A stretch of DNA of 64,000 bases from Pseudomonas sp. MYb118 (lineage in GTDB: Bacteria; Pseudomonadota; Gammaproteobacteria; Pseudomonadales; Pseudomonadaceae), in assembly GCF_040947875.1 (NCBI RefSeq), contig NZ_JBFRXN010000001.1:1116001-1180000 (forward strand). The letters run 5' to 3'. The notes beneath the pieces were generated by a model that worked only from the letters and a program-made list of their open reading frames with translations, had not been told where the DNA came from and ran no database searches. Below are positions 1-64,000 of this stretch, piece after piece (within the stretch, counting starts at the first letter, position 1; each line of letters opens with the position of its first letter). Both the position numbers and the translations under genes were made by a program.

Positions 1-527
1 CTGGACCACACCAGGAAGGCGAACACCTGGGTGGTGCGGGCTTTCTTGTTGATGATGTTGGCGGCACTCCAGGCCAGTGCGCCCAGCAGCACCAGGATCA
101 GCCCGGCGGCGGTGACGGTGCCATCGACGATGGAGAGGATGCTCAACAGGCCGCCCAGTGCGATTGCCATGCCCGCCAGTTGCGAGCGCGAGACCTTTTC
201 CTTGAACACCCACGCGCCGAGCAGGATGGTGAAAAACGCACTGAACTGCAGCACCAGCGAGGCGATGCCCGCGGAGAGACCGGCCTTGATCCCCAGGTTG
301 ACCACGCCCCACAGGCCGATGCCGAACACCAGCCCGTAGCCGATGATGTAGCGCCATTGCACATCGGGTTTGCCGATGAACAGGATTGCCGGCAGGGCGC
401 AGAGGGTGAAGCGCAGGCCAGCGAGGATCAGCGGGTCGACGGTGCTCAGGCCCAGTTTGATCACCGAGAAGTTCAGGCCCCAGATGGCGGTGATCGAGAT
501 GGCGAGCAGCAGGTGCCGTGTCTTCAT
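1..527 (-). CDS. EamA/DMT-family transporter (3' part missing)
   Basis: Inner-membrane drug/metabolite exporter of the EamA family; substrate unknown. The 175 visible residues begin MKTRHLLLAISITAIWGLN, the usual EamA opening with the conserved W-G-x-N-F in the first helix, and continue as about five hydrophobic segments. The gene runs off the left window edge, so the second EamA repeat is not visible. Its ATG (527-525) overlaps the TGA of the upstream MFS gene (526-524) as ATGA, so the two are probably translationally coupled and form one leftward operon, divergent from the HxlR regulator at 1842. Confidence 0.85.
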   Translation of the reverse strand, partial: MKTRHLLLAISITAIWGLNFSVIKLGLSTVDPLILAGLRFTLCALPAILFIGKPDVQWRYIIGYGLVFGIGLWGVVNLGIKAGLSAGIASLVLQFSAFFTILLGAWVFKEKVSRSQLAGMAIALGGLLSILSIVDGTVTAAGLILVLLGALAWSAANIINKKARTTQVFAFLVWS

Positions 528-1741
528 GCTGAAGGTCCTTGAGCGGTTGTCGAAGAGGTGAAACACCAGAGTCCCAGCGCGCTGGCACTGATCAGGGCGC
601 CGAGCAGGCTGACGGCCGGCCAGCCCCACATTGCATACGCCTGGGTCGCGGCAGCGGCGCCGAGCGTACTGCCCACCGAGTAACAGCACATGTAGGCGCC
701 CACCATGCGGCTCTGGGCGTCGGGGCGTGCGGCGAAAATCAGGCTCTGGTTGGTGACGTGTACCGCTTGCACGGCGAAGTCGAGCAGGATCACCCCGACA
801 ATCAGCGCGAGCAGCGACGTTTCGGCGAAGGCGATGGGCAGCCAGGACAGGGTCAGGAGCGCCAACGACAGTCCGGTCACCCGCTGCCCGTAACCTTGAT
901 CGGCCCAGCGGCCGGATCGTCTGGCGGCCAGGGCACCTGCAATGCCGGCCAGGCCGAACAGGCCGATGGCGGTGTGCGAAAGCGACAGCGGCGGGGCGCT
1001 CAAGGGCAGGACCATCGCGGTCCACAGCACCGAGAAGGCGGCGAAGATGAACAGGGCGAACAGGCCTCTGATCCGCAGGGTCTGTTCGCTCAGAAACAGC
1101 ATGAACAGCGAGCGGATCAGCGACGGGTAGCTGTGTTTGCCCTGCGGGATCGCAGCGTTGGGGGTCCTGTTGTAGAGCACCACCGCAAGCACCAGCATCA
1201 GCCCGGATGAAACGAAATACACCGCGCGCCAACCGGCAAGATCGGCGATCAGCCCGGAGGTGAACCGGGCCATCAGGATGCCCAGGACAATGCCGCTGGT
1301 GACGGTGCCCACCGCCTGCCCACGTTGTGCGGGTGTCGCCAGCACGGCGGCATAAGCCACCAGCACCTGCACCACCACGGCGAGCAGGCCGACCGCGATC
1401 ATCGCGGCCAACAGCAGCAACCATTGTGTGGCCGAGCCGACCAGCGTCAGCGCCACCGCCGATAGCAGCACTTGCATCAGAACCAGCCGCTTGCGGTCGA
1501 GCAGGTCGCCCAATGGCACGATGAACAACAGGCCCAAGGCATAACCCACCTGGGTCGCGGTCACCACCATGCCGATCCGCGACGGCTCGACCTTCAGGTC
1601 CTGGGCCATGGTGTCGAGCAGGGGCTGTGCGAAGTAGACGTTGGCGACCGCGAGCGCACAGGTCATGGAAAACAGCAGGGTCAGTGATGGCGAAAGCCCC
1701 ACAGACGAATTGGCGGGTCGGAGGGCGGTATGAGCTGTCAT
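524..1741 (-). CDS. MFS transporter (drug/metabolite efflux type)
   Basis: 405-residue major facilitator with about 12 hydrophobic segments. It carries the MFS motif after TM2 (residues near 75-85, PLGDLLDRKRLV) and a second-half repeat near residue 275 (RRSGRWADQGYG). The length and N-terminal FAQPLLDTMAQDL region resemble YnfM/YgaY-type exporters. The substrate cannot be read from sequence. The gene lies head to head with the HxlR regulator (start 1842), a frequent arrangement for regulated exporters, and overlaps the following EamA gene by 4 nt. Confidence 0.88.
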   Translation of the reverse strand: MTAHTALRPANSSVGLSPSLTLLFSMTCALAVANVYFAQPLLDTMAQDLKVEPSRIGMVVTATQVGYALGLLFIVPLGDLLDRKRLVLMQVLLSAVALTLVGSATQWLLLLAAMIAVGLLAVVVQVLVAYAAVLATPAQRGQAVGTVTSGIVLGILMARFTSGLIADLAGWRAVYFVSSGLMLVLAVVLYNRTPNAAIPQGKHSYPSLIRSLFMLFLSEQTLRIRGLFALFIFAAFSVLWTAMVLPLSAPPLSLSHTAIGLFGLAGIAGALAARRSGRWADQGYGQRVTGLSLALLTLSWLPIAFAETSLLALIVGVILLDFAVQAVHVTNQSLIFAARPDAQSRMVGAYMCCYSVGSTLGAAAATQAYAMWGWPAVSLLGALISASALGLWCFTSSTTAQGPSA

Positions 1742-1763
1742 GTGCGGCTCCGTCGGTTAAACT

Positions 1764-1810
1764 GGTTTCAATTCAAAACTTGATTGGCAGGGTGCTGGAT
1801 CAGGTTTCAA
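1764..1810. promoter_or_regulatory. Divergent promoter region with direct repeats GGTTTCAA
   Basis: In the 100-bp spacer between the MFS/EamA operon and the HxlR gene, GGTTTCAA occurs at 1764-1771 and again at 1803-1810, on the same strand and 39 bp apart. The spacing and location suit an operator for the divergent HxlR regulator. This is inference; no binding data can be read here. Confidence 0.3.
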
Positions 1811-1841
1811 AATGCAACTACATTTGTGCGAGGAGAGAGCG

Positions 1842-2294
1842 ATGGTGGAAGACACCTCACCGCAAGCCAGCGAGTGCCCGGTGGCCAGGACGCTGGAAGT
1901 CATTGGTGATCGCTGGTCGCTGATGATCATCCGCGATGCGTTCGACGACATCCGCCGGTTCAGCGAATTCCAGAAGAATCTGGGGGTGGCCAGGAACATC
2001 CTCACTGCGCGGTTGAAAGCGCTGGTTGAAGTGGGGGTGTTCGAGGTACGACCGGCGTCGGACGGCAGCGCCTACAAGGAATACGTCCTGACGGAAAAGG
2101 GGCGGGAAGTTTTCCCGATCGTCGTCAGCTTGCGCCAATGGGGCGAACGCTTCCTGTTCGCCCCCGGCGAAACGCGCTCCCTGCTGCTCGATGACGAACA
2201 GAACCAGCCGGTCATGCCAATCGAAGTGCGCTCAGCCAACGGCCGCAAACTCGGCCCGACGGACTGCCACCGGGTGAGGATCGTCACGGAGTGA
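1842..2294 (+). CDS. HxlR-family winged-helix transcriptional regulator
   Basis: 150-residue regulator of the HxlR family, which often senses electrophiles or antibiotics and controls a neighbouring efflux or oxidoreductase gene. It shows the family opening (CPVARTLEVIGDRWSLMIIRDAF, where the Cys of CPVARTLE is the common redox-type cysteine), then RFSEFQKNLGVARNILTARLK as recognition region and YVLTEKGRE as wing. The ATG at 1842 was chosen over 1812 because AGGAGAG (1831-1837) sits at good distance before it. A C-terminal tail of about 50 residues follows the HTH. It likely controls the divergent exporter pair. Confidence 0.9.
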   Translation: MVEDTSPQASECPVARTLEVIGDRWSLMIIRDAFDDIRRFSEFQKNLGVARNILTARLKALVEVGVFEVRPASDGSAYKEYVLTEKGREVFPIVVSLRQWGERFLFAPGETRSLLLDDEQNQPVMPIEVRSANGRKLGPTDCHRVRIVTE

Positions 2295-2304
2295 TCCCCC
2301 CCAC

Positions 2305-2884
2305 TGTGGGAGCGAGCCTGCTCGCGATGGTCGTCAACGATGAAGCAAGGCTGTCTGAATGCCCGCGGTGCCTGTGAAACTGATCGCGAGCAGGCTCGCT
2401 CCCACAATGGGCCAATGTGAGCACAGAATGTAAGTCCGCCTGAGATCCCCTCTGTGGGACTGATGTGAACACAGAATGTGAATCCACCTGAGGTCCACTC
2501 TGTGGGAGCGAGCCTGCTCGCGATGGTCTTCAACGATGACGCAGGGCTGTCTGGATGCCCGCGGTGTCTGTGAAACTGATCGCGAGCAGGCTCGCTCCCA
2601 CAATGGGCCTGTGTGAACACAGAATGTAAGTCCGCCTGAGATTCCCTCTGTGGGAGCGGGCTTGCTCGCGAAGGGGCCGTGTCAGTCACCGTTGATGTGG
2701 CTGATGCACCGCTTTCGCGGGCAAGCCCGCTCCCACAATGAGCCAATGTGAACACAGAATATAAGTCCGCCAGAGATCCTCTCTGTGGGAGCGGGCTTGC
2801 CCGCGATGGTCTTCAACGATGACGCGGGCTGTCTGGATGCCCCCGGTACCTGTGAATTTGATCGCGAGTAAACTCGCTCCTATA
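2305..2884. repeat. REPIN array: four paired REP elements with repeated spacers
   Basis: Four inverted REP pairs lie at 2305-2407, 2501-2602, 2649-2736 and 2784-2884. Each starts with TGTGGGAGCG(A/G)GC and ends with the inverted form GCTCGCTCCCACA. Between pairs an almost identical spacer recurs (GTGAACACAGAATGTAAGTC and neighbours), so the whole block is a tandem amplification of one REPIN plus flank. The stop codon of the leftward acyltransferase gene (2880-2882) lies inside the last REP. No gene is seen in 2295-2879. Confidence 0.9.
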
Positions 2885-3980
2885 GGGGGGCCGGTACCGG
2901 GGTGTCGGTGCGTTTGAATTTGATGCGCCGGCTCCAGGCGATGGCGGGGCGCTCGAACAGGAGGTAGGCGATGGCGGCCGTGACGATACAGCAGACGATG
3001 ATCAGCACCGTCGCCAGGATGTCCGAGGCCAAACCCTCGGGCATGAAGCGCCGGTAAACACGCATGAACGTCCCGGTCACCGGGGAATGGAACAAGTACA
3101 GGCTGTAGGAAATCAGTGCCATCTTCTGCACCGGATAGCTGGTCAGAAAACCCAGGGTAACCGACCGATTGAGCAGCAGGCAGAACGACAGACCGGTCAA
3201 CCCCGCCGCCATGGCAAACGAATCATCACCGAGCACGCCGATCAACAGCACCACGGCGCTGTACCCCATGGCGATATAGCGACTCTGCGCCGTGCCCGAC
3301 AAGGTCTGGGCGCACAACACACCGGTCATGAAGCTGTACCAGAACCCAATGAACCCGCCTTTCCAGCCGATCGAGTGAATGATTTCGGTGGGCCAGAGCA
3401 GCGCCAGCAACGCGCTCGCCCAGATGAAATGGTTGCGGCTGGAGAACAGCTCGCTGCCGGCGGCCTGATCCGCCAGCCACATCAGCAGGGCAAAGGCGAT
3501 GTAGAACTGCACCTCGATACACAGGGTCCAGAACACCGTGATGATGTTGCGGATACCGAGGAAATCCTGCAGGAACAGCGTGTGCGCAAGAATGCTCGAA
3601 GCCCCCGGAATCTCGATGTCAGGCTGGCCGAGCAGGCGCTTGGCGGCGATCACCGCCACCCCCAGGGCGATGGCGGCGTAGTAGGGCGGCGCCAGGCGCA
3701 CGAGGCGGCGGGCGACGAAGTTGGCGGCGTTGGCATTGTTCATGGTCACACGCGCCGTGGTGGTCGCCATGACAATGCCGCTCAGCACGAAAAAGATCGG
3801 CACGCCCAGATGTCCGGCATCGAACACGGCCAGCTTCACCCATTGCGGCAGGGCAGCGAGCAGGGTGGGGATGTGAGTACCTTCGGACAAGTGAAACAGC
3901 ACCACCCAAAAGGCGGCGAAACAGCGCAGGGCGTCAACCAAGGCAAGGCGATGCTTGTCGTCAGTGGTGATTACCGTCAT
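2880..3980 (-). CDS. Acyltransferase-3 family integral membrane protein
   Basis: 366-residue multi-pass inner-membrane acyltransferase of the OafA/NodX type, which O-acylates surface polysaccharide or other exported substrates. Visible hallmarks are the N-terminal VDALRCFAAFWVVLFHL (catalytic-type His), FFVLSGIVMA, and FWTLCIEVQFYIAF in mid-protein, followed by about ten hydrophobic helices. The ATG at 3980 is preceded by GGAGTAG on the coding strand; the longer frame from 4085 has no such site. No polysaccharide cluster is near, so the substrate stays open. The last codons run into the REPIN array. Confidence 0.88.
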   Translation of the reverse strand: MTVITTDDKHRLALVDALRCFAAFWVVLFHLSEGTHIPTLLAALPQWVKLAVFDAGHLGVPIFFVLSGIVMATTTARVTMNNANAANFVARRLVRLAPPYYAAIALGVAVIAAKRLLGQPDIEIPGASSILAHTLFLQDFLGIRNIITVFWTLCIEVQFYIAFALLMWLADQAAGSELFSSRNHFIWASALLALLWPTEIIHSIGWKGGFIGFWYSFMTGVLCAQTLSGTAQSRYIAMGYSAVVLLIGVLGDDSFAMAAGLTGLSFCLLLNRSVTLGFLTSYPVQKMALISYSLYLFHSPVTGTFMRVYRRFMPEGLASDILATVLIIVCCIVTAAIAYLLFERPAIAWSRRIKFKRTDTPVPAPL

Positions 3981-4196
3981 TCCCGCTACTCCCTTTCCCC
4001 GCCACGGATTCTGTGATGTCGTAATGCGACCACTGAGCCCAAAGCTTAGCAGTTGCCAGCGCCTGTCAAGTCGGCAAGACGGCACTCATCGCGCTTTTGT
4101 GCAAAACCCGGCACGCCAGCGATGACTTCCCCGCGAGACAGACGTATCGTGCCCGTTCGCCGATCCAAACAAGACAAACAACAAGGAGTTCATCGA

Positions 4197-5123
4197 ATGC
4201 AACCGATTCGTCTCGGTCTGGTGGGTTACGGCAAGATTGCCCAGGATCAACACGTGCCGGCGATCAAGGCCAATCCCGCATTCCAGCTGGTGTCCGTCGC
4301 CACTCAGGGGCAGCCCTGCGCCGGGGTGGAGAACTTCAAGTCCCTGGGGGAACTGCTGGAAAACGGCCCGCCCGTCGATGCAATCGCCTTCTGCACGCCG
4401 CCGCAAGGCCGCTTCGCCCTGGTGCAACAGGCGCTCGCCGCCGGCAAACACGTGCTGGTGGAAAAACCGCCCTGCGCCACGTTGGGTGAGGCCATGGCAT
4501 TGGTCGATCAGGCCAGACAGCAGGGTGTCAGCGCCTTGTTCGCCTGGCATTCGCGCTACGCCCCCGGCATCGAGGCCGCCCGTGACTGGCTGGCCAGCCG
4601 CACCCTGCAAAGCGTGCAGATCGACTGGAAGGAAGACGTACGCAAATGGCACCCCGGCCAGGCCTGGATCTGGCAACCGGGCGGACTGGGCGTGTTCGAT
4701 CCGGGCATCAATGCCCTGTCGATCGTCACGCATCTGCTGCCGTTGCCGCTGTTCGTCGAGTCTGCCGAGTTGCGCGTGCCGGACAACTGCCAGTCGCCGA
4801 TTGCCGCATCCATCAAAATGTCTGACGCGCGCCAGCTCGATGTTCGCGCCGAATTCGACTTCGACCACGGCCACGACGAACTGTGGAGCATCGAGATTCG
4901 CTGCACCGAAGGCACCTTGCGCCTGGATAACGGCGGTGCGCTGTTAAGCATCGACGGTGAGCGCCAGGTCGTGTCGCAGGAGGGTGAGTACGCGGCGGTG
5001 TACCGGCACTTCCAGCAGTTGATTGGCGACAAGGCCAGCGACCTGGATCTGCAACCGCTGCGACTGGTGGCTGACAGCTTTTTTGTCGGCAGTCGCACGC
5101 AAGTGGCGCCGTTCTACGACTGA
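4197..5123 (+). CDS. gal: D-galactose 1-dehydrogenase (Gfo/Idh/MocA family)
   Basis: 308-residue NAD(P)-dependent oxidoreductase. The opening MQPIRLGLVGYGKIAQDQHV carries the GxGxxA-type Rossmann loop. The downstream VEKPPCATLGEA (the EKP signature of the Gfo/Idh/MocA family), WKEDVRKWHPGQAWIWQPG and FDPGINALSIVTHLLPLPL stretches match what I know of the P. fluorescens galactose dehydrogenase, including its length. It oxidises D-galactose to galactonolactone, the first step of the De Ley-Doudoroff route. The other De Ley-Doudoroff genes are not next to it. Start 4197 is preceded by AAGGAG (4183-4188). Confidence 0.93.
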   Translation: MQPIRLGLVGYGKIAQDQHVPAIKANPAFQLVSVATQGQPCAGVENFKSLGELLENGPPVDAIAFCTPPQGRFALVQQALAAGKHVLVEKPPCATLGEAMALVDQARQQGVSALFAWHSRYAPGIEAARDWLASRTLQSVQIDWKEDVRKWHPGQAWIWQPGGLGVFDPGINALSIVTHLLPLPLFVESAELRVPDNCQSPIAASIKMSDARQLDVRAEFDFDHGHDELWSIEIRCTEGTLRLDNGGALLSIDGERQVVSQEGEYAAVYRHFQQLIGDKASDLDLQPLRLVADSFFVGSRTQVAPFYD

Positions 5124-5162
5124 CGGCTACGGAGGGCTGCGGCAGGCATCGGCCTGCTGCGG

Positions 5163-5462
5163 TCATTCGAGCCAGGTGTTCAAGACCCGGCGATCCAGTT
5201 CCTCCCAGTCTGCCATCCCCAACACCCGCGTGGTGTTCAAGCCGCGCAGGTAGCCGCGCAATTGATTGGCGGTCGCCCGCACCAGCTCGGGATCGGCAGA
5301 ACGGTCGCTGACCAGAATGGTTTCGTAGTCGACCAGGTACTCGGCCACCCGATCACGGTATTGGGGCAAGACGGCGTCACGGATCAAGTCAAACGTTCTC
5401 AAGCAGAGGTCCTCGGCAAATCCTGGTTTTATTGTCTGTGCATCCGCAGGGGCGGCGCGCAA
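5163..5462 (-). CDS. Small protein of unknown function
   Basis: 99-residue frame of mostly acidic, helical composition (contains RDRVAEYLVDYETILVSDRS and ends LNTWLE). It has no membrane segment, signal peptide or recognised motif. The first codon at 5462 is TTG; an in-frame TTG also occurs further in, so the true start is uncertain. It is antisense to nothing, lies alone between galactose dehydrogenase and the hydrolase gene, and its codon usage fits the genome. I regard it as probably real but cannot name it. Confidence 0.5.
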   Translation of the reverse strand: MRAAPADAQTIKPGFAEDLCLRTFDLIRDAVLPQYRDRVAEYLVDYETILVSDRSADPELVRATANQLRGYLRGLNTTRVLGMADWEELDRRVLNTWLE

Positions 5463-5566
5463 GTATTGCTAGAAATAATCCCGGGCATGCCGAAACGCAA
5501 GTTCTGCTTTAGGGTTAGTCGCCGTGGCATGATGCGGTGTCGCAGATACGTCAACGGAGCCGGTCG

Positions 5567-6364
5567 ATGCTGCCCATTGCCACTGAACAACACTGGATTG
5601 ATAGCGCCAACGCACAGGTGTTCGCGCAGTCCTGGACCCCACACGAAGCGCAGGGGACCGCCATCGTCCTGCTGCATGATTCCCTCGGCTGCGTGGCGCT
5701 GTGGCGCGATTTTCCCGAGCGGCTGGCACAGGCGACCGGGCGCACGGTGATTGCCTATGACCGCGTGGGTTTCGGACGTTCATCGGCCTGTTCGAGCAAG
5801 CTGCCGCTGACCTTCGTCGAGGATGAAGCGCTGGGCAGTTTCGACGCGGTTTGCCGGCACTTCGATCTGAACCGCTTCGTGGTGCTGGGCCACAGCGTTG
5901 GCGCCGGCATGGCGATTGGCTGTGCGGCGGCTTATCCGCAGCGCTGCGAAGGGGTCATCACCGAGTCGGCGCAAACCTTCGTCGAAGCGCTGACGCTGGA
6001 AGGTATCCGCCAGGCCGATCGGCAATTCGCCGAGCCAGGGCAGATCGAGCGATTGCACAAATATCACGGTGACAAGGCCGACTGGGTGCTCAAGGCCTGG
6101 GTCGACACCTGGCTGTCGGAGGCCTTCAGCGACTGGACGCTGGACGCCCAGTTATCGCGGATCCGCAGCCCGATGCTGGCCCTGCATGGGGACCGGGATG
6201 AGTACGGTTCGTTGGCTCATCTGGAGCGCATGGCGGCGAAGGTCAGCGCCCGTAAAAGCCTGCAAACCCTGAACGATTGCGGGCATGTCCCTCATCGCGA
6301 ATACCCGGAAACGGTGCTGGCCAAGGTCGTCGCTTTTCTGGATGAGGGACGTCAGCTCAACTGA
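5567..6364 (+). CDS. Alpha/beta hydrolase
   Basis: 265-residue single-domain alpha/beta hydrolase. The nucleophile elbow is GHSVGAG with Ser110; the oxyanion region is LLHDSLGCVALWRDFP; the acid region HGDRDEYGS and the terminal His in CGHVPHREYPE complete the triad. The substrate is unknown; most relatives are esterases or C-C hydrolases. Start 5567 has a CGGAG site (5555-5559) in front; the frame extends upstream to 5537 without a better start. Confidence 0.88.
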   Translation: MLPIATEQHWIDSANAQVFAQSWTPHEAQGTAIVLLHDSLGCVALWRDFPERLAQATGRTVIAYDRVGFGRSSACSSKLPLTFVEDEALGSFDAVCRHFDLNRFVVLGHSVGAGMAIGCAAAYPQRCEGVITESAQTFVEALTLEGIRQADRQFAEPGQIERLHKYHGDKADWVLKAWVDTWLSEAFSDWTLDAQLSRIRSPMLALHGDRDEYGSLAHLERMAAKVSARKSLQTLNDCGHVPHREYPETVLAKVVAFLDEGRQLN

Positions 6365-6382
6365 TCGGCACCCTTGGGCGAA

Positions 6383-7489
6383 TCAGCTTGAGGCGAGCAG
6401 CGGATAATCCGTGTAACCCCGTGGGCCGTTGGCGTAATCGTACTGCGGCAAGTGCTCGTTCAGCGGTGCGCTCAAGCGCAGGCGCTCGACCAGGTCAGGG
6501 TTGGCGATGTAACTGCGGCCAAACGCGACGGCGTCGATCAGCCCTCGACTGATCAGGTCTTGTGCCTTCTCCGGGGTGTAGGCGCCCGCAGCGATGATCA
6601 CGCCAGGGAAGGCCTGGCGGATCGCGACACGGAACGCGTCGCTGTAGGACTTGCCACCTGCCCAGTCCGGTTCCGAGATATGCAGATAGGCCAGGTTACG
6701 CTTGGCCAGTTCCTTGATCAGGTACAGGGCTGCTTCTTCCTGATCCTCGCCATTGTCGACGCCGTTCAACGGGCCGAGCGGGAAAATACGGATGCCGACC
6801 CGGTCAGCGCTCCATTGGGCGATGGTCGCGTCCACGGTCTCGAGGACGATGCGTGCGCGGTTTTCCACGCTGCCACCGTAGGCGTCGGTGCGGGTATTGG
6901 AACCCGGCGAGAGGAACTGATGCAGCAGATAGCCGTGGGCCGCGTGCAGTTCGATGAAGTCGAAGCCCGCTTCCTGCGCGTTCACGGCGGCCTGGGCGAA
7001 GTCAGCGACGATCTGCTGGATCTCCGGGATGGCCAACGCACGAGGCATGGAGGTGTCGACCCGGGTCACTTCGCCGTTCTCATCGCGAATGGTCGTACGG
7101 GTCTGGGCCGAAATCGCCGAAGGCGCGACCGGTGCCTGTTGATCCGGTTGCAGCGACACATGGGAGATACGCCCGGTGTGCCAGACCTGGATGGCACTGT
7201 GACCGCCAGCCGCGTGGATGCCAGCATTGACGGCTTTCCAGCCTTCGATCTGCTGCGGCGTGTGAATGCCCGGCGAGCCGGAATAGCCCTTGGCCTGGAA
7301 GGAAATCTGCGTGGCCTCGGCAATGATCAGCCCGGCACTGGCGCGCTGCTGGTAATACTCGGCCATCATTGCGGTGGGCACGTCACCCGGTTCGGTACTG
7401 CGCAGGCGGGTGAGCGGCGCCATGAAAATGCGATTGGGCACGGTCAAGGGGCCAATCGTCAGGGGGGTGAATAATGTGTCGAGTGTCAT
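6383..7489 (-). CDS. Alkene reductase, Old Yellow Enzyme family
   Basis: 368-residue FMN-dependent NAD(P)H ene-reductase (TIM barrel). It opens [23 protein letters not shown], has the FMN/substrate pair in [14 protein letters not shown] (His-x-x-His in the usual H-x-x-N/H place), [17 protein letters not shown], and [13 protein letters not shown] plus [12 protein letters not shown] for phosphate binding. Members reduce alpha,beta-unsaturated carbonyls, quinones and nitro-compounds. A LysR gene starts 192 bp away on the other strand and is the likely regulator. Confidence 0.93.
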
Positions 7490-7681
7490 GGCAATACCTG
7501 GTTTCGGATGGATTGGATGCGCTATAAATTCAGGTGCGCACCTTACCGGTTACATTAGGGAAACGGATTCCCCAGATTCAGTCGTGTCATTCCCGAGTCA
7601 GCGCTGGCGTTCGCGGCCCTGGCTTGTCAGGATGCCGGCCGGCATTTCACAGCTGTAAAGAGAAGAGGGCAGTCAGGCACC

Positions 7682-8605
7682 ATGGAACCCAACCGACTCG
7701 GTGACATCAGCGCCTTCCTGGCCGCCGTGAAAACGGGGAGTTTTACCGCCGCGGCGGCATCCCTGGGGCTCACGCGCTCGGCGGTCGGCAAAAGCATCGT
7801 GCGCCTGGAGAGCCGCGTGGGCTTGCGTCTGTTGAATCGCACCACGCGCAAACTCAGCCTGACCGACGAAGGCTTTGTGGTGTACGAACGCTGGAGCCAG
7901 ATCCTCGAAGACCTGGACGAAGTGGACGCGACCATGGCGCTGCGCAAGGGCACGCCCACCGGCACCCTGCGCCTGACCGCGCCACTGTCCTTCGGCCAGC
8001 GTCATGTCCTGCCGCTGGTGGAGGCGTTCTTGAAGGAGTGGCCGCAGTTGCGCGCGGACATCTCGTTCACTGACCGTTATGTCGATCTGGTCGAGGACAG
8101 CGTCGACATGGCCATCCGCATTGGCGGCGTCAAGGAAGACTCGTTGATCGTGTCGCGCACCATCGGCTGGCAGCAATTCGCCACCTGCGCTTCCCCGGAG
8201 TACCTGCAACGGCGCGGCATCCCGCAGGTACCCGGCGACCTGGCCGGGCACGACACCCTGTTTTTCATGGGCGGGCAACAGGCCAAGCCCTGGCAGTTCC
8301 AGTTGCCGCAGGGGCCGCAGTTTTTCGAAGGGCCGGGACGCCTGCACATGGACAATTCGGAAGGTTTGCGCGACGCCGCGCTGTCCGGTTTCGGGCTGAT
8401 TCACCTGCCCACCTACATTACCGGCGCCGACCTGCAATCCGGTCGCCTGGTCGAGGTGCTGCAGCCTTACCGTCCTGCCCCAGATCCGATTCGCCTGCTG
8501 TATCCCAGCAAGCGTCATCTGTCTCCGCGCACCCGTGCCTTCATCGACTTGCTGGTCGAGCGCTGGCAATCGGGTGTGCCGTGGGAAGCGTTCACGCCCG
8601 GCTGA
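7682..8605 (+). CDS. LysR-family transcriptional regulator
   Basis: 307-residue LysR regulator. The N-terminal winged helix (FLAAVKTGSFTAAAASLGLT, then SAVGKSIVRLESRVG and LLNRTTRKLSLTDEG) is complete and the C-terminal effector domain has family length. It is divergent from the ene-reductase, the classic layout in which the LysR protein activates or represses its neighbour. The PcR/CrgA-type TTRKLSLT run suggests the large subfamily that often senses aromatic or carbonyl compounds, but the ligand is unknown. Confidence 0.92.
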   Translation: MEPNRLGDISAFLAAVKTGSFTAAAASLGLTRSAVGKSIVRLESRVGLRLLNRTTRKLSLTDEGFVVYERWSQILEDLDEVDATMALRKGTPTGTLRLTAPLSFGQRHVLPLVEAFLKEWPQLRADISFTDRYVDLVEDSVDMAIRIGGVKEDSLIVSRTIGWQQFATCASPEYLQRRGIPQVPGDLAGHDTLFFMGGQQAKPWQFQLPQGPQFFEGPGRLHMDNSEGLRDAALSGFGLIHLPTYITGADLQSGRLVEVLQPYRPAPDPIRLLYPSKRHLSPRTRAFIDLLVERWQSGVPWEAFTPG

Positions 8606-8760
8606 TCTGATTGGGGAATAGCTGGACCTGGTCACGGTCCCGCGCAGTGGTTTTTCTCTCTCCTGGACTCAATCAGACTTCGCGCAACGTTTACGGCGAA
8701 TTGCGTCGCAGCGCTGCCGTCGCCCGTTTGGGCCGCCACCTGATTGAACCGGGAGAGGAT

Positions 8761-9762
8761 ATGACCGCTTTATCTGTGCTGGACCTCGTCATGATTGGCG
8801 AGGAGAAGACCTTGTCCGATGCCATCGATGAGTCGCGCCAGCTGGCGCAGCATGTCGAGCAACACGGCTACAGCCGTTACTGGATTGCCGAGCACCACGA
8901 CATGCCGGGCATCGGCTCGGCGGCGACTTCGCTGATCATCAGTCACCTGGCCTCTGCCACTTCAACGATCCGGGTCGGTGCGGGCGGGATCATGCTGCCC
9001 AACCATTCGCCCTTGGTGGTCGCCGAGCAGTTCGGCACCCTCGATACCCTGTATCCGGGGCGAATCGACCTGGGCATGGGGCGCGCTCCCGGCACGGGCG
9101 GCCCGACCATCCAGGCCCTGCGTCGTGGCGCTCCGGAACGCGACTTTGCCCAGGACGTGATCGAAGTGGCGGATTATCTGGCCGACAACCGCCGGCGTCC
9201 CGTACGTGGCACGCCCGGCCAACACGATGTGCCGTTGTGGATTCTGGGGTCGAGCCTGTACGGCGCTGAACTGGCGGCGGCCCTGGGTCTGCCTTACGCC
9301 TTTGCTTCGCACTTCGCGCCGCGCTACCTGCCGCAAGCCATCGAGCATTATCGCAAGCACTTCCGGCCTTCGCAGGTTCTCGACAAACCCTATGTCATGG
9401 CAGGTGCCAACGTCTTCGTCGCCGATACCAGCGCCGAGGCGGACTACCATGCCAGTTCGCATCGCCAGTGGATGACCGACCTGCACGTCGGTCGAACGGG
9501 GTTGTTGCCCAAGCCGCGCGAAGGCTATGTCGAAAGCCTGTCGGCCCAGGAGGCGGCTGTGCTCAACCAGGTCATGGCGTGCACGGTGGCGGGGGACAAA
9601 GAGGTTGTGGGCCGCTGGGTACGTGACTTCGTCGAGCAGACTCAGGTCGACGAGCTGATGATCGACTGCCGGATCTACGACCCTCAGGCACGCTTGAAGT
9701 CGCATCAATACCTGGCGGAGGCCATGGGTGATGCCTTGACCGTTGTGAAGGCACCGCAATAA
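8761..9762 (+). CDS. Luciferase-like flavin-dependent monooxygenase (YhbW type)
   Basis: 333-residue LLM-class oxidoreductase with a bacterial-luciferase TIM barrel. Diagnostic stretches are [39 protein letters not shown], and [13 protein letters not shown]. The shape is closest to the YhbW/MsnO8 subgroup that uses reduced FMN; the substrate is not known. Start 8761 is preceded by GGGAGAGG; the frame is open upstream to 8611 but lacks a better start. It stands alone behind the LysR gene and could belong to the same response. Confidence 0.88.
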
Positions 9763-9882
9763 ACAACCGCGCCGGCGATGATGGCAAAAAGCTTTCACCT
9801 GCCGGTTGGTTTCTCCACGCAGCCCTGTATCATCTCGCCCGCTGAGCCCAGCACGATATTTGAGCGATACATGGAGTTACCA

Positions 9883-10353
9883 ATGGCTGTACGCCGCTTT
9901 AGCGCTTTCTGGCTGGCCCTGACCCTGGCCGGTTGCGCCAGCACCCCCTCGGAAAAACCCATCTCCCCGATGCCCGAAGCCGAATACGCGCAACTGATGG
10001 CCACGCAGGCCAGCGCAGGTGTCGGCTCGATTTCCGGCAAGCTGTATTTCACCGATCGCCGCGGGCGAGTGGTGCCCGGCAACGGCAGCAACATGTTGAT
10101 GTGGCCCGCCACGCCGTACACGGAAAAACGCCAGGCGGCCGAGCGTGCCGGCATCCGCCTGACTGACCAGATGGACCCGCGGATTGACAAGCTTACCCGC
10201 CGCACGTTCAGCACCAGCACTGGCGAGTTCAGGTTCGATGCGGTGCCTGCCGGGGCCTACTTCATCTGGGGCTACGTCGAGATGAATTCGATCATCCGGC
10301 GCGTCGTGGTACAGGAAGGTCAGCAGACCACCATGTTCATGACCAACGATTGA
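9883..10353 (+). CDS. Lipoprotein with carboxypeptidase-regulatory-like fold (unknown role)
   Basis: 156-residue predicted lipoprotein. The signal peptide ends in a lipobox LTLAGC (Cys18). The mature part has a FRFDAVPAGAYFIWGYVEMN stretch, the look of a small beta-sandwich surface domain. Start 9883 was chosen because GGAG lies 6 nt upstream; the longer frame from 9778 would lose the clean signal peptide. It forms a pair with the next lipoprotein, 38 bp downstream, and the two probably share a transcript. Confidence 0.75.
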   Translation: MAVRRFSAFWLALTLAGCASTPSEKPISPMPEAEYAQLMATQASAGVGSISGKLYFTDRRGRVVPGNGSNMLMWPATPYTEKRQAAERAGIRLTDQMDPRIDKLTRRTFSTSTGEFRFDAVPAGAYFIWGYVEMNSIIRRVVVQEGQQTTMFMTND

Positions 10354-10391
10354 TCAAAAGCATACGCAACATCACCACAGGGAAACAACGG

Positions 10392-11003
10392 ATGAACAAG
10401 TGGATACTGGCGCTCGTCGCGCTACTGTCATTGGGTGGCTGCGTCAGCCCCTCCAACATGATCGAGCGGGCCGACGAGAACAAACCCATCAACCCGCAGA
10501 AAGCCATCATTGTCGGCTACGTGTCGGAGGGTTTTCTCACCCAGCCCCACGGCCTGCACGTGATGCTCAAGTATCAGGATCCCAATCCCCAGGCGACCGC
10601 CACGCGCATCGCGCTGACCACGCTGGACCAGAACAACGAAGTCCAGGACAGCCGCAACATCATGGGCAACAGCTTCGTCTATGAAGTGCCGGCCGGCACC
10701 TATGAAGTCACCCACTGGTTCTACCGTTTTTATGACGGCATGAGCGTCGATCTGAAAAAGCCGCTGCTGTTCACCGTCAAGCCTGGGGACGCGGTCTACA
10801 TCGGCAGCTTCCATGGCAACGCGCTGACCATGTGCCTGGCCAACCGCGATGACTTTGCCAGGGCGGTCGCCGACGTCAAGAAAGCCCACCCGTTCCTGGC
10901 CAACGTGGCGATCACCGACCTGTCCGAGAACCTGCAATTTCCCGGCTGGCCCAATGAGAAAGCCAAGGATGTTTTCGGAAAGGGGCTGTGCAAGGTGCAA
11001 TAA
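10392..11003 (+). CDS. Lipoprotein of unknown function
   Basis: 203-residue predicted lipoprotein; the lipobox is LLSLGGC about 17 residues from the start. The mature part contains VSEGFLTQPHGLHVMLKY and NSFVYEVPAGTYEVTHWFYRF, resembling the PAGTY-type beta-domain of the lipoprotein just upstream, so the two may be divergent paralogs. The start at 10392 gives a normal signal peptide; the frame is open from 10350. A short GC hairpin (11014-11026) followed by TTGTTT comes after the stop. Confidence 0.72.
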   Translation: MNKWILALVALLSLGGCVSPSNMIERADENKPINPQKAIIVGYVSEGFLTQPHGLHVMLKYQDPNPQATATRIALTTLDQNNEVQDSRNIMGNSFVYEVPAGTYEVTHWFYRFYDGMSVDLKKPLLFTVKPGDAVYIGSFHGNALTMCLANRDDFARAVADVKKAHPFLANVAITDLSENLQFPGWPNEKAKDVFGKGLCKVQ

Positions 11004-11061
11004 CGCGGGACAATGCGGGTTCGCCCGCTTGTTTCCTACCTTGAAGACCTGAGTAAAAAAC

Positions 11062-11220
11062 ATGAACCGCCGCAAGAAAATCAAGCAACTGCTGGAGGCC
11101 CACGCCAAGAAGGCCAATGCCAAGCTGGCGCCGAAAAAGCCCAAGTACATCAGCAAGGCTGACCGCTTGAAGCTGGCGGAGCAAGGCGCCGAAGACGTGG
11201 CGACCTCGACTGAAAGCTGA
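11062..11220 (+). CDS. Small basic protein, DUF2986 family
   Basis: 52-residue highly basic protein starting MNRRKKIKQLLEAHAKKANA and continuing with KLAPKKPKYISKADRLK, the characteristic content of DUF2986, a short conserved gammaproteobacterial protein of unknown role. The frame runs from ATG 11062 to TGA 11220. Many lysines and no hydrophobic segment suggest a nucleic-acid-binding or ribosome-associated protein, but that is inference. Confidence 0.75.
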   Translation: MNRRKKIKQLLEAHAKKANAKLAPKKPKYISKADRLKLAEQGAEDVATSTES

Positions 11221-11477
11221 GCGGGGCGGTCCCACCTTGTTTTTTTCACCCGCAGGCTAGAGCGGTTGCGGCGATTCGAGGCGGCCAGATTGCCCTCGAT
11301 CGGTGCGCAACCCGCCTGTTCACTGGCCCGCATAGCGCCCCTTATCGGGGCCTTTGCACCGTCGCCGTGCTTTGATTTTTTGCGAAGGCTTGGCTCTAAA
11401 ACCGTCACTTGTTCGCTGTTTTTGCTGCTCCTAGGATGAGGTCACGAATCATCCAGCCATAGAACAGGCGGCTAACA

Positions 11478-12713
11478 ATGAAAATTAAAAAAGCGCTGCA
11501 CAGTCCTCTCGTTGTCTTTGTTTTGTTGTACCTCGGTTACGTCATCTCCTACATCGACCGCTCGGCCATCTCCCTGGCGTTGTCGCACATCGGCAAGGAT
11601 TTCAACCTGGGGCCCGCCGAACTGGGCGTGGTGCTCAGTGCGTTTTACCTGGGTTACGCCGCCATGCAGATTCCCGGCGGCTGGTTGTCGGATCGCTTCG
11701 GCGCGAAGAAAGTGGTGATCGTGTCCATCGCCCTCTGGTCGGTGTTCACCCTGATGACGGGCCTGGCCTGGTCGCTGGCATCGTTGCTGGTGATCCGCTT
11801 TCTATTCGGCCTGGGCGAGGGCAGTTATCCGTCCTCGGCGATCAAGGGCGTGGCGGAGATCTATGCCCGCAAGGACCGGCCGAAAATGGCCAGCCTGATG
11901 ATTTCCTCCAATTACACCGGCAGCTTCATCGCTCCGCTGATCATCGCACCGCTGATCCTCTGGCTGGGCTGGCGTGACGTGTTCCTCGCCATCGGTGTGG
12001 CCGGGATCATTTTCGCGGTGATCTACGCCGTGGTGGTCAAACGCCCTGAAGCCTATGGCAACTATCAGCTGGAAAACGGTGGCTCGGCCGGCAAGGCCCG
12101 CACCCGCGAACTGCTGCGCATGCCCCTGCTGTGGAAGATCGTCGCCATCTGGTTTGCACTCGGTCTGGTCAACAAGGGCCTGGATGCCTGGATGCCGATG
12201 TACCTGCTGACCGCCCGTGGCCTGGACCTGAAAACCGTGGGCCTGCTGGTGCCGCTGCCATTCATCAGCGCAGCGATTGCCACGGCGATGGGCGGCTGGC
12301 TGATGGTCAAATACTTCGACGGCCGGGAAAAGTACCTGATGATGGGTAGCTGCATCCTCACCGGGATCTTCCTCTACGGCATGTACACCGCGCAGACCAC
12401 CACCCAGGTCATCGCGTACCAGGCCGTGGTCTACTTCTTCAAGTCGTTCGTGTTCGCCGCGGCCTTCGCCTTGCCGACCAAGATCCTCTCGCAGCGCCTG
12501 GTGGGCACCGGCATCGGCATGGTCAACTTCGGCGGGCAACTGGCCGGTTTCGTTTCGCCCATGGTCATCGGTTTCCTGGTGTCCTACTACGAGACGTACA
12601 ACTCGGCGTTCCTGTTCCTGATCGGCGCCACGGCGGTGGCCACCCTGATCAGCATGACGCTGAGCGCCAGCAAGATTCGCGCGGTGCAACTAGCCAACGC
12701 CCACGAAGCCTGA
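11478..12713 (+). CDS. MFS transporter, anion:cation symporter-like
   Basis: 411-residue major facilitator with 12 predicted helices. It shows GYVISYIDRSAISLAL in TM1 and GWLSDRFGAKKVVI after TM2, the ACS-family signature of carriers for organic anions such as glucarate, phthalate or hydroxylated acids. It is the first gene of a rightward run MFS-LysR-amidase-D-serine dehydratase with gaps of 19-113 bp, so it is a candidate importer for the substrate of the amidase or lyase. No dsdX/GntP-type D-serine carrier is present. Confidence 0.88.
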   Translation: MKIKKALHSPLVVFVLLYLGYVISYIDRSAISLALSHIGKDFNLGPAELGVVLSAFYLGYAAMQIPGGWLSDRFGAKKVVIVSIALWSVFTLMTGLAWSLASLLVIRFLFGLGEGSYPSSAIKGVAEIYARKDRPKMASLMISSNYTGSFIAPLIIAPLILWLGWRDVFLAIGVAGIIFAVIYAVVVKRPEAYGNYQLENGGSAGKARTRELLRMPLLWKIVAIWFALGLVNKGLDAWMPMYLLTARGLDLKTVGLLVPLPFISAAIATAMGGWLMVKYFDGREKYLMMGSCILTGIFLYGMYTAQTTTQVIAYQAVVYFFKSFVFAAAFALPTKILSQRLVGTGIGMVNFGGQLAGFVSPMVIGFLVSYYETYNSAFLFLIGATAVATLISMTLSASKIRAVQLANAHEA

Positions 12714-12807
12714 TCGACACGGGAGACAGTCCATGGCCCGACTCCTCGGCAAGCCAGATGGCAATGCAGTAAGCTCGACCGCTCACCGGACAGGGACATC
12801 TATACCC

Positions 12808-13728
12808 ATGAGCGCTCGAACCTTGAGTGAAACCGCCGTGCGCTACTTCCTGCAAGTGGTCAACAGCGGTTCCATCAGCGAAGCCGCTGCCCGCCTGCAC
12901 GTGGTGCCGTCGGCGGTGAGCCGGCAGATCAGCCGCCTCGAAAGCGAACTGGGGGCGGTGCTGTTCGAGCGCCAGTCCCGCGGCGTCAGCCTGAGCCCGG
13001 CCGGCGAATTGCTGGCCGCCTATGCCAGGCGGACCTTGCTCGACGCCGAGCAGGTCAGCCAGGAAATCGGTGCGTTGCGCGAGCAATCCGAGTCGTTGAT
13101 TAGCATTGCCTGCACCGAAGGGTTTGCCTCGCAATGCTTGCCGGGCGCCATCGTCGGCTTTCGCAACAGCGGCGCGTCGAGCAGTTTTCGCATCGTGGTC
13201 GCTTCGGCGCTGGAAGTGACGCGCATGGTCCGCGAGGCAGAAGTGGACATCGGCTTTTCCTTCAGCCTCGGGGTCGCCAAGGACATCAGCGTGATGTTCA
13301 GCCAGCCGGCACCGATCCTCGCGGTGGTGGCGCCCCATCACCCGCTGGCCGCCAGTGGCAGCCAGCCGCTCAAGGATGTGGTACGCCACCCGCTGGCGCT
13401 GCCCGGGCCGGACACCACCATCCGCCAGCTGCTGAACGTGTATTGCAGCCGCGAGGGGCTCAATTACAAAAGCGTGCTCGACAGCGATCACCTGGAAGCC
13501 TTGCTGACGTTCTGCATGTCGGGGGCGGCGGTGACCTTCTGCGGCGAAGTGTTCGTGCGTGAGCGTTTGCGCCAGGGCCAACTGGTGGCCCTGACCGTGC
13601 CGGAAATGTGCGGCAGCGAGCGCTCCATCGAGATCCAGACGATGGCCAAGCGGCCGTTATCGGAGCACCTGCAAGCCTTCATCCAATACATGAAGTGCGT
13701 ACTGCCAGACACCCATCAATTGCACTGA
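12808..13728 (+). CDS. LysR-family transcriptional regulator
   Basis: 306-residue LysR regulator: HTH at LSETAVRYFLQVVNSGSISE and RLHVVPSAVSRQISRLESEL, then the effector-binding domain. Two starts compete. ATG 12808 gives the normal family N-terminus; ATG 12733, with GGGAG at 12721-12725, would add 25 non-conserved residues but has the better ribosome site. It sits between the MFS carrier and the amidase, so it probably controls this catabolic run, possibly in response to a D-serine-related compound. Confidence 0.88.
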   Translation: MSARTLSETAVRYFLQVVNSGSISEAAARLHVVPSAVSRQISRLESELGAVLFERQSRGVSLSPAGELLAAYARRTLLDAEQVSQEIGALREQSESLISIACTEGFASQCLPGAIVGFRNSGASSSFRIVVASALEVTRMVREAEVDIGFSFSLGVAKDISVMFSQPAPILAVVAPHHPLAASGSQPLKDVVRHPLALPGPDTTIRQLLNVYCSREGLNYKSVLDSDHLEALLTFCMSGAAVTFCGEVFVRERLRQGQLVALTVPEMCGSERSIEIQTMAKRPLSEHLQAFIQYMKCVLPDTHQLH

Positions 13729-13841
13729 GCGAACGTGTGCACCCGGCATGTTTAAAAGGCATCGCTGCCTTCTAAAAATGTCGGTTGTTGGCGCTCGGGC
13801 GCATTTTTATATTGGCCCCGGAATCCTGGTTGAGAACCCTT

Positions 13842-15362
13842 ATGCAAACGCACAATGAGCTGGTCGAAAAAAGCGCCGTCGAACTCAAGCAGTTGATGGA
13901 CACTCGCGTCATTTCTCCTGTCGAGCTGCTCGATGCCTGCATTGCGCGCATCGAACAGTTGAACCCGAAGATCAACGCGTTTTGCGCCACATCGTTTGAG
14001 CGTGCCCGCGATGAAGCCGTGGCGGTGGAGCAGGCAATCATGAAAGGCCAGCCCCGCGGTTTGCTCAGCGGCCTGCCGATTGGCATCAAGGACCTGGAAG
14101 AAACCGAAGGCGTGCTGACCACCTATGGCTCGCCACTGTTTCGCGGCAACGTGCCGGCCAAGGACAACGAACTGGTGCGCCGTTTGCGTGCGGCGGGCGC
14201 CGTGGTAGTGGGTAAAACCAACGTGCCGGAAATGGGTGCCGGGGCCAATACCCGCAACCCGGTCTGGGGCGCGACTGGCAACCCGTTCAACCCGCGCCTG
14301 AATGCCGGTGGTTCTTCCGGCGGCGCGGCGGCCGCACTGGCAGCGGACATGGTGCCGTTGTGCAGCGGCTCGGACACCGGTGGTTCGCTGCGCATCCCGG
14401 CCGCCAAGTGCGGCATCGTCGGCCTGCGCACTTCGCCGGGCCTGGTGCCCAGCGAGCGCAAATTGCTGGGCTGGACGCCGATTTCCGTGGTCGGCCCGAT
14501 GGGGCGCAATGTCGACGATACCTGGCTGCAACTGGCAGCGACCGCCGGCATCGCCGCCACCGACCCACTGAGTTACGAGTTCAGCATGCCCGGCGCGATC
14601 AGCGGCGGCGTGGACCTGTCCAAGCTGCGGGTCGGTTACACCGAGGACTTCGGTGTGTGCGACGTCGATGACGATATCCGCCAGGTGTTCCGCAACAAGA
14701 TCGCGGCCCTCAAGGGCGTGTTCGCCGTGTGCGAAGAAGTGCAGGTCGACATGCAGCACGCGCACCGCTGTTTCGACGTGGTGCGCGCCGAGGCGTTCGT
14801 CGGCAGCCTGCAGGCCGCTTACGAGAAAGACCCGGATGCACTGGGGCCGAACCCACGGGCCAACTATGAAATGGGCGCCAAAATGTCGCTCAAGGACTGC
14901 GTGTGGGCCGGCGCCGAGCAGACCCGCATCTTCCGCCGCTTCCAGCAATTGTTCAGCCAGTACGACCTGATCCTGTCGCCGACCACGCCGGTCTCGGCGT
15001 TTGCCTGGGAGCAGCCATACCTCACCCACATCAACGGCGTGGAGCTGGAAAACTACTACCGCTGGCTGGCGCTGACCTACGTGGTGACCCTGGCCACCAA
15101 CCCGGCGCTGTCCATGCCCCTGGGCGTCGATCACCTGGGCATGCCGTTCGGCATGCAGGTCATCGGCAAGTTCCGCGGCGACCTGGAACTGCTGATGGCC
15201 GCCCGTGCCCTGGAAAGCCATTGCGAGCAAAGCGCCGAGTTGCGCCGCCCGCTGCCGGACATCGGCGCGCTGCTTAACAGCGCCGTCGACCTGCACACGC
15301 CGGTGACCCATCCGCCGCTGGCCCATGGCGTCAGCAGCAGCGCTGGCCTGTCCGCCGTCTGA
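13842..15362 (+). CDS. Amidase, amidase-signature family
   Basis: 506-residue amidase-signature hydrolase. The Ser-cisSer-Lys triad is visible: Lys83 (GLPIGIKD), the glycine-rich GGSSGGAAAALAAD with cis-Ser158, and Ser182 in SGSDTGGSLRIPA; the 24-residue serine spacing is the family norm. It hydrolyses a C-N amide bond; the substrate is not readable. It ends 18 bp before a D-serine dehydratase, which suggests that the amidase could release D-serine or another D-amino acid from an amide. The ATG at 13842 is preferred over an upstream TTG. Confidence 0.88.
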   Translation: MQTHNELVEKSAVELKQLMDTRVISPVELLDACIARIEQLNPKINAFCATSFERARDEAVAVEQAIMKGQPRGLLSGLPIGIKDLEETEGVLTTYGSPLFRGNVPAKDNELVRRLRAAGAVVVGKTNVPEMGAGANTRNPVWGATGNPFNPRLNAGGSSGGAAAALAADMVPLCSGSDTGGSLRIPAAKCGIVGLRTSPGLVPSERKLLGWTPISVVGPMGRNVDDTWLQLAATAGIAATDPLSYEFSMPGAISGGVDLSKLRVGYTEDFGVCDVDDDIRQVFRNKIAALKGVFAVCEEVQVDMQHAHRCFDVVRAEAFVGSLQAAYEKDPDALGPNPRANYEMGAKMSLKDCVWAGAEQTRIFRRFQQLFSQYDLILSPTTPVSAFAWEQPYLTHINGVELENYYRWLALTYVVTLATNPALSMPLGVDHLGMPFGMQVIGKFRGDLELLMAARALESHCEQSAELRRPLPDIGALLNSAVDLHTPVTHPPLAHGVSSSAGLSAV

Positions 15363-15380
15363 ACCTGTCGAGGCACCGAG

Positions 15381-16742
15381 ATGATCACCAAGGTTTACCA
15401 GAAAGACCTGAAAAGCTGGAAACGTGAATTTCCCCTGATGGCGTCGTTGCTCGAACTCAAGCCGGTCAGCTGGTTCAACCCGGCGATTGCGCCCCTTGCC
15501 ACCGCGCTGGACGACATCGTGCTGGGCGCCGCCGACGTCGCCGACGCCAGCGCCCGGTTGCAGCGCTTTGCACCGTTCCTCGCCCAGGCCTTCCCGGAGG
15601 TGGCGGCGAGCAACGGCATCATCGAGTCGCAGCTGCTGGCGGTGCCGGAGTTTGCCCAGGCTTTGCGTGAGCGCTACGACGTCAGCCAACCGGTCAAGCT
15701 GCTGCTGAAGAAAGACAGCCATTTGCCGATCTCCGGCTCAGTCAAGGCGCGGGGCGGGATCTACGAGGTGCTGTTTCACGCCGAGCAACTGGCGCTGCGT
15801 CACGGCTTGCTGGATATCGCCGATGACTACCGCAAGCTCGCCGAGCCTGAGTGCCAGGCGTTGTTCGCCTCGCATAAGATTGCCGTCGGTTCCACCGGCA
15901 ACCTCGGCCTGTCCATCGGCATCGCCAGTGCGCGCCTGGGGTTTGCGACCACGGTGCACATGTCGGCCGATGCCCGCCAGTGGAAGAAGGACAAGCTGCG
16001 TGCCCATGGCGTGAGCGTCATCGAGTACGCCGGCGACTACGGTCAGGCGGTGGAACAGGGCAGGGCAGAGGCGCAGGCCGACCCGGCCTGTCATTTCATT
16101 GATGACGAGAACTCCACCACCCTGTTCCTCGGTTACGCCGTGGCGGGAGAACGCCTCAAGGCGCAGTTCGAGCAGCGTGGGATCACGGTGGATGCCGCGC
16201 ATCCGTTGTTCGTCTACTTGCCCTGCGGTGTCGGCGGTGGCCCCGGCGGGATCGCGTTTGGCTTGAAGCTGGCGTTCGGCGACCACGTGCATTGCATCTT
16301 TGCCGAGCCGACCCAGTCGCCCTGCATGTTGATGGGCGTCTACACCGGGTTGCACGACGAGCTGGCGGTGCAGGATTTCGGCATCAGCAACCAGACGGCG
16401 GCGGATGGCCTGGCAGTGGGCCGGCCTTCAGGGTTCGTCGGGCGTTCGATGCAGCGCATGCTCGACGGCTACTACACCCTGGGCGATGACGAGATGTTCG
16501 CCTTGCTGTACCTGATGCAATCGACCGAGGGCATTGCCCTGGAGCCGTCGGCACTGGCCGGCGCGCCGGGGTTCGCCCGGGTGTTGCAGGAGCAGCAGGG
16601 TTACCGCCAGCGCATGGGCCTGAGTGCTCAGGTGATGGACAACGCCACGCACCTGATCTGGGCCACCGGCGGCGGCATGGTGCCGCCCGCGGAAATGGAC
16701 AAGTACCTGGCCAGCGGGCGTTCGTTGGTAGTCGGCGACTGA
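15381..16742 (+). CDS. dsdA: D-serine ammonia-lyase (D-serine dehydratase)
   Basis: 453-residue PLP enzyme converting D-serine to pyruvate and ammonia. The PLP lysine is Lys122 in [32 protein letters not shown] (phosphate/cofactor loop), [17 protein letters not shown] and [12 protein letters not shown] match the DsdA family, and the length is close to that of the E. coli enzyme. It is the last gene of the MFS-LysR-amidase-dsdA run. Unlike the enterobacterial dsdCXA locus it is paired with an amidase and an MFS carrier. The next gene is convergent. Confidence 0.95.
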
Positions 16743-16755
16743 GTCTGCTGGCCGG

Positions 16756-18882
16756 TCAACGCCAGCTCCACGACACCCCGACGTAGGCCGCCAGGCCTTC
16801 GCCCGGCGTGGAGCGGGCGACGTCCACGCCCTTGTCGTCGTAGCCCGGCGTCACCGTGGCGGCGTAGCGTTTGTCGGTCAGGTTGCGGATGTCCAGCCAG
16901 GTCTGCCAGTCATCCTTGGGCGCGTTGTAGCCCAGGGTGGCGCCGAAGATGGCGTATGGATCGGCGTAGTAGCTGTTGGCGTAATCCACCGCGACCTTGG
17001 ACGCCCACTGCGTGTTGACGGCGGCAAAGAAGCCTTGCGGCCAGTCGTAGCGCAATTCGCCCTGGTAGTAGTGCATCGGCAGGCCGGGCAGGCGGTTGTC
17101 GCCGAAACGCTCGTCGTCGCGGTAATGGAAATCGCTGAAGGTGTAGCTCTGGCGCAGGCTCAGCTCGCCGCCATCGTCACGCGTCCACAAACGGCTGTGC
17201 AGGCTGGCTTCCACACCCTGGTGCACCGTGGGGCTGGCGTTGAGTTCGTAGGGCGTGGTGGCGTTGGCGTCCGGCAACACCGACAGCAATTCGTGGCGCA
17301 CTTGCGAGTAGTACCAGGCAAGGGTCCATTGACCCATGGCGCTGTCGCCACGGCCGCCGAGTTCCAGGGTGGTGGCGGTCTGGTTTTGCAATTCTACCGG
17401 GTCGCGCTGGGTGCCGGTGGCGGGGCCGCTGCCGGCGGGGAAGCGCTGGTTGGCGCTGTAGATCAGCGACCACGGGTGCGGCCCTTCGACCGAGCGGCTG
17501 AGGTTGCCGAATACTTGCAGGTCCGGTGTCACCTGGTAGCGCAGGCCCAGGCGCGGGGCGTAGTCCCAGTCACCCAGGCTGGTCTTGCCGCCACCGTCGG
17601 GGTAGGTCACGGCGCTTTCACGACGGGTGTAGATGGCGGCCAGGCCGGTGGTCAGCCACAGGTCGTCGGCGATTTCCAGGTCATTGCCCACGTGCAACAC
17701 GGTGTCCGAGCCCTGGTAGGTGAAGTTGCGCATGTGCGTGCCTGGCGCATAGCCGGCCGTGTTGCCGCCGGGGATGCGCACCAGCTCGCTGGCGCCGGCG
17801 TTGGGCAGGTGCTTGGTCACGCGCAGGCCCAGGGTGCTGCGGCTTTGCAGGCCCCACAGGGTATCGCGGCGCTTGTAGTCGAACGTGCCGCTGACGTCGG
17901 TGTACGCCACTTTCAGGCGGTTGGGGCCTTCGCGCAGGTCCATCGGGTAGTCGTGATAGACCAGGCCGGTCTCGATGCTCGAATCGTCATCGAGGTAGAA
18001 CGTGGTCTTGTTGCCAATGAAGGTGCTGCCCGGCTGCTTGCGGCTGTCGTCGCGCGAAACGTAGGCGGGGTTGGCCGCCCGTGGGTCGTGTTCGATCGAG
18101 TGCTTGGTGACCCGTCCGGCGAGGTCGTTGTCGGTCTGCCGGTAGCGGAAATAGAAGCGCGTTTCCAGGTTCGGGTTGAAGCGATAACCGAAGTTGGCGA
18201 CGACACCCTGGCTCTCGCTGGCGGTGTGATCCTGATAACCGTCGGCATTCGAATCGGTCAGCGACAGGTAGTAGTCGAAGTTGCCCAGCACCTGGCCGGA
18301 GCTGACCTGGCGCTGTTGGTAGCCGTGGCTGCCCATGGCGTAGCGCACTTGCAGGCGCGGTGCGGTGTAGCCGGTGTGGCTGACGTAGTCGATGGCCCCG
18401 CCCAGCGCCAGGGCGCCGCGATCGAAGCCGTTGGCGCCACGCAGCACTTCCACGTGATCGACCCACAGCGGTTCGAGCAATTCGTAGGGCGTGCCGCCGG
18501 GGCCGGTCAGCGGCAGGCCGTCGAGCATCGTGTACAACCCTGAGGCGTGGGCGCCCGGCGCGCGGTTGATGCCCGAGCCACGGATGGAAATCTTCACCCC
18601 CTCGTTACCCGCTGATTGCGCGTACACACCCGGCTGATAGGCCAGCACATCCTGGTTGCTGGCCACGCGACCTTGCAGCGGGCGACGCATGTCCACCACG
18701 TTGGTGCCGCCGGGCACTTCGGCCAATCGGGCCTTGGCGTCTGCGATGGATTGCTCTTCGCTGTCCGGACCTTCCGCGCCAATCAGCACTTCGCCCAGTT
18801 CCAGGCCCTGGGCTTCGACCAGGGTCGGACACACGAGCGCCAGGCCCAGCAGCGCGGCGGGCAAGGATTTGGGCGAGGGCAT
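16756..18882 (-). CDS. TonB-dependent outer-membrane receptor
   Basis: 708-residue outer-membrane receptor. It has a signal peptide (MPSPKSLPAALLGLALVCPT...EA), a plug domain with VYAQSAGNEGVKISIRGSG and VEVLRGANGFDRGALALGG, and a 22-strand barrel ending in the aromatic SWSWR. The family imports siderophores, haem or other large nutrients with TonB energy. I saw no convincing Fur box in the 140-bp upstream spacer, so iron control is unproven. ATG 18882 is preceded by TGGAG on the coding strand; the frame is open upstream to 19137 across the GNAT gene promoter. Confidence 0.9.
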   Translation of the reverse strand: MPSPKSLPAALLGLALVCPTLVEAQGLELGEVLIGAEGPDSEEQSIADAKARLAEVPGGTNVVDMRRPLQGRVASNQDVLAYQPGVYAQSAGNEGVKISIRGSGINRAPGAHASGLYTMLDGLPLTGPGGTPYELLEPLWVDHVEVLRGANGFDRGALALGGAIDYVSHTGYTAPRLQVRYAMGSHGYQQRQVSSGQVLGNFDYYLSLTDSNADGYQDHTASESQGVVANFGYRFNPNLETRFYFRYRQTDNDLAGRVTKHSIEHDPRAANPAYVSRDDSRKQPGSTFIGNKTTFYLDDDSSIETGLVYHDYPMDLREGPNRLKVAYTDVSGTFDYKRRDTLWGLQSRSTLGLRVTKHLPNAGASELVRIPGGNTAGYAPGTHMRNFTYQGSDTVLHVGNDLEIADDLWLTTGLAAIYTRRESAVTYPDGGGKTSLGDWDYAPRLGLRYQVTPDLQVFGNLSRSVEGPHPWSLIYSANQRFPAGSGPATGTQRDPVELQNQTATTLELGGRGDSAMGQWTLAWYYSQVRHELLSVLPDANATTPYELNASPTVHQGVEASLHSRLWTRDDGGELSLRQSYTFSDFHYRDDERFGDNRLPGLPMHYYQGELRYDWPQGFFAAVNTQWASKVAVDYANSYYADPYAIFGATLGYNAPKDDWQTWLDIRNLTDKRYAATVTPGYDDKGVDVARSTPGEGLAAYVGVSWSWR

Positions 18883-19022
18883 TGAGAAAACTCCAGACGT
18901 GCGGGAAAAGGCAGTGAAAAACTGCGACGTAGGGAGGGACGAAGGAAACACATGGTAATTTTGTTTTTTTGCCTGGCTCGGCGGCGTGATTGGCCGCAGA
19001 CGCAGGTTCATCAGGAGTCGCC

Positions 19023-19481
19023 ATGAGTGAATTGCCCCGGATCCGCCCAGCTGTCGCCAGCGATGAAGCTGCCATACGCGCTTGCGCCGAACAGGCTTAT
19101 CGGCAATACGTCGAGCTGATCGGCCGCAAGCCTGCACCGATGCTGGCTGACTACCGCGCGCAGATCGCCGCCGGCCAGGTCTACGTCGCCGCCAGCGAGC
19201 AAGACGAGTTGCAAGGCTTCATCGTGTTCTACGCCGAGGGCCGGCACATGCTGCTGGAAAACGTCGCGGTGTCAGCGGCCGGGCAGGGCAAGGGCATCGG
19301 CAAGGCGCTGGTGCGATGTTGCGAGGCGGCGGCGCTGCGCCTGGGGCTGGCCAGTGTGCAGCTCTACACCAACGCGAAAATGAGCGCCAATCTGGCGATT
19401 TATCCGCGACTCGGATACGTCGAGATCGCGCGGCGCTCGGAGGACGGCTTTGATCGGGTCTACTTTGAAAAGACCCTGTGA
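19023..19481 (+). CDS. GNAT-family N-acetyltransferase
   Basis: 152-residue acetyltransferase of the GNAT fold. The acetyl-CoA motif A is visible at LLENVAVSAAGQGKGIGKAL (Q/R-x-x-G-x-G/A), followed by VQLYTNAKMSANLAIYPRLGY, the usual motif B region. The substrate (small amine, amino acid or protein) is unknown. ATG 19023 follows CAGGAG at good spacing; the frame could extend to 18990. It is divergent from the TonB receptor and convergent with the TetR gene, 4 bp from its end. Confidence 0.88.
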   Translation: MSELPRIRPAVASDEAAIRACAEQAYRQYVELIGRKPAPMLADYRAQIAAGQVYVAASEQDELQGFIVFYAEGRHMLLENVAVSAAGQGKGIGKALVRCCEAAALRLGLASVQLYTNAKMSANLAIYPRLGYVEIARRSEDGFDRVYFEKTL

Positions 19482-19485
19482 GCGT

Positions 19486-20058
19486 TCACGCCGGCTCTTC
19501 GTGCGCGACGACGGGCCAGCCATTGATCACCGAGTCGAGGAACTGTCCGGCCAGTGTCCGGTTGTTCAGCGCCCTGGCGATCAGGATGGCGCCGGTGATC
19601 GCTGACAGGATGCGCAGCGCTTCCTGAAGTTTCTCGTCGTGGGTTTCGCCTTCGACCAGCGGCATCAGCGTGTCGATCAATTCCTCCACACCCCGGGTGA
19701 ACGAACCGCTGACGGTGCCGCCGGCCCGGGCCACATCGGCGCCCAGGGCCGGAATGGGGCAACCCTGGGTCCAGTTGTCCAGATGCGCCTGGGTCAGGTA
19801 GCCCTTGATCAGTTCGGGAATGGACCGGGCGTCGCGCCAGTCCTGGATATTGGTCTCGAAGGTGCGACTGACGGCTTCTGCGGCCAGCTGTTCCTTGCCG
19901 CCTGGAAACTGTCCGTAAAAACCGCCGTGGGTCAGGCCCACGGAGCGCGACAGTTCACCGATGCCAATGCCGTCGATGCCTTTCTCCCGATACAGGCGGG
20001 ACGCGGCGCTGAGGATCGCTTCCTTGTTCGCGGCGGCCTGGTCTTTCGTGACTTTCAT
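19486..20058 (-). CDS. TetR-family transcriptional regulator
   Basis: 190-residue TetR repressor. The N-terminal HTH is clear: AILSAASRLYREKGIDGIGI, then LSRSVGLTHGGFYGQFPGGKEQL. The C-terminal half is of the kind that binds small hydrophobic ligands. Start 20058 is preceded by AGGAG on the coding strand. A near-perfect 20-bp palindrome at 20138-20157 is a candidate operator. It is divergent from a truncated LysR gene and, beyond it, mexEF-oprN, so it might repress itself and influence efflux. Confidence 0.9.
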   Translation of the reverse strand: MKVTKDQAAANKEAILSAASRLYREKGIDGIGIGELSRSVGLTHGGFYGQFPGGKEQLAAEAVSRTFETNIQDWRDARSIPELIKGYLTQAHLDNWTQGCPIPALGADVARAGGTVSGSFTRGVEELIDTLMPLVEGETHDEKLQEALRILSAITGAILIARALNNRTLAGQFLDSVINGWPVVAHEEPA

Positions 20059-20137
20059 GAGACTGCTCCTGTGGCCAGGTCGGCGGTGCCTGGAAAAAGC
20101 TTTGCCGGAAAGCTGGTATTGATGATGCTCGTCATAT

Positions 20138-20157
20138 AAAGTCGTTGCAACGGCTTT
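20138..20157. promoter_or_regulatory. Candidate TetR operator (20-bp palindrome)
   Basis: AAAGTCGTTG/CAACGGCTTT is an inverted repeat with one mismatched pair, located 80 bp upstream of the TetR start and 73 bp upstream of the truncated LysR start. Size and symmetry suit a TetR dimer site. No binding evidence is available from sequence alone. Confidence 0.45.
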
Positions 20158-20230
20158 GTGCGTATCGGCGCAAGTCTGGCGGATCCCGAGCCTGTGGCTC
20201 AAGTCATAAATCTCAACGTGGACCGGACCC

Positions 20231-20509
20231 ATGAACCGTAATGACCTGCGCAGCGTCGATCTGAACCTGCTGGTGGTGTTCGAAGCACTGATCCAGGAGT
20301 GCAACGTCTCCCGCGCCGCCGCCAGGCTGTCGCTGGGCCAGCCCGCCGTGAGCGGGGCGCTGGTGCGCTTGCGCAAGCTGTTTGACGACCCGTTGTTCGA
20401 GCGCATCGGCCACCGCATGGTGCCCACCGCGCGGGCCTTGAAGGCTGCGCAGATCCTGGGGCCGGTACTGGACTCAGTGTGCACGGTGCTGGCCTGCAAA
20501 CGCGTCTGA
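20231..20509 (+). pseudogene. Truncated LysR regulator (DNA-binding half only)
   Basis: 92-residue frame that begins as a normal NodD/LeuO-type LysR protein (MNRNDLRSVDLNLLVVFEAL, GQPAVSGALVRLRKLFDDPLF, VPTARALKAAQILGPVLDSV) and stops shortly after the linker helix, with no effector domain following in any frame before mexE. The intact relative at 37188 starts almost identically and has 319 residues. It is either a decayed regulator of the downstream mexEF-oprN operon, in the position held by mexT in P. aeruginosa, or a free-standing DNA-binding protein. Confidence 0.65.
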
Positions 20510-20538
20510 TCCCTTTTTTTGACCTTAAACATGACAGC

Positions 20539-20552
20539 CATCATTAATGATG
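20539..20552. promoter_or_regulatory. Perfect 14-bp palindrome upstream of mexE
   Basis: CATCATTAATGATG is its own reverse complement and sits 88 bp before the mexE start, in the 131-bp spacer after the truncated LysR gene. It is a good candidate operator or part of the promoter of the efflux operon. I did not find the MexT-type nod box ATCA-N5-GTCGAT nearby. Confidence 0.4.
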
Positions 20553-20640
20553 ATGTCCACGTTCACTCCATTCGATTCGTCGCCATCGCGCGCGAGTTCG
20601 AGAATCCGGAAACTCTTCAACCGTCTGGCGGACCCACCCC

Positions 20641-21885
20641 ATGGAACAGTCACTCAAACCCTTGCGTTACCCCCTCGCTGCGTTGGCATTGACCCTGCTG
20701 GCCGCGTGCGAACGCACACCCGATACCGCCCAGGCGCCGGGTGCACCGCATGTCACCGTGGCGCAGGTGCTCGAGCAGCCCATCACCGAATGGGACGAAG
20801 TCACCGCGCGCCTGGAAGCGCCGGAAACCGTCGAGATCCGCCCGCGGGTTTCCGGTCAGATCGAGCGCGTGGCGTTCACCGACGGTGCGCTGGTGAAGAA
20901 GGGCGATCTGCTGTTCCAGATCGACCCGCGACCCTTCGAACACGAAGTGCATCGCATCGAGGCGCAGTTGCAGCAGGCCCGTGCGACCCTGGTGCGCACC
21001 GGCAATGAAGCCCAGCGCGGTCAGCGTCTGTTGAGCAGCAACGCGATTTCCGCCGAGCTGGCCGACACCCGCACCACCACCGCCCAGGAAGCCAGGGCCG
21101 GGGTCGATGCCATCCAGGCGCAGTTGGACCTGGCCCGCCTGAACCTGAGTTTCACCCGCGTCACCGCGCCGATTTCCGGCCGGGTCAGCCGCGCGGAAAT
21201 CACCGCCGGCAACCTCGTCACCGCCGACACCACGCCCCTCACCAGCGTGGTGTCCACCGACAAGGTCTATGCCTATTTCGACGCTGACGAACGCCTGTTT
21301 CTCAAGTACCACCAGCTTTCCCGCCAGGGTCAACGCGGGCAGACCACGCCGGTGTACATGGGCCTGTCGAACGAGGAGGGCAACAGCCACCTGGGCCGGA
21401 TGAACTTCGTCGACAACCAGGTCAACCCGAAAACCGGCACCATCCGTGGCCGCGCGGTGTTCGACAACGCGGACGGCCAATACACCCCGGGCCTGTATGC
21501 GCGCCTGAAGCTGGTGGGCAGCGCCGCCTATCCCGGTCTGTTGATCAAGGACGAAGCCGTCGGCACCGACCTGGGCAAGAAGTTCGTGCTGGTGGTCGAT
21601 CAGGAGCGCAAGGCGGTTTATCGCAGTGTCGAGCTGGGGCCGAAGCTCGAAGGGTTACGCATCGTGCGCAGCGGCCTGCACAAGGATGACCGCATCATCA
21701 TCAATGGCCTGCAGCGCGTGCGCCCCGGTGCCGTCGTCGAGGTCCAGGACGCGCCGATGGCCAGCCCGGAAACCGTCGCGACCCTGGCGCGTCAGCGTCA
21801 GGCCATCGAGGCCGGCAATCAGCCGGTCGCCGGTCAGGCACCCGCCCTGGTGAAAGCCGAATCTGCCGCTGCGCCTCGCGGATAA
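20641..21885 (+). CDS. mexE: RND efflux periplasmic adaptor, MexE
   Basis: 414-residue membrane-fusion protein, lipid-anchored by a lipobox LTLLAAC (Cys23). The opening MEQSLKPLRYPLAALAL, EAPETVEIRPRVSGQIERVAF, the AQRGQRLLSSNAISAELADT hairpin and VSTDKVYAYFDADER agree closely with what I know of P. aeruginosa MexE. It links the inner-membrane pump to the outer-membrane channel. It is the first gene of the operon and is followed 11 bp later by mexF. Substrates of MexEF-OprN in the genus include chloramphenicol, fluoroquinolones, trimethoprim and quorum-signal precursors. Confidence 0.93.
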   Translation: MEQSLKPLRYPLAALALTLLAACERTPDTAQAPGAPHVTVAQVLEQPITEWDEVTARLEAPETVEIRPRVSGQIERVAFTDGALVKKGDLLFQIDPRPFEHEVHRIEAQLQQARATLVRTGNEAQRGQRLLSSNAISAELADTRTTTAQEARAGVDAIQAQLDLARLNLSFTRVTAPISGRVSRAEITAGNLVTADTTPLTSVVSTDKVYAYFDADERLFLKYHQLSRQGQRGQTTPVYMGLSNEEGNSHLGRMNFVDNQVNPKTGTIRGRAVFDNADGQYTPGLYARLKLVGSAAYPGLLIKDEAVGTDLGKKFVLVVDQERKAVYRSVELGPKLEGLRIVRSGLHKDDRIIINGLQRVRPGAVVEVQDAPMASPETVATLARQRQAIEAGNQPVAGQAPALVKAESAAAPRG

Positions 21886-21896
21886 GGAGCCCCGAC

Positions 21897-24800
21897 ATGA
21901 AGTTCTCCCGGTTCTTTATCACGCGCCCGATCTTCGCCGCCGTGCTGTCGTTGTTGATTCTGATCGCCGGCGCGATCTCGCTGTTTCAATTGCCGATCAG
22001 CGAATACCCGGAGGTGGTGCCACCGACCGTGGTGGTGCACGCCAACTATCCCGGCGCCAACCCCAAGGTCATCGGTGAAACCGTCGCCGCGCCGCTGGAG
22101 CAGGCAATCACCGGGGTCGAGAACATGTTGTACATGTCCTCGCAGTCCACTGCCGATGGTCGATTGACCCTGACGGTGACCTTCGCCCTGGGCACTGACC
22201 TGGACAACGCCCAGGTCCAGGTGCAGAACCGCGTGACCCGCACCGAGCCGAAGTTGCCCGAGGAAGTCACGCGCATCGGTATCACCGTGGACAAGGCCTC
22301 GCCCGAGCTGACGTTGCTGGTGCACCTGGTGTCGCCGGACAAACGCTACGACATGCTCTACCTGTCCAACTACGCCATCCTCAATGTGAAGGACGAACTG
22401 GCGCGCCTGAACGGCATCGGCGATGTGAAGATGTTCGGCATCGGCGACTACTCGCTGCGCATCTGGCTCGACCCGAACAAGACGGCCTCGCGCAACCTGA
22501 CCGCCACCGACGTGGTCAACGCGGTGCGCGAGCAGAACCGTCAGGTCGCGGCAGGGCAGCTGGGCTCGCCGCCGGCACCGAATGCCACGAGCTTCCAGAT
22601 GTCGATCAACTCCCAGGGACGGCTGGTCAGCGAAGAGGAATTCGAAAACGTCATCATCCGCAGCGGCCCGAACGGCGAAATCACCCGCCTGAAAGACATC
22701 GCCCGCATCGAGCTGGGTTCCAATCAATACGCCTTGCGCGCTTTGCTCAATAACCAGGAAGCGGTGGCGATGCCGATCTTCCAGCGTCCGGGCTCGAACG
22801 CCATCGACATCTCCGACCAGGTGCGGGCGAAGATGGCCGAGCTGAAAAAGAACTTCCCGGAAGGCATGGACTACGAAATCGTCTATGACCCGACGATCTT
22901 CGTGCGCAGCTCCATCGAGGCGGTGGTGCACACGCTGTTCGAAGCACTGGTGCTGGTGGTGCTGGTGGTGATCCTGTTCCTGCAGACCTGGCGCGCGTCG
23001 ATCATTCCGCTGGTGGCGGTGCCGGTGTCGCTGATCGGCACCTTTGCGGTGATGCACCTGTTCGGTTTCTCGCTCAACGCGTTGTCACTGTTCGGCCTGG
23101 TGCTGGCCATCGGCATCGTGGTCGATGACGCGATCGTGGTGGTGGAGAACGTCGAGCGCAACATCGAGTCCGGGCTGGAACCGGCCGAGGCCACACAGAA
23201 GGCCATGGGCGAGGTGACCGGGCCGATCATCGCCACGGCGCTGGTGCTCTGCGCGGTGTTCGTACCGGCAGCGTTCATTTCCGGCCTGACCGGGCAGTTC
23301 TACAAGCAGTTCGCGTTGACCATTGCCATCTCGACGGTGATCTCGGCGTTCAACTCGCTGACCTTGTCGCCGGCGCTGGCGGCGGTATTGCTCAAGGCCC
23401 ACAGCGCACCCAAGGACCGCTTTTCCAAAGTGCTCGATCGCCTGCTGGGCGGCTGGTTGTTCAAACCCTTCAACCGCTTCTTCGACAAGGCCAGCCATGG
23501 TTACGTGATTGCCGTGGGCAAGATCATCCGCGGCAGCAGTGTCGCGCTGTTGATCTATGCCGGGCTGATCGCGCTGACCTACATGGGCTTCAGCACCACC
23601 CCCACCGGTTTTGTGCCCACCCAGGACAAGAAGTACCTGGTGACTTTCGCGCAGTTGCCCGACGCCGCCAGCTTGGATCGCACCGAGTCGGTGATTCGCC
23701 GCATGAGCACCATCGCCATGAACGAGCCGGGCTTCGACAGTGCCGTGGCGTTCCCCGGCCTGTCGATCAACGGCTTCACCAACAGCCCCAACGCCGGCAT
23801 CGCCTTCATCGGCTTGCGGCCGTTCGATGAGCGCAAGGACCCGAGCCTGTCCGCCGGGGCGATCTCTGCCTCGCTGAATGCCAAGTTCGGTGGCATCCAG
23901 GACGCCTACACCGCCGTGTTTCCGCCTCCGCCGGTGCAAGGCCTGGGCACCATCGGCGGTTTCCGGTTGCAGATCGAAGACCGTGGCAACCTGGGTTACG
24001 ACGAGCTGTACAAGGAAACCATGAACATCATCGGCAAGAGTCGCAGCGTGCCGGAACTGGCCAACCTGTTCACCAGCTACACGGTCAACGTGCCGCAGGT
24101 GGAGGCCGCCATTGATCGTGAGAAAGCCAAGACCCATGGCGTGGCGATCAACGACATCTTCGACACTCTGCAGGTGTACCTCGGTTCGTTGTACGCCAAC
24201 GACTTCAACCGTTTCGGTCGTACGTATCAGGTCAATGTGCAGGCCGAGCAGCAGTTCCGCCAGGAACCGGAACAGATCGGCCAGTTGAAGGTGCGCAATG
24301 ACCGTGGGGAGATGATCCCGCTGGCGACGTTCGTCAAGATCAGCCCGACCTCGGGGCCGGACCGGGTTTCGCACTACAACGGCTTCGTCACCGCTGAAAT
24401 CAATGGCAGTGCGGCGCCGGGCTACAGTTCCGGCCAGGCGCAGGCGGCCATCGAGAAGCTGCTCAAGGAAGAACTGCCCAACGGCATGACCTACGAATGG
24501 ACCGACCTGACCTACCAACAGATCCTGTCCGGCAACACCGCGTTGCTGGTGTTCCCGCTCTGTGTGCTGCTGGCGTTCCTGGTGCTGGCGGCACTGTATG
24601 AAAGCTGGAGCCTGCCGCTGGCGGTGATCCTGATCGTGCCGATGACGCTGCTGTCGGCCATTGCCGGGGTGATCATTTCCAAGGGCGACAACAACATCTT
24701 TACCCAGATCGGGCTGATCGTCCTGGTGGGGCTGGCCTGCAAGAACGCGATCCTGATCGTGGAGTTCGCCAAGGACAAACAGGAGCAGGGCCTGTCACCG

Positions 24801-25088
24801 CTGGACGCGGTGCTGGAGGCCTGCCGCATGCGCCTGCGGCCGATTCTGATGACCTCCTTCGCGTTCATCATGGGCGTCATTCCACTGGTGACATCCACCG
24901 GAGCCGGTTCGGAAATGCGCCGGGCGATGGGGGTGGCCGTGTTCTCCGGAATGCTCGGCGTGACGTTCTTCGGTTTGCTGCTGACGCCGGTGTTCTTCGT
25001 CTTGATCCGTCGCTACATCGAGCGCAAAAACGCGCGCAAGACTCGCCGACTCGACCCGGCCAACGCCCTGAATCCGGAGGCACACTGA
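21897..25088 (+). CDS. mexF: RND efflux inner-membrane pump, MexF
   Basis: 1063-residue RND permease of the HAE1 family, a proton-driven trimeric drug pump with 12 helices and two large periplasmic loops. Hallmarks are the N-terminal MKFSRFFITRPIFAAVLSL, the proton-relay aspartates in TM4 (LAIGIVVDDAIVVVENVER) and the GLACKNAILIVEFAKD segment of TM10. It couples to MexE upstream, and its TGA overlaps the ATG of the following oprN gene by one base. The length is normal and no frameshift is seen. Confidence 0.95.
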   Translation: MKFSRFFITRPIFAAVLSLLILIAGAISLFQLPISEYPEVVPPTVVVHANYPGANPKVIGETVAAPLEQAITGVENMLYMSSQSTADGRLTLTVTFALGTDLDNAQVQVQNRVTRTEPKLPEEVTRIGITVDKASPELTLLVHLVSPDKRYDMLYLSNYAILNVKDELARLNGIGDVKMFGIGDYSLRIWLDPNKTASRNLTATDVVNAVREQNRQVAAGQLGSPPAPNATSFQMSINSQGRLVSEEEFENVIIRSGPNGEITRLKDIARIELGSNQYALRALLNNQEAVAMPIFQRPGSNAIDISDQVRAKMAELKKNFPEGMDYEIVYDPTIFVRSSIEAVVHTLFEALVLVVLVVILFLQTWRASIIPLVAVPVSLIGTFAVMHLFGFSLNALSLFGLVLAIGIVVDDAIVVVENVERNIESGLEPAEATQKAMGEVTGPIIATALVLCAVFVPAAFISGLTGQFYKQFALTIAISTVISAFNSLTLSPALAAVLLKAHSAPKDRFSKVLDRLLGGWLFKPFNRFFDKASHGYVIAVGKIIRGSSVALLIYAGLIALTYMGFSTTPTGFVPTQDKKYLVTFAQLPDAASLDRTESVIRRMSTIAMNEPGFDSAVAFPGLSINGFTNSPNAGIAFIGLRPFDERKDPSLSAGAISASLNAKFGGIQDAYTAVFPPPPVQGLGTIGGFRLQIEDRGNLGYDELYKETMNIIGKSRSVPELANLFTSYTVNVPQVEAAIDREKAKTHGVAINDIFDTLQVYLGSLYANDFNRFGRTYQVNVQAEQQFRQEPEQIGQLKVRNDRGEMIPLATFVKISPTSGPDRVSHYNGFVTAEINGSAAPGYSSGQAQAAIEKLLKEELPNGMTYEWTDLTYQQILSGNTALLVFPLCVLLAFLVLAALYESWSLPLAVILIVPMTLLSAIAGVIISKGDNNIFTQIGLIVLVGLACKNAILIVEFAKDKQEQGLSPLDAVLEACRMRLRPILMTSFAFIMGVIPLVTSTGAGSEMRRAMGVAVFSGMLGVTFFGLLLTPVFFVLIRRYIERKNARKTRRLDPANALNPEAH

Positions 25089-26515
25089 TGAACAACCTCA
25101 AGCTCTTTCTGCCCGCTCTGCTGGTGGTGGCACTCGCTGCCTGTACCGTGGGCCCGGACTACAAAACGCCGGATACCGAGCCGGCCAACCTCCAGTTCGC
25201 CAAAACCGCGCAATACGATCAAACGCGGTTCGAAACGGTGTGGTGGCAGCAGTTCGACGACCCCACGCTCAACCAATTGGTGAGCCGATCCCTGCAAGGC
25301 AACCGAGACCTGCGTGTGGCGTTTGCCCGCTGGAAGGCCGCGCGGGCAATTCGCGATGACATCAGCAATGACAACCTGCCGGTGATCACCAGTCGCGCCA
25401 GCAGCCATCAGGGCCGGGGGCAAGTGCCTGGCCAGACCGAGAGCCGGGTCAATCAGGAGCGGTATGACCTGGGCCTGGACATGGCCTGGGAAGTCGATCT
25501 GTTTGGCCGCATCCAGCGTCAACTGGAGTCCAGCGATGCCCAGCAAGACGCCGCTGCGGCCGACTTGTACCAATTGCGGGTGACGATGATCGCCGAACTG
25601 GTGGACGCCTACGGCCAGCTACGCGGCGCCCAGTTGCGCGAAAAGATCGCCCTGGCCAACCTGAAAAATCAGCAGGACTCGCGCACCGTGACCGTCAGTC
25701 TGCGCGATGCCGGTGCCGGCAATGAGCTGGACGTCGTGCGCGCCGATGCGCGACTGGCGGCGGTCGAGGCGACGGTGCCACAGTTGCAGGCCGAGCAGGT
25801 GCGGCAAAAAAACCGTATCGCCACGCTGTTGGGCGAGCGCCCGGACAGCCTGAGCGTGTCGTTGAGCCCCGCAGACCTGCCTGCCATCGCCAAGGCACTG
25901 CCTATCGGTGATCCAGGCCAACTGCTGCGCCGCCGACCAGACATCCTTGCCGCCGAACGCAGGCTGGCGGCTGCCACCGCCGACATCGGTGTCGCCACTG
26001 CGGACCTGTTCCCACGGGTCAGCCTCAGCGGTTTCCTGGGGTTCACCGCCGGTCGCGGTTCGCAGATCGGTTCCAGCGCAGCCAGGGCCTGGGCGCTGGG
26101 GCCGAACATCAGCTGGGCAGCGTTTGACCTGGGCAGCGTCCGGGCACGCATTCGCGGTGCCGACGCCAACGCCGAAGGCGCGCTGGCTACGTACGAGCAG
26201 CACGTGTTGCTGGCACTGGAGGAATCGGAAAATGCCTTCAGCGACTACGGCAAACGCCAGCAGCGCCTGCTGTCGCTGATCCGCCAGAGCGAATCCAGCC
26301 GCGCCGCCGCCGACCTCGCAGCCTTGCAGTACAAGGAAGGCACCGTGGACTATCTGGTGCTGCTCGATGCCCAGCGTGAACGACTCAACGCCGAAGACGC
26401 ACAGGCACTGGGCGAAACCGACCAGTACCGGGCGATCGTCGCGATCTACAAGGCACTGGGCGGTGGCTGGGACAGCGGGGCAGGGACGTTGGCGAAGCTG
26501 GGAGGCGGTGCATGA
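25088..26515 (+). CDS. oprN: Outer-membrane efflux channel, OprN type
   Basis: 475-residue outer-membrane factor of the TolC/OprM class with a lipobox VALAAC (Cys19) and the opening CTVGPDYKTPDTEPANLQF. Two homologous repeats each carry the helix pair that forms the periplasmic tunnel (RRPDILAAERRLAAATADIG is the family signature). It completes the MexEF-OprN tripartite pump. The stop codon is followed after 3 bp by a REP fragment, so the REPIN array directly abuts the operon end. Confidence 0.92.
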   Translation: MNNLKLFLPALLVVALAACTVGPDYKTPDTEPANLQFAKTAQYDQTRFETVWWQQFDDPTLNQLVSRSLQGNRDLRVAFARWKAARAIRDDISNDNLPVITSRASSHQGRGQVPGQTESRVNQERYDLGLDMAWEVDLFGRIQRQLESSDAQQDAAAADLYQLRVTMIAELVDAYGQLRGAQLREKIALANLKNQQDSRTVTVSLRDAGAGNELDVVRADARLAAVEATVPQLQAEQVRQKNRIATLLGERPDSLSVSLSPADLPAIAKALPIGDPGQLLRRRPDILAAERRLAAATADIGVATADLFPRVSLSGFLGFTAGRGSQIGSSAARAWALGPNISWAAFDLGSVRARIRGADANAEGALATYEQHVLLALEESENAFSDYGKRQQRLLSLIRQSESSRAAADLAALQYKEGTVDYLVLLDAQRERLNAEDAQALGETDQYRAIVAIYKALGGGWDSGAGTLAKLGGGA

Positions 26516-26518
26516 AAC

Positions 26519-26913
26519 TGTGGGAGCGATTTGACCGATCTAAATTCTGAGTTCACATCGGCCCATTGTGGGAGCGGGCTTGCTCGCGAAAGCGGTGCAT
26601 CAGGCAAATCAAAGGTGACTGACACGGCCCCATCGCGAGCAGGCTCGCTCCCACAGGGAGTGGCTCTGACCGATTTGAATTCTGTGTTCACATCGGCCCA
26701 TTGTGGGAGCGGGCTTGCTCGCGAAAGCGGTGCATCAGACACATCAAAGGTGACTGACATGGCCCCTTCGCGAGCAAGCCCGCTCCCACAGAGGGGATCT
26801 CACATTGGTCCATTGTGGGAGCGAGCCTGCTCGCGATGGTTTCCAGAGCACCACAGAGTGTCAGGTGTTCAGCGTTATCGTTGGCGTCCATCGCGAGCAT
26901 GCTCGCTCCTACA
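26519..26913. repeat. REPIN array: three REP pairs plus a REP fragment
   Basis: Inverted REP pairs lie at 26567-26655, 26702-26790 and 26814-26913. A broken copy, TGTGGGAGCGATTTGACCGA, at 26519 is fused to the same spacer (ATTTGAATTCTG..TTCACATCGGCCCA) that recurs before the second pair, showing tandem duplication of the first unit. Nothing else is seen in 26516-26940. Confidence 0.88.
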
Positions 26914-26949
26914 GATGAGAGGAGCGAGGAGCGCCGACAATTTGCCGTT

Positions 26950-26962
26950 TTTACGTAGTCCG
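26950..26962 (+). promoter_or_regulatory. Shared 13-bp site upstream of catalase
   Basis: TTTACGTAGTCCG lies 54 bp before the catalase start. The identical 13 bases recur at 30738-30750 upstream of the chloroperoxidase-type gene, and the part TTTACGTAGT is present inverted at 30661-30670. The shared TACGTA core and positions suggest a common regulator of the two oxidative genes. Confidence 0.5.
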
Positions 26963-27015
26963 GGGCAGGGCATTTACCGATCATGCGTTCGGTCATGCAC
27001 TGAGAGGTCGCCCTG

Positions 27016-28479
27016 ATGAACGACAAACACCTCACCCACGCCACCGGTGCGCCGGTGGTCGACAACCTCAACAGTCAGACCGCCGGTCCGCGTGGGCCGG
27101 CGCTGTTGCAGGATATCTGGCTGCTGGAAAAACTCGCGCATTTTGACCGGGAAGTGATTCCCGAGCGCCGCATGCATGCCAAAGGGGCCGGCGCCTATGG
27201 CACCTTTACCGTCACCGCCGACATCCGTCGTTATTGCAAGGCCAGCCTGTTTGCCGAAGTGGGCAAGCAGACCCCGGCTTTCGTCCGTTTTTCCACGGTG
27301 GCCGGCGAGCGCGGTGCCGCCGATGCCGAACGGGACATCCGTGGCTTCGCCGTCAAGCTGTACACCGACGAAGGCAACTGGGACATCGTCGGCAATAACA
27401 CCCCGGTGTTTTTCTTCCGCGACCCGTTGCGCTTTCCCGACCTCAACCATGTGGTCAAGCGCGATCCGCGCACCGGGCTGCGTTCGGCGACCAACAACTG
27501 GGATTTCTGGACGCTGTTACCCGAAGCATTGCATCAGGTGACCATCGTCATGAGTGACCGGGGTATCCCCGGCAGTTACCGGCACATGCACGGTTTCGGC
27601 AGCCACACCTTCAGCCTGATCAATGCCGACAACCAGCGGGTCTGGACCAAGTTTCACTTCGTCTGCCAGCAGCCGATCAGCAACCTGAGCGACGCCGATG
27701 CGGCACAGGTGGTGGGCCAGGACCGAGAGAGCCATCTCCGCGATCTCTACGAAAGCATCGAACGCCAGGATTTTCCCAGCTGGAAGCTGTGCATCCAGAC
27801 CATGACCGAGGACCAGGCCCGCACCCATCGGCACAATCCCTTCGACCTCACCAAAGTCTGGCCCCATGCCGAGTACCCGCTGGAGGAAGTCGGCATCCTG
27901 CAACTCGATCGCAACCCGGACAACCATTTCGCCGAAGTCGAACAGGCCGCGTTCTCGCCGGCCAACGTGGTGCCAGGCGTGGGCTTTTCGCCGGACAAGA
28001 TGCTCCAGGCGCGGTTGTTTTCCTATGGCGACGCCCAGCGCTATCGCCTCGGGGTGAACTTCAACCATATTCCGGTCAATGCGCCGCGTTGCCCGTTCCA
28101 CAGCTATCACCGCGACGGCGCCATGCGCACCGACGGCAACCAGGGCTCGACCCTGTCGTATTACCCCAACAGCTTCGGCGAGTGGCAGGACCATCGGCAC
28201 TTGCACGAGCCGCCGTTGCCCCTTGAAGGCGACGCCGGCCATTGGGACCAGAGCGTCATCGAGGATCACTACGAGCAGCCCGGCAACCTGTTCCGCCTGA
28301 TGACGCCGGCGCAACAACAGGCGCTGTTCGACAACACCGCCCGGGCAATGGGCGATGCACCGCCGATGATCAAACATCGACACATCGCCAATTGTGCCAA
28401 GGCCGACCCGGCCTACGGTGCGGGCGTGGCCAGGGCATTGGGCCTGGATTTGCCGGAGCCAGCCCTGACCAGCAATTGA
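27016..28479 (+). CDS. Monofunctional haem catalase (clade 3)
   Basis: 487-residue haem catalase, 2 H2O2 to 2 H2O and O2. Distal His54 ([13 protein letters not shown]), Asn127 ([14 protein letters not shown]) and the proximal haem ligand Tyr337 ([14 protein letters not shown]) keep the spacing of the family (73 and 283 residues from His54). The short C-terminus without flavodoxin-like domain places it among small-subunit, NADPH-binding clade 3 enzymes, like P. aeruginosa KatA; whether it is the main or an accessory catalase cannot be told. A cysteine hydrolase and an AraC gene follow on the same strand. Confidence 0.95.
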
Positions 28480-28550
28480 ATCCGGGGCGCAGCTGAGCCG
28501 GGGGCCTGGCCAGCGAACGCCTCATCGACAACCTCAGCGGGAGCAAGATC

Positions 28551-29111
28551 ATGAGCAATGGTTCGAGCAACAGGGCACTGGTGGTCGTGGACATCCAGAA
28601 TGACTATTTCCCGGGGGGCAGATGGACCCTGTCCAACGTCGAGGCCGCCGCCGCGCAGGCGGCGCGGGTGATTGACCGATTTCGCGAGCGGGGCGATCTG
28701 GTGGTGCATATCCGCCACGAATTCAAGGATGACAACGCGCCGTTTTTCCGTCCCGGCAGCGAAGGCGCGCAAATCCACGACAGCGCGAAGAACCGCGCGG
28801 ATGAGCCGGTGGTGCTCAAGCACTACATCAACTCGTTCCGGGAAACCGAACTCAAGGCCATCCTCGACCGGCATCAGATCAATGAAGTGGTGGTGGTCGG
28901 CAACATGAGCCACATGTGTGTGGACGGCATGACGCGCGCCTCGGTGGATTTCGGCTACACCACCACAGTCCTGCACGATGCCTGCGCGACCCTTGACCTC
29001 GAATTCAATGGCGTCAAGGTGCCTGCTGCCCAGGTGCACGCCGCATTCATGGCGGCACTGAGCTTCGGCTATGCGCCGGTGATCTCCACCTCCGAGTACC
29101 TGGAGCGCTGA
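28551..29111 (+). CDS. Cysteine hydrolase, isochorismatase family
   Basis: 186-residue alpha/beta hydrolase of the isochorismatase/nicotinamidase superfamily. The catalytic triad is visible as Asp (ALVVVDIQNDYFPGG), Lys (VVLKHYINSF) and Cys (GNMSHMCVDGMTRA), with the cis-peptide region before the Cys. Members hydrolyse amides or vinyl ethers; the substrate is unknown. It lies 71 bp after the catalase and 127 bp before an AraC regulator on the same strand, possibly one transcription unit. Confidence 0.88.
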   Translation: MSNGSSNRALVVVDIQNDYFPGGRWTLSNVEAAAAQAARVIDRFRERGDLVVHIRHEFKDDNAPFFRPGSEGAQIHDSAKNRADEPVVLKHYINSFRETELKAILDRHQINEVVVVGNMSHMCVDGMTRASVDFGYTTTVLHDACATLDLEFNGVKVPAAQVHAAFMAALSFGYAPVISTSEYLER

Positions 29112-29238
29112 GCCATGGCAGCGGCAGGCGATGGACGGTCACAGCCGTTCATCGACCTGCCAAATCCGTGGTCTATGCTCACTGGCCTGGACTCATCCGG
29201 CACGGAGGCTGCCTGCGACTGTTCGGGGAGGTGCGCCG

Positions 29239-30186
29239 ATGCAGCTGGTCTGCCCGGAGTTCGATGAATTCGAGGAAGCCTTGTACGGCGTACAGGGCCG
29301 CTACGTATTGCGTACCCGTCAGCAGCGCGACTGGCAACTCAACGTGGTCGATCTGAACGGCGTGGCCCTGATGAGCGGCCGCGAAGGTGCCGGCACCGTG
29401 TACACCGGCATCGGCCTGCCCGGTTACTTCAATATCTTCGTGCCGCTGACGGGGCATGAGTCCACGGCGGTTGACGGGCAAGCCTTCAATCGCCGACGGA
29501 TCGGCTGGATGGTGCCCAACGCCATGTTCCACATCAACGCGAAAAGCCCGGCCAGCTGGCTGACGGTCGCGATGTCCTGCGAACAGGTGCTGGGCTGGGC
29601 GGCGGTGCGTGAAGACGAATTCGATTTTTCCGTGCTGCACCGCAACATGGTCAGCAATGCCCAGCGCAATCTCGGCCCGCTGTTGTGGCTCGCGCGCCGT
29701 CTGTTCCACATCGAGGCCCATGAACCGGACGGCCTGCACGGTGAAATGGGCGAAGAGGCCGCGCGCCGGGAAGTGATGGACCTGGTGTTTCGCCTGCTCT
29801 TGCCCATTGATCCGCTGCACGCCGCGCCGCGTCATCATCGCGACCACAAGGAGATCCTGCGGCGGGCGCTGGAGTTGCTCGACGCCCTGGAGACCCGCTC
29901 GGTCTACATCGAGGACATCTGCCAGGCCACCTGCGCTTCGGAACGCACGGTGCGCAATGTCTTCAACGAATACCTGGGCATGAGCCCGCACCGCTACCTG
30001 ATGATCCGCCGCCTGCATGGCATCCGCTGCGCCATTCGCCACGCCGGCCCGCAGGAGACTGTCACCAGCATTTGTGCGCGTTTTGGTGTGTGGGACTTCG
30101 GCCGGTTCGCCAGCCTGTACCGCCAGTATTTCGGTCAGTTGCCAGCGCAATCGCTGAAGGCCGCGAAAACGCGGGTGCAGGCTTGA
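29239..30186 (+). CDS. AraC-family transcriptional regulator
   Basis: 315-residue regulator. The N-terminal 190 residues form a sensory beta-barrel-type domain (LPGYFNIFVPLTGHEST, GWMVPNAMFHINAKSP); the C-terminus has the double HTH (YIEDICQATCASERTVRNVF, then ICARFGVWDFGRFASLYRQY with a terminal FGQLPAQSLK). This layout is seen in EutR/FeaR-like activators. ATG 29239 is used because GGGAGG precedes it. It is convergent with a lone AraC DNA-binding domain that looks like a diverged copy of its own C-terminus. Confidence 0.88.
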   Translation: MQLVCPEFDEFEEALYGVQGRYVLRTRQQRDWQLNVVDLNGVALMSGREGAGTVYTGIGLPGYFNIFVPLTGHESTAVDGQAFNRRRIGWMVPNAMFHINAKSPASWLTVAMSCEQVLGWAAVREDEFDFSVLHRNMVSNAQRNLGPLLWLARRLFHIEAHEPDGLHGEMGEEAARREVMDLVFRLLLPIDPLHAAPRHHRDHKEILRRALELLDALETRSVYIEDICQATCASERTVRNVFNEYLGMSPHRYLMIRRLHGIRCAIRHAGPQETVTSICARFGVWDFGRFASLYRQYFGQLPAQSLKAAKTRVQA

Positions 30187-30196
30187 ACGCCGCCGC

Positions 30197-30601
30197 TCAG
30201 AACAGCGAACGCATCAGGGTGGCGCTGGGGTATTCGCCGAACAAGCGATGGTAGTCGGCCGCCATGCGGCCCTGATCGGAAAAGCCGAAACGCAGGGCGA
30301 TCCGGTTGACCGTCTCGGTATCGGGGCTGGCGATCGACAGGGCTGCGCGTACCCGGTGCAGGCGGCGAATGTGCAGGTAGCGATTGGGGCCGACGCCGAA
30401 CACCTCCTGGAAAATCGAGCGCAATGTGCGCTCGCTGACACCGGCCTGGCGGCACAGCTCGGACAGGCGCATCGGCTGTTCGTCGTAGCCTTGCAGCAGT
30501 TCCAGGACCCTGGCGATGTTGGCTCGACGCTGGATCCGCTGCCAACGGACGCGCGTGGTGGTGGGTACGGAATCTGGACACGGCGGCGCAAGCTTTTTCA
30601 T
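30197..30601 (-). CDS. AraC-type DNA-binding domain, probably 5'-truncated regulator
   Basis: 134 residues consisting almost only of an AraC double HTH: MRLSELCRQAGVSERTLRSI, GVGPNRYLHIRRLHRVRAAL, NRIALRFGFSDQGRMAADYHR and FGEYPSA. The sensory domain that all close relatives have is missing, and no remnant is seen upstream. It is either a free-standing HTH protein or a decayed gene. The convergent neighbour at 29239 has the same core motifs (SERT(V/L)R, SPHRYLMIRRLHGIR), so partial duplication is likely. Confidence 0.6.
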   Translation of the reverse strand: MKKLAPPCPDSVPTTTRVRWQRIQRRANIARVLELLQGYDEQPMRLSELCRQAGVSERTLRSIFQEVFGVGPNRYLHIRRLHRVRAALSIASPDTETVNRIALRFGFSDQGRMAADYHRLFGEYPSATLMRSLF

Positions 30602-30660
30602 CGCAACCTGCTATCGGGCTTTGTCAGGTGATCAAGACTCTCTCCAAACTCGATGGCGGC

Positions 30661-30750
30661 ACTACGTAAAACAGGCAAATTCGCCGACCGCAGACACAGG
30701 AGTGTCATTTATTCCTGCGATGTTCCAGCGTGCCGGATTTACGTAGTCCG
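30661..30750. promoter_or_regulatory. Inverted TTTACGTAGT sites upstream of chloroperoxidase gene
   Basis: ACTACGTAAA at 30661-30670 and TTTACGTAGTCCG at 30738-30750 face each other 77 bp apart, 68-157 bp before the hydrolase start. The second is base-for-base the site found before the catalase. Together they look like paired operators of a common regulator, possibly one of the two adjacent AraC-type proteins; this is inference. Confidence 0.45.
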
Positions 30751-30817
30751 CCGTGATCGAATTACCCATGCTGTTGAAACCGCGGTCCCTCGGAAAAACT
30801 CAGGAGTGCACAGGATC

Positions 30818-31642
30818 ATGAGTACCTTCACCACCAAAGACGGCGTAGAAATCTATTACAAGGATTGGGGCTCGGGCCCGGTCGTGGTGTTCAGCCATGG
30901 CTGGCCACTGGATGCCGACAGCTGGGAGTCGCAGATGTATCACCTGGCCGCCAATGGCTGCCGCTGCATCGCCCACGACCGTCGCGGTCATGGCCGCTCC
31001 AGCCAGCCCTGGGACGGCAACGACATGGACCATTACGCCGATGACCTGGCGCAGTTGCTCGAGCATCTGGATGTGCGGGACGCGACCTTGTTCGGGTTCT
31101 CCACCGGTGGTGGCGAGGTGGCGCGCTACATCGGCCGTCACGGCACCGCGCGGGTGAAGAAAGCCGGGCTCATTTCGGCAGTGCCACCGCTGATGGTCAA
31201 GACCGATGCCAATCCTGGCGGGGTGCCGGTGTCGGTGTTCGATGAAATTCGTGCCGGGCTGCTGGCCAACCGCTCGCAGTTGTTCCTCGACATTCCGAGC
31301 GGGCCGTTCTTCGGTTACAACCGTCCGGGTGCCACGCCGTCACAAGGGGTGATTCAGGCCTGGTGGTTGCAGGGCATGCGCGGTGGTCACAAGAACACCT
31401 ACGACAGCATCAAGGCGTTCTCCGAGACCGACTTCACCCAGGACCTGGCGAAGTTCGACGTGCCGACGCTGATCATCCACGGTGACGACGACCAGATCGT
31501 GCCGATCAATGTTGGCGGCCGTGCTTCGGCGGAGCGGATCAAGAACGCCAAGCTGATCGTCTACGAAGGGGCGCCTCACGGCATCACCGATACCCACAAG
31601 GAACGGCTGAACGCCGACCTGCTGGCCTTCGTGCGCAGCTAA
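30818..31642 (+). CDS. Alpha/beta hydrolase, cofactor-free chloroperoxidase / aryl esterase type
   Basis: 274-residue alpha/beta hydrolase close to the P. fluorescens aryl esterase and bacterial non-haem chloroperoxidases. It opens [20 protein letters not shown]. The triad is Ser95 ([13 protein letters not shown]), Asp in HGDDDQIVP and His in [23 protein letters not shown] forms the oxyanion strand. Such enzymes are esterases that also form peracids from carboxylic acid and H2O2, which may explain the vicinity of a catalase. ATG 30818 follows CAGGAG. Confidence 0.93.
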
Positions 31643-31664
31643 GGCACGCAGGGCGCGATGACGC

Positions 31665-32336
31665 TCATCGTTGCTGCTCGGCGACCAGCAGCAACGATTG
31701 CGGCATGGCGCTTTGCGGGTGTTGTGGCTCCTGCAGGCCGGTCAGCCTCAGACCGGCCATGTCCAGCGCATTGATCCAGCTGGACAGGGTGCGCATGTAC
31801 CATGGCATGGGCTGCCACTGGCCCTTGAAACCCGCGAAGGTTTCTTCGCGCCAGCCATCCTGATAATCGCCAGCGGCGGCCACCCACGGGTGCAGCGTCT
31901 GGATCACCAGCGCGCCAGCGGGGGCGAGCAGGGCGTGCATGGCCGCGAGCAGCGGAATGATGTCCTGGTGGAGCAGGGCGAAATTGGCGCAGATCAACTC
32001 GTAGTCGCGGCCGATATCCACCGCGGCTTCCACCAACTGCTCATACGTCGCCAGATGCACCGTCGCCGCACCGGCGGCCCGGGCAGCCTGGACCAGCGTC
32101 GCATCCCCATCCACACCGACCGCCGTGATGCCGCGCTCGGCCAGCACCCGCAACAACCAGCCTTCACCGCAACCCAGATCCAGCACTCGCTCGGGCTGCC
32201 GACCCAGAATGGCCAGCAGAATCGCCCGATCAGTCACCTGAACCCGACTGTCGATAGCGCCACCACGAACCGCCTCGATCCAGGCCTGCGCGTTGTGCTG
32301 CCAGCTTTGCAAAAGAATGGACTCAGGAGAACTCAT
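31665..32336 (-). CDS. Class I SAM-dependent methyltransferase
   Basis: 223-residue methyltransferase. Motif I is VLDLGCGEGWLLRVLAE, the acidic end of strand 2 is AVGVDGDATLVQAA, and post-motifs follow (ELICANFALLHQD, LAPAGALVIQTLHPW). The C-terminal half has WYMRTLSSWINALDMAGL. The substrate is unknown. The ATG at 32336 opens the conserved part; an upstream in-frame extension runs into REP sequence and is not believed. It is convergent with the chloroperoxidase-type gene. Confidence 0.88.
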   Translation of the reverse strand: MSSPESILLQSWQHNAQAWIEAVRGGAIDSRVQVTDRAILLAILGRQPERVLDLGCGEGWLLRVLAERGITAVGVDGDATLVQAARAAGAATVHLATYEQLVEAAVDIGRDYELICANFALLHQDIIPLLAAMHALLAPAGALVIQTLHPWVAAAGDYQDGWREETFAGFKGQWQPMPWYMRTLSSWINALDMAGLRLTGLQEPQHPQSAMPQSLLLVAEQQR

Positions 32337-32383
32337 GGCAAAATCCGCTGCAAAAGGACTCCCCCAGAATAAACGCGCCCCCC

Positions 32384-32766
32384 TGTAGGAGCGAGCTTGC
32401 TCGCGAAAAAATGGCCGATGCACCGCAGCCATCCAGACACCCCGCGTCATCGTTAACGCCCATCGCGAGCAAGCCCGCTCCCACAGAGAACCGCATTCCC
32501 CTGTGGGAGCGGGCTTGCCCGCGAAAAAATGGCCGATGCACCGCAGCCATCCAGACACCCCGCGTCATCGTTAACGTCCATCGCGAGCAAGCCCGCTCCC
32601 ACAGAGGACCGCATTCCCCCCTGTGGGAGCGGGCTTGCCCGCGAAAAATGGCCCAGGCACCGCAGGCATCCAGACCACCCGCGTCATCGTTAACGCCCAT
32701 CGCGAGCAGGCTCGCTCCCACAGAGGACAGCGCAGATCCCTGTAGGAGCGAGCTTGCTCGCGAAAA
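32384..32766. repeat. REPIN array: three REP pairs plus one single REP
   Basis: REP pairs lie at 32384-32485, 32502-32603 and 32622-32722, and a single REP at 32741-32766. The internal loops (ATGGCCGATGCACCGCAG.. and ..CGCGTCATCGTTAACG) are nearly identical, giving a tandem period of about 118 bp. No gene is supported in 32337-32820. Confidence 0.9.
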
Positions 32767-32820
32767 AACAGCCCAGACACCGCGAGCCCCCACAGTTCTC
32801 CCCCACCCGAGAGACAAAAA

Positions 32821-32854
32821 AAAGCCCGCCAGAAAAACAAGTGGCGGGCTTTTG
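32821..32854 (-). terminator. Rho-independent terminator of the ppyR-like gene
   Basis: AAAAGCCCGCCA, a 10-base loop and TGGCGGGCTTTT form a 12-bp perfect stem just downstream of the leftward gene ending at 32867. A run of A on the plus strand at 32816-32824 gives the U-tract for leftward transcription. Confidence 0.85.
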
Positions 32855-32866
32855 GGAAGTGTGGCT

Positions 32867-33124
32867 TCAGCCGGTCGCGACGCTTTGGTCGAGTCGCAGC
32901 CGATTGAACGCCAGTAACCGCATCACATACCCCAGCTTGATCGCGGTCGGGCCGAGGATCGTCAGGGCGTGGGCGCCGATCAGCTGTGGCAGGTTGAGGT
33001 AGGCATCAAAGCCATAAGCCAGGAAAATACCCGTGATCAACATGACCAGCCCGCCAATCAGCAGCAGGTGAGACAATTTCAACACGCGATGGGGACTTTC
33101 GAAAAATACATACATGTCGATCAT
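32867..33124 (-). CDS. ppyR: Two-helix membrane protein, PpyR-like
   Basis: 85-residue small inner-membrane protein starting MIDMYVFFESPHRVLKLSHL with two hydrophobic helices (LLLIGGLVMLITGIFLAYGF and LIGAHALTILGPTAIKLGYV). The HALTxLGPxxxKLGYVxRL ending is what I recall of PpyR, named in P. aeruginosa as a regulator of psl and pyoverdine expression; the name rests on memory of the family. Three ATGs are possible (33166, 33124, 33115). It follows the NADH-dehydrogenase-like gene on the same strand. Confidence 0.65.
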   Translation of the reverse strand: MIDMYVFFESPHRVLKLSHLLLIGGLVMLITGIFLAYGFDAYLNLPQLIGAHALTILGPTAIKLGYVMRLLAFNRLRLDQSVATG

Positions 33125-33204
33125 CCCGACGCAGGTGTCTTGAAACGTATTGCAGGCCCGCGGCACGGTACGATCCGTACCGCGGGCATTGCCAGGCAGG
33201 CGAC

Positions 33205-34410
33205 TCAGGCCACTGGAATCAGCGGGTCGGCAGCGGCCAGGGCAGCGGCGCGATCAGCGGCCGGTGGGTAGATCCACACGGTGTTGATCTGGGTCTTGAG
33301 CTCCTTGGCTTCTTTCTTCACCAGCTTCAGCTCACGGTCCCAGCCTTCGGTGAACACTGCGCCCCAGGCGCCCAGGTCCAGGCACGTCACGTACTTGGGC
33401 TGGCTGTAAGGGGTCGGTGCGACACCCAGCAGGTCCGCGGCGACGTTGTTACCGGCATAACGACCCAGGGAGATCGCGTGCTGGCAGGACATGGCGGCAA
33501 AGTTGCCCTTGTCATCGGTGGCGGCGTAGGCGGTGTCGCCGGCGGCGTAGACGTCGGCATGGCCGAGCACTTTGAGGTTGCCGTCAACGTGCAGGCGACC
33601 TTGTGGGTCACGGGTACCCGCCACTTGTTCGGTCAGCGGGCTGGCGCGGAAGCCGACGGTCCAGATCACGGTGTTCGACTCGATGTGCTGACCGTCACCC
33701 AGGGTCACGCCATTGGCATCCACCGCAGCGACCGAAGCGTTGAGCACCCACTCGACGCCCAGTTCATTCGAGGCTTCGATCAGCGATGGACCGATACCGG
33801 CGCCCAGCGAGGCCCCCGGGGTCGGTGCACGATCGACCACGATCACACGGATCGGCGCATCGTCGCCCAGCGCGGCGCGCAGGCGGGCCGGCATTTCGGT
33901 GGCGGTCTCGATACCGGTGAAGCCACCGCCGCAGACGACCACGGTGTTGCGTGCCGGTGTATTGGGCAGATCCTTCAACGCCTTGATATGCGCTTCGAGA
34001 CGAGCGGCCGCTTCGATTTCGTCGACGTCGAAAGCGTGTTCGACGACGCCCGGCAGTGCAGCCGGACGGTTCAGTTTACTGCCGGCGGCCAGCACCAGGC
34101 GGTCATAGCTCAGCACACCGTTGGTGCCGTAGACGTCGCTGTAGCTGACCTGCTTCTTGGCGGTGTCGATGTTCTCGGCGCTGCCCTTGACGAATTTGAT
34201 GCCCACGGCCGCGAACAGGTCGTTCAGATCCGCCTTCATGGTGTGCACATCGGGCTCGTAGAAGCGTGGACGGATGCGCAGCTCGGCCTGTGGAGCCAGG
34301 AGGGTAATCTCCACGTCGTTGCGATCATGCTTGTCCAACAGACGGGCGGCGCTCAATGCGCTCCAGACTCCACCAAACCCTGCGCCAATAACTAGAATTT
34401 GCTGCTTCAT
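33205..34410 (-). CDS. NAD(P)/FAD-dependent oxidoreductase, type II NADH dehydrogenase-like
   Basis: 401-residue flavoprotein. The FAD-binding loop is ILVIGAGFGGVWSALSAARL, the NADH-binding loop VVVCGGGFTGIETATEM, and the second FAD motif HADVYAAGDTAY. The sequence resembles NDH-2 dehydrogenases and related membrane-peripheral quinone reductases. No transmembrane anchor is evident. ATG 34410 is preceded by AGGAG on the coding strand. An ATAC-N4-GTAT palindrome lies 186 bp upstream. Confidence 0.88.
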   Translation of the reverse strand: MKQQILVIGAGFGGVWSALSAARLLDKHDRNDVEITLLAPQAELRIRPRFYEPDVHTMKADLNDLFAAVGIKFVKGSAENIDTAKKQVSYSDVYGTNGVLSYDRLVLAAGSKLNRPAALPGVVEHAFDVDEIEAAARLEAHIKALKDLPNTPARNTVVVCGGGFTGIETATEMPARLRAALGDDAPIRVIVVDRAPTPGASLGAGIGPSLIEASNELGVEWVLNASVAAVDANGVTLGDGQHIESNTVIWTVGFRASPLTEQVAGTRDPQGRLHVDGNLKVLGHADVYAAGDTAYAATDDKGNFAAMSCQHAISLGRYAGNNVAADLLGVAPTPYSQPKYVTCLDLGAWGAVFTEGWDRELKLVKKEAKELKTQINTVWIYPPAADRAAALAAADPLIPVA

Positions 34411-34595
34411 CGGAAGACTCCTGAAGAAATACGAACGTTTAACGGGTTGTCTGTTCAAGCGTGACCGCGTTTCGGATGACTCTCATGAGCAACCGCGAAA
34501 CGGTTCGATTCGCTGTAGGAAGATGCTATCGAGCACACGTCCCCAGAACACTTCTACATAGGGTCAGTGCCGGCACGCCTTGGTGTGAGGCGGAT

Positions 34596-34607
34596 ATACC
34601 AAAGTAT
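34596..34607. promoter_or_regulatory. ATAC-N4-GTAT palindrome upstream of NDH-2-like gene
   Basis: ATACCAAAGTAT, an exact ATAC-N4-GTAT inverted repeat, between the stop of the FixJ-like regulator gene (34628) and the start of the flavoprotein gene (34410). It is one member of a set of such sites in the spacers of this region and a candidate site for a NarL/FixJ-type HTH dimer. Confidence 0.5.
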
Positions 34608-34627
34608 GAGCGCTGGTGGGCGCGGGC

Positions 34628-35278
34628 TCACTGGGGCTGGTCGACACCCAGTGCCTGGGCCATGCGTACCAGGTCGGCGAAGGAGCGCGCGAACATCTTG
34701 CGCATGGCCTGGCCGCGATGGATCTTGACCGTGATTTCGCTCAAACCGATTTCCCCGGCAATCTGCTTGTTCATCAACCCGGATGCCGCCAGCGCCATGA
34801 CGGTCTGCTCCCTGGGCGTGAGGGTGGCGTAGCGGCTGCGCAGTTCTTCATTGCCCCGATCGGACTCGCGACGCTGCTTGTCGCGGGCATGGGCGGCGGA
34901 CACCGCGTCGATCAGGTCCTGCTCCCGAAACGGCTTGGCCAGGAAATCCACGGCGCCGGCCTTCATTGCCCGCACGGTCATGGCGATATCGCCGTGCCCG
35001 GTCATGAACACAATGGGCAGATTGATGTTGGCCGCCAGCAGTTCATGCTGGAAGTCCAGGCCGCTGGTGCCCTGCAACCGCACATCCAGCACCAGGCAGC
35101 TGGGAATGTCGGGCCGGGTGAAACTCATGAACTCGGCGACATTGCCAAACAGCTCCACCTGCAAGCCGATCGAGCGCAGCAGACTGCCGAGCGCCTCGCG
35201 CAGGGGGGCGTCATCATCGACGATGTACACCAGGGGCTCTTGATTGACGATTTTGTTCATGGGGTGCTGTTCGTTCAT
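34628..35278 (-). CDS. FixJ-like response regulator (receiver + LuxR HTH)
   Basis: 216-residue response regulator. The receiver has the acidic pocket DDD (residues 21-23), phospho-acceptor Asp65 (CLVLDVRLQG), Thr/Ser at FMTGHGD and Lys at DFLAKPF. The C-terminal LuxR-type HTH is LTPREQTVMALAASGLMNKQ, then EIGLSEITVKIHRGQAMRKM. It follows the membrane PAS kinase gene by 25 bp on the same strand and is surely its partner. Start 35278 has GGAAGC before it. A close paralog lies at 53519. Confidence 0.93.
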   Translation of the reverse strand: MNEQHPMNKIVNQEPLVYIVDDDAPLREALGSLLRSIGLQVELFGNVAEFMSFTRPDIPSCLVLDVRLQGTSGLDFQHELLAANINLPIVFMTGHGDIAMTVRAMKAGAVDFLAKPFREQDLIDAVSAAHARDKQRRESDRGNEELRSRYATLTPREQTVMALAASGLMNKQIAGEIGLSEITVKIHRGQAMRKMFARSFADLVRMAQALGVDQPQ

Positions 35279-35303
35279 GGAGCTTCCATAGAGTGCGTGA
35301 TCC

Positions 35304-36863
35304 TTAAACAGACGGTTGTTCGTCAGGTGTGCGCGCAGCGGTGCTTGCCACCGGCAGCGAGAATTTGAACGAGGTACCGCGGCCGACGGCGCTGGTGGCC
35401 CAGATCTGGCCGTCGTGAAAATTGATGATCGAGCGGCAGATCGACAGGCCCATGCCCAGGCCGTTCGCCTTGGTGGTGAAAAACGGCGTGAACAGGGAGG
35501 GCAGGACATCGGCGGCAATGCCCGAACCCTGGTCCGCCACTTCCACCACCGCCGCGCCTCCCACCACCCAGGTGCGCACGTACATCACCCGGTCGCGCGT
35601 TTCGGCGCCGTCCATGGCGTGGCAGGCATTGATGATCAGATTAATGATCACCTGCTGCAATTGGACCCGGTCCACGTTGACCTCGTCCGATTGCGCCAGC
35701 AGCTCGACTTTCAAGGTGATCTGATGATGCGCCAGCTCCTGCTGCACCAGGCACAGGGTCTCGCTGACGATGTCGTTTATCGACTCACGCTGGCGCCGTG
35801 GATCACTCTTGCGTGACAGCGCCTTGATGCCACTGATGACGTCGCTCGCCCGGCAGGCGCTGGCAAGGATCCGGTCGAGCGATTGCAGGGCTTCGGGCAA
35901 GTCGGGCTGCGGCCGGTTGAGCCAGCGTCGACAGGCTTCGCTGCTGCTGGTGATCGCTGTCAGCGGTTGATTCACTTCGTGGGCAATCGAGGCCGCCAGC
36001 TCGCCCAGCGAAGTCACCCGGGTGACATGCGCCAGTTGCGTGTGCGCGCAGAACAGCGCCAGCTCGGCTTCCTTGCTCGCGGTAATGTCCATCAGCGCAC
36101 CGATGTAGTCGCAACGCCCGTGCTGTTCGAACAGCGGGCTGGCAATCATATGCACGTACTTGATGCGCCCGTCGGGAAACAGCAGGCGATGCTTGACCTC
36201 GATCAGCTCGGAGCGGGTCGCCGCCTTGGCGAACACTTCGTGGACCAGGTGTACATCGTCGGGGTGAGTCCGCGCCCGCACCATTTCGACCGTTGGCAAT
36301 TCATTCTGCGGGTACTCGAAAATCCGCGACGCTTCCTCAGACCAGGAAATCGCTTTGCCATCCGCGCGAAAACCGATGCTGCCGGTCTGGCTCAAGCGCT
36401 GGGCGCCCAGCAGGTACAACTCGTTGTGGTGCAGGCGCTCGGCCGCATATTTGCTGCGCAGGGCCAGAAAGGTGATGGCCGACAACGCCGTCAGGCAGCG
36501 GAAAAAACCGGTGGTCGACTCCCAGTGGTGATAGCCACCGTTGATCAGATAGGTGGCGGTGAGCAGCAGGATGCACATCAGGGCGATGGAGATCACCACG
36601 TTGATCGAGAACAGATTGGCGGCCATCAGCAGCAGGGTGATGTACAGGATCGTCGGGGCAAGGTCGTTGTGGGTTTCAGAGTTGATCACCACGATCCCGC
36701 AGGCCACCACCAGCCCGATCAACCACCCGAGGGCATTGATCCATGGACTGGGGCTGATGGCGATCACGGCATCGACAAGGTTCGGGCTGCGTGGTGTTCG
36801 GGCAAAGAGGTTGAAAAAAAAGGGCAACGCTTTGCGCGTGCTCGCAGACCGATTGTTTTTCAT
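35304..36863 (-). CDS. Membrane PAS sensor histidine kinase
   Basis: 519-residue inner-membrane kinase. About four to five hydrophobic helices fill residues 30-145; a PAS domain follows (GSIGFRADGKAISWSEEASR...LFPDGRIKYVHMIASPLFEQ); then HisKA with His295 in LAASIAHEVNQPLTAI and the ATPase with NLIINACHAMDG, DQGSGI and GLGMGLSICRSIINFH. The HEVNQPL box places it near FixL/DctB-type kinases. It forms an operon with the FixJ-like gene downstream. The kinase at 40706 is a paralog with the same layout. Two ATAC-N4-GTAT-like sites lie in its promoter spacer. Confidence 0.92.
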   Translation of the reverse strand: MKNNRSASTRKALPFFFNLFARTPRSPNLVDAVIAISPSPWINALGWLIGLVVACGIVVINSETHNDLAPTILYITLLLMAANLFSINVVISIALMCILLLTATYLINGGYHHWESTTGFFRCLTALSAITFLALRSKYAAERLHHNELYLLGAQRLSQTGSIGFRADGKAISWSEEASRIFEYPQNELPTVEMVRARTHPDDVHLVHEVFAKAATRSELIEVKHRLLFPDGRIKYVHMIASPLFEQHGRCDYIGALMDITASKEAELALFCAHTQLAHVTRVTSLGELAASIAHEVNQPLTAITSSSEACRRWLNRPQPDLPEALQSLDRILASACRASDVISGIKALSRKSDPRRQRESINDIVSETLCLVQQELAHHQITLKVELLAQSDEVNVDRVQLQQVIINLIINACHAMDGAETRDRVMYVRTWVVGGAAVVEVADQGSGIAADVLPSLFTPFFTTKANGLGMGLSICRSIINFHDGQIWATSAVGRGTSFKFSLPVASTAARTPDEQPSV

Positions 36864-37003
36864 TATGACCCTGCACATCTGATAGCGGGGGGACGGAGCA
36901 TCGGGAGATATCCTACAAAGCAACGGTTCTCATCCGATAGGACATAAATCCCTGAAAAACGGCCATATTCACCTGTCGACGGGGGCGCCAGTACATCGCT
37001 CCC

Positions 37004-37056
37004 ATACTCAGGTATGAAACGCCAAACCCATGGATGAGCGCGTTGACCTCAGGTAC
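37004..37056. promoter_or_regulatory. Two ATAC-N4-GTAT-type sites in the kinase/LysR spacer
   Basis: ATACTCAGGTAT (37004-37015, exact) and GACCTCAGGTAC (37045-37056, variant) share the core CTCAGGTA and lie 41 bp apart in the 324-bp divergent spacer between the histidine kinase (start 36863) and the LysR gene (start 37188). They suggest autoregulation by the FixJ-like partner and control of the LysR gene. The rest of 36864-37187 shows no gene. Confidence 0.5.
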
Positions 37057-37187
37057 GACATACGTTTGCCGGTCAACGGCATAACCTGCTCATACACCGC
37101 GCATCGTTGCTCCGGATTATTGAAAGGGGGCGAGATGGCACGCCAACCTTCCAACTTCTGAGGCCTCATCGCCGGGCGGTTTCCATG

Positions 37188-38147
37188 ATGAACAGAAATG
37201 ACCTGCGTCGTGCTGACATCAATCTGCTGGTGGTCTTCGAGTCGATGATGCACGAGCGTAATGTCAGCCGTGTCGGCGAGAAGCTTTTCCTCGGTCAACC
37301 GACCATCAGCAGTGCACTGGGGCGTTTGCGCCAGATGTTCGACGATCCGCTGTTCATCCGCTCCGGTCGGGTGATGGAGCCGACGTCACGGGCCGAAGAG
37401 ATTTTTTCCAACCTGGCGCCGGCCCTCGATGGCATCGCGGCGGCCCTGAGTCGTTGTCAGGCGTTCAATCCCGAGACCAGTGAGGCGACGTTCCATGTCG
37501 GCCTGTCGGATGATGTCGAGTACGCGCTGTTTCCTTCTTTGCTGCGGCGTTTGCGGGTGGAAGCACCGAACATGACCCTGGTGGTGCGCCGCGCGGACCA
37601 CTGGCAGATGTCGCAACTGTTGACCTCGGGGGAAATTTCCCTGGGCATCAGCCATACCCTGGACCTGCCCGCCAATGCGCGGCGCAAGGGGCTGCGCCCG
37701 ATTCGCCCGATGCTGCTGCGCGCCGATTCGCAGCCCGGGGAGCTGGACCTCGACGAGTTCTGCCGGCGCCCTAACGCGGTGGTCTCCTCAATGGGCAACG
37801 TTATAGATGAAGTGGATAGCACCTTGAGCCATATCGACCGCCAGCGCAAAGTGGTGCTGACGGTGCCACAGTTCAGCGCGTTGCCGGTGCTCCTGGCCGA
37901 CAGCGACATGATCGCCATTGTCCCTGACTACGTGGCCCGCTCCATGGCCATGATCGACGGACTGCGCGCCGAATTCGCGCCGCTGGACCTGCCGCAGCAG
38001 GAACTGTCGATGGTCTGGCGCGGGGCGACGCACAACGATCCGGCCGAGCGCTGGCTGCGCTCACGTTGCAGCGCGTTCCTGGCCGAACAGGAAGCAGGGG
38101 GGCGGCGGTCGCTGCCGGTCGAAAACACACTTTCATCCGTTGCCTGA
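37188..38147 (+). CDS. NodD-type LysR transcriptional regulator
   Basis: 319-residue LysR protein of the NodD/LeuO subgroup: MNRNDLRRADINLLVVFESM, then RVGEKLFLGQPTISSALGRL as HTH and RQMFDDPLFIRSGRVMEPT. The effector domain is complete. The N-terminus matches the truncated LysR at 20231. ATG 37188 is chosen to agree with that paralog; an ATG directly before it (37185) is equally possible. It ends 27 bp before the mechanosensitive channel gene, so both may be cotranscribed. Confidence 0.9.
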   Translation: MNRNDLRRADINLLVVFESMMHERNVSRVGEKLFLGQPTISSALGRLRQMFDDPLFIRSGRVMEPTSRAEEIFSNLAPALDGIAAALSRCQAFNPETSEATFHVGLSDDVEYALFPSLLRRLRVEAPNMTLVVRRADHWQMSQLLTSGEISLGISHTLDLPANARRKGLRPIRPMLLRADSQPGELDLDEFCRRPNAVVSSMGNVIDEVDSTLSHIDRQRKVVLTVPQFSALPVLLADSDMIAIVPDYVARSMAMIDGLRAEFAPLDLPQQELSMVWRGATHNDPAERWLRSRCSAFLAEQEAGGRRSLPVENTLSSVA

Positions 38148-38174
38148 TCGGGCGTCAATGGCCGGTAACACACC

Positions 38175-39620
38175 ATGCTGAATTTCTTCCAGGCCCACCC
38201 CCTGATCATCGGTGCGGCGCTGATGCTGCTCGACCTGTCGCTCTGGCGCGTGCTGGGCATCGACCGCCCGGTCGTGCGCATGTTTTCGCGCATCGCCGTG
38301 TTCGTGGCATTTTCCTGGGTGCTGACGGCCGCCGGCATCAGCCCGTTGCAGCCGCCGTTGTGGCCCGATGACGCGATCCTCAACCTGATGGCGACGATGA
38401 TCGGCATCGCCTGGTGGTTGTTCGCCGCTCGGACATTGACGGTGGTGCTCGGCAATGGCCTGACCTCGCGCGGCGGCCATACCGCGCGTTTGCTGCACGA
38501 TGTGATCGGCGCGGCGATTTTCCTCATGGCGATCGTCGGCGCGGCGGCGTATGTCCTGCAATTGCCGGTCAAGGGGCTGCTGGCGACTTCCGGGGTGATG
38601 GCGATCGTTGTCGGTCTGGCGTTGCAAAGTACCTTGAGCGACGTGTTCTCCGGCATCGTGCTCAACACCACCAAACCCTACGAAGTGGATGACTGGATCG
38701 TCATTGATGGCGTCGAGGGCCGGGTGGTGGAAATCGACTGGCGCTCAACGCACATGCTGACCAAACTGGGCAGCATGGCCGTTGTCCCCAATTCGCTGGC
38801 GGCCAAAGCCAAGATCCTCAACCTCAGTCGCCCCGGCAATGCCTATGGCGTCAGTGTAGTGATGGCGATTCCCAGCACTGTCCGTCCGCGCAAGGCCATT
38901 GATGCATTGGAAAAAGCCCTGCGAGGCACCCGCGCCTTGCTGCCCGGGTTCACGCCCAAGGTCTCGGTGAAAAGCTCGCACCTGGAATACAACGAATACG
39001 AACTCAAGGGGTTCATCGAGTCGCTGTCGCACAAGACCGAAGTGCGTAACCTGATGTTCGACCTTGCCCATCGTCATCTCGAGGCGGCGGGCGTCAGTTG
39101 GAGCGTGCTGCCCGACGTTCAGACGTGGAATCGGCCGCGCCGCCTGCTGGAAGATGTGCGGGTGTTCCGCTCGCTGAGCCTTGAGGATCGCGACCGCCTG
39201 GCCGACCACATGACCGCCGTGGACTACCAGGCCAACGAAGTCCTGCTGGCGTTCGACGCGGTGTCCGATTGCCTGATGATCATCAGTACCGGGGTGGTCT
39301 CGGTGTCGATCCACGACGGTGAGCGCTTTATCGAAGCCGGGCGCATGGGGCCCGGCGAAGTGCTGGGTGAGGAGGGCATCCTGGCCGAAGGGCGTTCGCG
39401 CGGCGAGTTCCGCAGCCTGACCAGCGGGCGGTTGTTCCGCATCGAGCGCAGCCTGCTGGGTGCGCAACTGGAACACAGCAATGACCTGCACATCGCCCTG
39501 GACAATCTGGTGCACCAGCGCGAAGAAATCCGTGAATCGGTGGTGGCGAAAAAACCGGTGCACACCAAACGCAGCGGTTTTCTCGGCTGGTTGCAGAAAA
39601 AGCGCCTGCCGTCAGCGTGA
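38175..39620 (+). CDS. MscS-family channel with C-terminal cyclic-nucleotide-binding domain
   Basis: 481-residue fusion. The N-terminal third has four to five hydrophobic helices, the last being the MscS pore helix (GLLATSGVMAIVVGLALQST), then LSDVFSGIVLNTTKPYEVDDW, the beta-domain signature of MscS. From about residue 335 follows a cNMP-binding fold: RVFRSLSLEDRDRLADHMTA, ...GPGEVLGEEGILAEGRSRGEF (phosphate-binding cassette region). Such bacterial cyclic-nucleotide-gated channels gate by ligand more than by tension. The 3' end overlaps the convergent GlxA gene by 9 bp. Confidence 0.9.
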   Translation: MLNFFQAHPLIIGAALMLLDLSLWRVLGIDRPVVRMFSRIAVFVAFSWVLTAAGISPLQPPLWPDDAILNLMATMIGIAWWLFAARTLTVVLGNGLTSRGGHTARLLHDVIGAAIFLMAIVGAAAYVLQLPVKGLLATSGVMAIVVGLALQSTLSDVFSGIVLNTTKPYEVDDWIVIDGVEGRVVEIDWRSTHMLTKLGSMAVVPNSLAAKAKILNLSRPGNAYGVSVVMAIPSTVRPRKAIDALEKALRGTRALLPGFTPKVSVKSSHLEYNEYELKGFIESLSHKTEVRNLMFDLAHRHLEAAGVSWSVLPDVQTWNRPRRLLEDVRVFRSLSLEDRDRLADHMTAVDYQANEVLLAFDAVSDCLMIISTGVVSVSIHDGERFIEAGRMGPGEVLGEEGILAEGRSRGEFRSLTSGRLFRIERSLLGAQLEHSNDLHIALDNLVHQREEIRESVVAKKPVHTKRSGFLGWLQKKRLPSA

Positions 39621-40631
39621 AAACCGGCTGCGGTACTCGCGCGGCGAAATCGACAGATGGCGGTGGAAGGTGTAGCGCATGCGCTCCTCATCACCAAAGC
39701 CGCACAGCTGTGCGATCTGATCAATGTTGCGCTCGGAGTCCTCGAGCATCCTGCGCGCCGCCTCCATGCGAAACATCTCCAGGGCCTTGGCCGGGGTGCG
39801 TCCGACCTTGCGCTTGTAGACCCGGGAAAAGTTTCGCGGGCTCATCTGCGCCTGGCGGGCGAGGGATTCGACGGTCAGGTTGGCGTCGCCCAGGTTCGCG
39901 CTGATCCACAGGTGCAAGTCGTCAAAGCTGCCACCGTCGTCCATTTGCGATTGCAGCAAATGACTGAATTGCGCCTGGCCACCGGGGCGCTTGAGGTACA
40001 CCACCAGCTCCCGGGCCACTTCCAGCGCCACCTCGCGACCGCAATCGGCCTCGACCAGCGCCAGCGACATGTCGATACCGGTGCTCACGCCGGCTGACGT
40101 CCACACCGCGCCTTGCTGGATGAAGATCGCGTCAATGTCGACCTCGATCGTTGGAAAGCCGCTCTTGAGCAGGTCGCACATCGCCCAGTGCGTGGCGGCG
40201 CGCAAGCCGTCGAGCAAGCCCGCCTGGGCCATCAGGAATGTACCGCTGCACACCGAAGCGGTGCGCCTGGCGTTCGCCGCTGCCTGGCGCAGCCAATTGA
40301 CCAGCGCGACCTCATCGAGCATGGCCCGGCGAATGTCCGGCGCGCCCGGTACGATCAGGGTGTCCACCGCGCTGTCCGTGAAGTCTTGCAGCGACGCGGT
40401 GTGTACCGACAGGCCTTCGGCCGTGGCAATCAACCCACCCTCCAGGCTGGCCGTGTGCACGGTATAGCCGGGCAGACCGCGTGTGGCCATGGCTTTGGAG
40501 GCGGCCCAGAACACCGTTTGCGCACCGGTCAGGTCCAGCAGGCCCATCTGCGGATAAGCCAGGAAAACCACGGTGCGCGGGTGGGAGAGGGCGACGGTGG
40601 GGTGGTCGGTGAGGCTGGTGAGAATGTTCAT
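39612..40631 (-). CDS. GlxA-family regulator (DJ-1/PfpI + AraC HTH)
   Basis: 339-residue regulator: an N-terminal DJ-1/PfpI-like domain (TVVFLAYPQMGLLDLTGAQ; nucleophile-elbow-like Cys in TASVCSGTFLMAQAGLLDG) and a C-terminal AraC double HTH (VESLARQAQMSPRNFSRVYK, IDQIAQLCGFGDEERMRYTF, ending PREYRSRF). The cysteine is kept here, unlike in the second GlxA-type gene of the window at 56527. Ligands of the family include amino-acid and choline derivatives. It is read towards the MscS-type gene. Confidence 0.92.
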   Translation of the reverse strand: MNILTSLTDHPTVALSHPRTVVFLAYPQMGLLDLTGAQTVFWAASKAMATRGLPGYTVHTASLEGGLIATAEGLSVHTASLQDFTDSAVDTLIVPGAPDIRRAMLDEVALVNWLRQAAANARRTASVCSGTFLMAQAGLLDGLRAATHWAMCDLLKSGFPTIEVDIDAIFIQQGAVWTSAGVSTGIDMSLALVEADCGREVALEVARELVVYLKRPGGQAQFSHLLQSQMDDGGSFDDLHLWISANLGDANLTVESLARQAQMSPRNFSRVYKRKVGRTPAKALEMFRMEAARRMLEDSERNIDQIAQLCGFGDEERMRYTFHRHLSISPREYRSRFSR

Positions 40632-40705
40632 GACGGCGTGCTCGGTGATCGCAAGGCATTGGTGTGGGGGTGGTTATCTGGCATGTCGAGCGTCGACTGC
40701 CATTT

Positions 40706-42229
40706 TCATCCGAAGCTCAGGCTGGGTAAAGATTGCAGCGCGTTGGCCTGACCGCTGCACGTTCTCGCGTCGACCGCGGGCGGGAGCAAGGGCAGGGCGA
40801 ACGTGAACGCGGCACCCTGGCCTTTGATGCTCGTGGCCCAGATCCGGCCTTCGTGGAACTCGATGATCGAGCGACAAATGGACAAGCCCATGCCCAGGCC
40901 TTCATCGCGGGTGGTATAGAACGGGCTGAACAAACAAGACAGTTGGGTTTCTTCGATCCCCTTGCCGCTGTCTTCGATCTTGATCAGCACTTCGTTGCGT
41001 TCCACCCAGGTGCGAATGTCCAGCGAGCGGTTACCGTCACTCGAAGTGCCCATGGCCTGGCAGGCGTTCATCACCAGGTTGATGATCACCTGCTGCAATT
41101 GCACGCGGTCGCCATTGATACGGGCCTGGCCGGTGTCCAGCGCCAGGTGCTGCCTGATGTGCTTCTGGTTCATCTCGTGCTGGATCAGCAGCAGGGTGTC
41201 GGTGACGATGCTGTCGAACACCTGTTCCTGGCGATGGGGCAGGCACTTTTTCGACAGTGCGCGGATGCAGGCGATGACCTCATTGGCTCGCTGCGAGCTC
41301 TGAATGATCCGCTGCACGGACAGTTTTGCCTCGTGTAGGTCGGGTGGTTCACGGTCCATCCAGCGCAGGCAGGATTCGCCGCTGGAGACGATCGCCGCCA
41401 GCGGCTGGTTGACTTCATGGGCGATGGAGGCGGCAAGCTCGCCCAGTGACGTCGTGCGGGTGACGTGGGCCAGTTGCGCCTGGGAATCGAACAACGCCTG
41501 TTCGGCCTTGCGCTCGCAGGTGATGTCCATCAACGCGGCCACGTATTCACGGCACTTGGGGCAACTGCCGGGGTTGATGGCATTGATCACCATCTGCGCG
41601 TAACGCAGGCTGCCGTCCGGCATGATCAGGCGTTGTTCCAACTCGATGTCCAATGCCCCGGCGGCGAGTCGGGCGAACAGATCGTCAGCCTGCAAGCGGT
41701 CGTCAGGGTGCAGGCGGGCCGTCATCAACGCCCAGGAGGGCTCGATGTCCTGGGGGTAGCCATAGATGCGGAAGGCTTCATCCGACCAGCGAATTTCCTT
41801 GCATTGGCCATGCTCGAAGCGCCAGCCGATGCTGCCGGTCCGGCTCAGGCGCTGTGCGCTGGTGAGAAACGCCTGATTGCGCCGCAGCTCATCGGTCGAC
41901 CATTTGCCGCGCAGGGTCAGCAGGGTGATGGTCAGCAACGAGACGACGCACCGAATGTAGCCGGCAATACTGCCTGTCTTCTGGATAACGTATTCGAAGA
42001 TAAAATCGCCGGTGACCAGCACGAAACAGAGAAGCGCTACGTACAACACTACCCGAATCGAAAAGATATGCGCCGAGACGAATAGCAAAGTGATGTAGAG
42101 CACCGCATGGGCCAGATCCGAGTCGAGCATCAGGTTGATGGATGAAATGGTAATGGCCGCCAAAAAAGAGGCGCTGAACGCCAGCCGGTCTGATGCCAGA
42201 ATACGCTTGCACAGTCGGGTGAGCATCAT
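40706..42229 (-). CDS. Membrane PAS sensor histidine kinase (paralog of 35304)
   Basis: 507-residue kinase with the same plan as the one at 35304: about four hydrophobic helices (residues 18-120), a PAS domain (GSIGWRFEHG...LIMPDGSLRYAQMVINAI with a Cys pair in PGSCPKCREY), HisKA with His271 (LAASIAHEVNQPLAAI), and the ATPase with NLVMNACQAMG and DEGLGMGLSICRSIIEFHEG. No response-regulator gene is directly attached; the receiver-only or FixJ-like proteins of the island are possible partners. ATG 42229 is preferred over an upstream TTG. Confidence 0.9.
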   Translation of the reverse strand: MMLTRLCKRILASDRLAFSASFLAAITISSINLMLDSDLAHAVLYITLLFVSAHIFSIRVVLYVALLCFVLVTGDFIFEYVIQKTGSIAGYIRCVVSLLTITLLTLRGKWSTDELRRNQAFLTSAQRLSRTGSIGWRFEHGQCKEIRWSDEAFRIYGYPQDIEPSWALMTARLHPDDRLQADDLFARLAAGALDIELEQRLIMPDGSLRYAQMVINAINPGSCPKCREYVAALMDITCERKAEQALFDSQAQLAHVTRTTSLGELAASIAHEVNQPLAAIVSSGESCLRWMDREPPDLHEAKLSVQRIIQSSQRANEVIACIRALSKKCLPHRQEQVFDSIVTDTLLLIQHEMNQKHIRQHLALDTGQARINGDRVQLQQVIINLVMNACQAMGTSSDGNRSLDIRTWVERNEVLIKIEDSGKGIEETQLSCLFSPFYTTRDEGLGMGLSICRSIIEFHEGRIWATSIKGQGAAFTFALPLLPPAVDARTCSGQANALQSLPSLSFG

Positions 42230-42292
42230 GTTGTCGCCTTCCGTACTTGATTGGACCAAACGATCAGAAAAATCGACGAGCCATGTTCTTGA

Positions 42293-42323
42293 TAAAAAAA
42301 GCGCTCTTTGGGGAAAGAGCGCT
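42293..42323 (-). terminator. Rho-independent terminator of the repeat-protein gene
   Basis: AGCGCTCTTT, loop GGGG and AAAGAGCGCT form a perfect 10-bp stem at 42300-42323, with an A-run at 42293-42300 that is the U-tract for leftward transcripts. It lies 68 bp after the stop of the tandem-repeat gene. Confidence 0.88.
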
Positions 42324-42390
42324 AAAACCCATTCTGGCCAGGAGAAACCAAATCGGGTGCGGGTCTTGATGGAGCAGTAAACCGGGTCGG

Positions 42391-43578
42391 TCAGTCCATG
42401 TTGAAGTGCGTGTTGATATACATGGGCGAGTCGTAACCTGTGCCCAGGGCTGCGACGCGGCGTTCGATCAGGCGGTCGGAACCACCTTCGGCGACACGGC
42501 GTTCGATGAGGCGGTCGGAGCCACCTTCGGCGACACGGCGCTCGATCAGGCGGTCGGAGCCACCTTCGGCAACGCGGCGTTCGATCAGGCGGTCGGAGCC
42601 ACCTTCGGCAACGCGGCGTTCGATCAGGCGGTCGGAGCCCCCTTCGGCGACACGGCGTTCGATCAGGCGGTCGGAGCCACCTTCGGCGACGCGGCGTTCG
42701 ATGAGGCGATCCGACCCGCCTTCGGCAACGCGACGTTCGATCAGGCGATCCGACCCGCCTTCGGCGACACGGCGTTCCATCAACCGATCCGACCCGCCTT
42801 CGGCAACGCGACGTTCGATCAGGCGATCCGACCCGCCTTCGGCGACACGGCGTTCCATCAACCGATCCGACCCGCCTTCGGCAACGCGACGTTCGATCAG
42901 GCGATCCGACCCGCCTTCGGCAACGCGACGTTCGATCAGGCGATCCGACCCGCCTTCGGCGACACGGCGTTCGATCAGGCGATCCGACCCGCCTTCGGCA
43001 ACGCGGCGTTCGATCAAGCGATCCGACCCGCCTTCGGCGACACGGCGTTCGATGAGGCGGTCGGAGCCACCTTCGGCGACACGGCGTTCGATCAGGCGGT
43101 CGGAACCGCCTTCGGCGACACGACGTTCGATCAGGCGATCCGACCCGCCTTCGGCAACGCGACGTTCGATCAGGCGGTCGGAGCCACCTTCGGCGACACG
43201 GCGTTCGATCAGGCGGTCGGAGCCACCTTCGGCGACACGGCGTTCGATCAGGCGGTCGGAGCCACCTTCGGCGACGCGGCGTTCGATCAGGCGATCCGAG
43301 CCGCCTTCGGCGACACGGCGTTCGATCAGGCGGTCGGAACCACCTTCGGCAACGCGGCGTTCGCTGAGGCGATCCGCGCCTCCTTCAGCGATACGGGTAG
43401 GTGCCGATCGTGGGCGATATTGCTGTTCCGGTGGCTGGGTGTCTTCGTGAGCATTGTTCTCCCGCCCGGCAACGACATTCGGTTCAACGCAGGTTTCGCC
43501 GGCGACAGCGTGCCCTGCGATCAAACCCGTTGCCGCAAGAAAAGCGATGGCCAGGCCGAGATCTTGAGTCTTCATCAT
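42391..43578 (-). CDS. Exported protein of 23 tandem 13-residue repeats
   Basis: 395-residue protein. The N-terminus MMKTQDLGLAIAFLAATGLI..AVAG is a Sec signal peptide; a short acidic/Gln-rich stretch with one Cys follows. Then come one imperfect unit (RIAEGGADRLSER) and 23 units RVAEGGSDRLIER (two with LMER), closing with VAALGTGYDSPMYINTHFNMD. The mature repeats alternate acidic and basic residues and contain no aromatic residue. I do not recognise a function; some short Pseudomonas proteins with similar VAxGG/VAADG units are, as far as I remember, labelled phage infection protein. ATG 43578 follows AGGGTGA; ATG 43575 is also possible. Confidence 0.85.
   Translation of the reverse strand: MMKTQDLGLAIAFLAATGLIAGHAVAGETCVEPNVVAGRENNAHEDTQPPEQQYRPRSAPTRIAEGGADRLSERRVAEGGSDRLIERRVAEGGSDRLIERRVAEGGSDRLIERRVAEGGSDRLIERRVAEGGSDRLIERRVAEGGSDRLIERRVAEGGSDRLIERRVAEGGSDRLIERRVAEGGSDRLIERRVAEGGSDRLIERRVAEGGSDRLIERRVAEGGSDRLIERRVAEGGSDRLMERRVAEGGSDRLIERRVAEGGSDRLMERRVAEGGSDRLIERRVAEGGSDRLIERRVAEGGSDRLIERRVAEGGSDRLIERRVAEGGSDRLIERRVAEGGSDRLIERRVAEGGSDRLIERRVAEGGSDRLIERRVAALGTGYDSPMYINTHFNMD
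42460..43395 (-). repeat. Tandem array of 39-bp coding repeats (24 units)
   Basis: Twenty-four contiguous 39-bp units fill this stretch; the 23 at 42460-43356 encode RVAEGGSDRL(I/M)ER and the one at 43357-43395 is diverged. On the plus strand two unit forms alternate in blocks, one with CGGTCGGAGCCACC and one with CGATCCGACCCGCC. In the leftward frame these differences are almost all synonymous, so the protein is selected while the DNA is mixed by slippage or gene conversion. No spacers exist, so it is not a CRISPR. Confidence 0.95.
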
Positions 43579-43765
43579 ATTCACCCTATGTGGACGGTAG
43601 GCTCTTCCATGAATATCCCGGGCAGGTCGATGCACTATTCATGTTAGCGAGCGTATAAAACTGCAGGAATTGGGTATTGCCGGAACTGACTAAATAGTAA
43701 AGGACTGAACAGTTGCGTCACTTATGCGTAGGGTTTTCTCGCAGGTATCTTTGTATGAGTTACTC

Positions 43766-43862
43766 ACACTTAGGTATTAATGGCGATTAAGCAGAGGCTC
43801 TAACACTGTTTTAGGCCGCTGTAGCGATGGGTTGTTAGATACCCCGATCTATACATATGTAT
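43766..43862. promoter_or_regulatory. Two ATAC-N4-GTAT-type sites between repeat protein and receiver gene
   Basis: ACACTTAGGTAT (43766-43777, one half imperfect) and ATACATATGTAT (43851-43862, exact) lie in the 367-bp divergent spacer 43579-43945, which is richer in A/T than its surroundings and otherwise empty. They place both the tandem-repeat gene and the receiver-only gene among the candidates for joint control by a FixJ/NarL-type regulator. Confidence 0.5.
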
Positions 43863-43945
43863 GTTGTAAGCAGTGGGGACGGATGACAGTCTTCAAGCAG
43901 GCGGGGCCATGTCAGATAGCCCCCAATCATTGAAGGTTGAGCTAA

Positions 43946-44326
43946 TTGTCAAACGCACCAATCATTTCGATCGTCGATGATGACGACACCGTTCGTACCT
44001 CGCTGGACAGCCTGGTTCGGTCAATGGGCTACAGCGCCAGGACCTACGCCTGTGCCGAGGACTATCTGGCATGTAGCGTTGCTGAATCAACGGCTTGCCT
44101 GATTTCGGATGTGCGCATGCCCGGCATGACCGGCTTTCAGATGTACGAGGCATTGCAGGCGCGCGGTCGACGTCTGCCAGTGATCTTCATCACCGCCTGT
44201 CAGCGCGAAACCACCGAGTTCAAGGCCCGTGAACTGGGCGCTGCCGGCTACTTCAGGAAGCCTTTCAGCGGTCAGCAACTGATGAGCCGCGTGCAGGATG
44301 TCCTGAACGCCGCGGCAGCCGGCTAG
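43946..44326 (+). CDS. Single-domain response regulator (receiver only)
   Basis: 126-residue CheY-like receiver without output domain: acidic residues DDDD (11-14), phospho-acceptor Asp55 (CLISDVRMPGMTG), Thr at FITAC and Lys at GYFRKPFSG. The sequence is FixJ-receiver-like rather than CheY-like. The start is TTG (43946) with AAGGTTGAG before it, giving MSNAPIISIVDDD; no ATG is available before the conserved part. It is divergent from the tandem-repeat gene and may act as a phosphate sink or relay for the island's kinases. Confidence 0.85.
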   Translation: MSNAPIISIVDDDDTVRTSLDSLVRSMGYSARTYACAEDYLACSVAESTACLISDVRMPGMTGFQMYEALQARGRRLPVIFITACQRETTEFKARELGAAGYFRKPFSGQQLMSRVQDVLNAAAAG

Positions 44327-44533
44327 TGCATCAGCGAAGTCATCGACCCTCGGCAACTATTGTTAGAGGTAATAGTGACCATCACCAAACGCAAGTTCCA
44401 CTTTGCCGGCAATCACCGGACAATCACCTCCATCGAATGCAGATCACGAAGTTGCCTTGAATCATCCGGCTAACCCCGCTCATGGCGCCGCTTCCTCAAT
44501 GATCAAGCGAACCTTTTTTTCAGGATGAGACCG

Positions 44534-44878
44534 ATGCGTCGTTTATTTTTTACTGCCATGGCGGTTGCCTCGCTCGCTACGCTCGCTGGATGTGCTTCGG
44601 CACCCAATGACCCGACGCTGACCTTGCAGACCAGCAAGACCCCGGCCGAATACGCCGATTGCGTTGTGCCGAAACTGCAGGGTGATTCATTGCACCCAAC
44701 GGTCTCCCAGACTCAGCGCAGCTACCGGATCGTCGTGCCGAGCAAGATTTCCGCGGACAACGTGGTCGAGGCCTACAAGGCCGGTAATGGCGGCAAGGTG
44801 TTCATCTACGAGCGGCACCTGCTGGCCTCGAACTTCCTGCCATCGAGTTTTGGCCGCGCCGCCCAGGACTGCATCTGA
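44534..44878 (+). CDS. Small lipoprotein of unknown function
   Basis: 114-residue predicted lipoprotein: signal peptide MRRLFFTAMAVASLATLAGC with lipobox Cys20. The mature part contains two further Cys (YADCVVPKL and AQDCI at the end), which may form a disulfide. ATG 44534 has AGGAT at good distance; ATG 44525 lies too near that site. A strong terminator follows at 44939. It stands alone behind the receiver gene (207-bp gap with no other supported gene). Confidence 0.78.
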   Translation: MRRLFFTAMAVASLATLAGCASAPNDPTLTLQTSKTPAEYADCVVPKLQGDSLHPTVSQTQRSYRIVVPSKISADNVVEAYKAGNGGKVFIYERHLLASNFLPSSFGRAAQDCI

Positions 44879-44938
44879 TTCAAGCTGTAAACGTTTGCCC
44901 CGAGCTCCTTTGGTTGGCCGCAACCAACCAATTCCCTT

Positions 44939-44972
44939 GCCCCACACCTGATCGGATGTGGGGCTTTTTTTT
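44939..44972 (+). terminator. Rho-independent terminator after the small lipoprotein gene
   Basis: GCCCCACA and TGTGGGGC pair around a 10-base loop, followed by eight T. A second small hairpin, TTGGTTG-GCCG-CAACCAA, lies just before it at 44910-44927. Confidence 0.9.
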
Positions 44973-45010
44973 GTCCAGGATTATCCATCCGCCCATTCCC
45001 CCCATTCTCC

Positions 45011-45391
45011 TGTAGGAGCGAGCTTGCTCGCGATGGTCGCCAACGATAACGCTGGGCACCTGACACCCCGCGGTGTTCTTGAGACCATCGCGAGCATGCT
45101 CGCTCCTACAGGGAGATGGGCGAAATGGTGGAGTGGGGGAATGCAGGTAACTGTGGGAGCGAGCCTGCTCGCGATGGTCGCCAACGATGACGCTGGATGC
45201 CTGATACCCTGCGGTGTTTTTGAGACCATCGCGAGCAAGCTCGCTCCTACAGGGACATGGGCGAATGGGGGAGTTGGGGAATGCAGGTAACTGTGGGAGC
45301 GAGCCTGCTCGCGATGGTCGCCAACGATGACGCTGGATGCCTGACACCCTGCGGTGTTTTTGAGACCATCGCGAGCAAGCTCGCTCCTACA
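45011..45391. repeat. REPIN array: three tandem REP pairs
   Basis: REP pairs lie at 45011-45110, 45152-45251 and 45292-45391, a regular 140-bp period. The loops carry ATGGTCGCCAACGATGACGC and GCGGTGTTTTTGAGACCATC in each unit, and the linkers repeat GGGGAATGCAGGTAACTG, so the last two units are recent duplicates. No gene lies in 44973-45430. Confidence 0.92.
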
Positions 45392-45430
45392 GGGGCGGGG
45401 GACAGGCAGGGTGTTGATTGCCGAAACGAA

Positions 45431-45462
45431 AACGCCCCGACCACAGGGCCGGGGCGTTTTTT
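45431..45462 (-). terminator. Bidirectional-looking terminator after the MBL-fold gene
   Basis: AACGCCCCG and CGGGGCGTT pair with a 10-base loop; A-rich on the left and T-rich on the right flank, so it can act for both directions. It lies directly beyond the stop (45476) of the leftward MBL-fold gene. Confidence 0.8.
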
Positions 45463-45475
45463 CTCGCGGGGCGGA

Positions 45476-46423
45476 TCAGTAATCCCAGAACGCTGCAATC
45501 CAGCGGAACGCGTTGCCGTCGATGGCCACGCGGCCAACGGACGGGAACGGCAGGTGGGTCGCCACGAACAGCTCGCCGCTCGCGGCGGCTTCCTGCATCA
45601 GGCGCACGCGAACCCGGACCGATTCCTCCGGATCATGTTCGAAGCCGTTGTGCCATTCCGGGTGTTCGAAGGCGACGGGGAACAGTGCGTCACCGGCGAA
45701 GGTCAGTTTTTCGCCCGCGGAGTTCACGTAGACCACGCAGTGCCCTGGGGTATGGCCGCCCGTGAGTTTGGCCACCACGCCCGGTGCCACTTCGTACTCG
45801 TCGTCGAACGTGCGCACGTTGCCGCGGTAATCGTTGATGAACTGGTTGGCGGTGGCACGCAGGACATCCGGCACCGGCGACGGCATGTCGGTGTGTTCGA
45901 AGTCCGGCGATTCCCAGAACGCGACTTCAGTCGCCGTCACATGGATGCGCACATCAGGACTCAGGCGCTTCTTCACGTCATCGACCAGCAAGCCGCCGAT
46001 ATGGTCCATGTGCATGTGGGTGATGATGATGTCGGTCACGGAGCCCAGGTCGATACCGGCGTTTTCCAGGCGCTTGGGAAGCTGGCCTGCCCGTGGAAAC
46101 CCGGGGAATTGGCCACCCAGGCCGGCGTCTACCAGGATGGTCTGGTTACCGGTGCGGATGACCAGCACGTTCAGTGCCCAATCGAATGCGTCAGGACCGA
46201 CGAAGATGCTCTCGAACCACTCGCGACGGGTTTGTGGGTCGACGTTGGTGGACATGGTCGAGGTCGGCAGCGGCAGCACGCCATCGCTGACTACCAGCAC
46301 GTCGATCTCGCCAACGCGCAGCGCATAGCGAGAAGGCACCAGCTCTTCGAAACCGGCAGTGCCCGGGTTGAATGCGGTGGTGGGTTCAAGGGCTTGGGGA
46401 TTGGTATCCAGGTGCAAGGTCAT
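45476..46423 (-). CDS. MBL-fold metallo-hydrolase
   Basis: 315-residue metallo-beta-lactamase-fold enzyme. The zinc motif is HMHMDHIGG (H-x-H-x-D-H), with later metal ligands in GGHTPGHCVVY and FAGDALFPV and a terminal ATHLPFPSVG. The layout with a long N-terminal stretch and VLVIRTGNQTILVDAGLG resembles the AttM/AiiA-like and methyl-parathion-hydrolase-like groups, which cleave lactones or phosphotriesters; the substrate is unknown. GGAG precedes the ATG on the coding strand. A half-palindrome ATAC-N4-GTTT lies 240 bp upstream. Confidence 0.88.
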   Translation of the reverse strand: MTLHLDTNPQALEPTTAFNPGTAGFEELVPSRYALRVGEIDVLVVSDGVLPLPTSTMSTNVDPQTRREWFESIFVGPDAFDWALNVLVIRTGNQTILVDAGLGGQFPGFPRAGQLPKRLENAGIDLGSVTDIIITHMHMDHIGGLLVDDVKKRLSPDVRIHVTATEVAFWESPDFEHTDMPSPVPDVLRATANQFINDYRGNVRTFDDEYEVAPGVVAKLTGGHTPGHCVVYVNSAGEKLTFAGDALFPVAFEHPEWHNGFEHDPEESVRVRVRLMQEAAASGELFVATHLPFPSVGRVAIDGNAFRWIAAFWDY

Positions 46424-46662
46424 GGGTCGGTCTCCGGTATTTGGGGCAAAATTTCCGATGAAATTTTTCCTCTGCCCGACGGCTGTTCAATCAGTTGCTG
46501 TCAATCTATCCGCAACTTTCATGGCGTAATCAACGCAGGCCGCTAGTTCAGGCTTGTTATGAGTGCAGCAGGTTGTCTGCTGTAAATTCATAGTATTGGC
46601 GGACCGCCCATGGCGCAGTTCTACGTCGGTTCAGAAAAACCATACGTCAGTGGCATGGGGAT

Positions 46663-46674
46663 ATACGAAGGTTT
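46663..46674. promoter_or_regulatory. ATAC-N4-GTTT variant site upstream of MBL-fold gene
   Basis: ATACGAAGGTTT matches the island palindrome in seven of eight defined positions. It lies in the 272-bp spacer 46424-46695, in which I see no gene, between the MBL-fold gene start and the end of the receiver-only gene. Confidence 0.35.
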
Positions 46675-46695
46675 AAAACAGCATGGGCAATACAT

Positions 46696-47085
46696 TCAAC
46701 GGTGCTGATGGAGGGCCGTTTCGATATAGCTCAGAAGTTTGTTGGTTTCACAGGGTTTAGGCAGATAGGCGATCAGCGTCGGCGACTCGCTGATCGCCTG
46801 GGGAAGGTTTTCGGGGTATGCCGTGATGAAGATCGTGGGAATCCGATGGCCCATTTCGAGCAGATGTTGATGCAGCTCAAGGCCGCTCATTCCGGGCATC
46901 TGAATGTCGGAAATCAGGCAGTCGGTGTGAGCGGGGTCGTTCGAATCCAGAAAGGCCAGCGCACTGCAGTAAGTCTTGATTTTGTAGCCCATGGAACGCA
47001 ACAGATTATCAAGCGCCATCCGCACTGAATCGTCATCATCGACGATTGCAACAATCATCCTGGCGGTGTTCGAGTCCTGGTTCAT
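46696..47085 (-). CDS. Single-domain response regulator (receiver only)
   Basis: 129-residue receiver without output domain: DDDD (16-19), phospho-acceptor Asp60 (CLISDIQMPGMSG), Thr in FITAYPEN and Lys in AYLPKPCET. It is a paralog of the receiver at 43946 (shared SLVRSMGY/NLLRSMGY and CLISD(V/I)). ATG 47085 is chosen; the codon before it in frame, 47088, is TTG. It is divergent from the giant kinase-like gene at 47358 with a palindrome between them, so it is the likely receiver partner of that protein. Confidence 0.88.
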   Translation of the reverse strand: MNQDSNTARMIVAIVDDDDSVRMALDNLLRSMGYKIKTYCSALAFLDSNDPAHTDCLISDIQMPGMSGLELHQHLLEMGHRIPTIFITAYPENLPQAISESPTLIAYLPKPCETNKLLSYIETALHQHR

Positions 47086-47149
47086 CAAGTGTGCTCATGA
47101 AGTTTTCTATCGTGATTACAACATACGCGAAGTGGGTGGGGGTAAAAGT

Positions 47150-47161
47150 ATACCTATGTAT
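47150..47161. promoter_or_regulatory. ATAC-N4-GTAT palindrome between receiver and giant kinase genes
   Basis: ATACCTATGTAT, an exact ATAC-N4-GTAT inverted repeat, lies in the 272-bp divergent spacer 47086-47357: 65 bp before the receiver gene start and 197 bp before the giant kinase start. Confidence 0.5.
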
Positions 47162-47357
47162 GATCGGCTAAGACCTAAGCGTCGTTGTCGTGCTGGAAAC
47201 GCCTGTGGAATGATTATTTTTTTGCCGTGGATGGGTTATCTTCTCATTTAACGGCTAGTCTCAATGGCACAACTCCCTGACGGCTCCGCCGAAAAAAACA
47301 ATAACCGCATGACCGTCATGCGCGGCCGTTGCAAGCCGACCTCTTGTTCCCCATCCG

Positions 47358-50300
47358 ATGGATAACGACATGCAGATACTGTGGAACGATGGCGAGCGCA
47401 CGTTCTCTCGAGAGCCGGGCTCGGCGGCGCAGGGCGGCCGTCCGGTGCTGGTGGCGCGGCCGACTGCCGAGCAACCGCTGCCGGCGTGCCTCGGTCGTTT
47501 CGCCCACGAGTTCGCCCTCAAGGATGAACTCGATGGCGCCTGGGCCGTGCGGCCGCTGGAGATGGTGCGAGAAAACGGCCAGATGTATCTGCTGCTGGAG
47601 GACACCGGCGGTACGCCACTGCTGCAATTGTTGAATGCTCCCATGCCCACGGCGACCTTTCTGCGCCTGGCCATCAGCATTGCCCAGGCATTGGGCAAGC
47701 TCCATCAGCGCGGGTTGGTGCACAAGGACATCAAGCCGTCGCACATTCTGGTCAACTGCGCCGATGGCCGGGCTCGCCTGACCGGGTTCGGCCTGGCGTC
47801 GTGGCTGCCCCGCGAGCGCCAGGCGCTGGAAACCATCGCCGGCACGCTGGCTTATATGGCACCCGAGCAGACCGGGCGGATGAATCGTTCGATCGACTTG
47901 CGCAGCGACCTGTATTCCTTCGGTGTCACGCTCTACGAGATGCTCACCGGTTCGTTGCCCTTCATGGCCTCTGACCCGATCGAGTGGGTCCATTGCCACA
48001 TCGCGAAAAAGCCGCAGTCGCCGAGCGAGCGGGTCAAGTCCGTTCCCGACGTGCTGTCCGGGATCGTCATGAAATTGTTGGCCAAGACCGCCGAAGAGCG
48101 TTACCAGACAGCCGCGAGTGTCGAACAGGATCTGCGCCAATGCCTGGCCGACTGGGAGTCGCTGGGGCACATCAATGCATTCGCGCTGGGCGAGCAGGGC
48201 ACCTCCGACCGGTTGATGATTCCCGAGAAACTCTACGGCCGCGAGCAGGAGGTCAGCGCGCTGATCGCTGCGTTCGACCGCAGCATCGCCAGCGGCGCGC
48301 CGGAGCTGATGCTGGTCACCGGTTATTCGGGGATCGGCAAGTCGTCCGTCGTCAATGAACTGCACAAGGCGCTGGTGCCGCCCCGTGGTCTGTTCGCCGC
48401 CGGCAAGTTCGACCAGTACCGGCGCGACATTCCCTATGCCACGCTGGTGCAGGCGTTCCAGAGCCTGGTGCGTACGCTGCTGGGCAAGAACGACGTCGAA
48501 CTGGCGCAGTGGCGCGATGCGCTGCAAGGTGCCCTGGACGCCGAAGCGGGGCTGATGACCGACCTGATACCGGAACTGAAACTGATCATCGGTGAACCGC
48601 CACCGGTGCCTGCCCTGGAGCCACAGCAGGCGCAACGACGGTTCCTCCTGGTGTTCCGACGCTTTATCGGCGTGTTCGCCAGGTCCGAGCATCCACTGGC
48701 ACTGTTTCTGGATGATTTGCAGTGGATCGACGCGGCGACGCTCGATCTGCTGGAAGACCTGCTGACCAGCTCCGACGTGCAGCACCTGTTGCTGGTGGGC
48801 GCCTACCGCAGCAACGAAGTGAATGTCGGCCACTCGCTGACCGGCAAGCTCCAGGCCATTCGCAACAGCGGTGGGCGGATCGACGAAATCACCCTGGCGC
48901 CCCTGGCCAAGGTTCACATCGAGCGGCTGATCGCCGATGCGCTGCACGACGACCTCGTGCACATCGAGCCGTTGGCGCAACTGGTGCTGGAAAAAACCGC
49001 CGGCAATCCGTTCTTCGTCATTCAGTTCCTGCACACCCTGGCCGACGAAAAACTGCTGACCTTCGATCATCAGGTCAGACAGTGGAGCTGGAGCGCCGAA
49101 CGCATCCACGCCAAGGGCTACACCGACAACATTGTCGACCTGATGGTCGGCAAGCTCACCCGCCTGCCACCGGAAACCCAGCACGCGCTGCAACAACTCG
49201 CCTGCCTGGGCAACGTGGCCGGAACCGCGGCGCTTTCGACCGTGCTGGGCATGACCAAGGCCCAGGTGCGCGCGGTGTTCTGGGAGGCCATCCGCCAGGA
49301 ACTGGTGCATCGCCTGGAAGGTGCCTACGGGTTCATGCACGACCGCATTCACGAAGCGGCCTATTCGCTGATTCCCAAGGCCGAGCGACCCGAAGCGCAT
49401 CTGCGCATCGGGCGTTTGCTCGCGGCGCAGACGCCCGAGCATGAACGTGAAGAGGCGATTTTCGAGATCGTCGGCCAGCTCAACCGTGGCGCTGCGCTGT
49501 TGACCGACCGGGACGAACGCGAGCAACTCGCCAGGTTCAACCTGATGGCCGGCCAGCGTGCCAAGGCTTCGACAGCCTACGCCTCGGCCCACAACTACCT
49601 GACCACCGGCGCACAGTTGCTGGACGAGGATTGTTGGGAGCGCCTGCACGATCTGATCTTCGCGCTGGAACTGAACCGGGCCGAATGCGAGCTGCTCACC
49701 GGGCAATTGTCGGTCGCGGAAAAGCGCCTTTCAGCACTGTCGGAGCACGCCACGACGACGATTGAACGGGCGAATGTCGTGTGCCTGCAGGTGGATGACT
49801 ACCTGATGATGGATCGCAGCGATGCGGCGGTCACGGTGTGCCTCGACTATCTGCGGCATGTCGGTATCGAGTGGTCGGCCAGCCCGAGCGACGATGAAGT
49901 ACGCGAAGAGTACGAACGCATATGGAAGTTGCTCGGTAACCGGGAAATCGAATCGCTGATCGACTTGCCCTTGATGCAGGATGACGCTTCGTTGATGACC
50001 GTCAGCGCATTGGGCAAATTGTTCCCGCCGGCGGTGCAAACCAATGCCAACCTGACATGCCTGGTCATCTGCAAGGCGATCAGCCTGTGCCTTGAAGGTG
50101 GCAACTGTGATGCCGCGAGCTTGCACTATGCCAATGCCTTCCGGGTCCTGGGACGGCGTTTCGGTGATTATCAAGCCGGGTTCCGTTTTGGTCAGCTCGG
50201 TTGTGCGCTCGTTGAACAGCGGGGTTTGAAGCGCTTCGAAGCGAGTACTTACCTGTGTTTTTCGATTTTTGCCGTGCGCTGGATGAAGCCCGTCAGCGAG

Positions 50301-52847
50301 TGCCGTGATCTATTGCGCCGTTCGTTCGTGGCGGCGAATCGAATCGGTGATCTGCCCTATGGCGCCTACGCCGGTAACAGTCTGATTTCCGATTTGTTGT
50401 TTGCCGGCGAGCCATTGTCCGAAGTCCAGGCTGAGGCCAAGCGAGGGTTGTCCTACGCACGCAAGGTGCGTTTCGGTCTGGTGATCAGCTTCATGAGCAC
50501 ACAGTCGGCGCTGATCCGCATGCTGCGAGGCCTGACATCGGTCTTCGGGTGCCTCGATGACAGCAAGTTCAACGAGACAGGCATCGAGGCCCATTACGCC
50601 AGCAACCCGGACCTGGCCCTGGCCGAGAGCAAGTACTGGGTGCGCAAGCTCCAGGCCCGCTACATGGCCGACGATTTGCCCACCGCCATGCAGGCGGCCG
50701 ACAAGGCCAGGCAGTTGCTCTGGACCATGAGCCTGTTCTTCGAGGAGGCCGAGTACTACTTCTTTGACGCCCTGACGCGGGCACGCTGGTGCGACAGTCT
50801 GGAAATCGGTGAGCGCGCCCCGCACCTGAGCGCCATGGCCGCCGCACATCAGCAATTGAACACCTGGGCGCAACAGTGCCCGGAAAATTTCGCCAGCCGC
50901 GCCGCTTTGGTCGAAGCCGAAATCGCCCGTGTCGAAGGGCGGATGATCGAGGCCGAGCTGCTGTTCGAACAGGCCATCCACTCGGCGCAAAAAAGCGGCT
51001 TCATTCATATCGAAGCGCTGGCCAACGAGCTGGCTGCGCGGTTCTACGCCGCTCGCGGGCTTGGCAAGGTCGCCAGTGTGTACATGCAGGATGCCCGCTA
51101 CGGCTACCTGCGCTGGGGCGCTGACGGCAAGGTGCGCCAGCTCGAGGCGCGCTACCCGGCGCTGCGTACGGAAACCCAGGCGCTCGGGCCGACGACGACC
51201 ATGGTCGCGCCGGTCGAACACCTCGACCTGGCGACCGTGATCAAGGTTTCCCAGGCAGTGTCGAGTGAAATCGTCCTGGAAAAGCTGATTGACGTGATCA
51301 TGCGCACGGCCATCGAGCAGGCCGGCGCGGAGCGGGGCGTGCTGGTCCTGTCGGACACCGGTGAGCACCGCATCGCCGCGCAAGTGACCACCGGCAGCGA
51401 CTCGATGCAGCTGGGTGATGAACCGATGACATCGGCGCGACTGCCCCAGTCGCTGCTTTACCATGTGTTGCGTACCGGCGAGACCGTATCGCTGGATGAT
51501 GCGATGACCGAACCGGCGTTCGCCGACGACCCTTACATTCGCCAGCGCAATGCGCGCTCGATCCTCTGCCTGCCGCTGATGAACCAGGCCAAGCTGACCG
51601 GCGCGCTCTACCTGGAAAACAACCTGGCCGCGCGGGTATTCAGCCCCACGCGCATTGCCGTGCTCAAGCTGGTGGCCTCGCAGGCGGCGATTTCCCTGGA
51701 AAACGCTCGTCTGTACCGTGAGGTCGCGGAGCGCGAAGGCAAGATCCGCCGTCTGGTGGATGCCAACATCATCGGCATTCTGGTGTGGGACGCCAATGGC
51801 GACATCATCGAGGCCAACGATGCGTTCCTGCGCATGGTGCGTTACGAACGCGAAGACCTGACCTCGGGCCAGTTGCGCTGGCGGGACCTGACCACACCGG
51901 AGTTTCGCGAGATCAGCGAGCGACATCTGGCCCAGGCGGTGCGCACCGGTTATGCGCAACCGTACGAAAAAGAATATTTCACCAAGGACGGTGGGCGCCT
52001 GCCGGTCATCGTCGGCCTGGCCATGTTCGAGGCCAATACCAAGGAAGGCGTGGCCTTCGTCCTCGACCTGACCGAGCGCAAGCAGGCGGAAGAGAAAATC
52101 CGCGACAGCGAGCGGCGTTATCGCGAGGTGCAGACCGAACTGGCCCATGCCAACCGCGTGGCGACCATGGGGCACCTGGTGGCGTCGATTGCCCACGAAG
52201 TCAATCAACCGATCGCCGCCGCCATTCTCAATGCCGACGCGGCCTTGCGCTGGATGAGCCTGCAACCGCCGGAAATCGACGAAGTGCGCACCGTGCTGGG
52301 CAGTCTGATCCAGGACGCCAATCGTGCGGCCGATGTGTTGGGGCGCATTCGTCAACACATTCGCAAGGCGCCACCGCAGAAGGGGCCGGTGGACATCCAT
52401 GCGGCGATCGGCGAAATGATCGAACTCACCCGTGGCCAGGTCAGCAAGAACGGCGCGTCGCTGCTGACCGACATCGAGCAGGCGCTGCCTTCGATCACCG
52501 GAGACCGCGTCGAGCTGCAACAGGTGTTGCTCAACCTGATCATGAACGCCCTCGAAGCCATGAATGGCGTGAGTGACGATGAGCGCCAGTTGCACATCAG
52601 CGCGCGACTGAATGATGCCGGCAGCGTGCTGGTCTGTGTCAGCGACTCGGGGCCGGGGTTCTCTTCGGACAACACCGAGCAGATTTTCGCCTCGTTCTAC
52701 AGCACCAAGCCGACCGGCATGGGCATGGGGCTGTCGATCTGCCGCTCGATTATCGAGGCACATGGTGGCCGCTTGTGGGCCAGCGCCAATACGCCGCGGG
52801 GCGCTGTCGTCCAGTTCACCCTGCCGGTGGAACAGGTCGAGGCGTAA
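47358..52847 (+). CDS. Giant hybrid: kinase-like domain, AAA ATPase, GAF, PAS, histidine kinase
   Basis: 1829-residue cytoplasmic signalling protein. Order: protein-kinase-like domain (about 25-270; VHKDIKPSHI at 121-130, LTGFGLAS at 141-148, YMAPEQTGR at 166-174); AAA/NACHT-like ATPase with Walker A GYSGIGKSS (322-330) and Walker B LALFLDDLQW near 450; a helical TPR-like middle to about 1280; GAF (about 1300-1450); PAS (about 1455-1570); HisKA with His1613 (SIAHEVNQPIAAA); and ATPase with NLIMNALEAM and GMGMGLSICRSIIEAHGG. The kinase-like domain lacks the Asp of DFG (GFG) and the catalytic-loop Asn (His129), so it is probably a pseudokinase. No transmembrane helix is seen. Neighbouring receivers are plausible partners. 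Confidence 0.92.
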   Translation: MDNDMQILWNDGERTFSREPGSAAQGGRPVLVARPTAEQPLPACLGRFAHEFALKDELDGAWAVRPLEMVRENGQMYLLLEDTGGTPLLQLLNAPMPTATFLRLAISIAQALGKLHQRGLVHKDIKPSHILVNCADGRARLTGFGLASWLPRERQALETIAGTLAYMAPEQTGRMNRSIDLRSDLYSFGVTLYEMLTGSLPFMASDPIEWVHCHIAKKPQSPSERVKSVPDVLSGIVMKLLAKTAEERYQTAASVEQDLRQCLADWESLGHINAFALGEQGTSDRLMIPEKLYGREQEVSALIAAFDRSIASGAPELMLVTGYSGIGKSSVVNELHKALVPPRGLFAAGKFDQYRRDIPYATLVQAFQSLVRTLLGKNDVELAQWRDALQGALDAEAGLMTDLIPELKLIIGEPPPVPALEPQQAQRRFLLVFRRFIGVFARSEHPLALFLDDLQWIDAATLDLLEDLLTSSDVQHLLLVGAYRSNEVNVGHSLTGKLQAIRNSGGRIDEITLAPLAKVHIERLIADALHDDLVHIEPLAQLVLEKTAGNPFFVIQFLHTLADEKLLTFDHQVRQWSWSAERIHAKGYTDNIVDLMVGKLTRLPPETQHALQQLACLGNVAGTAALSTVLGMTKAQVRAVFWEAIRQELVHRLEGAYGFMHDRIHEAAYSLIPKAERPEAHLRIGRLLAAQTPEHEREEAIFEIVGQLNRGAALLTDRDEREQLARFNLMAGQRAKASTAYASAHNYLTTGAQLLDEDCWERLHDLIFALELNRAECELLTGQLSVAEKRLSALSEHATTTIERANVVCLQVDDYLMMDRSDAAVTVCLDYLRHVGIEWSASPSDDEVREEYERIWKLLGNREIESLIDLPLMQDDASLMTVSALGKLFPPAVQTNANLTCLVICKAISLCLEGGNCDAASLHYANAFRVLGRRFGDYQAGFRFGQLGCALVEQRGLKRFEASTYLCFSIFAVRWMKPVSECRDLLRRSFVAANRIGDLPYGAYAGNSLISDLLFAGEPLSEVQAEAKRGLSYARKVRFGLVISFMSTQSALIRMLRGLTSVFGCLDDSKFNETGIEAHYASNPDLALAESKYWVRKLQARYMADDLPTAMQAADKARQLLWTMSLFFEEAEYYFFDALTRARWCDSLEIGERAPHLSAMAAAHQQLNTWAQQCPENFASRAALVEAEIARVEGRMIEAELLFEQAIHSAQKSGFIHIEALANELAARFYAARGLGKVASVYMQDARYGYLRWGADGKVRQLEARYPALRTETQALGPTTTMVAPVEHLDLATVIKVSQAVSSEIVLEKLIDVIMRTAIEQAGAERGVLVLSDTGEHRIAAQVTTGSDSMQLGDEPMTSARLPQSLLYHVLRTGETVSLDDAMTEPAFADDPYIRQRNARSILCLPLMNQAKLTGALYLENNLAARVFSPTRIAVLKLVASQAAISLENARLYREVAEREGKIRRLVDANIIGILVWDANGDIIEANDAFLRMVRYEREDLTSGQLRWRDLTTPEFREISERHLAQAVRTGYAQPYEKEYFTKDGGRLPVIVGLAMFEANTKEGVAFVLDLTERKQAEEKIRDSERRYREVQTELAHANRVATMGHLVASIAHEVNQPIAAAILNADAALRWMSLQPPEIDEVRTVLGSLIQDANRAADVLGRIRQHIRKAPPQKGPVDIHAAIGEMIELTRGQVSKNGASLLTDIEQALPSITGDRVELQQVLLNLIMNALEAMNGVSDDERQLHISARLNDAGSVLVCVSDSGPGFSSDNTEQIFASFYSTKPTGMGMGLSICRSIIEAHGGRLWASANTPRGAVVQFTLPVEQVEA

Positions 52848-52870
52848 TACTTAGGTTTGCACTGAGGTAT
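52847..52870. promoter_or_regulatory. Two adjacent ATAC-N4-GTAT-type sites before the LRAT-like gene
   Basis: ATACTTAGGTTT (52847-52858) and GCACTGAGGTAT (52859-52870) stand directly side by side, each with one imperfect half. They begin at the last base of the giant kinase stop codon and end 89 bp before the LRAT-like gene. The tandem phasing supports cooperative binding by a FixJ/NarL-type dimer. Confidence 0.5.
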
Positions 52871-52959
52871 ATGAATGGTCGTTTGAAGTAGTCACAGGTA
52901 CAAATGTAGTGCCGCAACCCCAGCGATATAGTCGTTTCAAGGGTTGCGGAGAATGTATC

Positions 52960-53421
52960 GTGAATACGCTGGCCATGAAGTTGACGAGTGGGTGCCTGGA
53001 CCTGATGCAAACCGACGCGCAAGCTGACAACTTGCCGGTCGGTTGCCATCTGGTCAGCCCCAGAGGTTTTTACTTGCACCACGGCATCTACCTGGGTGGC
53101 GGCGAGGTCATTCATTACTCCGGGTTCAGCGGTTCGTTCAGGGCCGGGCCGGTGGAAGTGGTCGGTCTTGAACAGTTTGCCAATGGCCGGTCCATCTGGA
53201 TCGTGCAGGAGGCCCGGGAATATTCGGATGATGAAGTGGTCAGCCGTGCCCGCTCGAGGGTAGGGGAGAGCCGATACAGCGTGTTCTCCAACAACTGTGA
53301 GCATTTCTGCAACTGGTGCATCAGCGGCAAAAGTTGCAGTGCGCAGATCAGGGCATTGTTCCATTACCCGCGTTACTGGCTGTCGCTGGTTTCGGCGCTG
53401 CACCTGTCCTTCATCGCGTGA
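52960..53421 (+). CDS. LRAT/H-rev107-like protein (NlpC/P60 superfamily)
   Basis: 153-residue protein with the papain-like LRAT fold. It shows LPVGCHLVSPRGFYLHHGIYLGGGEVIHYSG, whose HHGIYLG carries the catalytic His, and NNCEHFCNWCISG, the NCEHF box with the nucleophile Cys. Eukaryotic relatives are acyltransferases or phospholipases using a thioester; bacterial roles are little known. A hydrophobic C-terminal stretch (YWLSLVSALHLSFIA) may touch membranes. Start GTG 52960 is chosen for GGAG at 52948-52951; ATG 52975 and an upstream ATG 52909 also exist. Confidence 0.78.
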   Translation: MNTLAMKLTSGCLDLMQTDAQADNLPVGCHLVSPRGFYLHHGIYLGGGEVIHYSGFSGSFRAGPVEVVGLEQFANGRSIWIVQEAREYSDDEVVSRARSRVGESRYSVFSNNCEHFCNWCISGKSCSAQIRALFHYPRYWLSLVSALHLSFIA

Positions 53422-53444
53422 ATGTCCGCATATTTCCAATGGAT

Positions 53445-53456
53445 TTACGCAAGTTT
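53445..53456. promoter_or_regulatory. Degenerate island palindrome upstream of FixJ-like gene
   Basis: TTACGCAAGTTT matches ATAC-N4-GTAT in six of eight positions and lies 62 bp before the FixJ-like regulator gene at 53519. Weak on its own, it is listed because all other spacers of the island hold better copies. Confidence 0.25.
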
Positions 53457-53518
53457 GTGTACTGCTCAATCTGAGATAAAGTGGCGTACTACACTTTTTC
53501 TCAAGCGGGGAGCTGTGC

Positions 53519-54169
53519 ATGAGCGGGAATCCACCCTCCAACAAGCAAGGCAATCAAAGCCCTACGGTGTTTGTGGTGGATGATGACGCGTCCATGCGCA
53601 ATGCCTTGAGCAACCTTCTGCGCTCGGCCGGCATTCAGGTCGAAACCTTTGCCTCCACGACCGAGTTCCAGGACCGCCCCAAGGGTGACAACGCCAGTTG
53701 CCTGGTGCTAGATGTCCGGCTGCAAGGCGCCAGTGGCCTGGAGTTCCAGCGCCAGTTGGCCAGCAGCAATGCCAATATTCCGATTGTGTTCATCACCGGC
53801 CATGGCGACATCGAAATGTCGGTCAAGGCGATGAAGGCCGGCGCGGTGGACTTCCTGGCCAAACCCTTTCGCGAGCAGGACCTGCTGGACGCGGTATCGG
53901 CGGCATTGCAGGCGGATGTCAAACGCCGGGAAAACGAACAGCAGTTTTCCGACCTGCACAGCCACTATCAATCGCTGACCGTGCGGGAAAAAGAAGTCAT
54001 GGCCCTGGCCGTCAAAGGCCTGATGAACAAACAGATCGCCGGCCAGATGAACCTCAGCGAAATCACCGTGAAAATCCACCGTGGCCACGCCATGAAAAAG
54101 ATGAACGCCAAATCGTTCGCCGACCTGGTGCGCATGTCCGAAGCCCTGGGCGAACGCCTGGAACACTGA
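53519..54169 (+). CDS. FixJ-like response regulator (receiver + LuxR HTH)
   Basis: 216-residue response regulator, paralog of the one at 34628: VFVVDDDASMRNALSNLLRS, phospho-acceptor Asp65 (CLVLDVRLQGASG), FITGHGD, DFLAKPFREQDLLDAVSAAL, and the LuxR-type HTH LTVREKEVMALAVKGLMNKQ plus MNLSEITVKIHRGHAMKKM. The recognition helix (SEITVKIHRG) is the same as in the paralog, so both should bind the same DNA. It follows the giant kinase and LRAT-like genes and is a likely output of that kinase. Confidence 0.93.
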   Translation: MSGNPPSNKQGNQSPTVFVVDDDASMRNALSNLLRSAGIQVETFASTTEFQDRPKGDNASCLVLDVRLQGASGLEFQRQLASSNANIPIVFITGHGDIEMSVKAMKAGAVDFLAKPFREQDLLDAVSAALQADVKRRENEQQFSDLHSHYQSLTVREKEVMALAVKGLMNKQIAGQMNLSEITVKIHRGHAMKKMNAKSFADLVRMSEALGERLEH

Positions 54170-54227
54170 CCCAGAACCCGCCCCCACTCCCTGTGTGGGT
54201 GTATGACATCAGGGTGTACCTGAAACC

Positions 54228-54317
54228 TGTGGGAGCGGGCTTGCCCGCGATGGCGTCAGAACATTCAATATCGAGGGTGGCTGACACACCGCTATCGCGA
54301 GCAAGCTCGCTCCTACA
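54228..54317. repeat. REPIN (one REP pair)
   Basis: TGTGGGAGCGGGCTTGCCCG at 54228 and the inverse ATCGCGAGCAAGCTCGCTCC ending near 54317 form one pair with a 40-bp loop, in the spacer between the FixJ-like gene and the convergent exported-protein gene. Confidence 0.88.
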
Positions 54318-54331
54318 GGGGGCGGTCATGG

Positions 54332-54757
54332 CTACTTCATTTCCCAGCGCCCACCTCCCGACTCGCAATCCACCTTCACCTGGCTCAGGTGCTCGGCATC
54401 GTAGTAGTAGGTGGTGACCTGCGCGTTATCGGGAATGTTCGGCGATTTGGCATTCTTGTCCTTGCTGGTCGAATGCGGGTTGGCCAGCGACTCCTGCGTC
54501 AGCGTCGCGACGCAACGGGCCTGATAATGATCGTCGCACTGAGCGACCTTCTTCTTGGTGCTGGTCAGCATGTCCTTGCTTTCATTGCTGCACGACCAGT
54601 CGATGGCATTTACCGGCATGCCTTCGTATTCATAACAACTGTGGGACTCTACCGCGGGTACTGAAGGGCTTTGCGAGCGGGTCAGCACATCGCACCCTTC
54701 AGCGAAGGCCAGCGCCGGGCTGAAGCTGGCGAGCAGAAGCAGAACTCTGGTGTTCAT
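54332..54757 (-). CDS. Exported cysteine-rich protein of unknown function
   Basis: 141-residue protein with a Sec signal peptide (MNTRVLLLLASFSPALAFAEG). The mature part has six Cys (GCDVL, SCYEYEG, WSCSNES, AQCDDHYQARCVA, VDCESGG), likely three disulfides, and a lysine/serine-rich middle. I do not recognise the family. ATG 54757 follows GAGGA on the coding strand; the frame extends upstream to 54847 but without a signal peptide. It is convergent with the FixJ-like gene across one REPIN. Confidence 0.75.
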   Translation of the reverse strand: MNTRVLLLLASFSPALAFAEGCDVLTRSQSPSVPAVESHSCYEYEGMPVNAIDWSCSNESKDMLTSTKKKVAQCDDHYQARCVATLTQESLANPHSTSKDKNAKSPNIPDNAQVTTYYYDAEHLSQVKVDCESGGGRWEMK

Positions 54758-54859
54758 CGGGGCATCCTCAACAATGGCGCCTCGCCCAGGGAAGGGAGCT
54801 GCGTCGATAGTCATTCGAAAACACCGGTAACCGCGAGGTTCAATCAATCTCCCCCCCTC

Positions 54860-54981
54860 TGTAGGAGCGAGCTTGTCGAGCCGTCGCGATGGACGTCAAC
54901 GATAACGCTGGTTGACTGAATGCCCGCGGTGCCTGGTCCTCCATCGCGACGGTGCGACGACTCGACAAGCTCGCTCCTACA
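54860..54981. repeat. Variant REP pair with an enlarged stem
   Basis: TGTAGGAGCGAGCTTGTCGAGCCGTCGCGATGG (54860-54892, described by its ends TGTAGGAGCG and GTCGCGATGG) is mirrored at 54939-54981, ending CTCGACAAGCTCGCTCCTACA. The inner part GTCGAG-CCGTCGCGATGG differs from all other REPs of the window, which have GC(T/C)(T/C)GCTCGCGA there. It is a separate REP sequence class. The remaining part of 54758-55068 holds nothing recognisable. Confidence 0.8.
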
Positions 54982-55068
54982 AATGTTTCAGAAACCTCTG
55001 ATATTGAGTCAGTCCCCCTCGAATGCTGTACTCGAGCCCCGGTTTGATGAGGTTTCGAGACAGCAACA

Positions 55069-56445
55069 ATGAAAAAGCCGCCAAAGCTGACAGGGCAACA
55101 CGATCCCGTGTTCGACCTGCTGGGACAGTCGCCACACAAGGAACGCCTTGCCGATTACCTGGCCCTGCTGGTGCCACTGGATGACCAGAGGCGCTACCGG
55201 CCGTTCAACGAACTGCGTTACCGCTGGGCACCTGGTCTGGATGCGAACCTGTGCTGGGCGCTGGTCAAGAAAGCGCGGGTAGCGCAGTACACTCGGCTTT
55301 TGCCGCTGGGTGATCCTCTGCAGTGGGGGCACTATCTGCTCACGCCGCTGGCGCAGAAAGCGATCTCTGCCGTGGACCGTCAGGCGACGACGGCCGCGCT
55401 GGAGTTCATGACCAGCCAGATCGGCGAGCATGCACATTTCAGTTACCTGCTCAATGACCTGATCGAAGACGAGGCCATCAGCAGCAGTCAGCTCGAAGGC
55501 GCTGCGACCACCACGCGGGTGGCCAAGGACATGCTCAAGCGCAAACGCCTGCCGCGCACGCCGGACGAGCGGATGGTGATCGGTAACTACAAAATGATGA
55601 ATTTCGCCTGGGAGAAGCGCGACGAGGCCCTGAGCGCCGAGCTGATTTCAGCGATGCATCGAGTGGGGGTCGAGGGCATTGATGATGAGCAATACTCGCC
55701 GGGAGTGTTCAGGGACAACGATAACGTCGTGGTCCAGGACGGCGAGGGTAATACCGTGCATGTACCGCCTCCGGCGGCCGGGCTGGTGTCTCGATTACGC
55801 AGGCTGGCAGACTGGATCAATCAGTCTCACAACGACATCGAAAAGGCGGATTACCTTCATCCCTTGATTAAAGGGATCGCCCTGCATTTTGCGCTGGGCT
55901 ATGAACATCCCTTTCGTGACGGTAACGGCCGGGTCGCGCGGGCGCTGTTCTACTGGTTCATGTTCAAAAACGACTTTTCGGCCTTCCGCTACATCGCGAT
56001 CAGCATTCTGTTGCGCAATGCCCCGGTGAAATACGGGCGCTCCTATTTGAACAGCGAGGCAGATGACCTCGACCTGACGTACTTCATAGATTTCCAATGC
56101 TCGGTGATTTTGCGGGCCGTCGGTGGTTTCGCCCAGGCTTATCGGAAAAGTCTGGCGTACAGCGATCGTTTTGATAACTGGTTGCTGGAGTCCGGGTTCT
56201 TTCACCAGTTGACCGAAAAGCAACGTGCCGTTTTTCAGGTCGCCAAGAGCGGGATGGCCAAGGAGTTCACGGCCGCCAATGTGAAGCAAAATCTCGATTG
56301 TTCCTACAACGCGGCGTCGACCGCGCTGAATGGGCTGGTGGAGCTCAATGTGTTCGAGAAAAGAAGGATCGGACGCGAGTGGGTGTTCTTCTTGCGGCCC
56401 TGCAGGAACGTGCTCGCTCCCACAGGGGGCAACGAATGTGCGTAG
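55069..56445 (+). CDS. Fic-domain protein, class II with inhibitory motif
   Basis: 458-residue Fic protein. The Fic motif HPFRDGNGRVARALF (His280) is complete, so AMP transfer (or another NMP/phosphocholine transfer) to a protein hydroxyl is expected. An N-terminal inhibitory helix is present: SSQLEGA with Ser139 and Glu143, matching [S/T]-x-x-x-E-[G/N] of class II Fic enzymes that inhibit themselves. The N-terminal 110 residues and a C-terminal winged-helix-like part (AANVKQNLDCSYNAASTALN) flank it. The last residues CRNVLAPTGGNECA are encoded by a REP fragment. No antitoxin gene is adjacent. Confidence 0.9.
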   Translation: MKKPPKLTGQHDPVFDLLGQSPHKERLADYLALLVPLDDQRRYRPFNELRYRWAPGLDANLCWALVKKARVAQYTRLLPLGDPLQWGHYLLTPLAQKAISAVDRQATTAALEFMTSQIGEHAHFSYLLNDLIEDEAISSSQLEGAATTTRVAKDMLKRKRLPRTPDERMVIGNYKMMNFAWEKRDEALSAELISAMHRVGVEGIDDEQYSPGVFRDNDNVVVQDGEGNTVHVPPPAAGLVSRLRRLADWINQSHNDIEKADYLHPLIKGIALHFALGYEHPFRDGNGRVARALFYWFMFKNDFSAFRYIAISILLRNAPVKYGRSYLNSEADDLDLTYFIDFQCSVILRAVGGFAQAYRKSLAYSDRFDNWLLESGFFHQLTEKQRAVFQVAKSGMAKEFTAANVKQNLDCSYNAASTALNGLVELNVFEKRRIGREWVFFLRPCRNVLAPTGGNECA

Positions 56446-56526
56446 TTTGCGATATCCTGATTCCATGATCGCCAACGTTAACGAGTGCTCTGAATCTTGA
56501 TCGAACGTCGCCAATTCAGTGGAGGC

Positions 56527-57510
56527 ATGAAGGGCAAGAACCTTCGCTACCTGAACGAAAACCCCAACCAGCCTGTTCAATTGACCCGGACCGGCTTTTT
56601 GTTGCTCGAACATTTTTCCCTGCCGGCCTTTACCCAGGCGCTGGATACCATCGTCACCGCCAACCTGTTGCGGCCCAAGCTGTTTTCCTCGCGGACCTTC
56701 GGCTTGCACGACGGCGAGGTGGTCAGTGACCTGGGGCTGGTCATCCGTCCGGACGCGCGGATTGATGCGGCAGCGATCCAGGAGCTGGATCTGCTGGTCA
56801 TCTGCGGCGGCTACCGTACTGAACTCAAGGCCAGCGACGAGTTGTCCAGTTTGCTGCGACTCGCCGCCGATCAAGGCATCAGCCTGGCCGGCCTGTGGAA
56901 TGGCGGCTGGTTCCTGGGCATCGCCGGCCTGCTGGACGGTTATCGTTGCGCCATTCACCCGGAGCATCGACCGGCCCTGGCGGAAATCGCCAAGGCTACC
57001 CACGTCACCAGTGAACCTTACGTCATCGACCGTGACCGGCTGACCGCGTCCAGCCCCTCGGGGGCTTTCCATATGGCGCTGGACTGGATCAAGGGCCTGC
57101 ACGACAAGGCGCTGGTCGAAGGCATCGAGGACATCCTGGCGTTCGAGGAATCGCGTTACCGACGGATCAAGCCCACGGAAAACATTTGCGTCAGCGCACC
57201 GCTGCGCGAGGTGGTGAAGTTGATGGACGCCAACCTCGAAGAGCCCCTGGAACTGGAACAACTGGCGATCTACGCGGGCCGTTCCCGTCGCCAGCTGGAG
57301 CGCCTGTTCAAGGAGCAACTGGGCACCACGCCACAGCGCTACTACATGGAGCTGCGAATCACCGAAGCACGAAGGTTGCTGCAACACACCGAACTGTCCC
57401 AGGTGGATGTGCTGGTGGCGTGCGGGTTCGTGTCACCCAGCCATTTCAGCAAGTGCTACAGCTCGTATTTCGGCTATCGGCCGTCCAAGGAAAAACGCCT
57501 GGTCAAATGA
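56527..57510 (+). CDS. GlxA-family regulator (DJ-1/PfpI-like + AraC HTH)
   Basis: 327-residue regulator. The N-terminal DJ-1/PfpI-like domain has lost the usual Cys (SLAGLWNGGWFLGIAGLLDG in its place), as in the GATase-like regulators GbdR/CdhR/ArgR type of Pseudomonas that bind amino-acid or quaternary-amine ligands. The C-terminal AraC HTHs are LEQLAIYAGRSRRQLERLFK and LVACGFVSPSHFSKCYSSYF, ending GYRPSKEKR. The start is unsure: ATG 56527 has GGAGG only one base away; a TTG at 56497 would add ten residues. Confidence 0.86.
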   Translation: MKGKNLRYLNENPNQPVQLTRTGFLLLEHFSLPAFTQALDTIVTANLLRPKLFSSRTFGLHDGEVVSDLGLVIRPDARIDAAAIQELDLLVICGGYRTELKASDELSSLLRLAADQGISLAGLWNGGWFLGIAGLLDGYRCAIHPEHRPALAEIAKATHVTSEPYVIDRDRLTASSPSGAFHMALDWIKGLHDKALVEGIEDILAFEESRYRRIKPTENICVSAPLREVVKLMDANLEEPLELEQLAIYAGRSRRQLERLFKEQLGTTPQRYYMELRITEARRLLQHTELSQVDVLVACGFVSPSHFSKCYSSYFGYRPSKEKRLVK

Positions 57511-57519
57511 TCTTCCCCG

Positions 57520-57544
57520 AGTCGGCTCTCGCCAGCCGACTTTC
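57520..57544 (+). terminator. Possible terminator after the GlxA-type gene
   Basis: AGTCGGCT, loop CTCGCC and AGCCGACT form an 8-bp stem 10 bp after the stop codon, followed only by TTTCCCC, so the U-tract is weak. Confidence 0.5.
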
Positions 57545-57568
57545 CCCTCTGCGCACGCGACGTGCGTT

Positions 57569-57734
57569 GTCGTACGACCAAATGAACGCCAGCTCCACTT
57601 CCTGCCCCTCATGCGCAATGCCTTTGCGCGTCAGGCTTGACCGCGATCAAACAAATTAAAAAGTGAAGACGAACGGCTATTTTGCCGATTGACGCGGGGT
57701 AGGGGAGTCGCTATAAAAGGCACAGTTGTACGAC
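57569..57734. promoter_or_regulatory. Two GTYGTACGAC palindromes upstream of hexuronate-type carrier
   Basis: GTCGTACGAC (57569-57578, perfect palindrome) and GTTGTACGAC (57725-57734, one mismatch) lie 156 bp apart in the 494-bp spacer before the MFS gene at 58005. Such short GT-AC palindromes resemble operators of GntR/FadR-type regulators, which commonly control hexuronate genes, and the spacing would allow looping. Otherwise 57545-58004 holds only a doubtful short frame at 57783-57893. Confidence 0.4.
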
Positions 57735-58004
57735 GACATATGATGTTACAAACCCCCAATAACAAAAAACCGGGCCCCATCATGAACGCTACCTGCTTGC
57801 GCACGTCCCTCGACCTCGTTTCCCGTGGTCCGGTCGCTCGACCTTCGTCACCGCCATCCCCGTTATCCCTGGCCGCCGCGCCAATCTCCTGATTCACACC
57901 TGTTGTTTGTCTGACGCGACATGCCAAGCGGCGTGCTGCGTGTAGCACCGATCTCGATTGACCCCGAGAGATCATCACCCAACTCCAACAATAAAAGTGA
58001 TGCC

Positions 58005-59402
58005 ATGAATCTGAACGAGCCCATCAATGCGCAACGTGTCGGCCAGGCGGTCGGCAAATATCGCTGGACCATCTGTGCGCTGCTGTTTTTCGCCACCACC
58101 GTCAACTACCTGGACCGCCAGGTGCTCAGCCTGCTGGCACCGGACCTGTCCACGCAGTTCGGCTGGAGCAACACCGATTACGCCAACATCGCCTCGGTGT
58201 TCCAGTTCGTCTACGCCATTTCCATGCTGTTCGCCGGGCGTTTCGTCGACAAGATCGGCACCAAGAAGGCCTACGTCTACGCGATCGGCATCTGGTCGAC
58301 TGGCGCGATGATGCACGCGTTCTCCGTTCCGATGGGCGAGGGTATCGCGGCGGTGTGCAGCGCCTTCGGCCTGGCGGTGATCCCGGTGTCCATCGCCGGC
58401 TTCATGCTGTCCCGTGCAGTGCTGGCCATTGGTGAGGCGGGTAACTTCCCCATCGCCATCAAGGCCACGGCTGAGTATTTCCCCAAGAAGGAACGCTCCT
58501 TCGCCACCGGGATCTTCAACTCGGGCGCCAACGTCGGCGCGGTCCTGGCACCCATCTGCGTGCCGCTGATTGCCGCGCTGTGGGGCTGGGAAGCGGCATT
58601 CATCGTGATCGGCATGCTCGGCTTCGTGTGGGTGGCGGCGTGGATTGCCCTGTACGACAAACCGGAAAACCAGACGCGCCTGTCGGCCGAGGAACTGGCT
58701 TACATCCGCAGTGACGCGCAGAGCATTGTCACCCCGGATACCGACGCGCCACAGAAGAAGGTGTCGTGGTTCAAGCTGCTGACCTATCGCCAGACCTGGG
58801 CTTTTGCCTTCGGCAAATTCATGACCGACGGTGTGTGGTGGTTCTTCCTGTTCTGGCTGCCGACTTACCTTTCGGCGCAATACGGCATGAAGGGCGCGGC
58901 CATCGTCATCCCGCTGGCGGTGCTGTACAGCATGACCATGGTCGGCAGTATCGGTGGCGGCTGGTTCCCCAGCTACTTCATGGCCCGTGGCGATGCGCCG
59001 TATGACGGCCGCATGAAAGCCATGCTGGTGATCGCGTTCTTCCCGCTGCTGGTGTTGCTCGCGCAACCATTGGGTTACATCAGCTACTGGGTGCCGGTAT
59101 TGCTGATCGGCGTAGGCGCTTCCGCGCACCAGGCCTGGTCGTGCAACATCTTCACCACCGTTTCCGACATGTTCCCGCAGAAGACCGTCGCTTCGGTTGT
59201 CGGCATCGGCGGCCTGGCCGGTGGCCTGGGCGGCGTGGTGATGACCAAGATCGGTGGCTGGGTGTTCGACTATTACAAGTCAGTCAATGACATCCACACC
59301 GGCTACATGATCATGTTCGCCATCTGTGCGCTGGCGTACCTGGTCGCCTGGAGCGTGATGAAACTGCTGGTACCGCGCCACAAGGAAATCACCGATCTCT
59401 AA
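58005..59402 (+). CDS. MFS transporter, hexuronate (ExuT) type
   Basis: 465-residue major facilitator of the ACS family with 12 helices. YRWTICALLFFATTVNYLDR, RQVLSLLAPDLSTQFGWSNT and GRFVDKIGTKKAYVY, then LAIGEAGNFPIAIKATAEYF match hexuronate carriers of the ExuT type (galacturonate/glucuronate : H+). No uxa/uxu catabolic gene lies in the window, so the substrate assignment rests on similarity. ATG 58005 opens the conserved part; the upstream frame to 57921 has no good ribosome site. A REPIN follows 4 bp after the stop. Confidence 0.85.
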   Translation: MNLNEPINAQRVGQAVGKYRWTICALLFFATTVNYLDRQVLSLLAPDLSTQFGWSNTDYANIASVFQFVYAISMLFAGRFVDKIGTKKAYVYAIGIWSTGAMMHAFSVPMGEGIAAVCSAFGLAVIPVSIAGFMLSRAVLAIGEAGNFPIAIKATAEYFPKKERSFATGIFNSGANVGAVLAPICVPLIAALWGWEAAFIVIGMLGFVWVAAWIALYDKPENQTRLSAEELAYIRSDAQSIVTPDTDAPQKKVSWFKLLTYRQTWAFAFGKFMTDGVWWFFLFWLPTYLSAQYGMKGAAIVIPLAVLYSMTMVGSIGGGWFPSYFMARGDAPYDGRMKAMLVIAFFPLLVLLAQPLGYISYWVPVLLIGVGASAHQAWSCNIFTTVSDMFPQKTVASVVGIGGLAGGLGGVVMTKIGGWVFDYYKSVNDIHTGYMIMFAICALAYLVAWSVMKLLVPRHKEITDL

Positions 59403-59406
59403 GAAC

Positions 59407-59628
59407 TGTAGGAGCGAGCATGCTCGCGAAAGCGGTGGCTCAGTCACATTGATGCTGGATGTGCCGACGCCATCGCGAGCAAGCTCGCTCCTACAGGTTT
59501 CGAGGTACACACAAATGTTGTGAGCAACCCAGATCAACTGTGGGAGCGGGCTTGCTCGCGATGGCGGTGTGTCAGGCACCCTTGATGCAGGATGTGCCGG
59601 CCTCATCGCGAGCAGGCTCGCTCCCACA
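59407..59628. repeat. Two REPINs
   Basis: REP pairs lie at 59407-59496 and 59539-59628, both with the loop ...GATGC(T/A)GGATGTGCCG.., in the spacer between the convergent MFS and thioesterase genes. The second ends 11 bp before the thioesterase stop codon. Confidence 0.88.
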
Positions 59629-59639
59629 AGGTCTTGTGT

Positions 59640-60134
59640 TTACCGGCCGTGCGCCTGCGCGGCCAGTTGTTCGGCGTCCACTCGTACGAAAACAGAATCC
59701 CCCACCGCCGTCAGCACATCCCCGGCATACACCTCGCAGATGACCCGGGTCTTGCGCCCCGTTTCACCTTCCACTTTCGCCTTCAACGTCAGCGGCACGC
59801 CCATGGGCGTCGGTTTGATGAACTTGATGCCCAGGTTGCCGGTGACGCAGTTGATGCGGGGCAGGCTGGCGACTTCGCGGTTTTCCTGGCGGTAGTGATA
59901 AGCCATCGCCGTCCAGTTGGAATGGCAGTCCACCAACATCGCGATCAGGCCGCCATAGACCAGGTCCGGCCAGCCGCAATACTTGGCCTCGGGCAGGTGT
60001 TCGGCGATGACGTGCACGCCGTCTTCATGCCAGTGGCTCTTGATGTGCAATCCGTGCGGGTTGCTGCCGCCGCAGCCGTAACAAACGCCTTCGGGCGCGG
60101 CGCTGTCTTGCAGGGATGTGTCGAGGCGGGTCAT
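59640..60134 (-). CDS. PaaI-type hotdog-fold thioesterase
   Basis: 164-residue hotdog protein. The front VCYGCGGSNPHGLHIKSHW is the usual C-x-x-C-x-x-x-N-P-x-G-L opening, and LVYGGLIAMLVDCHSNWTAMAY holds the catalytic-type Asp in the hotdog helix (YGGxxAxLxD). GIKFIKPTPMGVPLTLKAKV forms the later strands. Acyl-CoA hydrolysis is expected; the physiological acyl chain is unknown. It precedes, on the same strand, nothing but REPs, and follows the RidA-like gene by 48 bp, so both may be one unit. Confidence 0.88.
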   Translation of the reverse strand: MTRLDTSLQDSAAPEGVCYGCGGSNPHGLHIKSHWHEDGVHVIAEHLPEAKYCGWPDLVYGGLIAMLVDCHSNWTAMAYHYRQENREVASLPRINCVTGNLGIKFIKPTPMGVPLTLKAKVEGETGRKTRVICEVYAGDVLTAVGDSVFVRVDAEQLAAQAHGR

Positions 60135-60182
60135 GGCGGGGCATCCTTGAAGGTTGTCGGAGCCCCGGATTCTAACGCCGAA

Positions 60183-60590
60183 TCACTCGCCGTGGCCTTC
60201 CGGCAGCTTGGCGATCACCTTGATCTCGAAACGGAAACCCGCCAGCCAGGTGACACCGATGCAGGTCACGTTCGGGAAGGGCGCGCTACCCCAGAACTGC
60301 GGCACCACGTTCTCCCAGATTCTTTCGAAGTGCGACTCCGGGTCAACGATGAACACGGTCACGTCGACCACATCATCGAAAGAGGCACCGGCCGCTGCCA
60401 GGATGGCATTCAGGTTGGTGAATGCGAGCCTCACCTGTGCGTCGAGGTCTTCCAGGGGCGAACCGTCTTCGGTGCTGCCCACCTGGCCCGAAACGAACAG
60501 GAAGCCATTGGATCGGACCGCCGGCGAATAGCGGTAGCGCTCATACAGTGCCTGGCGGCCCGGCGGAAAAACCACGTTGCGTTGTGTCAT
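60183..60590 (-). CDS. RidA/YjgF-family protein
   Basis: 135-residue RidA-family enamine/imine deaminase-like protein: FPPGRQALYERYRYSPAVRS, FLFVSGQVGSTEDGS, LDAQVRLAFTNLNAILAAAG and VDVTVFIVDPESH. The Arg normally found in the PxRxxV/C segment of true RidA is absent: the region reads FPNVTCIGVTWLAG, so the deaminase reaction on 2-aminoacrylate is doubtful and the protein may belong to another subgroup. ATG 60590 follows GGAGA. It is divergent from a LysR gene (60732). Confidence 0.88.
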   Translation of the reverse strand: MTQRNVVFPPGRQALYERYRYSPAVRSNGFLFVSGQVGSTEDGSPLEDLDAQVRLAFTNLNAILAAAGASFDDVVDVTVFIVDPESHFERIWENVVPQFWGSAPFPNVTCIGVTWLAGFRFEIKVIAKLPEGHGE

Positions 60591-60731
60591 GACTGTCTCC
60601 ATCAAAGGTCGGGGGTCGACTGGAATCAACCTGAGAAGAACTCTAGGGACTTGCGCCCAGGCGATAAACGAGCAACCTTGGCGCTCACTGTTTGGAGATC
60701 CCAAACAATCAGATGAACAAGAGAGGCCGTA

Positions 60732-61664
60732 ATGGACCGTTTTGATGCGATGCAGGCATTCGTGCGGGTCGTGGAGGCGGGCAGCTTTACCAAGGCGGCC
60801 GACACCCTGCACATGAGCAAAACCACCGTGACCCAACTGGTGCAGCAGTTGGAGGCACGGCTTCGGGTCAAACTGCTTAACCGCACTACCCGCAAGGTCA
60901 ACGTCACCGCCGATGGCGCGGTGTTCTACGAGCGGGCGATCCAGTTGCTGGCCGACATGGACGATGCCGAGACCAGCCTGTCCGCCGCCTCGGCAGTGCC
61001 GCGCGGGCGGTTGCGGGTGGATGTCCCGAGCCCGTTGGCGAGCATGATCCTGGTGCCGGCGTTGCCTGGGTTCTACGCCCGTTACCCGGACATCCAGATT
61101 GATCTGGGCGTCAGTGACCGCATCGTCGATATGATTGATGAAAACGTCGATTGCGTGGTGCGCGGCGGCGAGCTCAAGGATCAGTCGCTGATGGCCCGCA
61201 AGGTCGCGGATTTGCCGTTGGGCATCTTTGCCGCCCCGAGCTACCTGGCGCGGGTCGGCACACCCACGCATCCCCAGGACCTGGAAGACTCGGAACACCG
61301 CGTGGTCGGCTTCCTGTGGGCGCGCACCGGCAAACCGGTGCCGTATGCCCTGCGCAAACAGGACGAAAGGGTACAGGTCAAGGGGCGCTACGCCTTGGCG
61401 GTCGACGATGGCAACGCCTTTCTGGCCGCCGGCCTGGCGGGTCTGGGCATTCTCTGGCTGCCCAGATACATGTCCGCAAAGTTCGAGGCCAGCGGGGAAC
61501 TGGTGCCGTTGTTCGAAGACTGGAGCCTGGAGACGATGCCTCTTTATCTCGCCTTTCCACCCAATCGGCATATCAGCCTCAAGCTACGGGTGTTCATCGA
61601 CTGGGTCAGCGAATTGATGGCCGTGCATGCACCGGTCGCCGGGCGACAGGTGACCGCCGATTGA
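60732..61664 (+). CDS. LysR-family transcriptional regulator
   Basis: 310-residue LysR regulator: FDAMQAFVRVVEAGSFTKAA, HMSKTTVTQLVQQLEARLRV and LLNRTTRKVNVTADG form the winged helix; the effector domain includes VDCVVRGGELKDQSLMARKV and WLPRYMSAKFEASGELVPLF. It belongs to the large CrgA-like subgroup, like the regulator at 7682. The divergent layout with the RidA-like/thioesterase pair suggests that it controls them; the 141-bp spacer contains TTTGGAGATCCCAAAC, an inverted-repeat-like T-N11-A box (TTTGG..CCAAA). Confidence 0.9.
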   Translation: MDRFDAMQAFVRVVEAGSFTKAADTLHMSKTTVTQLVQQLEARLRVKLLNRTTRKVNVTADGAVFYERAIQLLADMDDAETSLSAASAVPRGRLRVDVPSPLASMILVPALPGFYARYPDIQIDLGVSDRIVDMIDENVDCVVRGGELKDQSLMARKVADLPLGIFAAPSYLARVGTPTHPQDLEDSEHRVVGFLWARTGKPVPYALRKQDERVQVKGRYALAVDDGNAFLAAGLAGLGILWLPRYMSAKFEASGELVPLFEDWSLETMPLYLAFPPNRHISLKLRVFIDWVSELMAVHAPVAGRQVTAD

Positions 61665-61780
61665 GCCCGTAGCGAGCTGTTTGTCCCGGCTCGGCTTGGG
61701 CTACACTCCGCGTCAGTTTACCCAGGCTTTTCGGGGTGCAATGTCGGCCTCGTATGGATCACGCGGAGCAGAAAAAGAAC

Positions 61781-64000
61781 ATGCACGATCTTCGCCCAAA
61801 CCCTGAACTCGGCCTGGAATACAGCGCTGAACGGCCGATTTTTTCAGACTTTCTCCAGCAGGCGCAGCAGACACCCGAGACGATGGCAGTCGTTTCCCCT
61901 GGCGCACAATGCAGCTATCGCCAGCTCGAGGCGATCAGCCGTGGCCTGGCGGGGTTGCTGATCGAAAAAGGCGCCAGCGCCTCCGACCGTGTGGTGATCG
62001 TGGCCAGCCGCAGTGCCGGGCTGGTCTACGCCATGCTGGGCGCGATGCGCGGCGGCCTGGCCTTCACCGTGGCCGACGCCGCCTATCCGGCGGCGCGGGT
62101 GGATCAGATCATTCGCACGCTGGAGCCTGCCTTCGTGCTGCTGTGCGGCGACGCCGACCTGGATCTGCAGCTTGAAACGCCGGTCATCCGTATTCCCGAA
62201 CTGCCCGACGCAGCGTTGCAGGCATTCGGCGGCGCTGTTGTGGATCTACCGGAGGTGAATCCGGCCCATGCGGCCTACATCACCTTTACATCGGGCAGCA
62301 CCGGTGAGCCGAAAGGGGTGGTGACCCACCATGCGCCGTTGGTGCATTTCATTGAATGGCACGTCCGGCAGCACGGCTTCACCCGCGACGACCGCTTTTC
62401 CCTGCTGTCTGGCCTGGGCCACGACCCGGTCTACCGTGACGTGTTCACACCCTTGTCCATCGGTGCGACCGTCATCTGCCCGGCGCAGTCGAGCCTCATC
62501 GACCCCTTGGCACTGGCCTCCTGGATACAGGACGAGCGGATTTCGGCCATTCACCTCACGCCACCGCTGGGCAAACTCATTGAAACCGGGGCGAAACTGG
62601 CAGGGCTGACCTTCGACGCCCTGCGCTATTTTTTCTGGGGCGGTGATGCGTTGAGCCAAACGCTCTACCAGCAGATTCGCCTGATCGCGCCCAATGCGGC
62701 CAGTGTCAACTTCTACGGCACCACCGAAACGCCCCAGGCCATGGGTTTCCATCGCCTCGATCCGCACGCCGACAATGAGCGGATCCCGCTCGGCCGAGGC
62801 ATCGACGGCGCACAATTGCTGGTGGTGAACGAGTCCAGTCAACTGGCAGCCGAAGGTGAGGTGGGAGAGATCCTGATCCGCAGCCCTTACCTGTCCCTGG
62901 GCTATTGGAACGATCCGGCGCTGACCCGCGACAAGTTCGTCCCCAACCCGTTTACCCGGATCGAGCAGGACATTTGCTACAAGACCGGCGATCTCGGTGC
63001 ATACCGGGCCGACGGCAGCGTCACGTTCCTCGGCCGCGGCGACAGTCAGGTGAAGATTCGCGGCCATCGCATCGAGTTGAGCGAGATCGAAGGCGTGCTC
63101 GCGCGCCATCCGCGAATCAAGCAGGCGGTGGTGCTGGCCCAGGCGGAACAGTCGAGCCAGCGCCTGGTGGCCTATTGCGTGGCCAGCGCCGAGGTCTCAC
63201 CACTGCAATTGCGCGAACACCTCGGCAAGGCGTTGCCCGACTACATGGTGCCGGCGCAGTTCGTGTTCATCGACAAGGTGCCGTTGACGCCCAACGGCAA
63301 GATCGACAAGCGCGCGCTGCCAGCCATGGCGCAACCCCAGGCGGCGTCACCGGCGAGCGACGAGGAACTGTCGCCGCTGGGGCTGGAGTTGGTGGCGGCC
63401 TGGTCGGAAATCCTTGAAGTGCCGAATCTGGATGCCAACCTGTCCTTTGTTGAGTTGGGCGGGGACTCGCTGTCGTTCGTCCAGGCTTCCATGGTGCTCG
63501 AAGGGTTGATCGGCCATCTGCCGGATCGCTGGGAAATGCTGCCGGTGCGCCAATTGTGCGGGCTGACGCAGAAGACCCGAGCGTCGATATTCTCCTTGCG
63601 GGCCATGGAATTGCCGGTGCTGCTGCGGGTGATCTCCATCCTGTTCATCGTCATCGGCCATCTTCACGTGTTCGCCAAATGGCCGATCGTGGGCGAGACC
63701 AAAGTGCTGTTCATCGTCTCGGGCATCGCCCTGGCGCGCTTTCAACTGCAAGCCATCGTCGAGCGCGGCAACGCGCGCACGCTGGGCAAATCCATCGCCG
63801 CCATCGCCGTACCGACGATTCTCTACGCCATGCTGGTGCAGGTGGTGTTCGACAAATTCCACTGGCAAACGCTGTTGCTGGTGTCCAACTGGTTTCCCGA
63901 GAGCGTCATCGGCGTGTTCACCTACTGGTACATCGAAGTGCTGGTGCAGATGATCGTGCTCATCGGCTTCGCCCTGTCGTTCGAGCGGGTGAGGAAGGTG
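61781..64000 (+). CDS. Adenylation-carrier protein with membrane acyltransferase-like domain (3' part missing)
   Basis: 740 visible residues; continues past the right edge. Adenylation domain: A3 ITFTSGSTGEPKGV near 168, A4 region LGHDPVYRDVFTPL, A5 NFYGTTETPQAMG, A7 YKTGDLGAYRADG, A8 GRGDSQVKIRGHRIELSEIE, A10 LTPNGKIDKRAL. Carrier domain: VELGGDSLSF with phosphopantetheine Ser563. From about residue 610 hydrophobic helices follow (LPVLLRVISILFIVIGHLHV, LFIVSGIALARF, FTYWYIEVLVQMIVLIGFAL) that look like an acyltransferase-3 domain. No condensation domain precedes. It probably activates an amino or carboxylic acid and passes it to a membrane acceptor. The GHDP..RD..TPL motif recalls Lys2-type adenylation domains. 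ATG 61781 lies 11-15 nt after GCGGAGC. Confidence 0.85.
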   Translation, partial: MHDLRPNPELGLEYSAERPIFSDFLQQAQQTPETMAVVSPGAQCSYRQLEAISRGLAGLLIEKGASASDRVVIVASRSAGLVYAMLGAMRGGLAFTVADAAYPAARVDQIIRTLEPAFVLLCGDADLDLQLETPVIRIPELPDAALQAFGGAVVDLPEVNPAHAAYITFTSGSTGEPKGVVTHHAPLVHFIEWHVRQHGFTRDDRFSLLSGLGHDPVYRDVFTPLSIGATVICPAQSSLIDPLALASWIQDERISAIHLTPPLGKLIETGAKLAGLTFDALRYFFWGGDALSQTLYQQIRLIAPNAASVNFYGTTETPQAMGFHRLDPHADNERIPLGRGIDGAQLLVVNESSQLAAEGEVGEILIRSPYLSLGYWNDPALTRDKFVPNPFTRIEQDICYKTGDLGAYRADGSVTFLGRGDSQVKIRGHRIELSEIEGVLARHPRIKQAVVLAQAEQSSQRLVAYCVASAEVSPLQLREHLGKALPDYMVPAQFVFIDKVPLTPNGKIDKRALPAMAQPQAASPASDEELSPLGLELVAAWSEILEVPNLDANLSFVELGGDSLSFVQASMVLEGLIGHLPDRWEMLPVRQLCGLTQKTRASIFSLRAMELPVLLRVISILFIVIGHLHVFAKWPIVGETKVLFIVSGIALARFQLQAIVERGNARTLGKSIAAIAVPTILYAMLVQVVFDKFHWQTLLLVSNWFPESVIGVFTYWYIEVLVQMIVLIGFALSFERVRKV

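Follow-up and report, generated by a model that had tools for sequence, protein, structure and literature searches.

Rhizobial FixJ acts through an operator and on targets that differ from those considered here, and PhoB, OmpR and DosR bind tandem, helically phased operator arrays. By sequence, the two FixJ-type proteins of this study belong to the subfamily of StyR, TodT, TutB and TmoT; their best solved matches, 1yio and 1zn2, are StyR structures. The available part of PMC5874301 gives the operator of the StyR group as ATAAACN4GTTTAT and names Lys175, Val176 and His179 as the DNA-contact residues of StyR, and that of PMC2442086 places StyR activation at about -40. As far as their available parts go, PMC12124856 treats a different FixJ-family protein and PMC4861429 does not describe operator boxes. 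In the open literature, the exact site strings met only unrelated matches, judged by title (betalain synthesis; a Thermus CsoR-family regulator), and the gene combination yielded no account of such a system among the matches listed; no targets have been assigned to this FixJ-type group in the literature searched.

The window (the whole 64,000-nucleotide stretch of Pseudomonas sp. MYb118 that was analysed) carries an island with these genes:

33205..34410, - strand: NDH-2-like pyridine nucleotide-disulphide oxidoreductase (Pfam PF07992); ATG at 34410 behind AGGAG (34356 by a crude caller)
34628..35278, - strand: response regulator of the FixJ type with receiver and GerE domains; probably reads the sites
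35304..36863, - strand: PAS sensor histidine kinase; FixL is its top NCBIfam hit, far under cut-off
37185..38147, + strand: LysR-type regulator, candidate target
42391..43578, - strand: protein of about 24 tandem repeats (39-bp unit); start signal-peptide-like
43946..44326, + strand: single-domain receiver, retaining the acidic residues, Asp, Thr and Lys expected in a functional one
45476..46423, - strand: metallo-beta-lactamase-fold hydrolase (MBL); best NCBIfam match AidB lactonase, far under cut-off
46696..47085, - strand: single-domain receiver, same residues present
47358..52847, + strand: Ser/Thr kinase - AAA - GAF - PAS - histidine kinase
52960..53421, + strand: LRAT-domain protein; GTG start behind GCGGAG
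53519..54169, + strand: another FixJ-type response regulator, sharing 63% identity with that at 34628

Both FixJ-type proteins match PF00072 and PF00196 above cut-off, which places them in the NarL/FixJ family; on the FixJ equivalog model NF006900 they reach 186.9 and 195.1 bits against a cut-off of 255. As in rhizobial FixL/FixJ, a receiver-GerE regulator adjoins a PAS histidine kinase and the best NCBIfam matches are FixJ and FixL, but the kinase scores 200 where the FixL cut-off is 850. The StyR contact residues are not all retained: at the positions of 175, 176 and 179 the window proteins have Lys, Ile and Gly (K-I-H-R-G vs K-V-H-R-H, counted by hand on the alignment). Their own recognition helices, which the sequence-only reading had called identical, are nearly but not exactly so (SEITVKIHRGQAMRKM vs SEITVKIHRGHAMKKM, 14/16). 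The residue at StyR His179 was discarded as a predictor of a nearby site, as HRG, HRS and HRA helices each occur both where a site lies within 4 kb and where none does. The proteins at 43946 and 46696 contain the Pfam receiver only, with intact phosphorylation residues, and are thus single-domain response regulators, and the tandem-repeat protein, taken as a whole, matches the PtrA N-terminal domain model NF041599, no single stretch passing alone.

We propose, at a probability of about 0.8, that the palindrome ATAC-N4-GTAT in the spacers of this island is the high-affinity operator of StyR-like FixJ-type regulators, set in ladder promoters that would be activated from the last rung.

Distribution and conservation of the palindrome

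The four exact copies of ATACNNNNGTAT named in the sequence-only reading are all present and all intergenic by a crude gene caller, against a mean of 0.04 and never as many as 4 in 100 shuffles of the window; allowing one mismatch raises the count to 13 vs 3.6 expected. Variants were scored with a position matrix built from 156 exact sites, all outside the window. Of the variants proposed earlier, 46663 (15.5), 43766 (14.0) and 52847 (12.1) are strong and lie in spacers, 52859 is weak (7.2, rank 12) and 53445 is no site, its score being unremarkable (3.5, rank 34); 37045, equally unremarkable alone (-4.0, rank 451), fails as a free-standing variant but stands as the third rung of an array led by 37004. 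The matrix added a site at 34429 (10.9), absent from the earlier list, and showed weak preferences only in the flanks outside the core.

The genome itself (6.58 Mb) has the exact motif at 19 places vs 4 for the reversed control. The expectation that copies would favour spacers genome-wide holds in the island (4/4) and breaks down outside it, where the crude caller puts 9 of 15 in genes, 5 in spacers and 1 nowhere assignable; there, the 12-mer alone is therefore mostly background. The motif does occur beyond the island, at C1:449718 and C4:316-336 kb. These 15 further copies, 9 of them in called genes, would suit chance clustering in AT-richer spacers, but the counts in the window already contradict this reading, as do the gap-4 specificity, the reversed control and the phylogenetic conservation given below, and we consider it next to negligible. 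The list of genome-wide variants, as far as it was listed, was set aside as a source of sites for too much background: seven stretches picked from it comprised three with sites of at least 7/8 near the middle and four without. Two of these loci, L236 (one coding and one spacer site) and L238 (coding), do not fit the promoter grammar described below; L237 (ATACCTATGGAT) lacks rungs and carries TAGTTT at +31 in the direction of a gene that lies 174 bp away. Outside the island, the grammar fits one exact spacer site (L003) and not the other four (L004, L010, L013, L046:5639).

Across 80 loci fetched by FixJ-type homology, 111 of 115 motif copies are intergenic, and the reversed motif used as control does not occur. 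When 256 half-sites are compared at gaps 0-12, none exceeds its own counts at other gaps by as much as ATAC-N4-GTAT, and this holds in both 40-locus sets, Pseudomonas and other Proteobacteria. Sites are borne by 29 of 31 homologous stretches (55 in 0.58 Mb), and 113 loci give 165 distinct sites, 4 of them coding; the suggested comparison with orthologous spacers of related genomes thus finds the motif conserved. Per genome, exact sites above the reversed control average 9.8 with a close FixJ homologue and 4.9 without one. All loci were retrieved via FixJ, which biases co-occurrence everywhere except in the NDH-2 test below. The exact site is missing in 21 of 40 non-Pseudomonas loci, including all 8 with the helix TVKIHRGHI, and in the four short loci examined for six more distant FixJ homologues of the genus (53-55%). 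An unbiased scan for a variant box returned repeat-like arms in 11 alphaproteobacterial loci without an exact site (mostly Bradyrhizobium) and nothing clear in 9 such Burkholderiaceae loci; loci without an exact site do include three one-mismatch promoters with a correctly spaced -10 (L110, L146, L162).

The motif shares with StyR/TodT boxes an even-centred palindrome, an AC-N4-GT core and, in the part of PMC2442086 available, an activating site near -40. The half-site here is nevertheless ATAC, not AAAC; in 40 Pseudomonas loci AAAC-N4-GTTT occurs 6 times vs 84 for ATAC-N4-GTAT, so that this is not the StyR/TodT operator. The targets here are also not those of aromatic catabolism, and a 21-bp ladder does not appear in the portions of the StyR-group literature available. 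That the neighbourhood has accumulated copies of a dispersed REP-like or mobile repeat is very improbable. The Pseudomonas loci are indeed rich in GAGC/GCGA inverted arms, GAGC at gap 2 alone (90 copies) outnumbering the motif's 81, but conservation outside the motif's core is weak, its distance to the -10s is fixed and the same genes lack exact copies in genomes without FixJ, which already contradicts a REP-like element.

Candidate target genes and the probable reader of the sites

The most frequent candidate targets are single receivers (43 targets in 39 loci), which came with the FixJ-type regulators (18 targets in 18 loci) as one cluster of 61, then split into 43 single and 18 full-length proteins; LysR (24 loci), NDH-2 (22) and PAS histidine kinases (18) follow. 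Our test of the NDH-2-like gene covers the best 30 loci. With a close FixJ homologue in the genome, the upstream region has a site in 21/21 (16 exact, 5 one-mismatch) and TAnnnT at 72-74 in 21/21; without one, a full one-mismatch scan finds 0/9 exact and 2/9 one-mismatch sites, both without the -10 spacing (Fisher, 1.4e-4 for exact sites only, 1.8e-5 with one mismatch allowed). In genome G049 the NDH-2 gene with a site lies 312 kb from fixJ.

Could a neighbour, the LysR-type protein (37185) or the AraC/GlxA-like protein (39612), read the sites, with FixJ merely co-travelling? LysR is a frequent neighbour whose own promoter bears the site (24 loci), and, of its fetched homologues with at least 61% identity, 13/13 from genomes with FixJ and 0/16 from genomes without have an exact site close by (one of the latter, L205 at 61%, has a one-mismatch copy upstream). 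LysR at this threshold is, however, missing in 7 FixJ-containing genomes with a site at NDH-2; AraC (E<=1e-135) is missing in 2 such genomes, and 3 FixJ-less genomes have it without a site at NDH-2. Over the 30 NDH-2 loci, AraC is discordant in 5 and LysR in 7. LysR boxes are odd-centred T-N11-A palindromes, and the motif is even-centred and has gap 4 only. A neighbouring reader is accordingly quite unlikely.

As a DNA site, then, the palindrome is both genuine and conserved; it lies in promoters of redox and signalling genes, and FixJ-type regulators most likely dock there. The earlier proposal of one regulon read by two FixJ-like proteins is well supported on sequence grounds by the conserved sites, by the NDH-2 comparison (21/21 vs 0/9 with spacing) and by the StyR/TodT-like N4 gap.

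Ladder promoters

In many promoters the motif recurs at a 21-bp pitch, as one strong copy accompanied by degenerate ones, with the last copy about 31 bp ahead of the start of a -10 hexamer. The window sites are:

34596..34607, - strand: NDH-2-like array, leading strong site, ATACTTTGGTAT on the - strand, with homologous promoters
34575..34586, - strand: second rung, +21, ACACCAAGGCGT, 5/8 core matches
34554..34565, - strand: third rung, +42, GACCCTATGTAG, 4/8
34523..34528, - strand: -10-like TAGCAT, 73 nt past the centre of the leading site
37004..37015, + strand: leading strong site, PAS kinase/LysR spacer, exact motif
37024..37035, + strand: LysR array, second rung, +20, AAACCCATGGAT, 6/8
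37045..37056, + strand: third rung, +41, GACCTCAGGTAC, 4/8, the weak variant listed earlier; similar rung in other LysR promoters
37082..37087, + strand: -10-like TAACCT, +72
43766..43777, - strand: PtrA-like tandem-repeat gene array, leading one-mismatch site, ATACCTAAGTGT
43745..43756, - strand: second rung, +21, ATACAAAGATAC, 6/8
43724..43735, - strand: third rung, +42, AACCCTACGCAT, 5/8
43694..43699, - strand: -10-like TACTAT, +72
43851..43862, strand unassigned: exact site, no -10 at the expected spacing either way
46663..46674, - strand: MBL gene array, leading one-mismatch site, AAACCTTCGTAT
46642..46653, - strand: second rung, +21, CCACTGACGTAT, 6/8
46621..46632, - strand: third rung, +42, GAACCGACGTAG, 5/8
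46590..46595, - strand: -10-like TACTAT, +73
47150..47161, - strand: strong site of receiver 46696, single-rung position; degenerate copy (5/8) 21 bp upstream
47120..47125, - strand: -10-like TATGTT of receiver 46696, +30
52847..52858, + strand: LRAT-like array, leading one-mismatch site
52869..52880, + strand: second rung, +22, ATATGAATGGTC, just 4/8, met at 19% of random places
52890..52901, + strand: third rung, +43, AGTCACAGGTAC, 5/8
52927..52932, + strand: -10-like TATAGT, +74

Six window promoters match this grammar. It fails at 34429, 43851 and 52859, at 37004 when read towards the PAS kinase and at 47150 when read towards the large kinase. The degenerate copies average 4.25 (+21) and 3.50 (+42) matches over 8 positions vs 1.84 (sd 0.40; n=36), and 25 of 33 non-redundant single-receiver promoters have a -10 at +30/31, where other offsets have a mean of 0.20. 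One-mismatch sites have a -10 at 72-74 in 17/79 cases vs about 1.3 expected (coding control 1/176) and still in 10/72 vs about 1.1 once those at least 60% identical to an exact-led promoter are removed; with 6-of-8 matches the grammar becomes indistinct (11 at 72-74 vs about 4 expected). Of 127 promoters, 45 fit none of the -10 spacings tried. The gene-less side of the sites peaks as well (30: 10, 73: 6 and 31: 5 of 106), perhaps at missed small genes, and that control is therefore not clean.

With the -10s as predicted, most promoters show the fixed distance expected of an activator operator near -42. FixJ could instead chiefly repress, or the array could activate or repress by occupancy as in StyR, which in the available part of PMC2442086 activates from STY2 when phosphorylated and represses once STY1 is also filled. 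Multi-site arrays would suit such switching by concentration, but a last rung at a constant distance of about 31 bp from the -10, near -42, stands where activators classically bind, and we find a mainly repressing or occupancy-switched role unlikely. Activation from the last rung remains our preferred reading. The arrays recall those of PhoB, OmpR and DosR in their pitch of about two helical turns, their mixture of strong and weak sites and a last site beside the -35 region; they differ in that every rung is an inverted palindrome suiting a NarL/FixJ-type dimer. The promoter grammar of one-, two- and three-site arrays is the new element here; the type of regulation is familiar and the array itself looks undescribed.

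Proposed mechanism and the nitric-oxide reductase gene

From this arrangement we infer binding, cooperativity, activation and feedback as follows. The readers would be StyR-like FixJ-type proteins, in the window those at 34628 and 53519, which as phosphorylated dimers would hold the two inverted half-sites. A ladder consists of one strong site and zero to two degenerate copies whose 21-bp pitch, two turns, keeps them on the same face, the last rung lying about 31 bp ahead of the -10 hexamer, i.e. near -42 and adjoining the -35 region. The strong site could nucleate occupancy, dimers then filling the weak rungs towards -42, where the dimer on the last rung would activate RNA polymerase. Candidate targets are the single-domain receivers, LysR, the NDH-2-like oxidoreductase, the PAS kinase and the fixJ genes and, in the window, also the MBL, LRAT and PtrA-like genes. 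The receivers of the regulon probably compete for phosphate, which would provide feedback.

As to the signal, the candidate targets NDH-2 and nitric-oxide reductase, together with catalase and Ohr in a second island that carries the box, point towards respiratory redox or reactive-species stress. More tentatively, we may be looking at an undescribed redox/nitric-oxide stress regulon of gamma-, beta- and alphaproteobacteria, in which rung number and strength set the threshold, fixJ regulates itself through a ladder, receivers drain phosphate to reset the system and the qNOR promoter variants are forms of one ladder; this wider picture is possible but doubtful. With an operator and grammar now readable for this FixJ-type group, regulon members become predictable from sequence in many Pseudomonas from the environment and in some further Proteobacteria, and the promoters with one, two or three sites form a compact natural set that can show how the dose of a response regulator is read.

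The boxes of the second island (catalase/epoxide-hydrolase; Ohr) are conserved, with no -10 spacing in any genome except at one neighbouring box in G010. The nitric-oxide reductase (qNOR) gene lies elsewhere in the genome, with a full array upstream. Its promoters have three rungs with a -10 at +73 in G000 and G088 and two rungs with a -10 at +52 in G002; in G028, which has FixJ, the 3.1-kb locus of a qNOR gene (80%) is without a site. An sRNA between array and gene was considered and dropped, no Rfam match being found there. In G002 and G088 the alignment of this region omits about 230 bp, which in the window's genome contains a terminator.

Clustering and conservation of the palindrome

Four exact copies of ATACNNNNGTAT lie where the sequence-only reading had placed them (0.04 expected from dinucleotide shuffling), and 13 copies are found in the window when up to one mismatch is allowed (3.6 expected). 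Each of the four exact sites lies in a spacer, as had been claimed, according to our own, approximate codon-usage gene caller. The 6.58-Mb genome (G000, whose C1:1116001-1180000 is the window) has 19 exact places versus 4 for a reversed control, and of the 15 outside the island the same approximate caller puts 9 in called genes and 5 in spacers, leaving 1 unassigned. The 12-mer by itself is therefore no specific genome-wide predictor; its cluster in the island is specific.

Conservation, on which the proposed regulon depended, is borne out in homologous stretches. Homologues of the FixJ-type regulator at 34628 (E<=1e-60) occur in 29 of 119 genus genomes, at 39 places of which 2 are the window's own; 31 of the 37 others were taken with up to 20 kb of sequence each, and 29 of these 31 hold exact sites (55 sites in a total of 0.58 Mb, reversed control 0). 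The exact site is absent from four short loci among the six left-out homologues (53-55% identity). A second set, the best 80 of 583 GTDB loci, comprised 40 from Pseudomonas, of which 35 carry the site (84 copies, 81 in spacers), and 40 from Duganella, Massilia, Burkholderiaceae, Bradyrhizobium, Ancylobacter and others, of which 19 do (31 copies, 30 in spacers). The same half-sites at gaps 2, 3, 5 or 6 give 0 to 4 copies per set, and the reversed control 0. When 256 half-sites were scanned in spacers at gaps 0-12, ATAC at gap 4 showed the top excess over the same half-site's other gaps in both sets; raw counts were higher for a REP-like GAGC gap 2 in Pseudomonas and for G+C-rich arms in the other set. 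Part of the GTDB loci are from the same species as the genus stretches; removing identical 72-bp contexts leaves 165 distinct sites (4 of them coding) across 113 loci.

Promoter arrays with a 21-bp pitch

The gene starts facing sites are most often those of single-domain receivers (43 genes across 39 loci), followed by LysR (24), NDH-2-like oxidoreductase (22), PAS kinases (18), the FixJ-type regulators (18, each in its own locus) and the large Ser/Thr-His kinase (6). In a mixed cluster of receiver and FixJ-gene promoters (48 non-redundant out of 63), a -10-like hexamer TAnnnT starts 30/31 nt after the motif centre in 27/48, other offsets averaging 0.29; the single-receiver promoters have it there in 25/33, and the FixJ-type gene promoters in 2/15, with 7/15 at 72-74. 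Over 127 non-redundant promoters, out of 176 facing genes, the offsets peak at 30/31 (33) and 73/74 (32), with small peaks at 45/46 (12) and 51/52 (9). These classes differ in where degenerate copies (rungs) lie: in the 73 class (36 promoters) core matches average 4.25 of 8 at +21 and 3.50 at +42, against 1.84 (sd 0.40) elsewhere, while the 52 class (8 promoters) has its copies at +21 and the 30 class (33 promoters) at -21. The pitch is therefore 21 bp, and the last rung stands about 31 bp ahead of the -10 hexamer, whichever rung is strong. A 46 class (5/127 promoters) is off the ladder, and 45/127 promoters fit none of the tested spacings. Site sides without a called gene show weaker peaks at the same offsets, which may reflect missed small genes.

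The spacing recurs at sites not used to define it, namely 79 non-redundant spacer sites with one mismatch whose distance to the nearest exact site exceeds 150 bp. The hexamer stands at 72-74 in 17/79, where other offsets would predict about 1.3, and at 30/31 in 4, versus 1 and 1 among 176 site directions of coding one-mismatch controls. Some of these promoters have homologues among the exact-led set; dropping those with at least 60% identity leaves 10/72 at 72-74, with about 1.1 expected, plus 4 at 30/31, and a 45% identity limit leaves 5/65 and 3. Applied to the window, the grammar fits 6 of 13 site directions.

Arrays in the window (sites and rungs; -10 hexamer with its offset from the leading-site centre)
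NDH-2: 34596 leading, +21 ACACCAAGGCGT, +42 GACCCTATGTAG; TAGCAT at +73
LysR: 37004 leading, +20, +41; TAACCT at +72
PtrA-like repeat gene: 43766, 43745, 43724; TACTAT at +72
MBL: 46663, 46642, 46621; TACTAT at +73
LRAT: 52847, 52869 (weak), 52890; TATAGT at +74
Receiver 46696: 47150 and a copy 21 bp upstream; TATGTT at +30

The LRAT -10 position agrees with a GTG start at 52960. Position 37045, listed earlier as a variant site, does belong to an array, as the +41 rung under 37004 rather than as a lead site. No fit was found for 34429, 52859, 43851 (both directions), 43766 toward the receiver, 37004 toward the PAS kinase or 47150 toward the large kinase. A block like TTTCAGGGATTTATGTCCTA upstream of the PAS kinase (36920-36965), also seen in loci L053, L061, L091, L094 and L098, is unrelated to the motif; it may be bound by a different regulator or be the kinase promoter. 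Within the PtrA-like protein gene, a 39-bp unit is repeated about 24 times at 42452-43396 (89% matches), with similar proteins matched in L054, L063 and L065; a Fic-domain protein is encoded at 55069-56445, downstream of the second FixJ-type regulator.

FixJ-type regulators as likely readers

Because the loci had been fetched through FixJ, its association with the site was tested from the NDH-2 side. NDH-2-like homologues occur in 60/119 genomes (E<=1e-150), and the test covers the best 30 loci; second copies in FixJ+ genomes (those with a close FixJ homologue) rank lower. Upstream of NDH-2, all 21 FixJ+ loci carry the site (16 exact, 5 one-mismatch) with TAnnnT 72-74 nt past its centre, including G049, where the gene has other neighbours and is 312 kb away from fixJ; the exact site is found in 0/9 FixJ- loci, two of which (G089, G015) share an identical copy with one mismatch, some 140 bp upstream, that has neither rungs nor the -10 spacing. 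FixJ presence and an exact or spaced site are concordant in 30/30 loci. Were AraC the reader instead, 5/30 loci would be discordant (AraC without site in G007, G082 and G099; site without AraC in G021 and G083), and LysR (at least 61% identity) would be discordant in 7/30. Against a simple picture, the genome-wide contrast is moderate: exact sites exceed the reversed control by a mean of 9.8 in the 29 FixJ+ and of 4.9 in the 90 FixJ- genomes, so other FixJ paralogues using similar boxes, or a differing background, may matter.

The window FixJ-type regulators combine receiver and GerE domains, and their closest solved relative is 1yio/1zn2 (StyR). The StyR group reads ATAAACN4GTTTAT via Lys175, Val176 and His179 (PMC5874301), and StyR activates from a site near -40 (PMC2442086). 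The two systems have the AC-N4-GT core in common, as well as a site placed near -42, but differ in the half-site and in two of three contact positions; by analogy, the window regulators probably work like StyR, which does not imply membership of its group. A dimer would occupy the strong site first, the weak rungs would then be filled at two-turn pitch, and activation would proceed from the last rung. Given that the commonest targets are single-domain receivers, which in the window have intact phosphorylation residues, the regulon receivers suggest feedback by phosphate competition.

Sites outside the window

A quinol-type nitric-oxide reductase, judged by length and form, is encoded 0.7 Mb from the window (G000:C1:446985-449729; L242:2986-5730; 757 aa, NorB cytochrome c-like domain). 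Upstream is a full three-rung ladder, ATACCTGCGTAT, AAACCTACACAT and GACCCTGCGTAC, with TACATT at +73; the ladder is the same in G088, and G002 has two rungs and the same TACATT at +52. The exact site is absent from the fetched reductase loci of G028 (FixJ+, 80% identical protein) and G054 (FixJ-, 79%), and from that of the second G000 copy (C3:246575, 91% identical). When aligned to G002 and G088, the G000 sequence leaves unmatched a terminator-bearing segment of about 230 bp that separates array and gene. A ROSE_3 RNA thermometer scores above gathering at L242:2421-2492, ahead of a 134-aa gene.

A second island (L046; G000:C4:316000-335999) encodes a catalase and an OsmC/Ohr-type protein, together with an epoxide-hydrolase operon that includes cytochrome P460 and a trio of PAS kinase, single receiver and FixJ-type regulator. 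This third FixJ (helix SEITVKAHRG) has close homologues in 5/119 genomes, all FixJ+ for the window type too. The kinase gene is preceded by an ACAC variant of the box in 5/5 genomes, and the epoxide hydrolase gene by the exact box in the 4/4 whose stretch included that gene. These conserved boxes have no -10 spacing in any genome, so this island has the box in common with the window but not the grammar; G010 alone has a further ACAC box with TACACT at +30. NDH-2, nitric-oxide reductase, catalase and Ohr hint at a signal from respiratory redox or from stress by reactive species, which is our guess.

Phased operators of a response regulator are a known kind of system; the operator, regulon and ladder grammar described here appear to be new, and several spellings of the site string returned no relevant paper in the open full-text literature. 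Elsewhere in G000, ATACATAGGTTTAA and ACACTGAGGTGCGA recur as a pair with a constant distance of 1460 bp at C2:786383, 1112485, 1885673 and 2475578 (4/4 places), probably multicopy rRNA operons.
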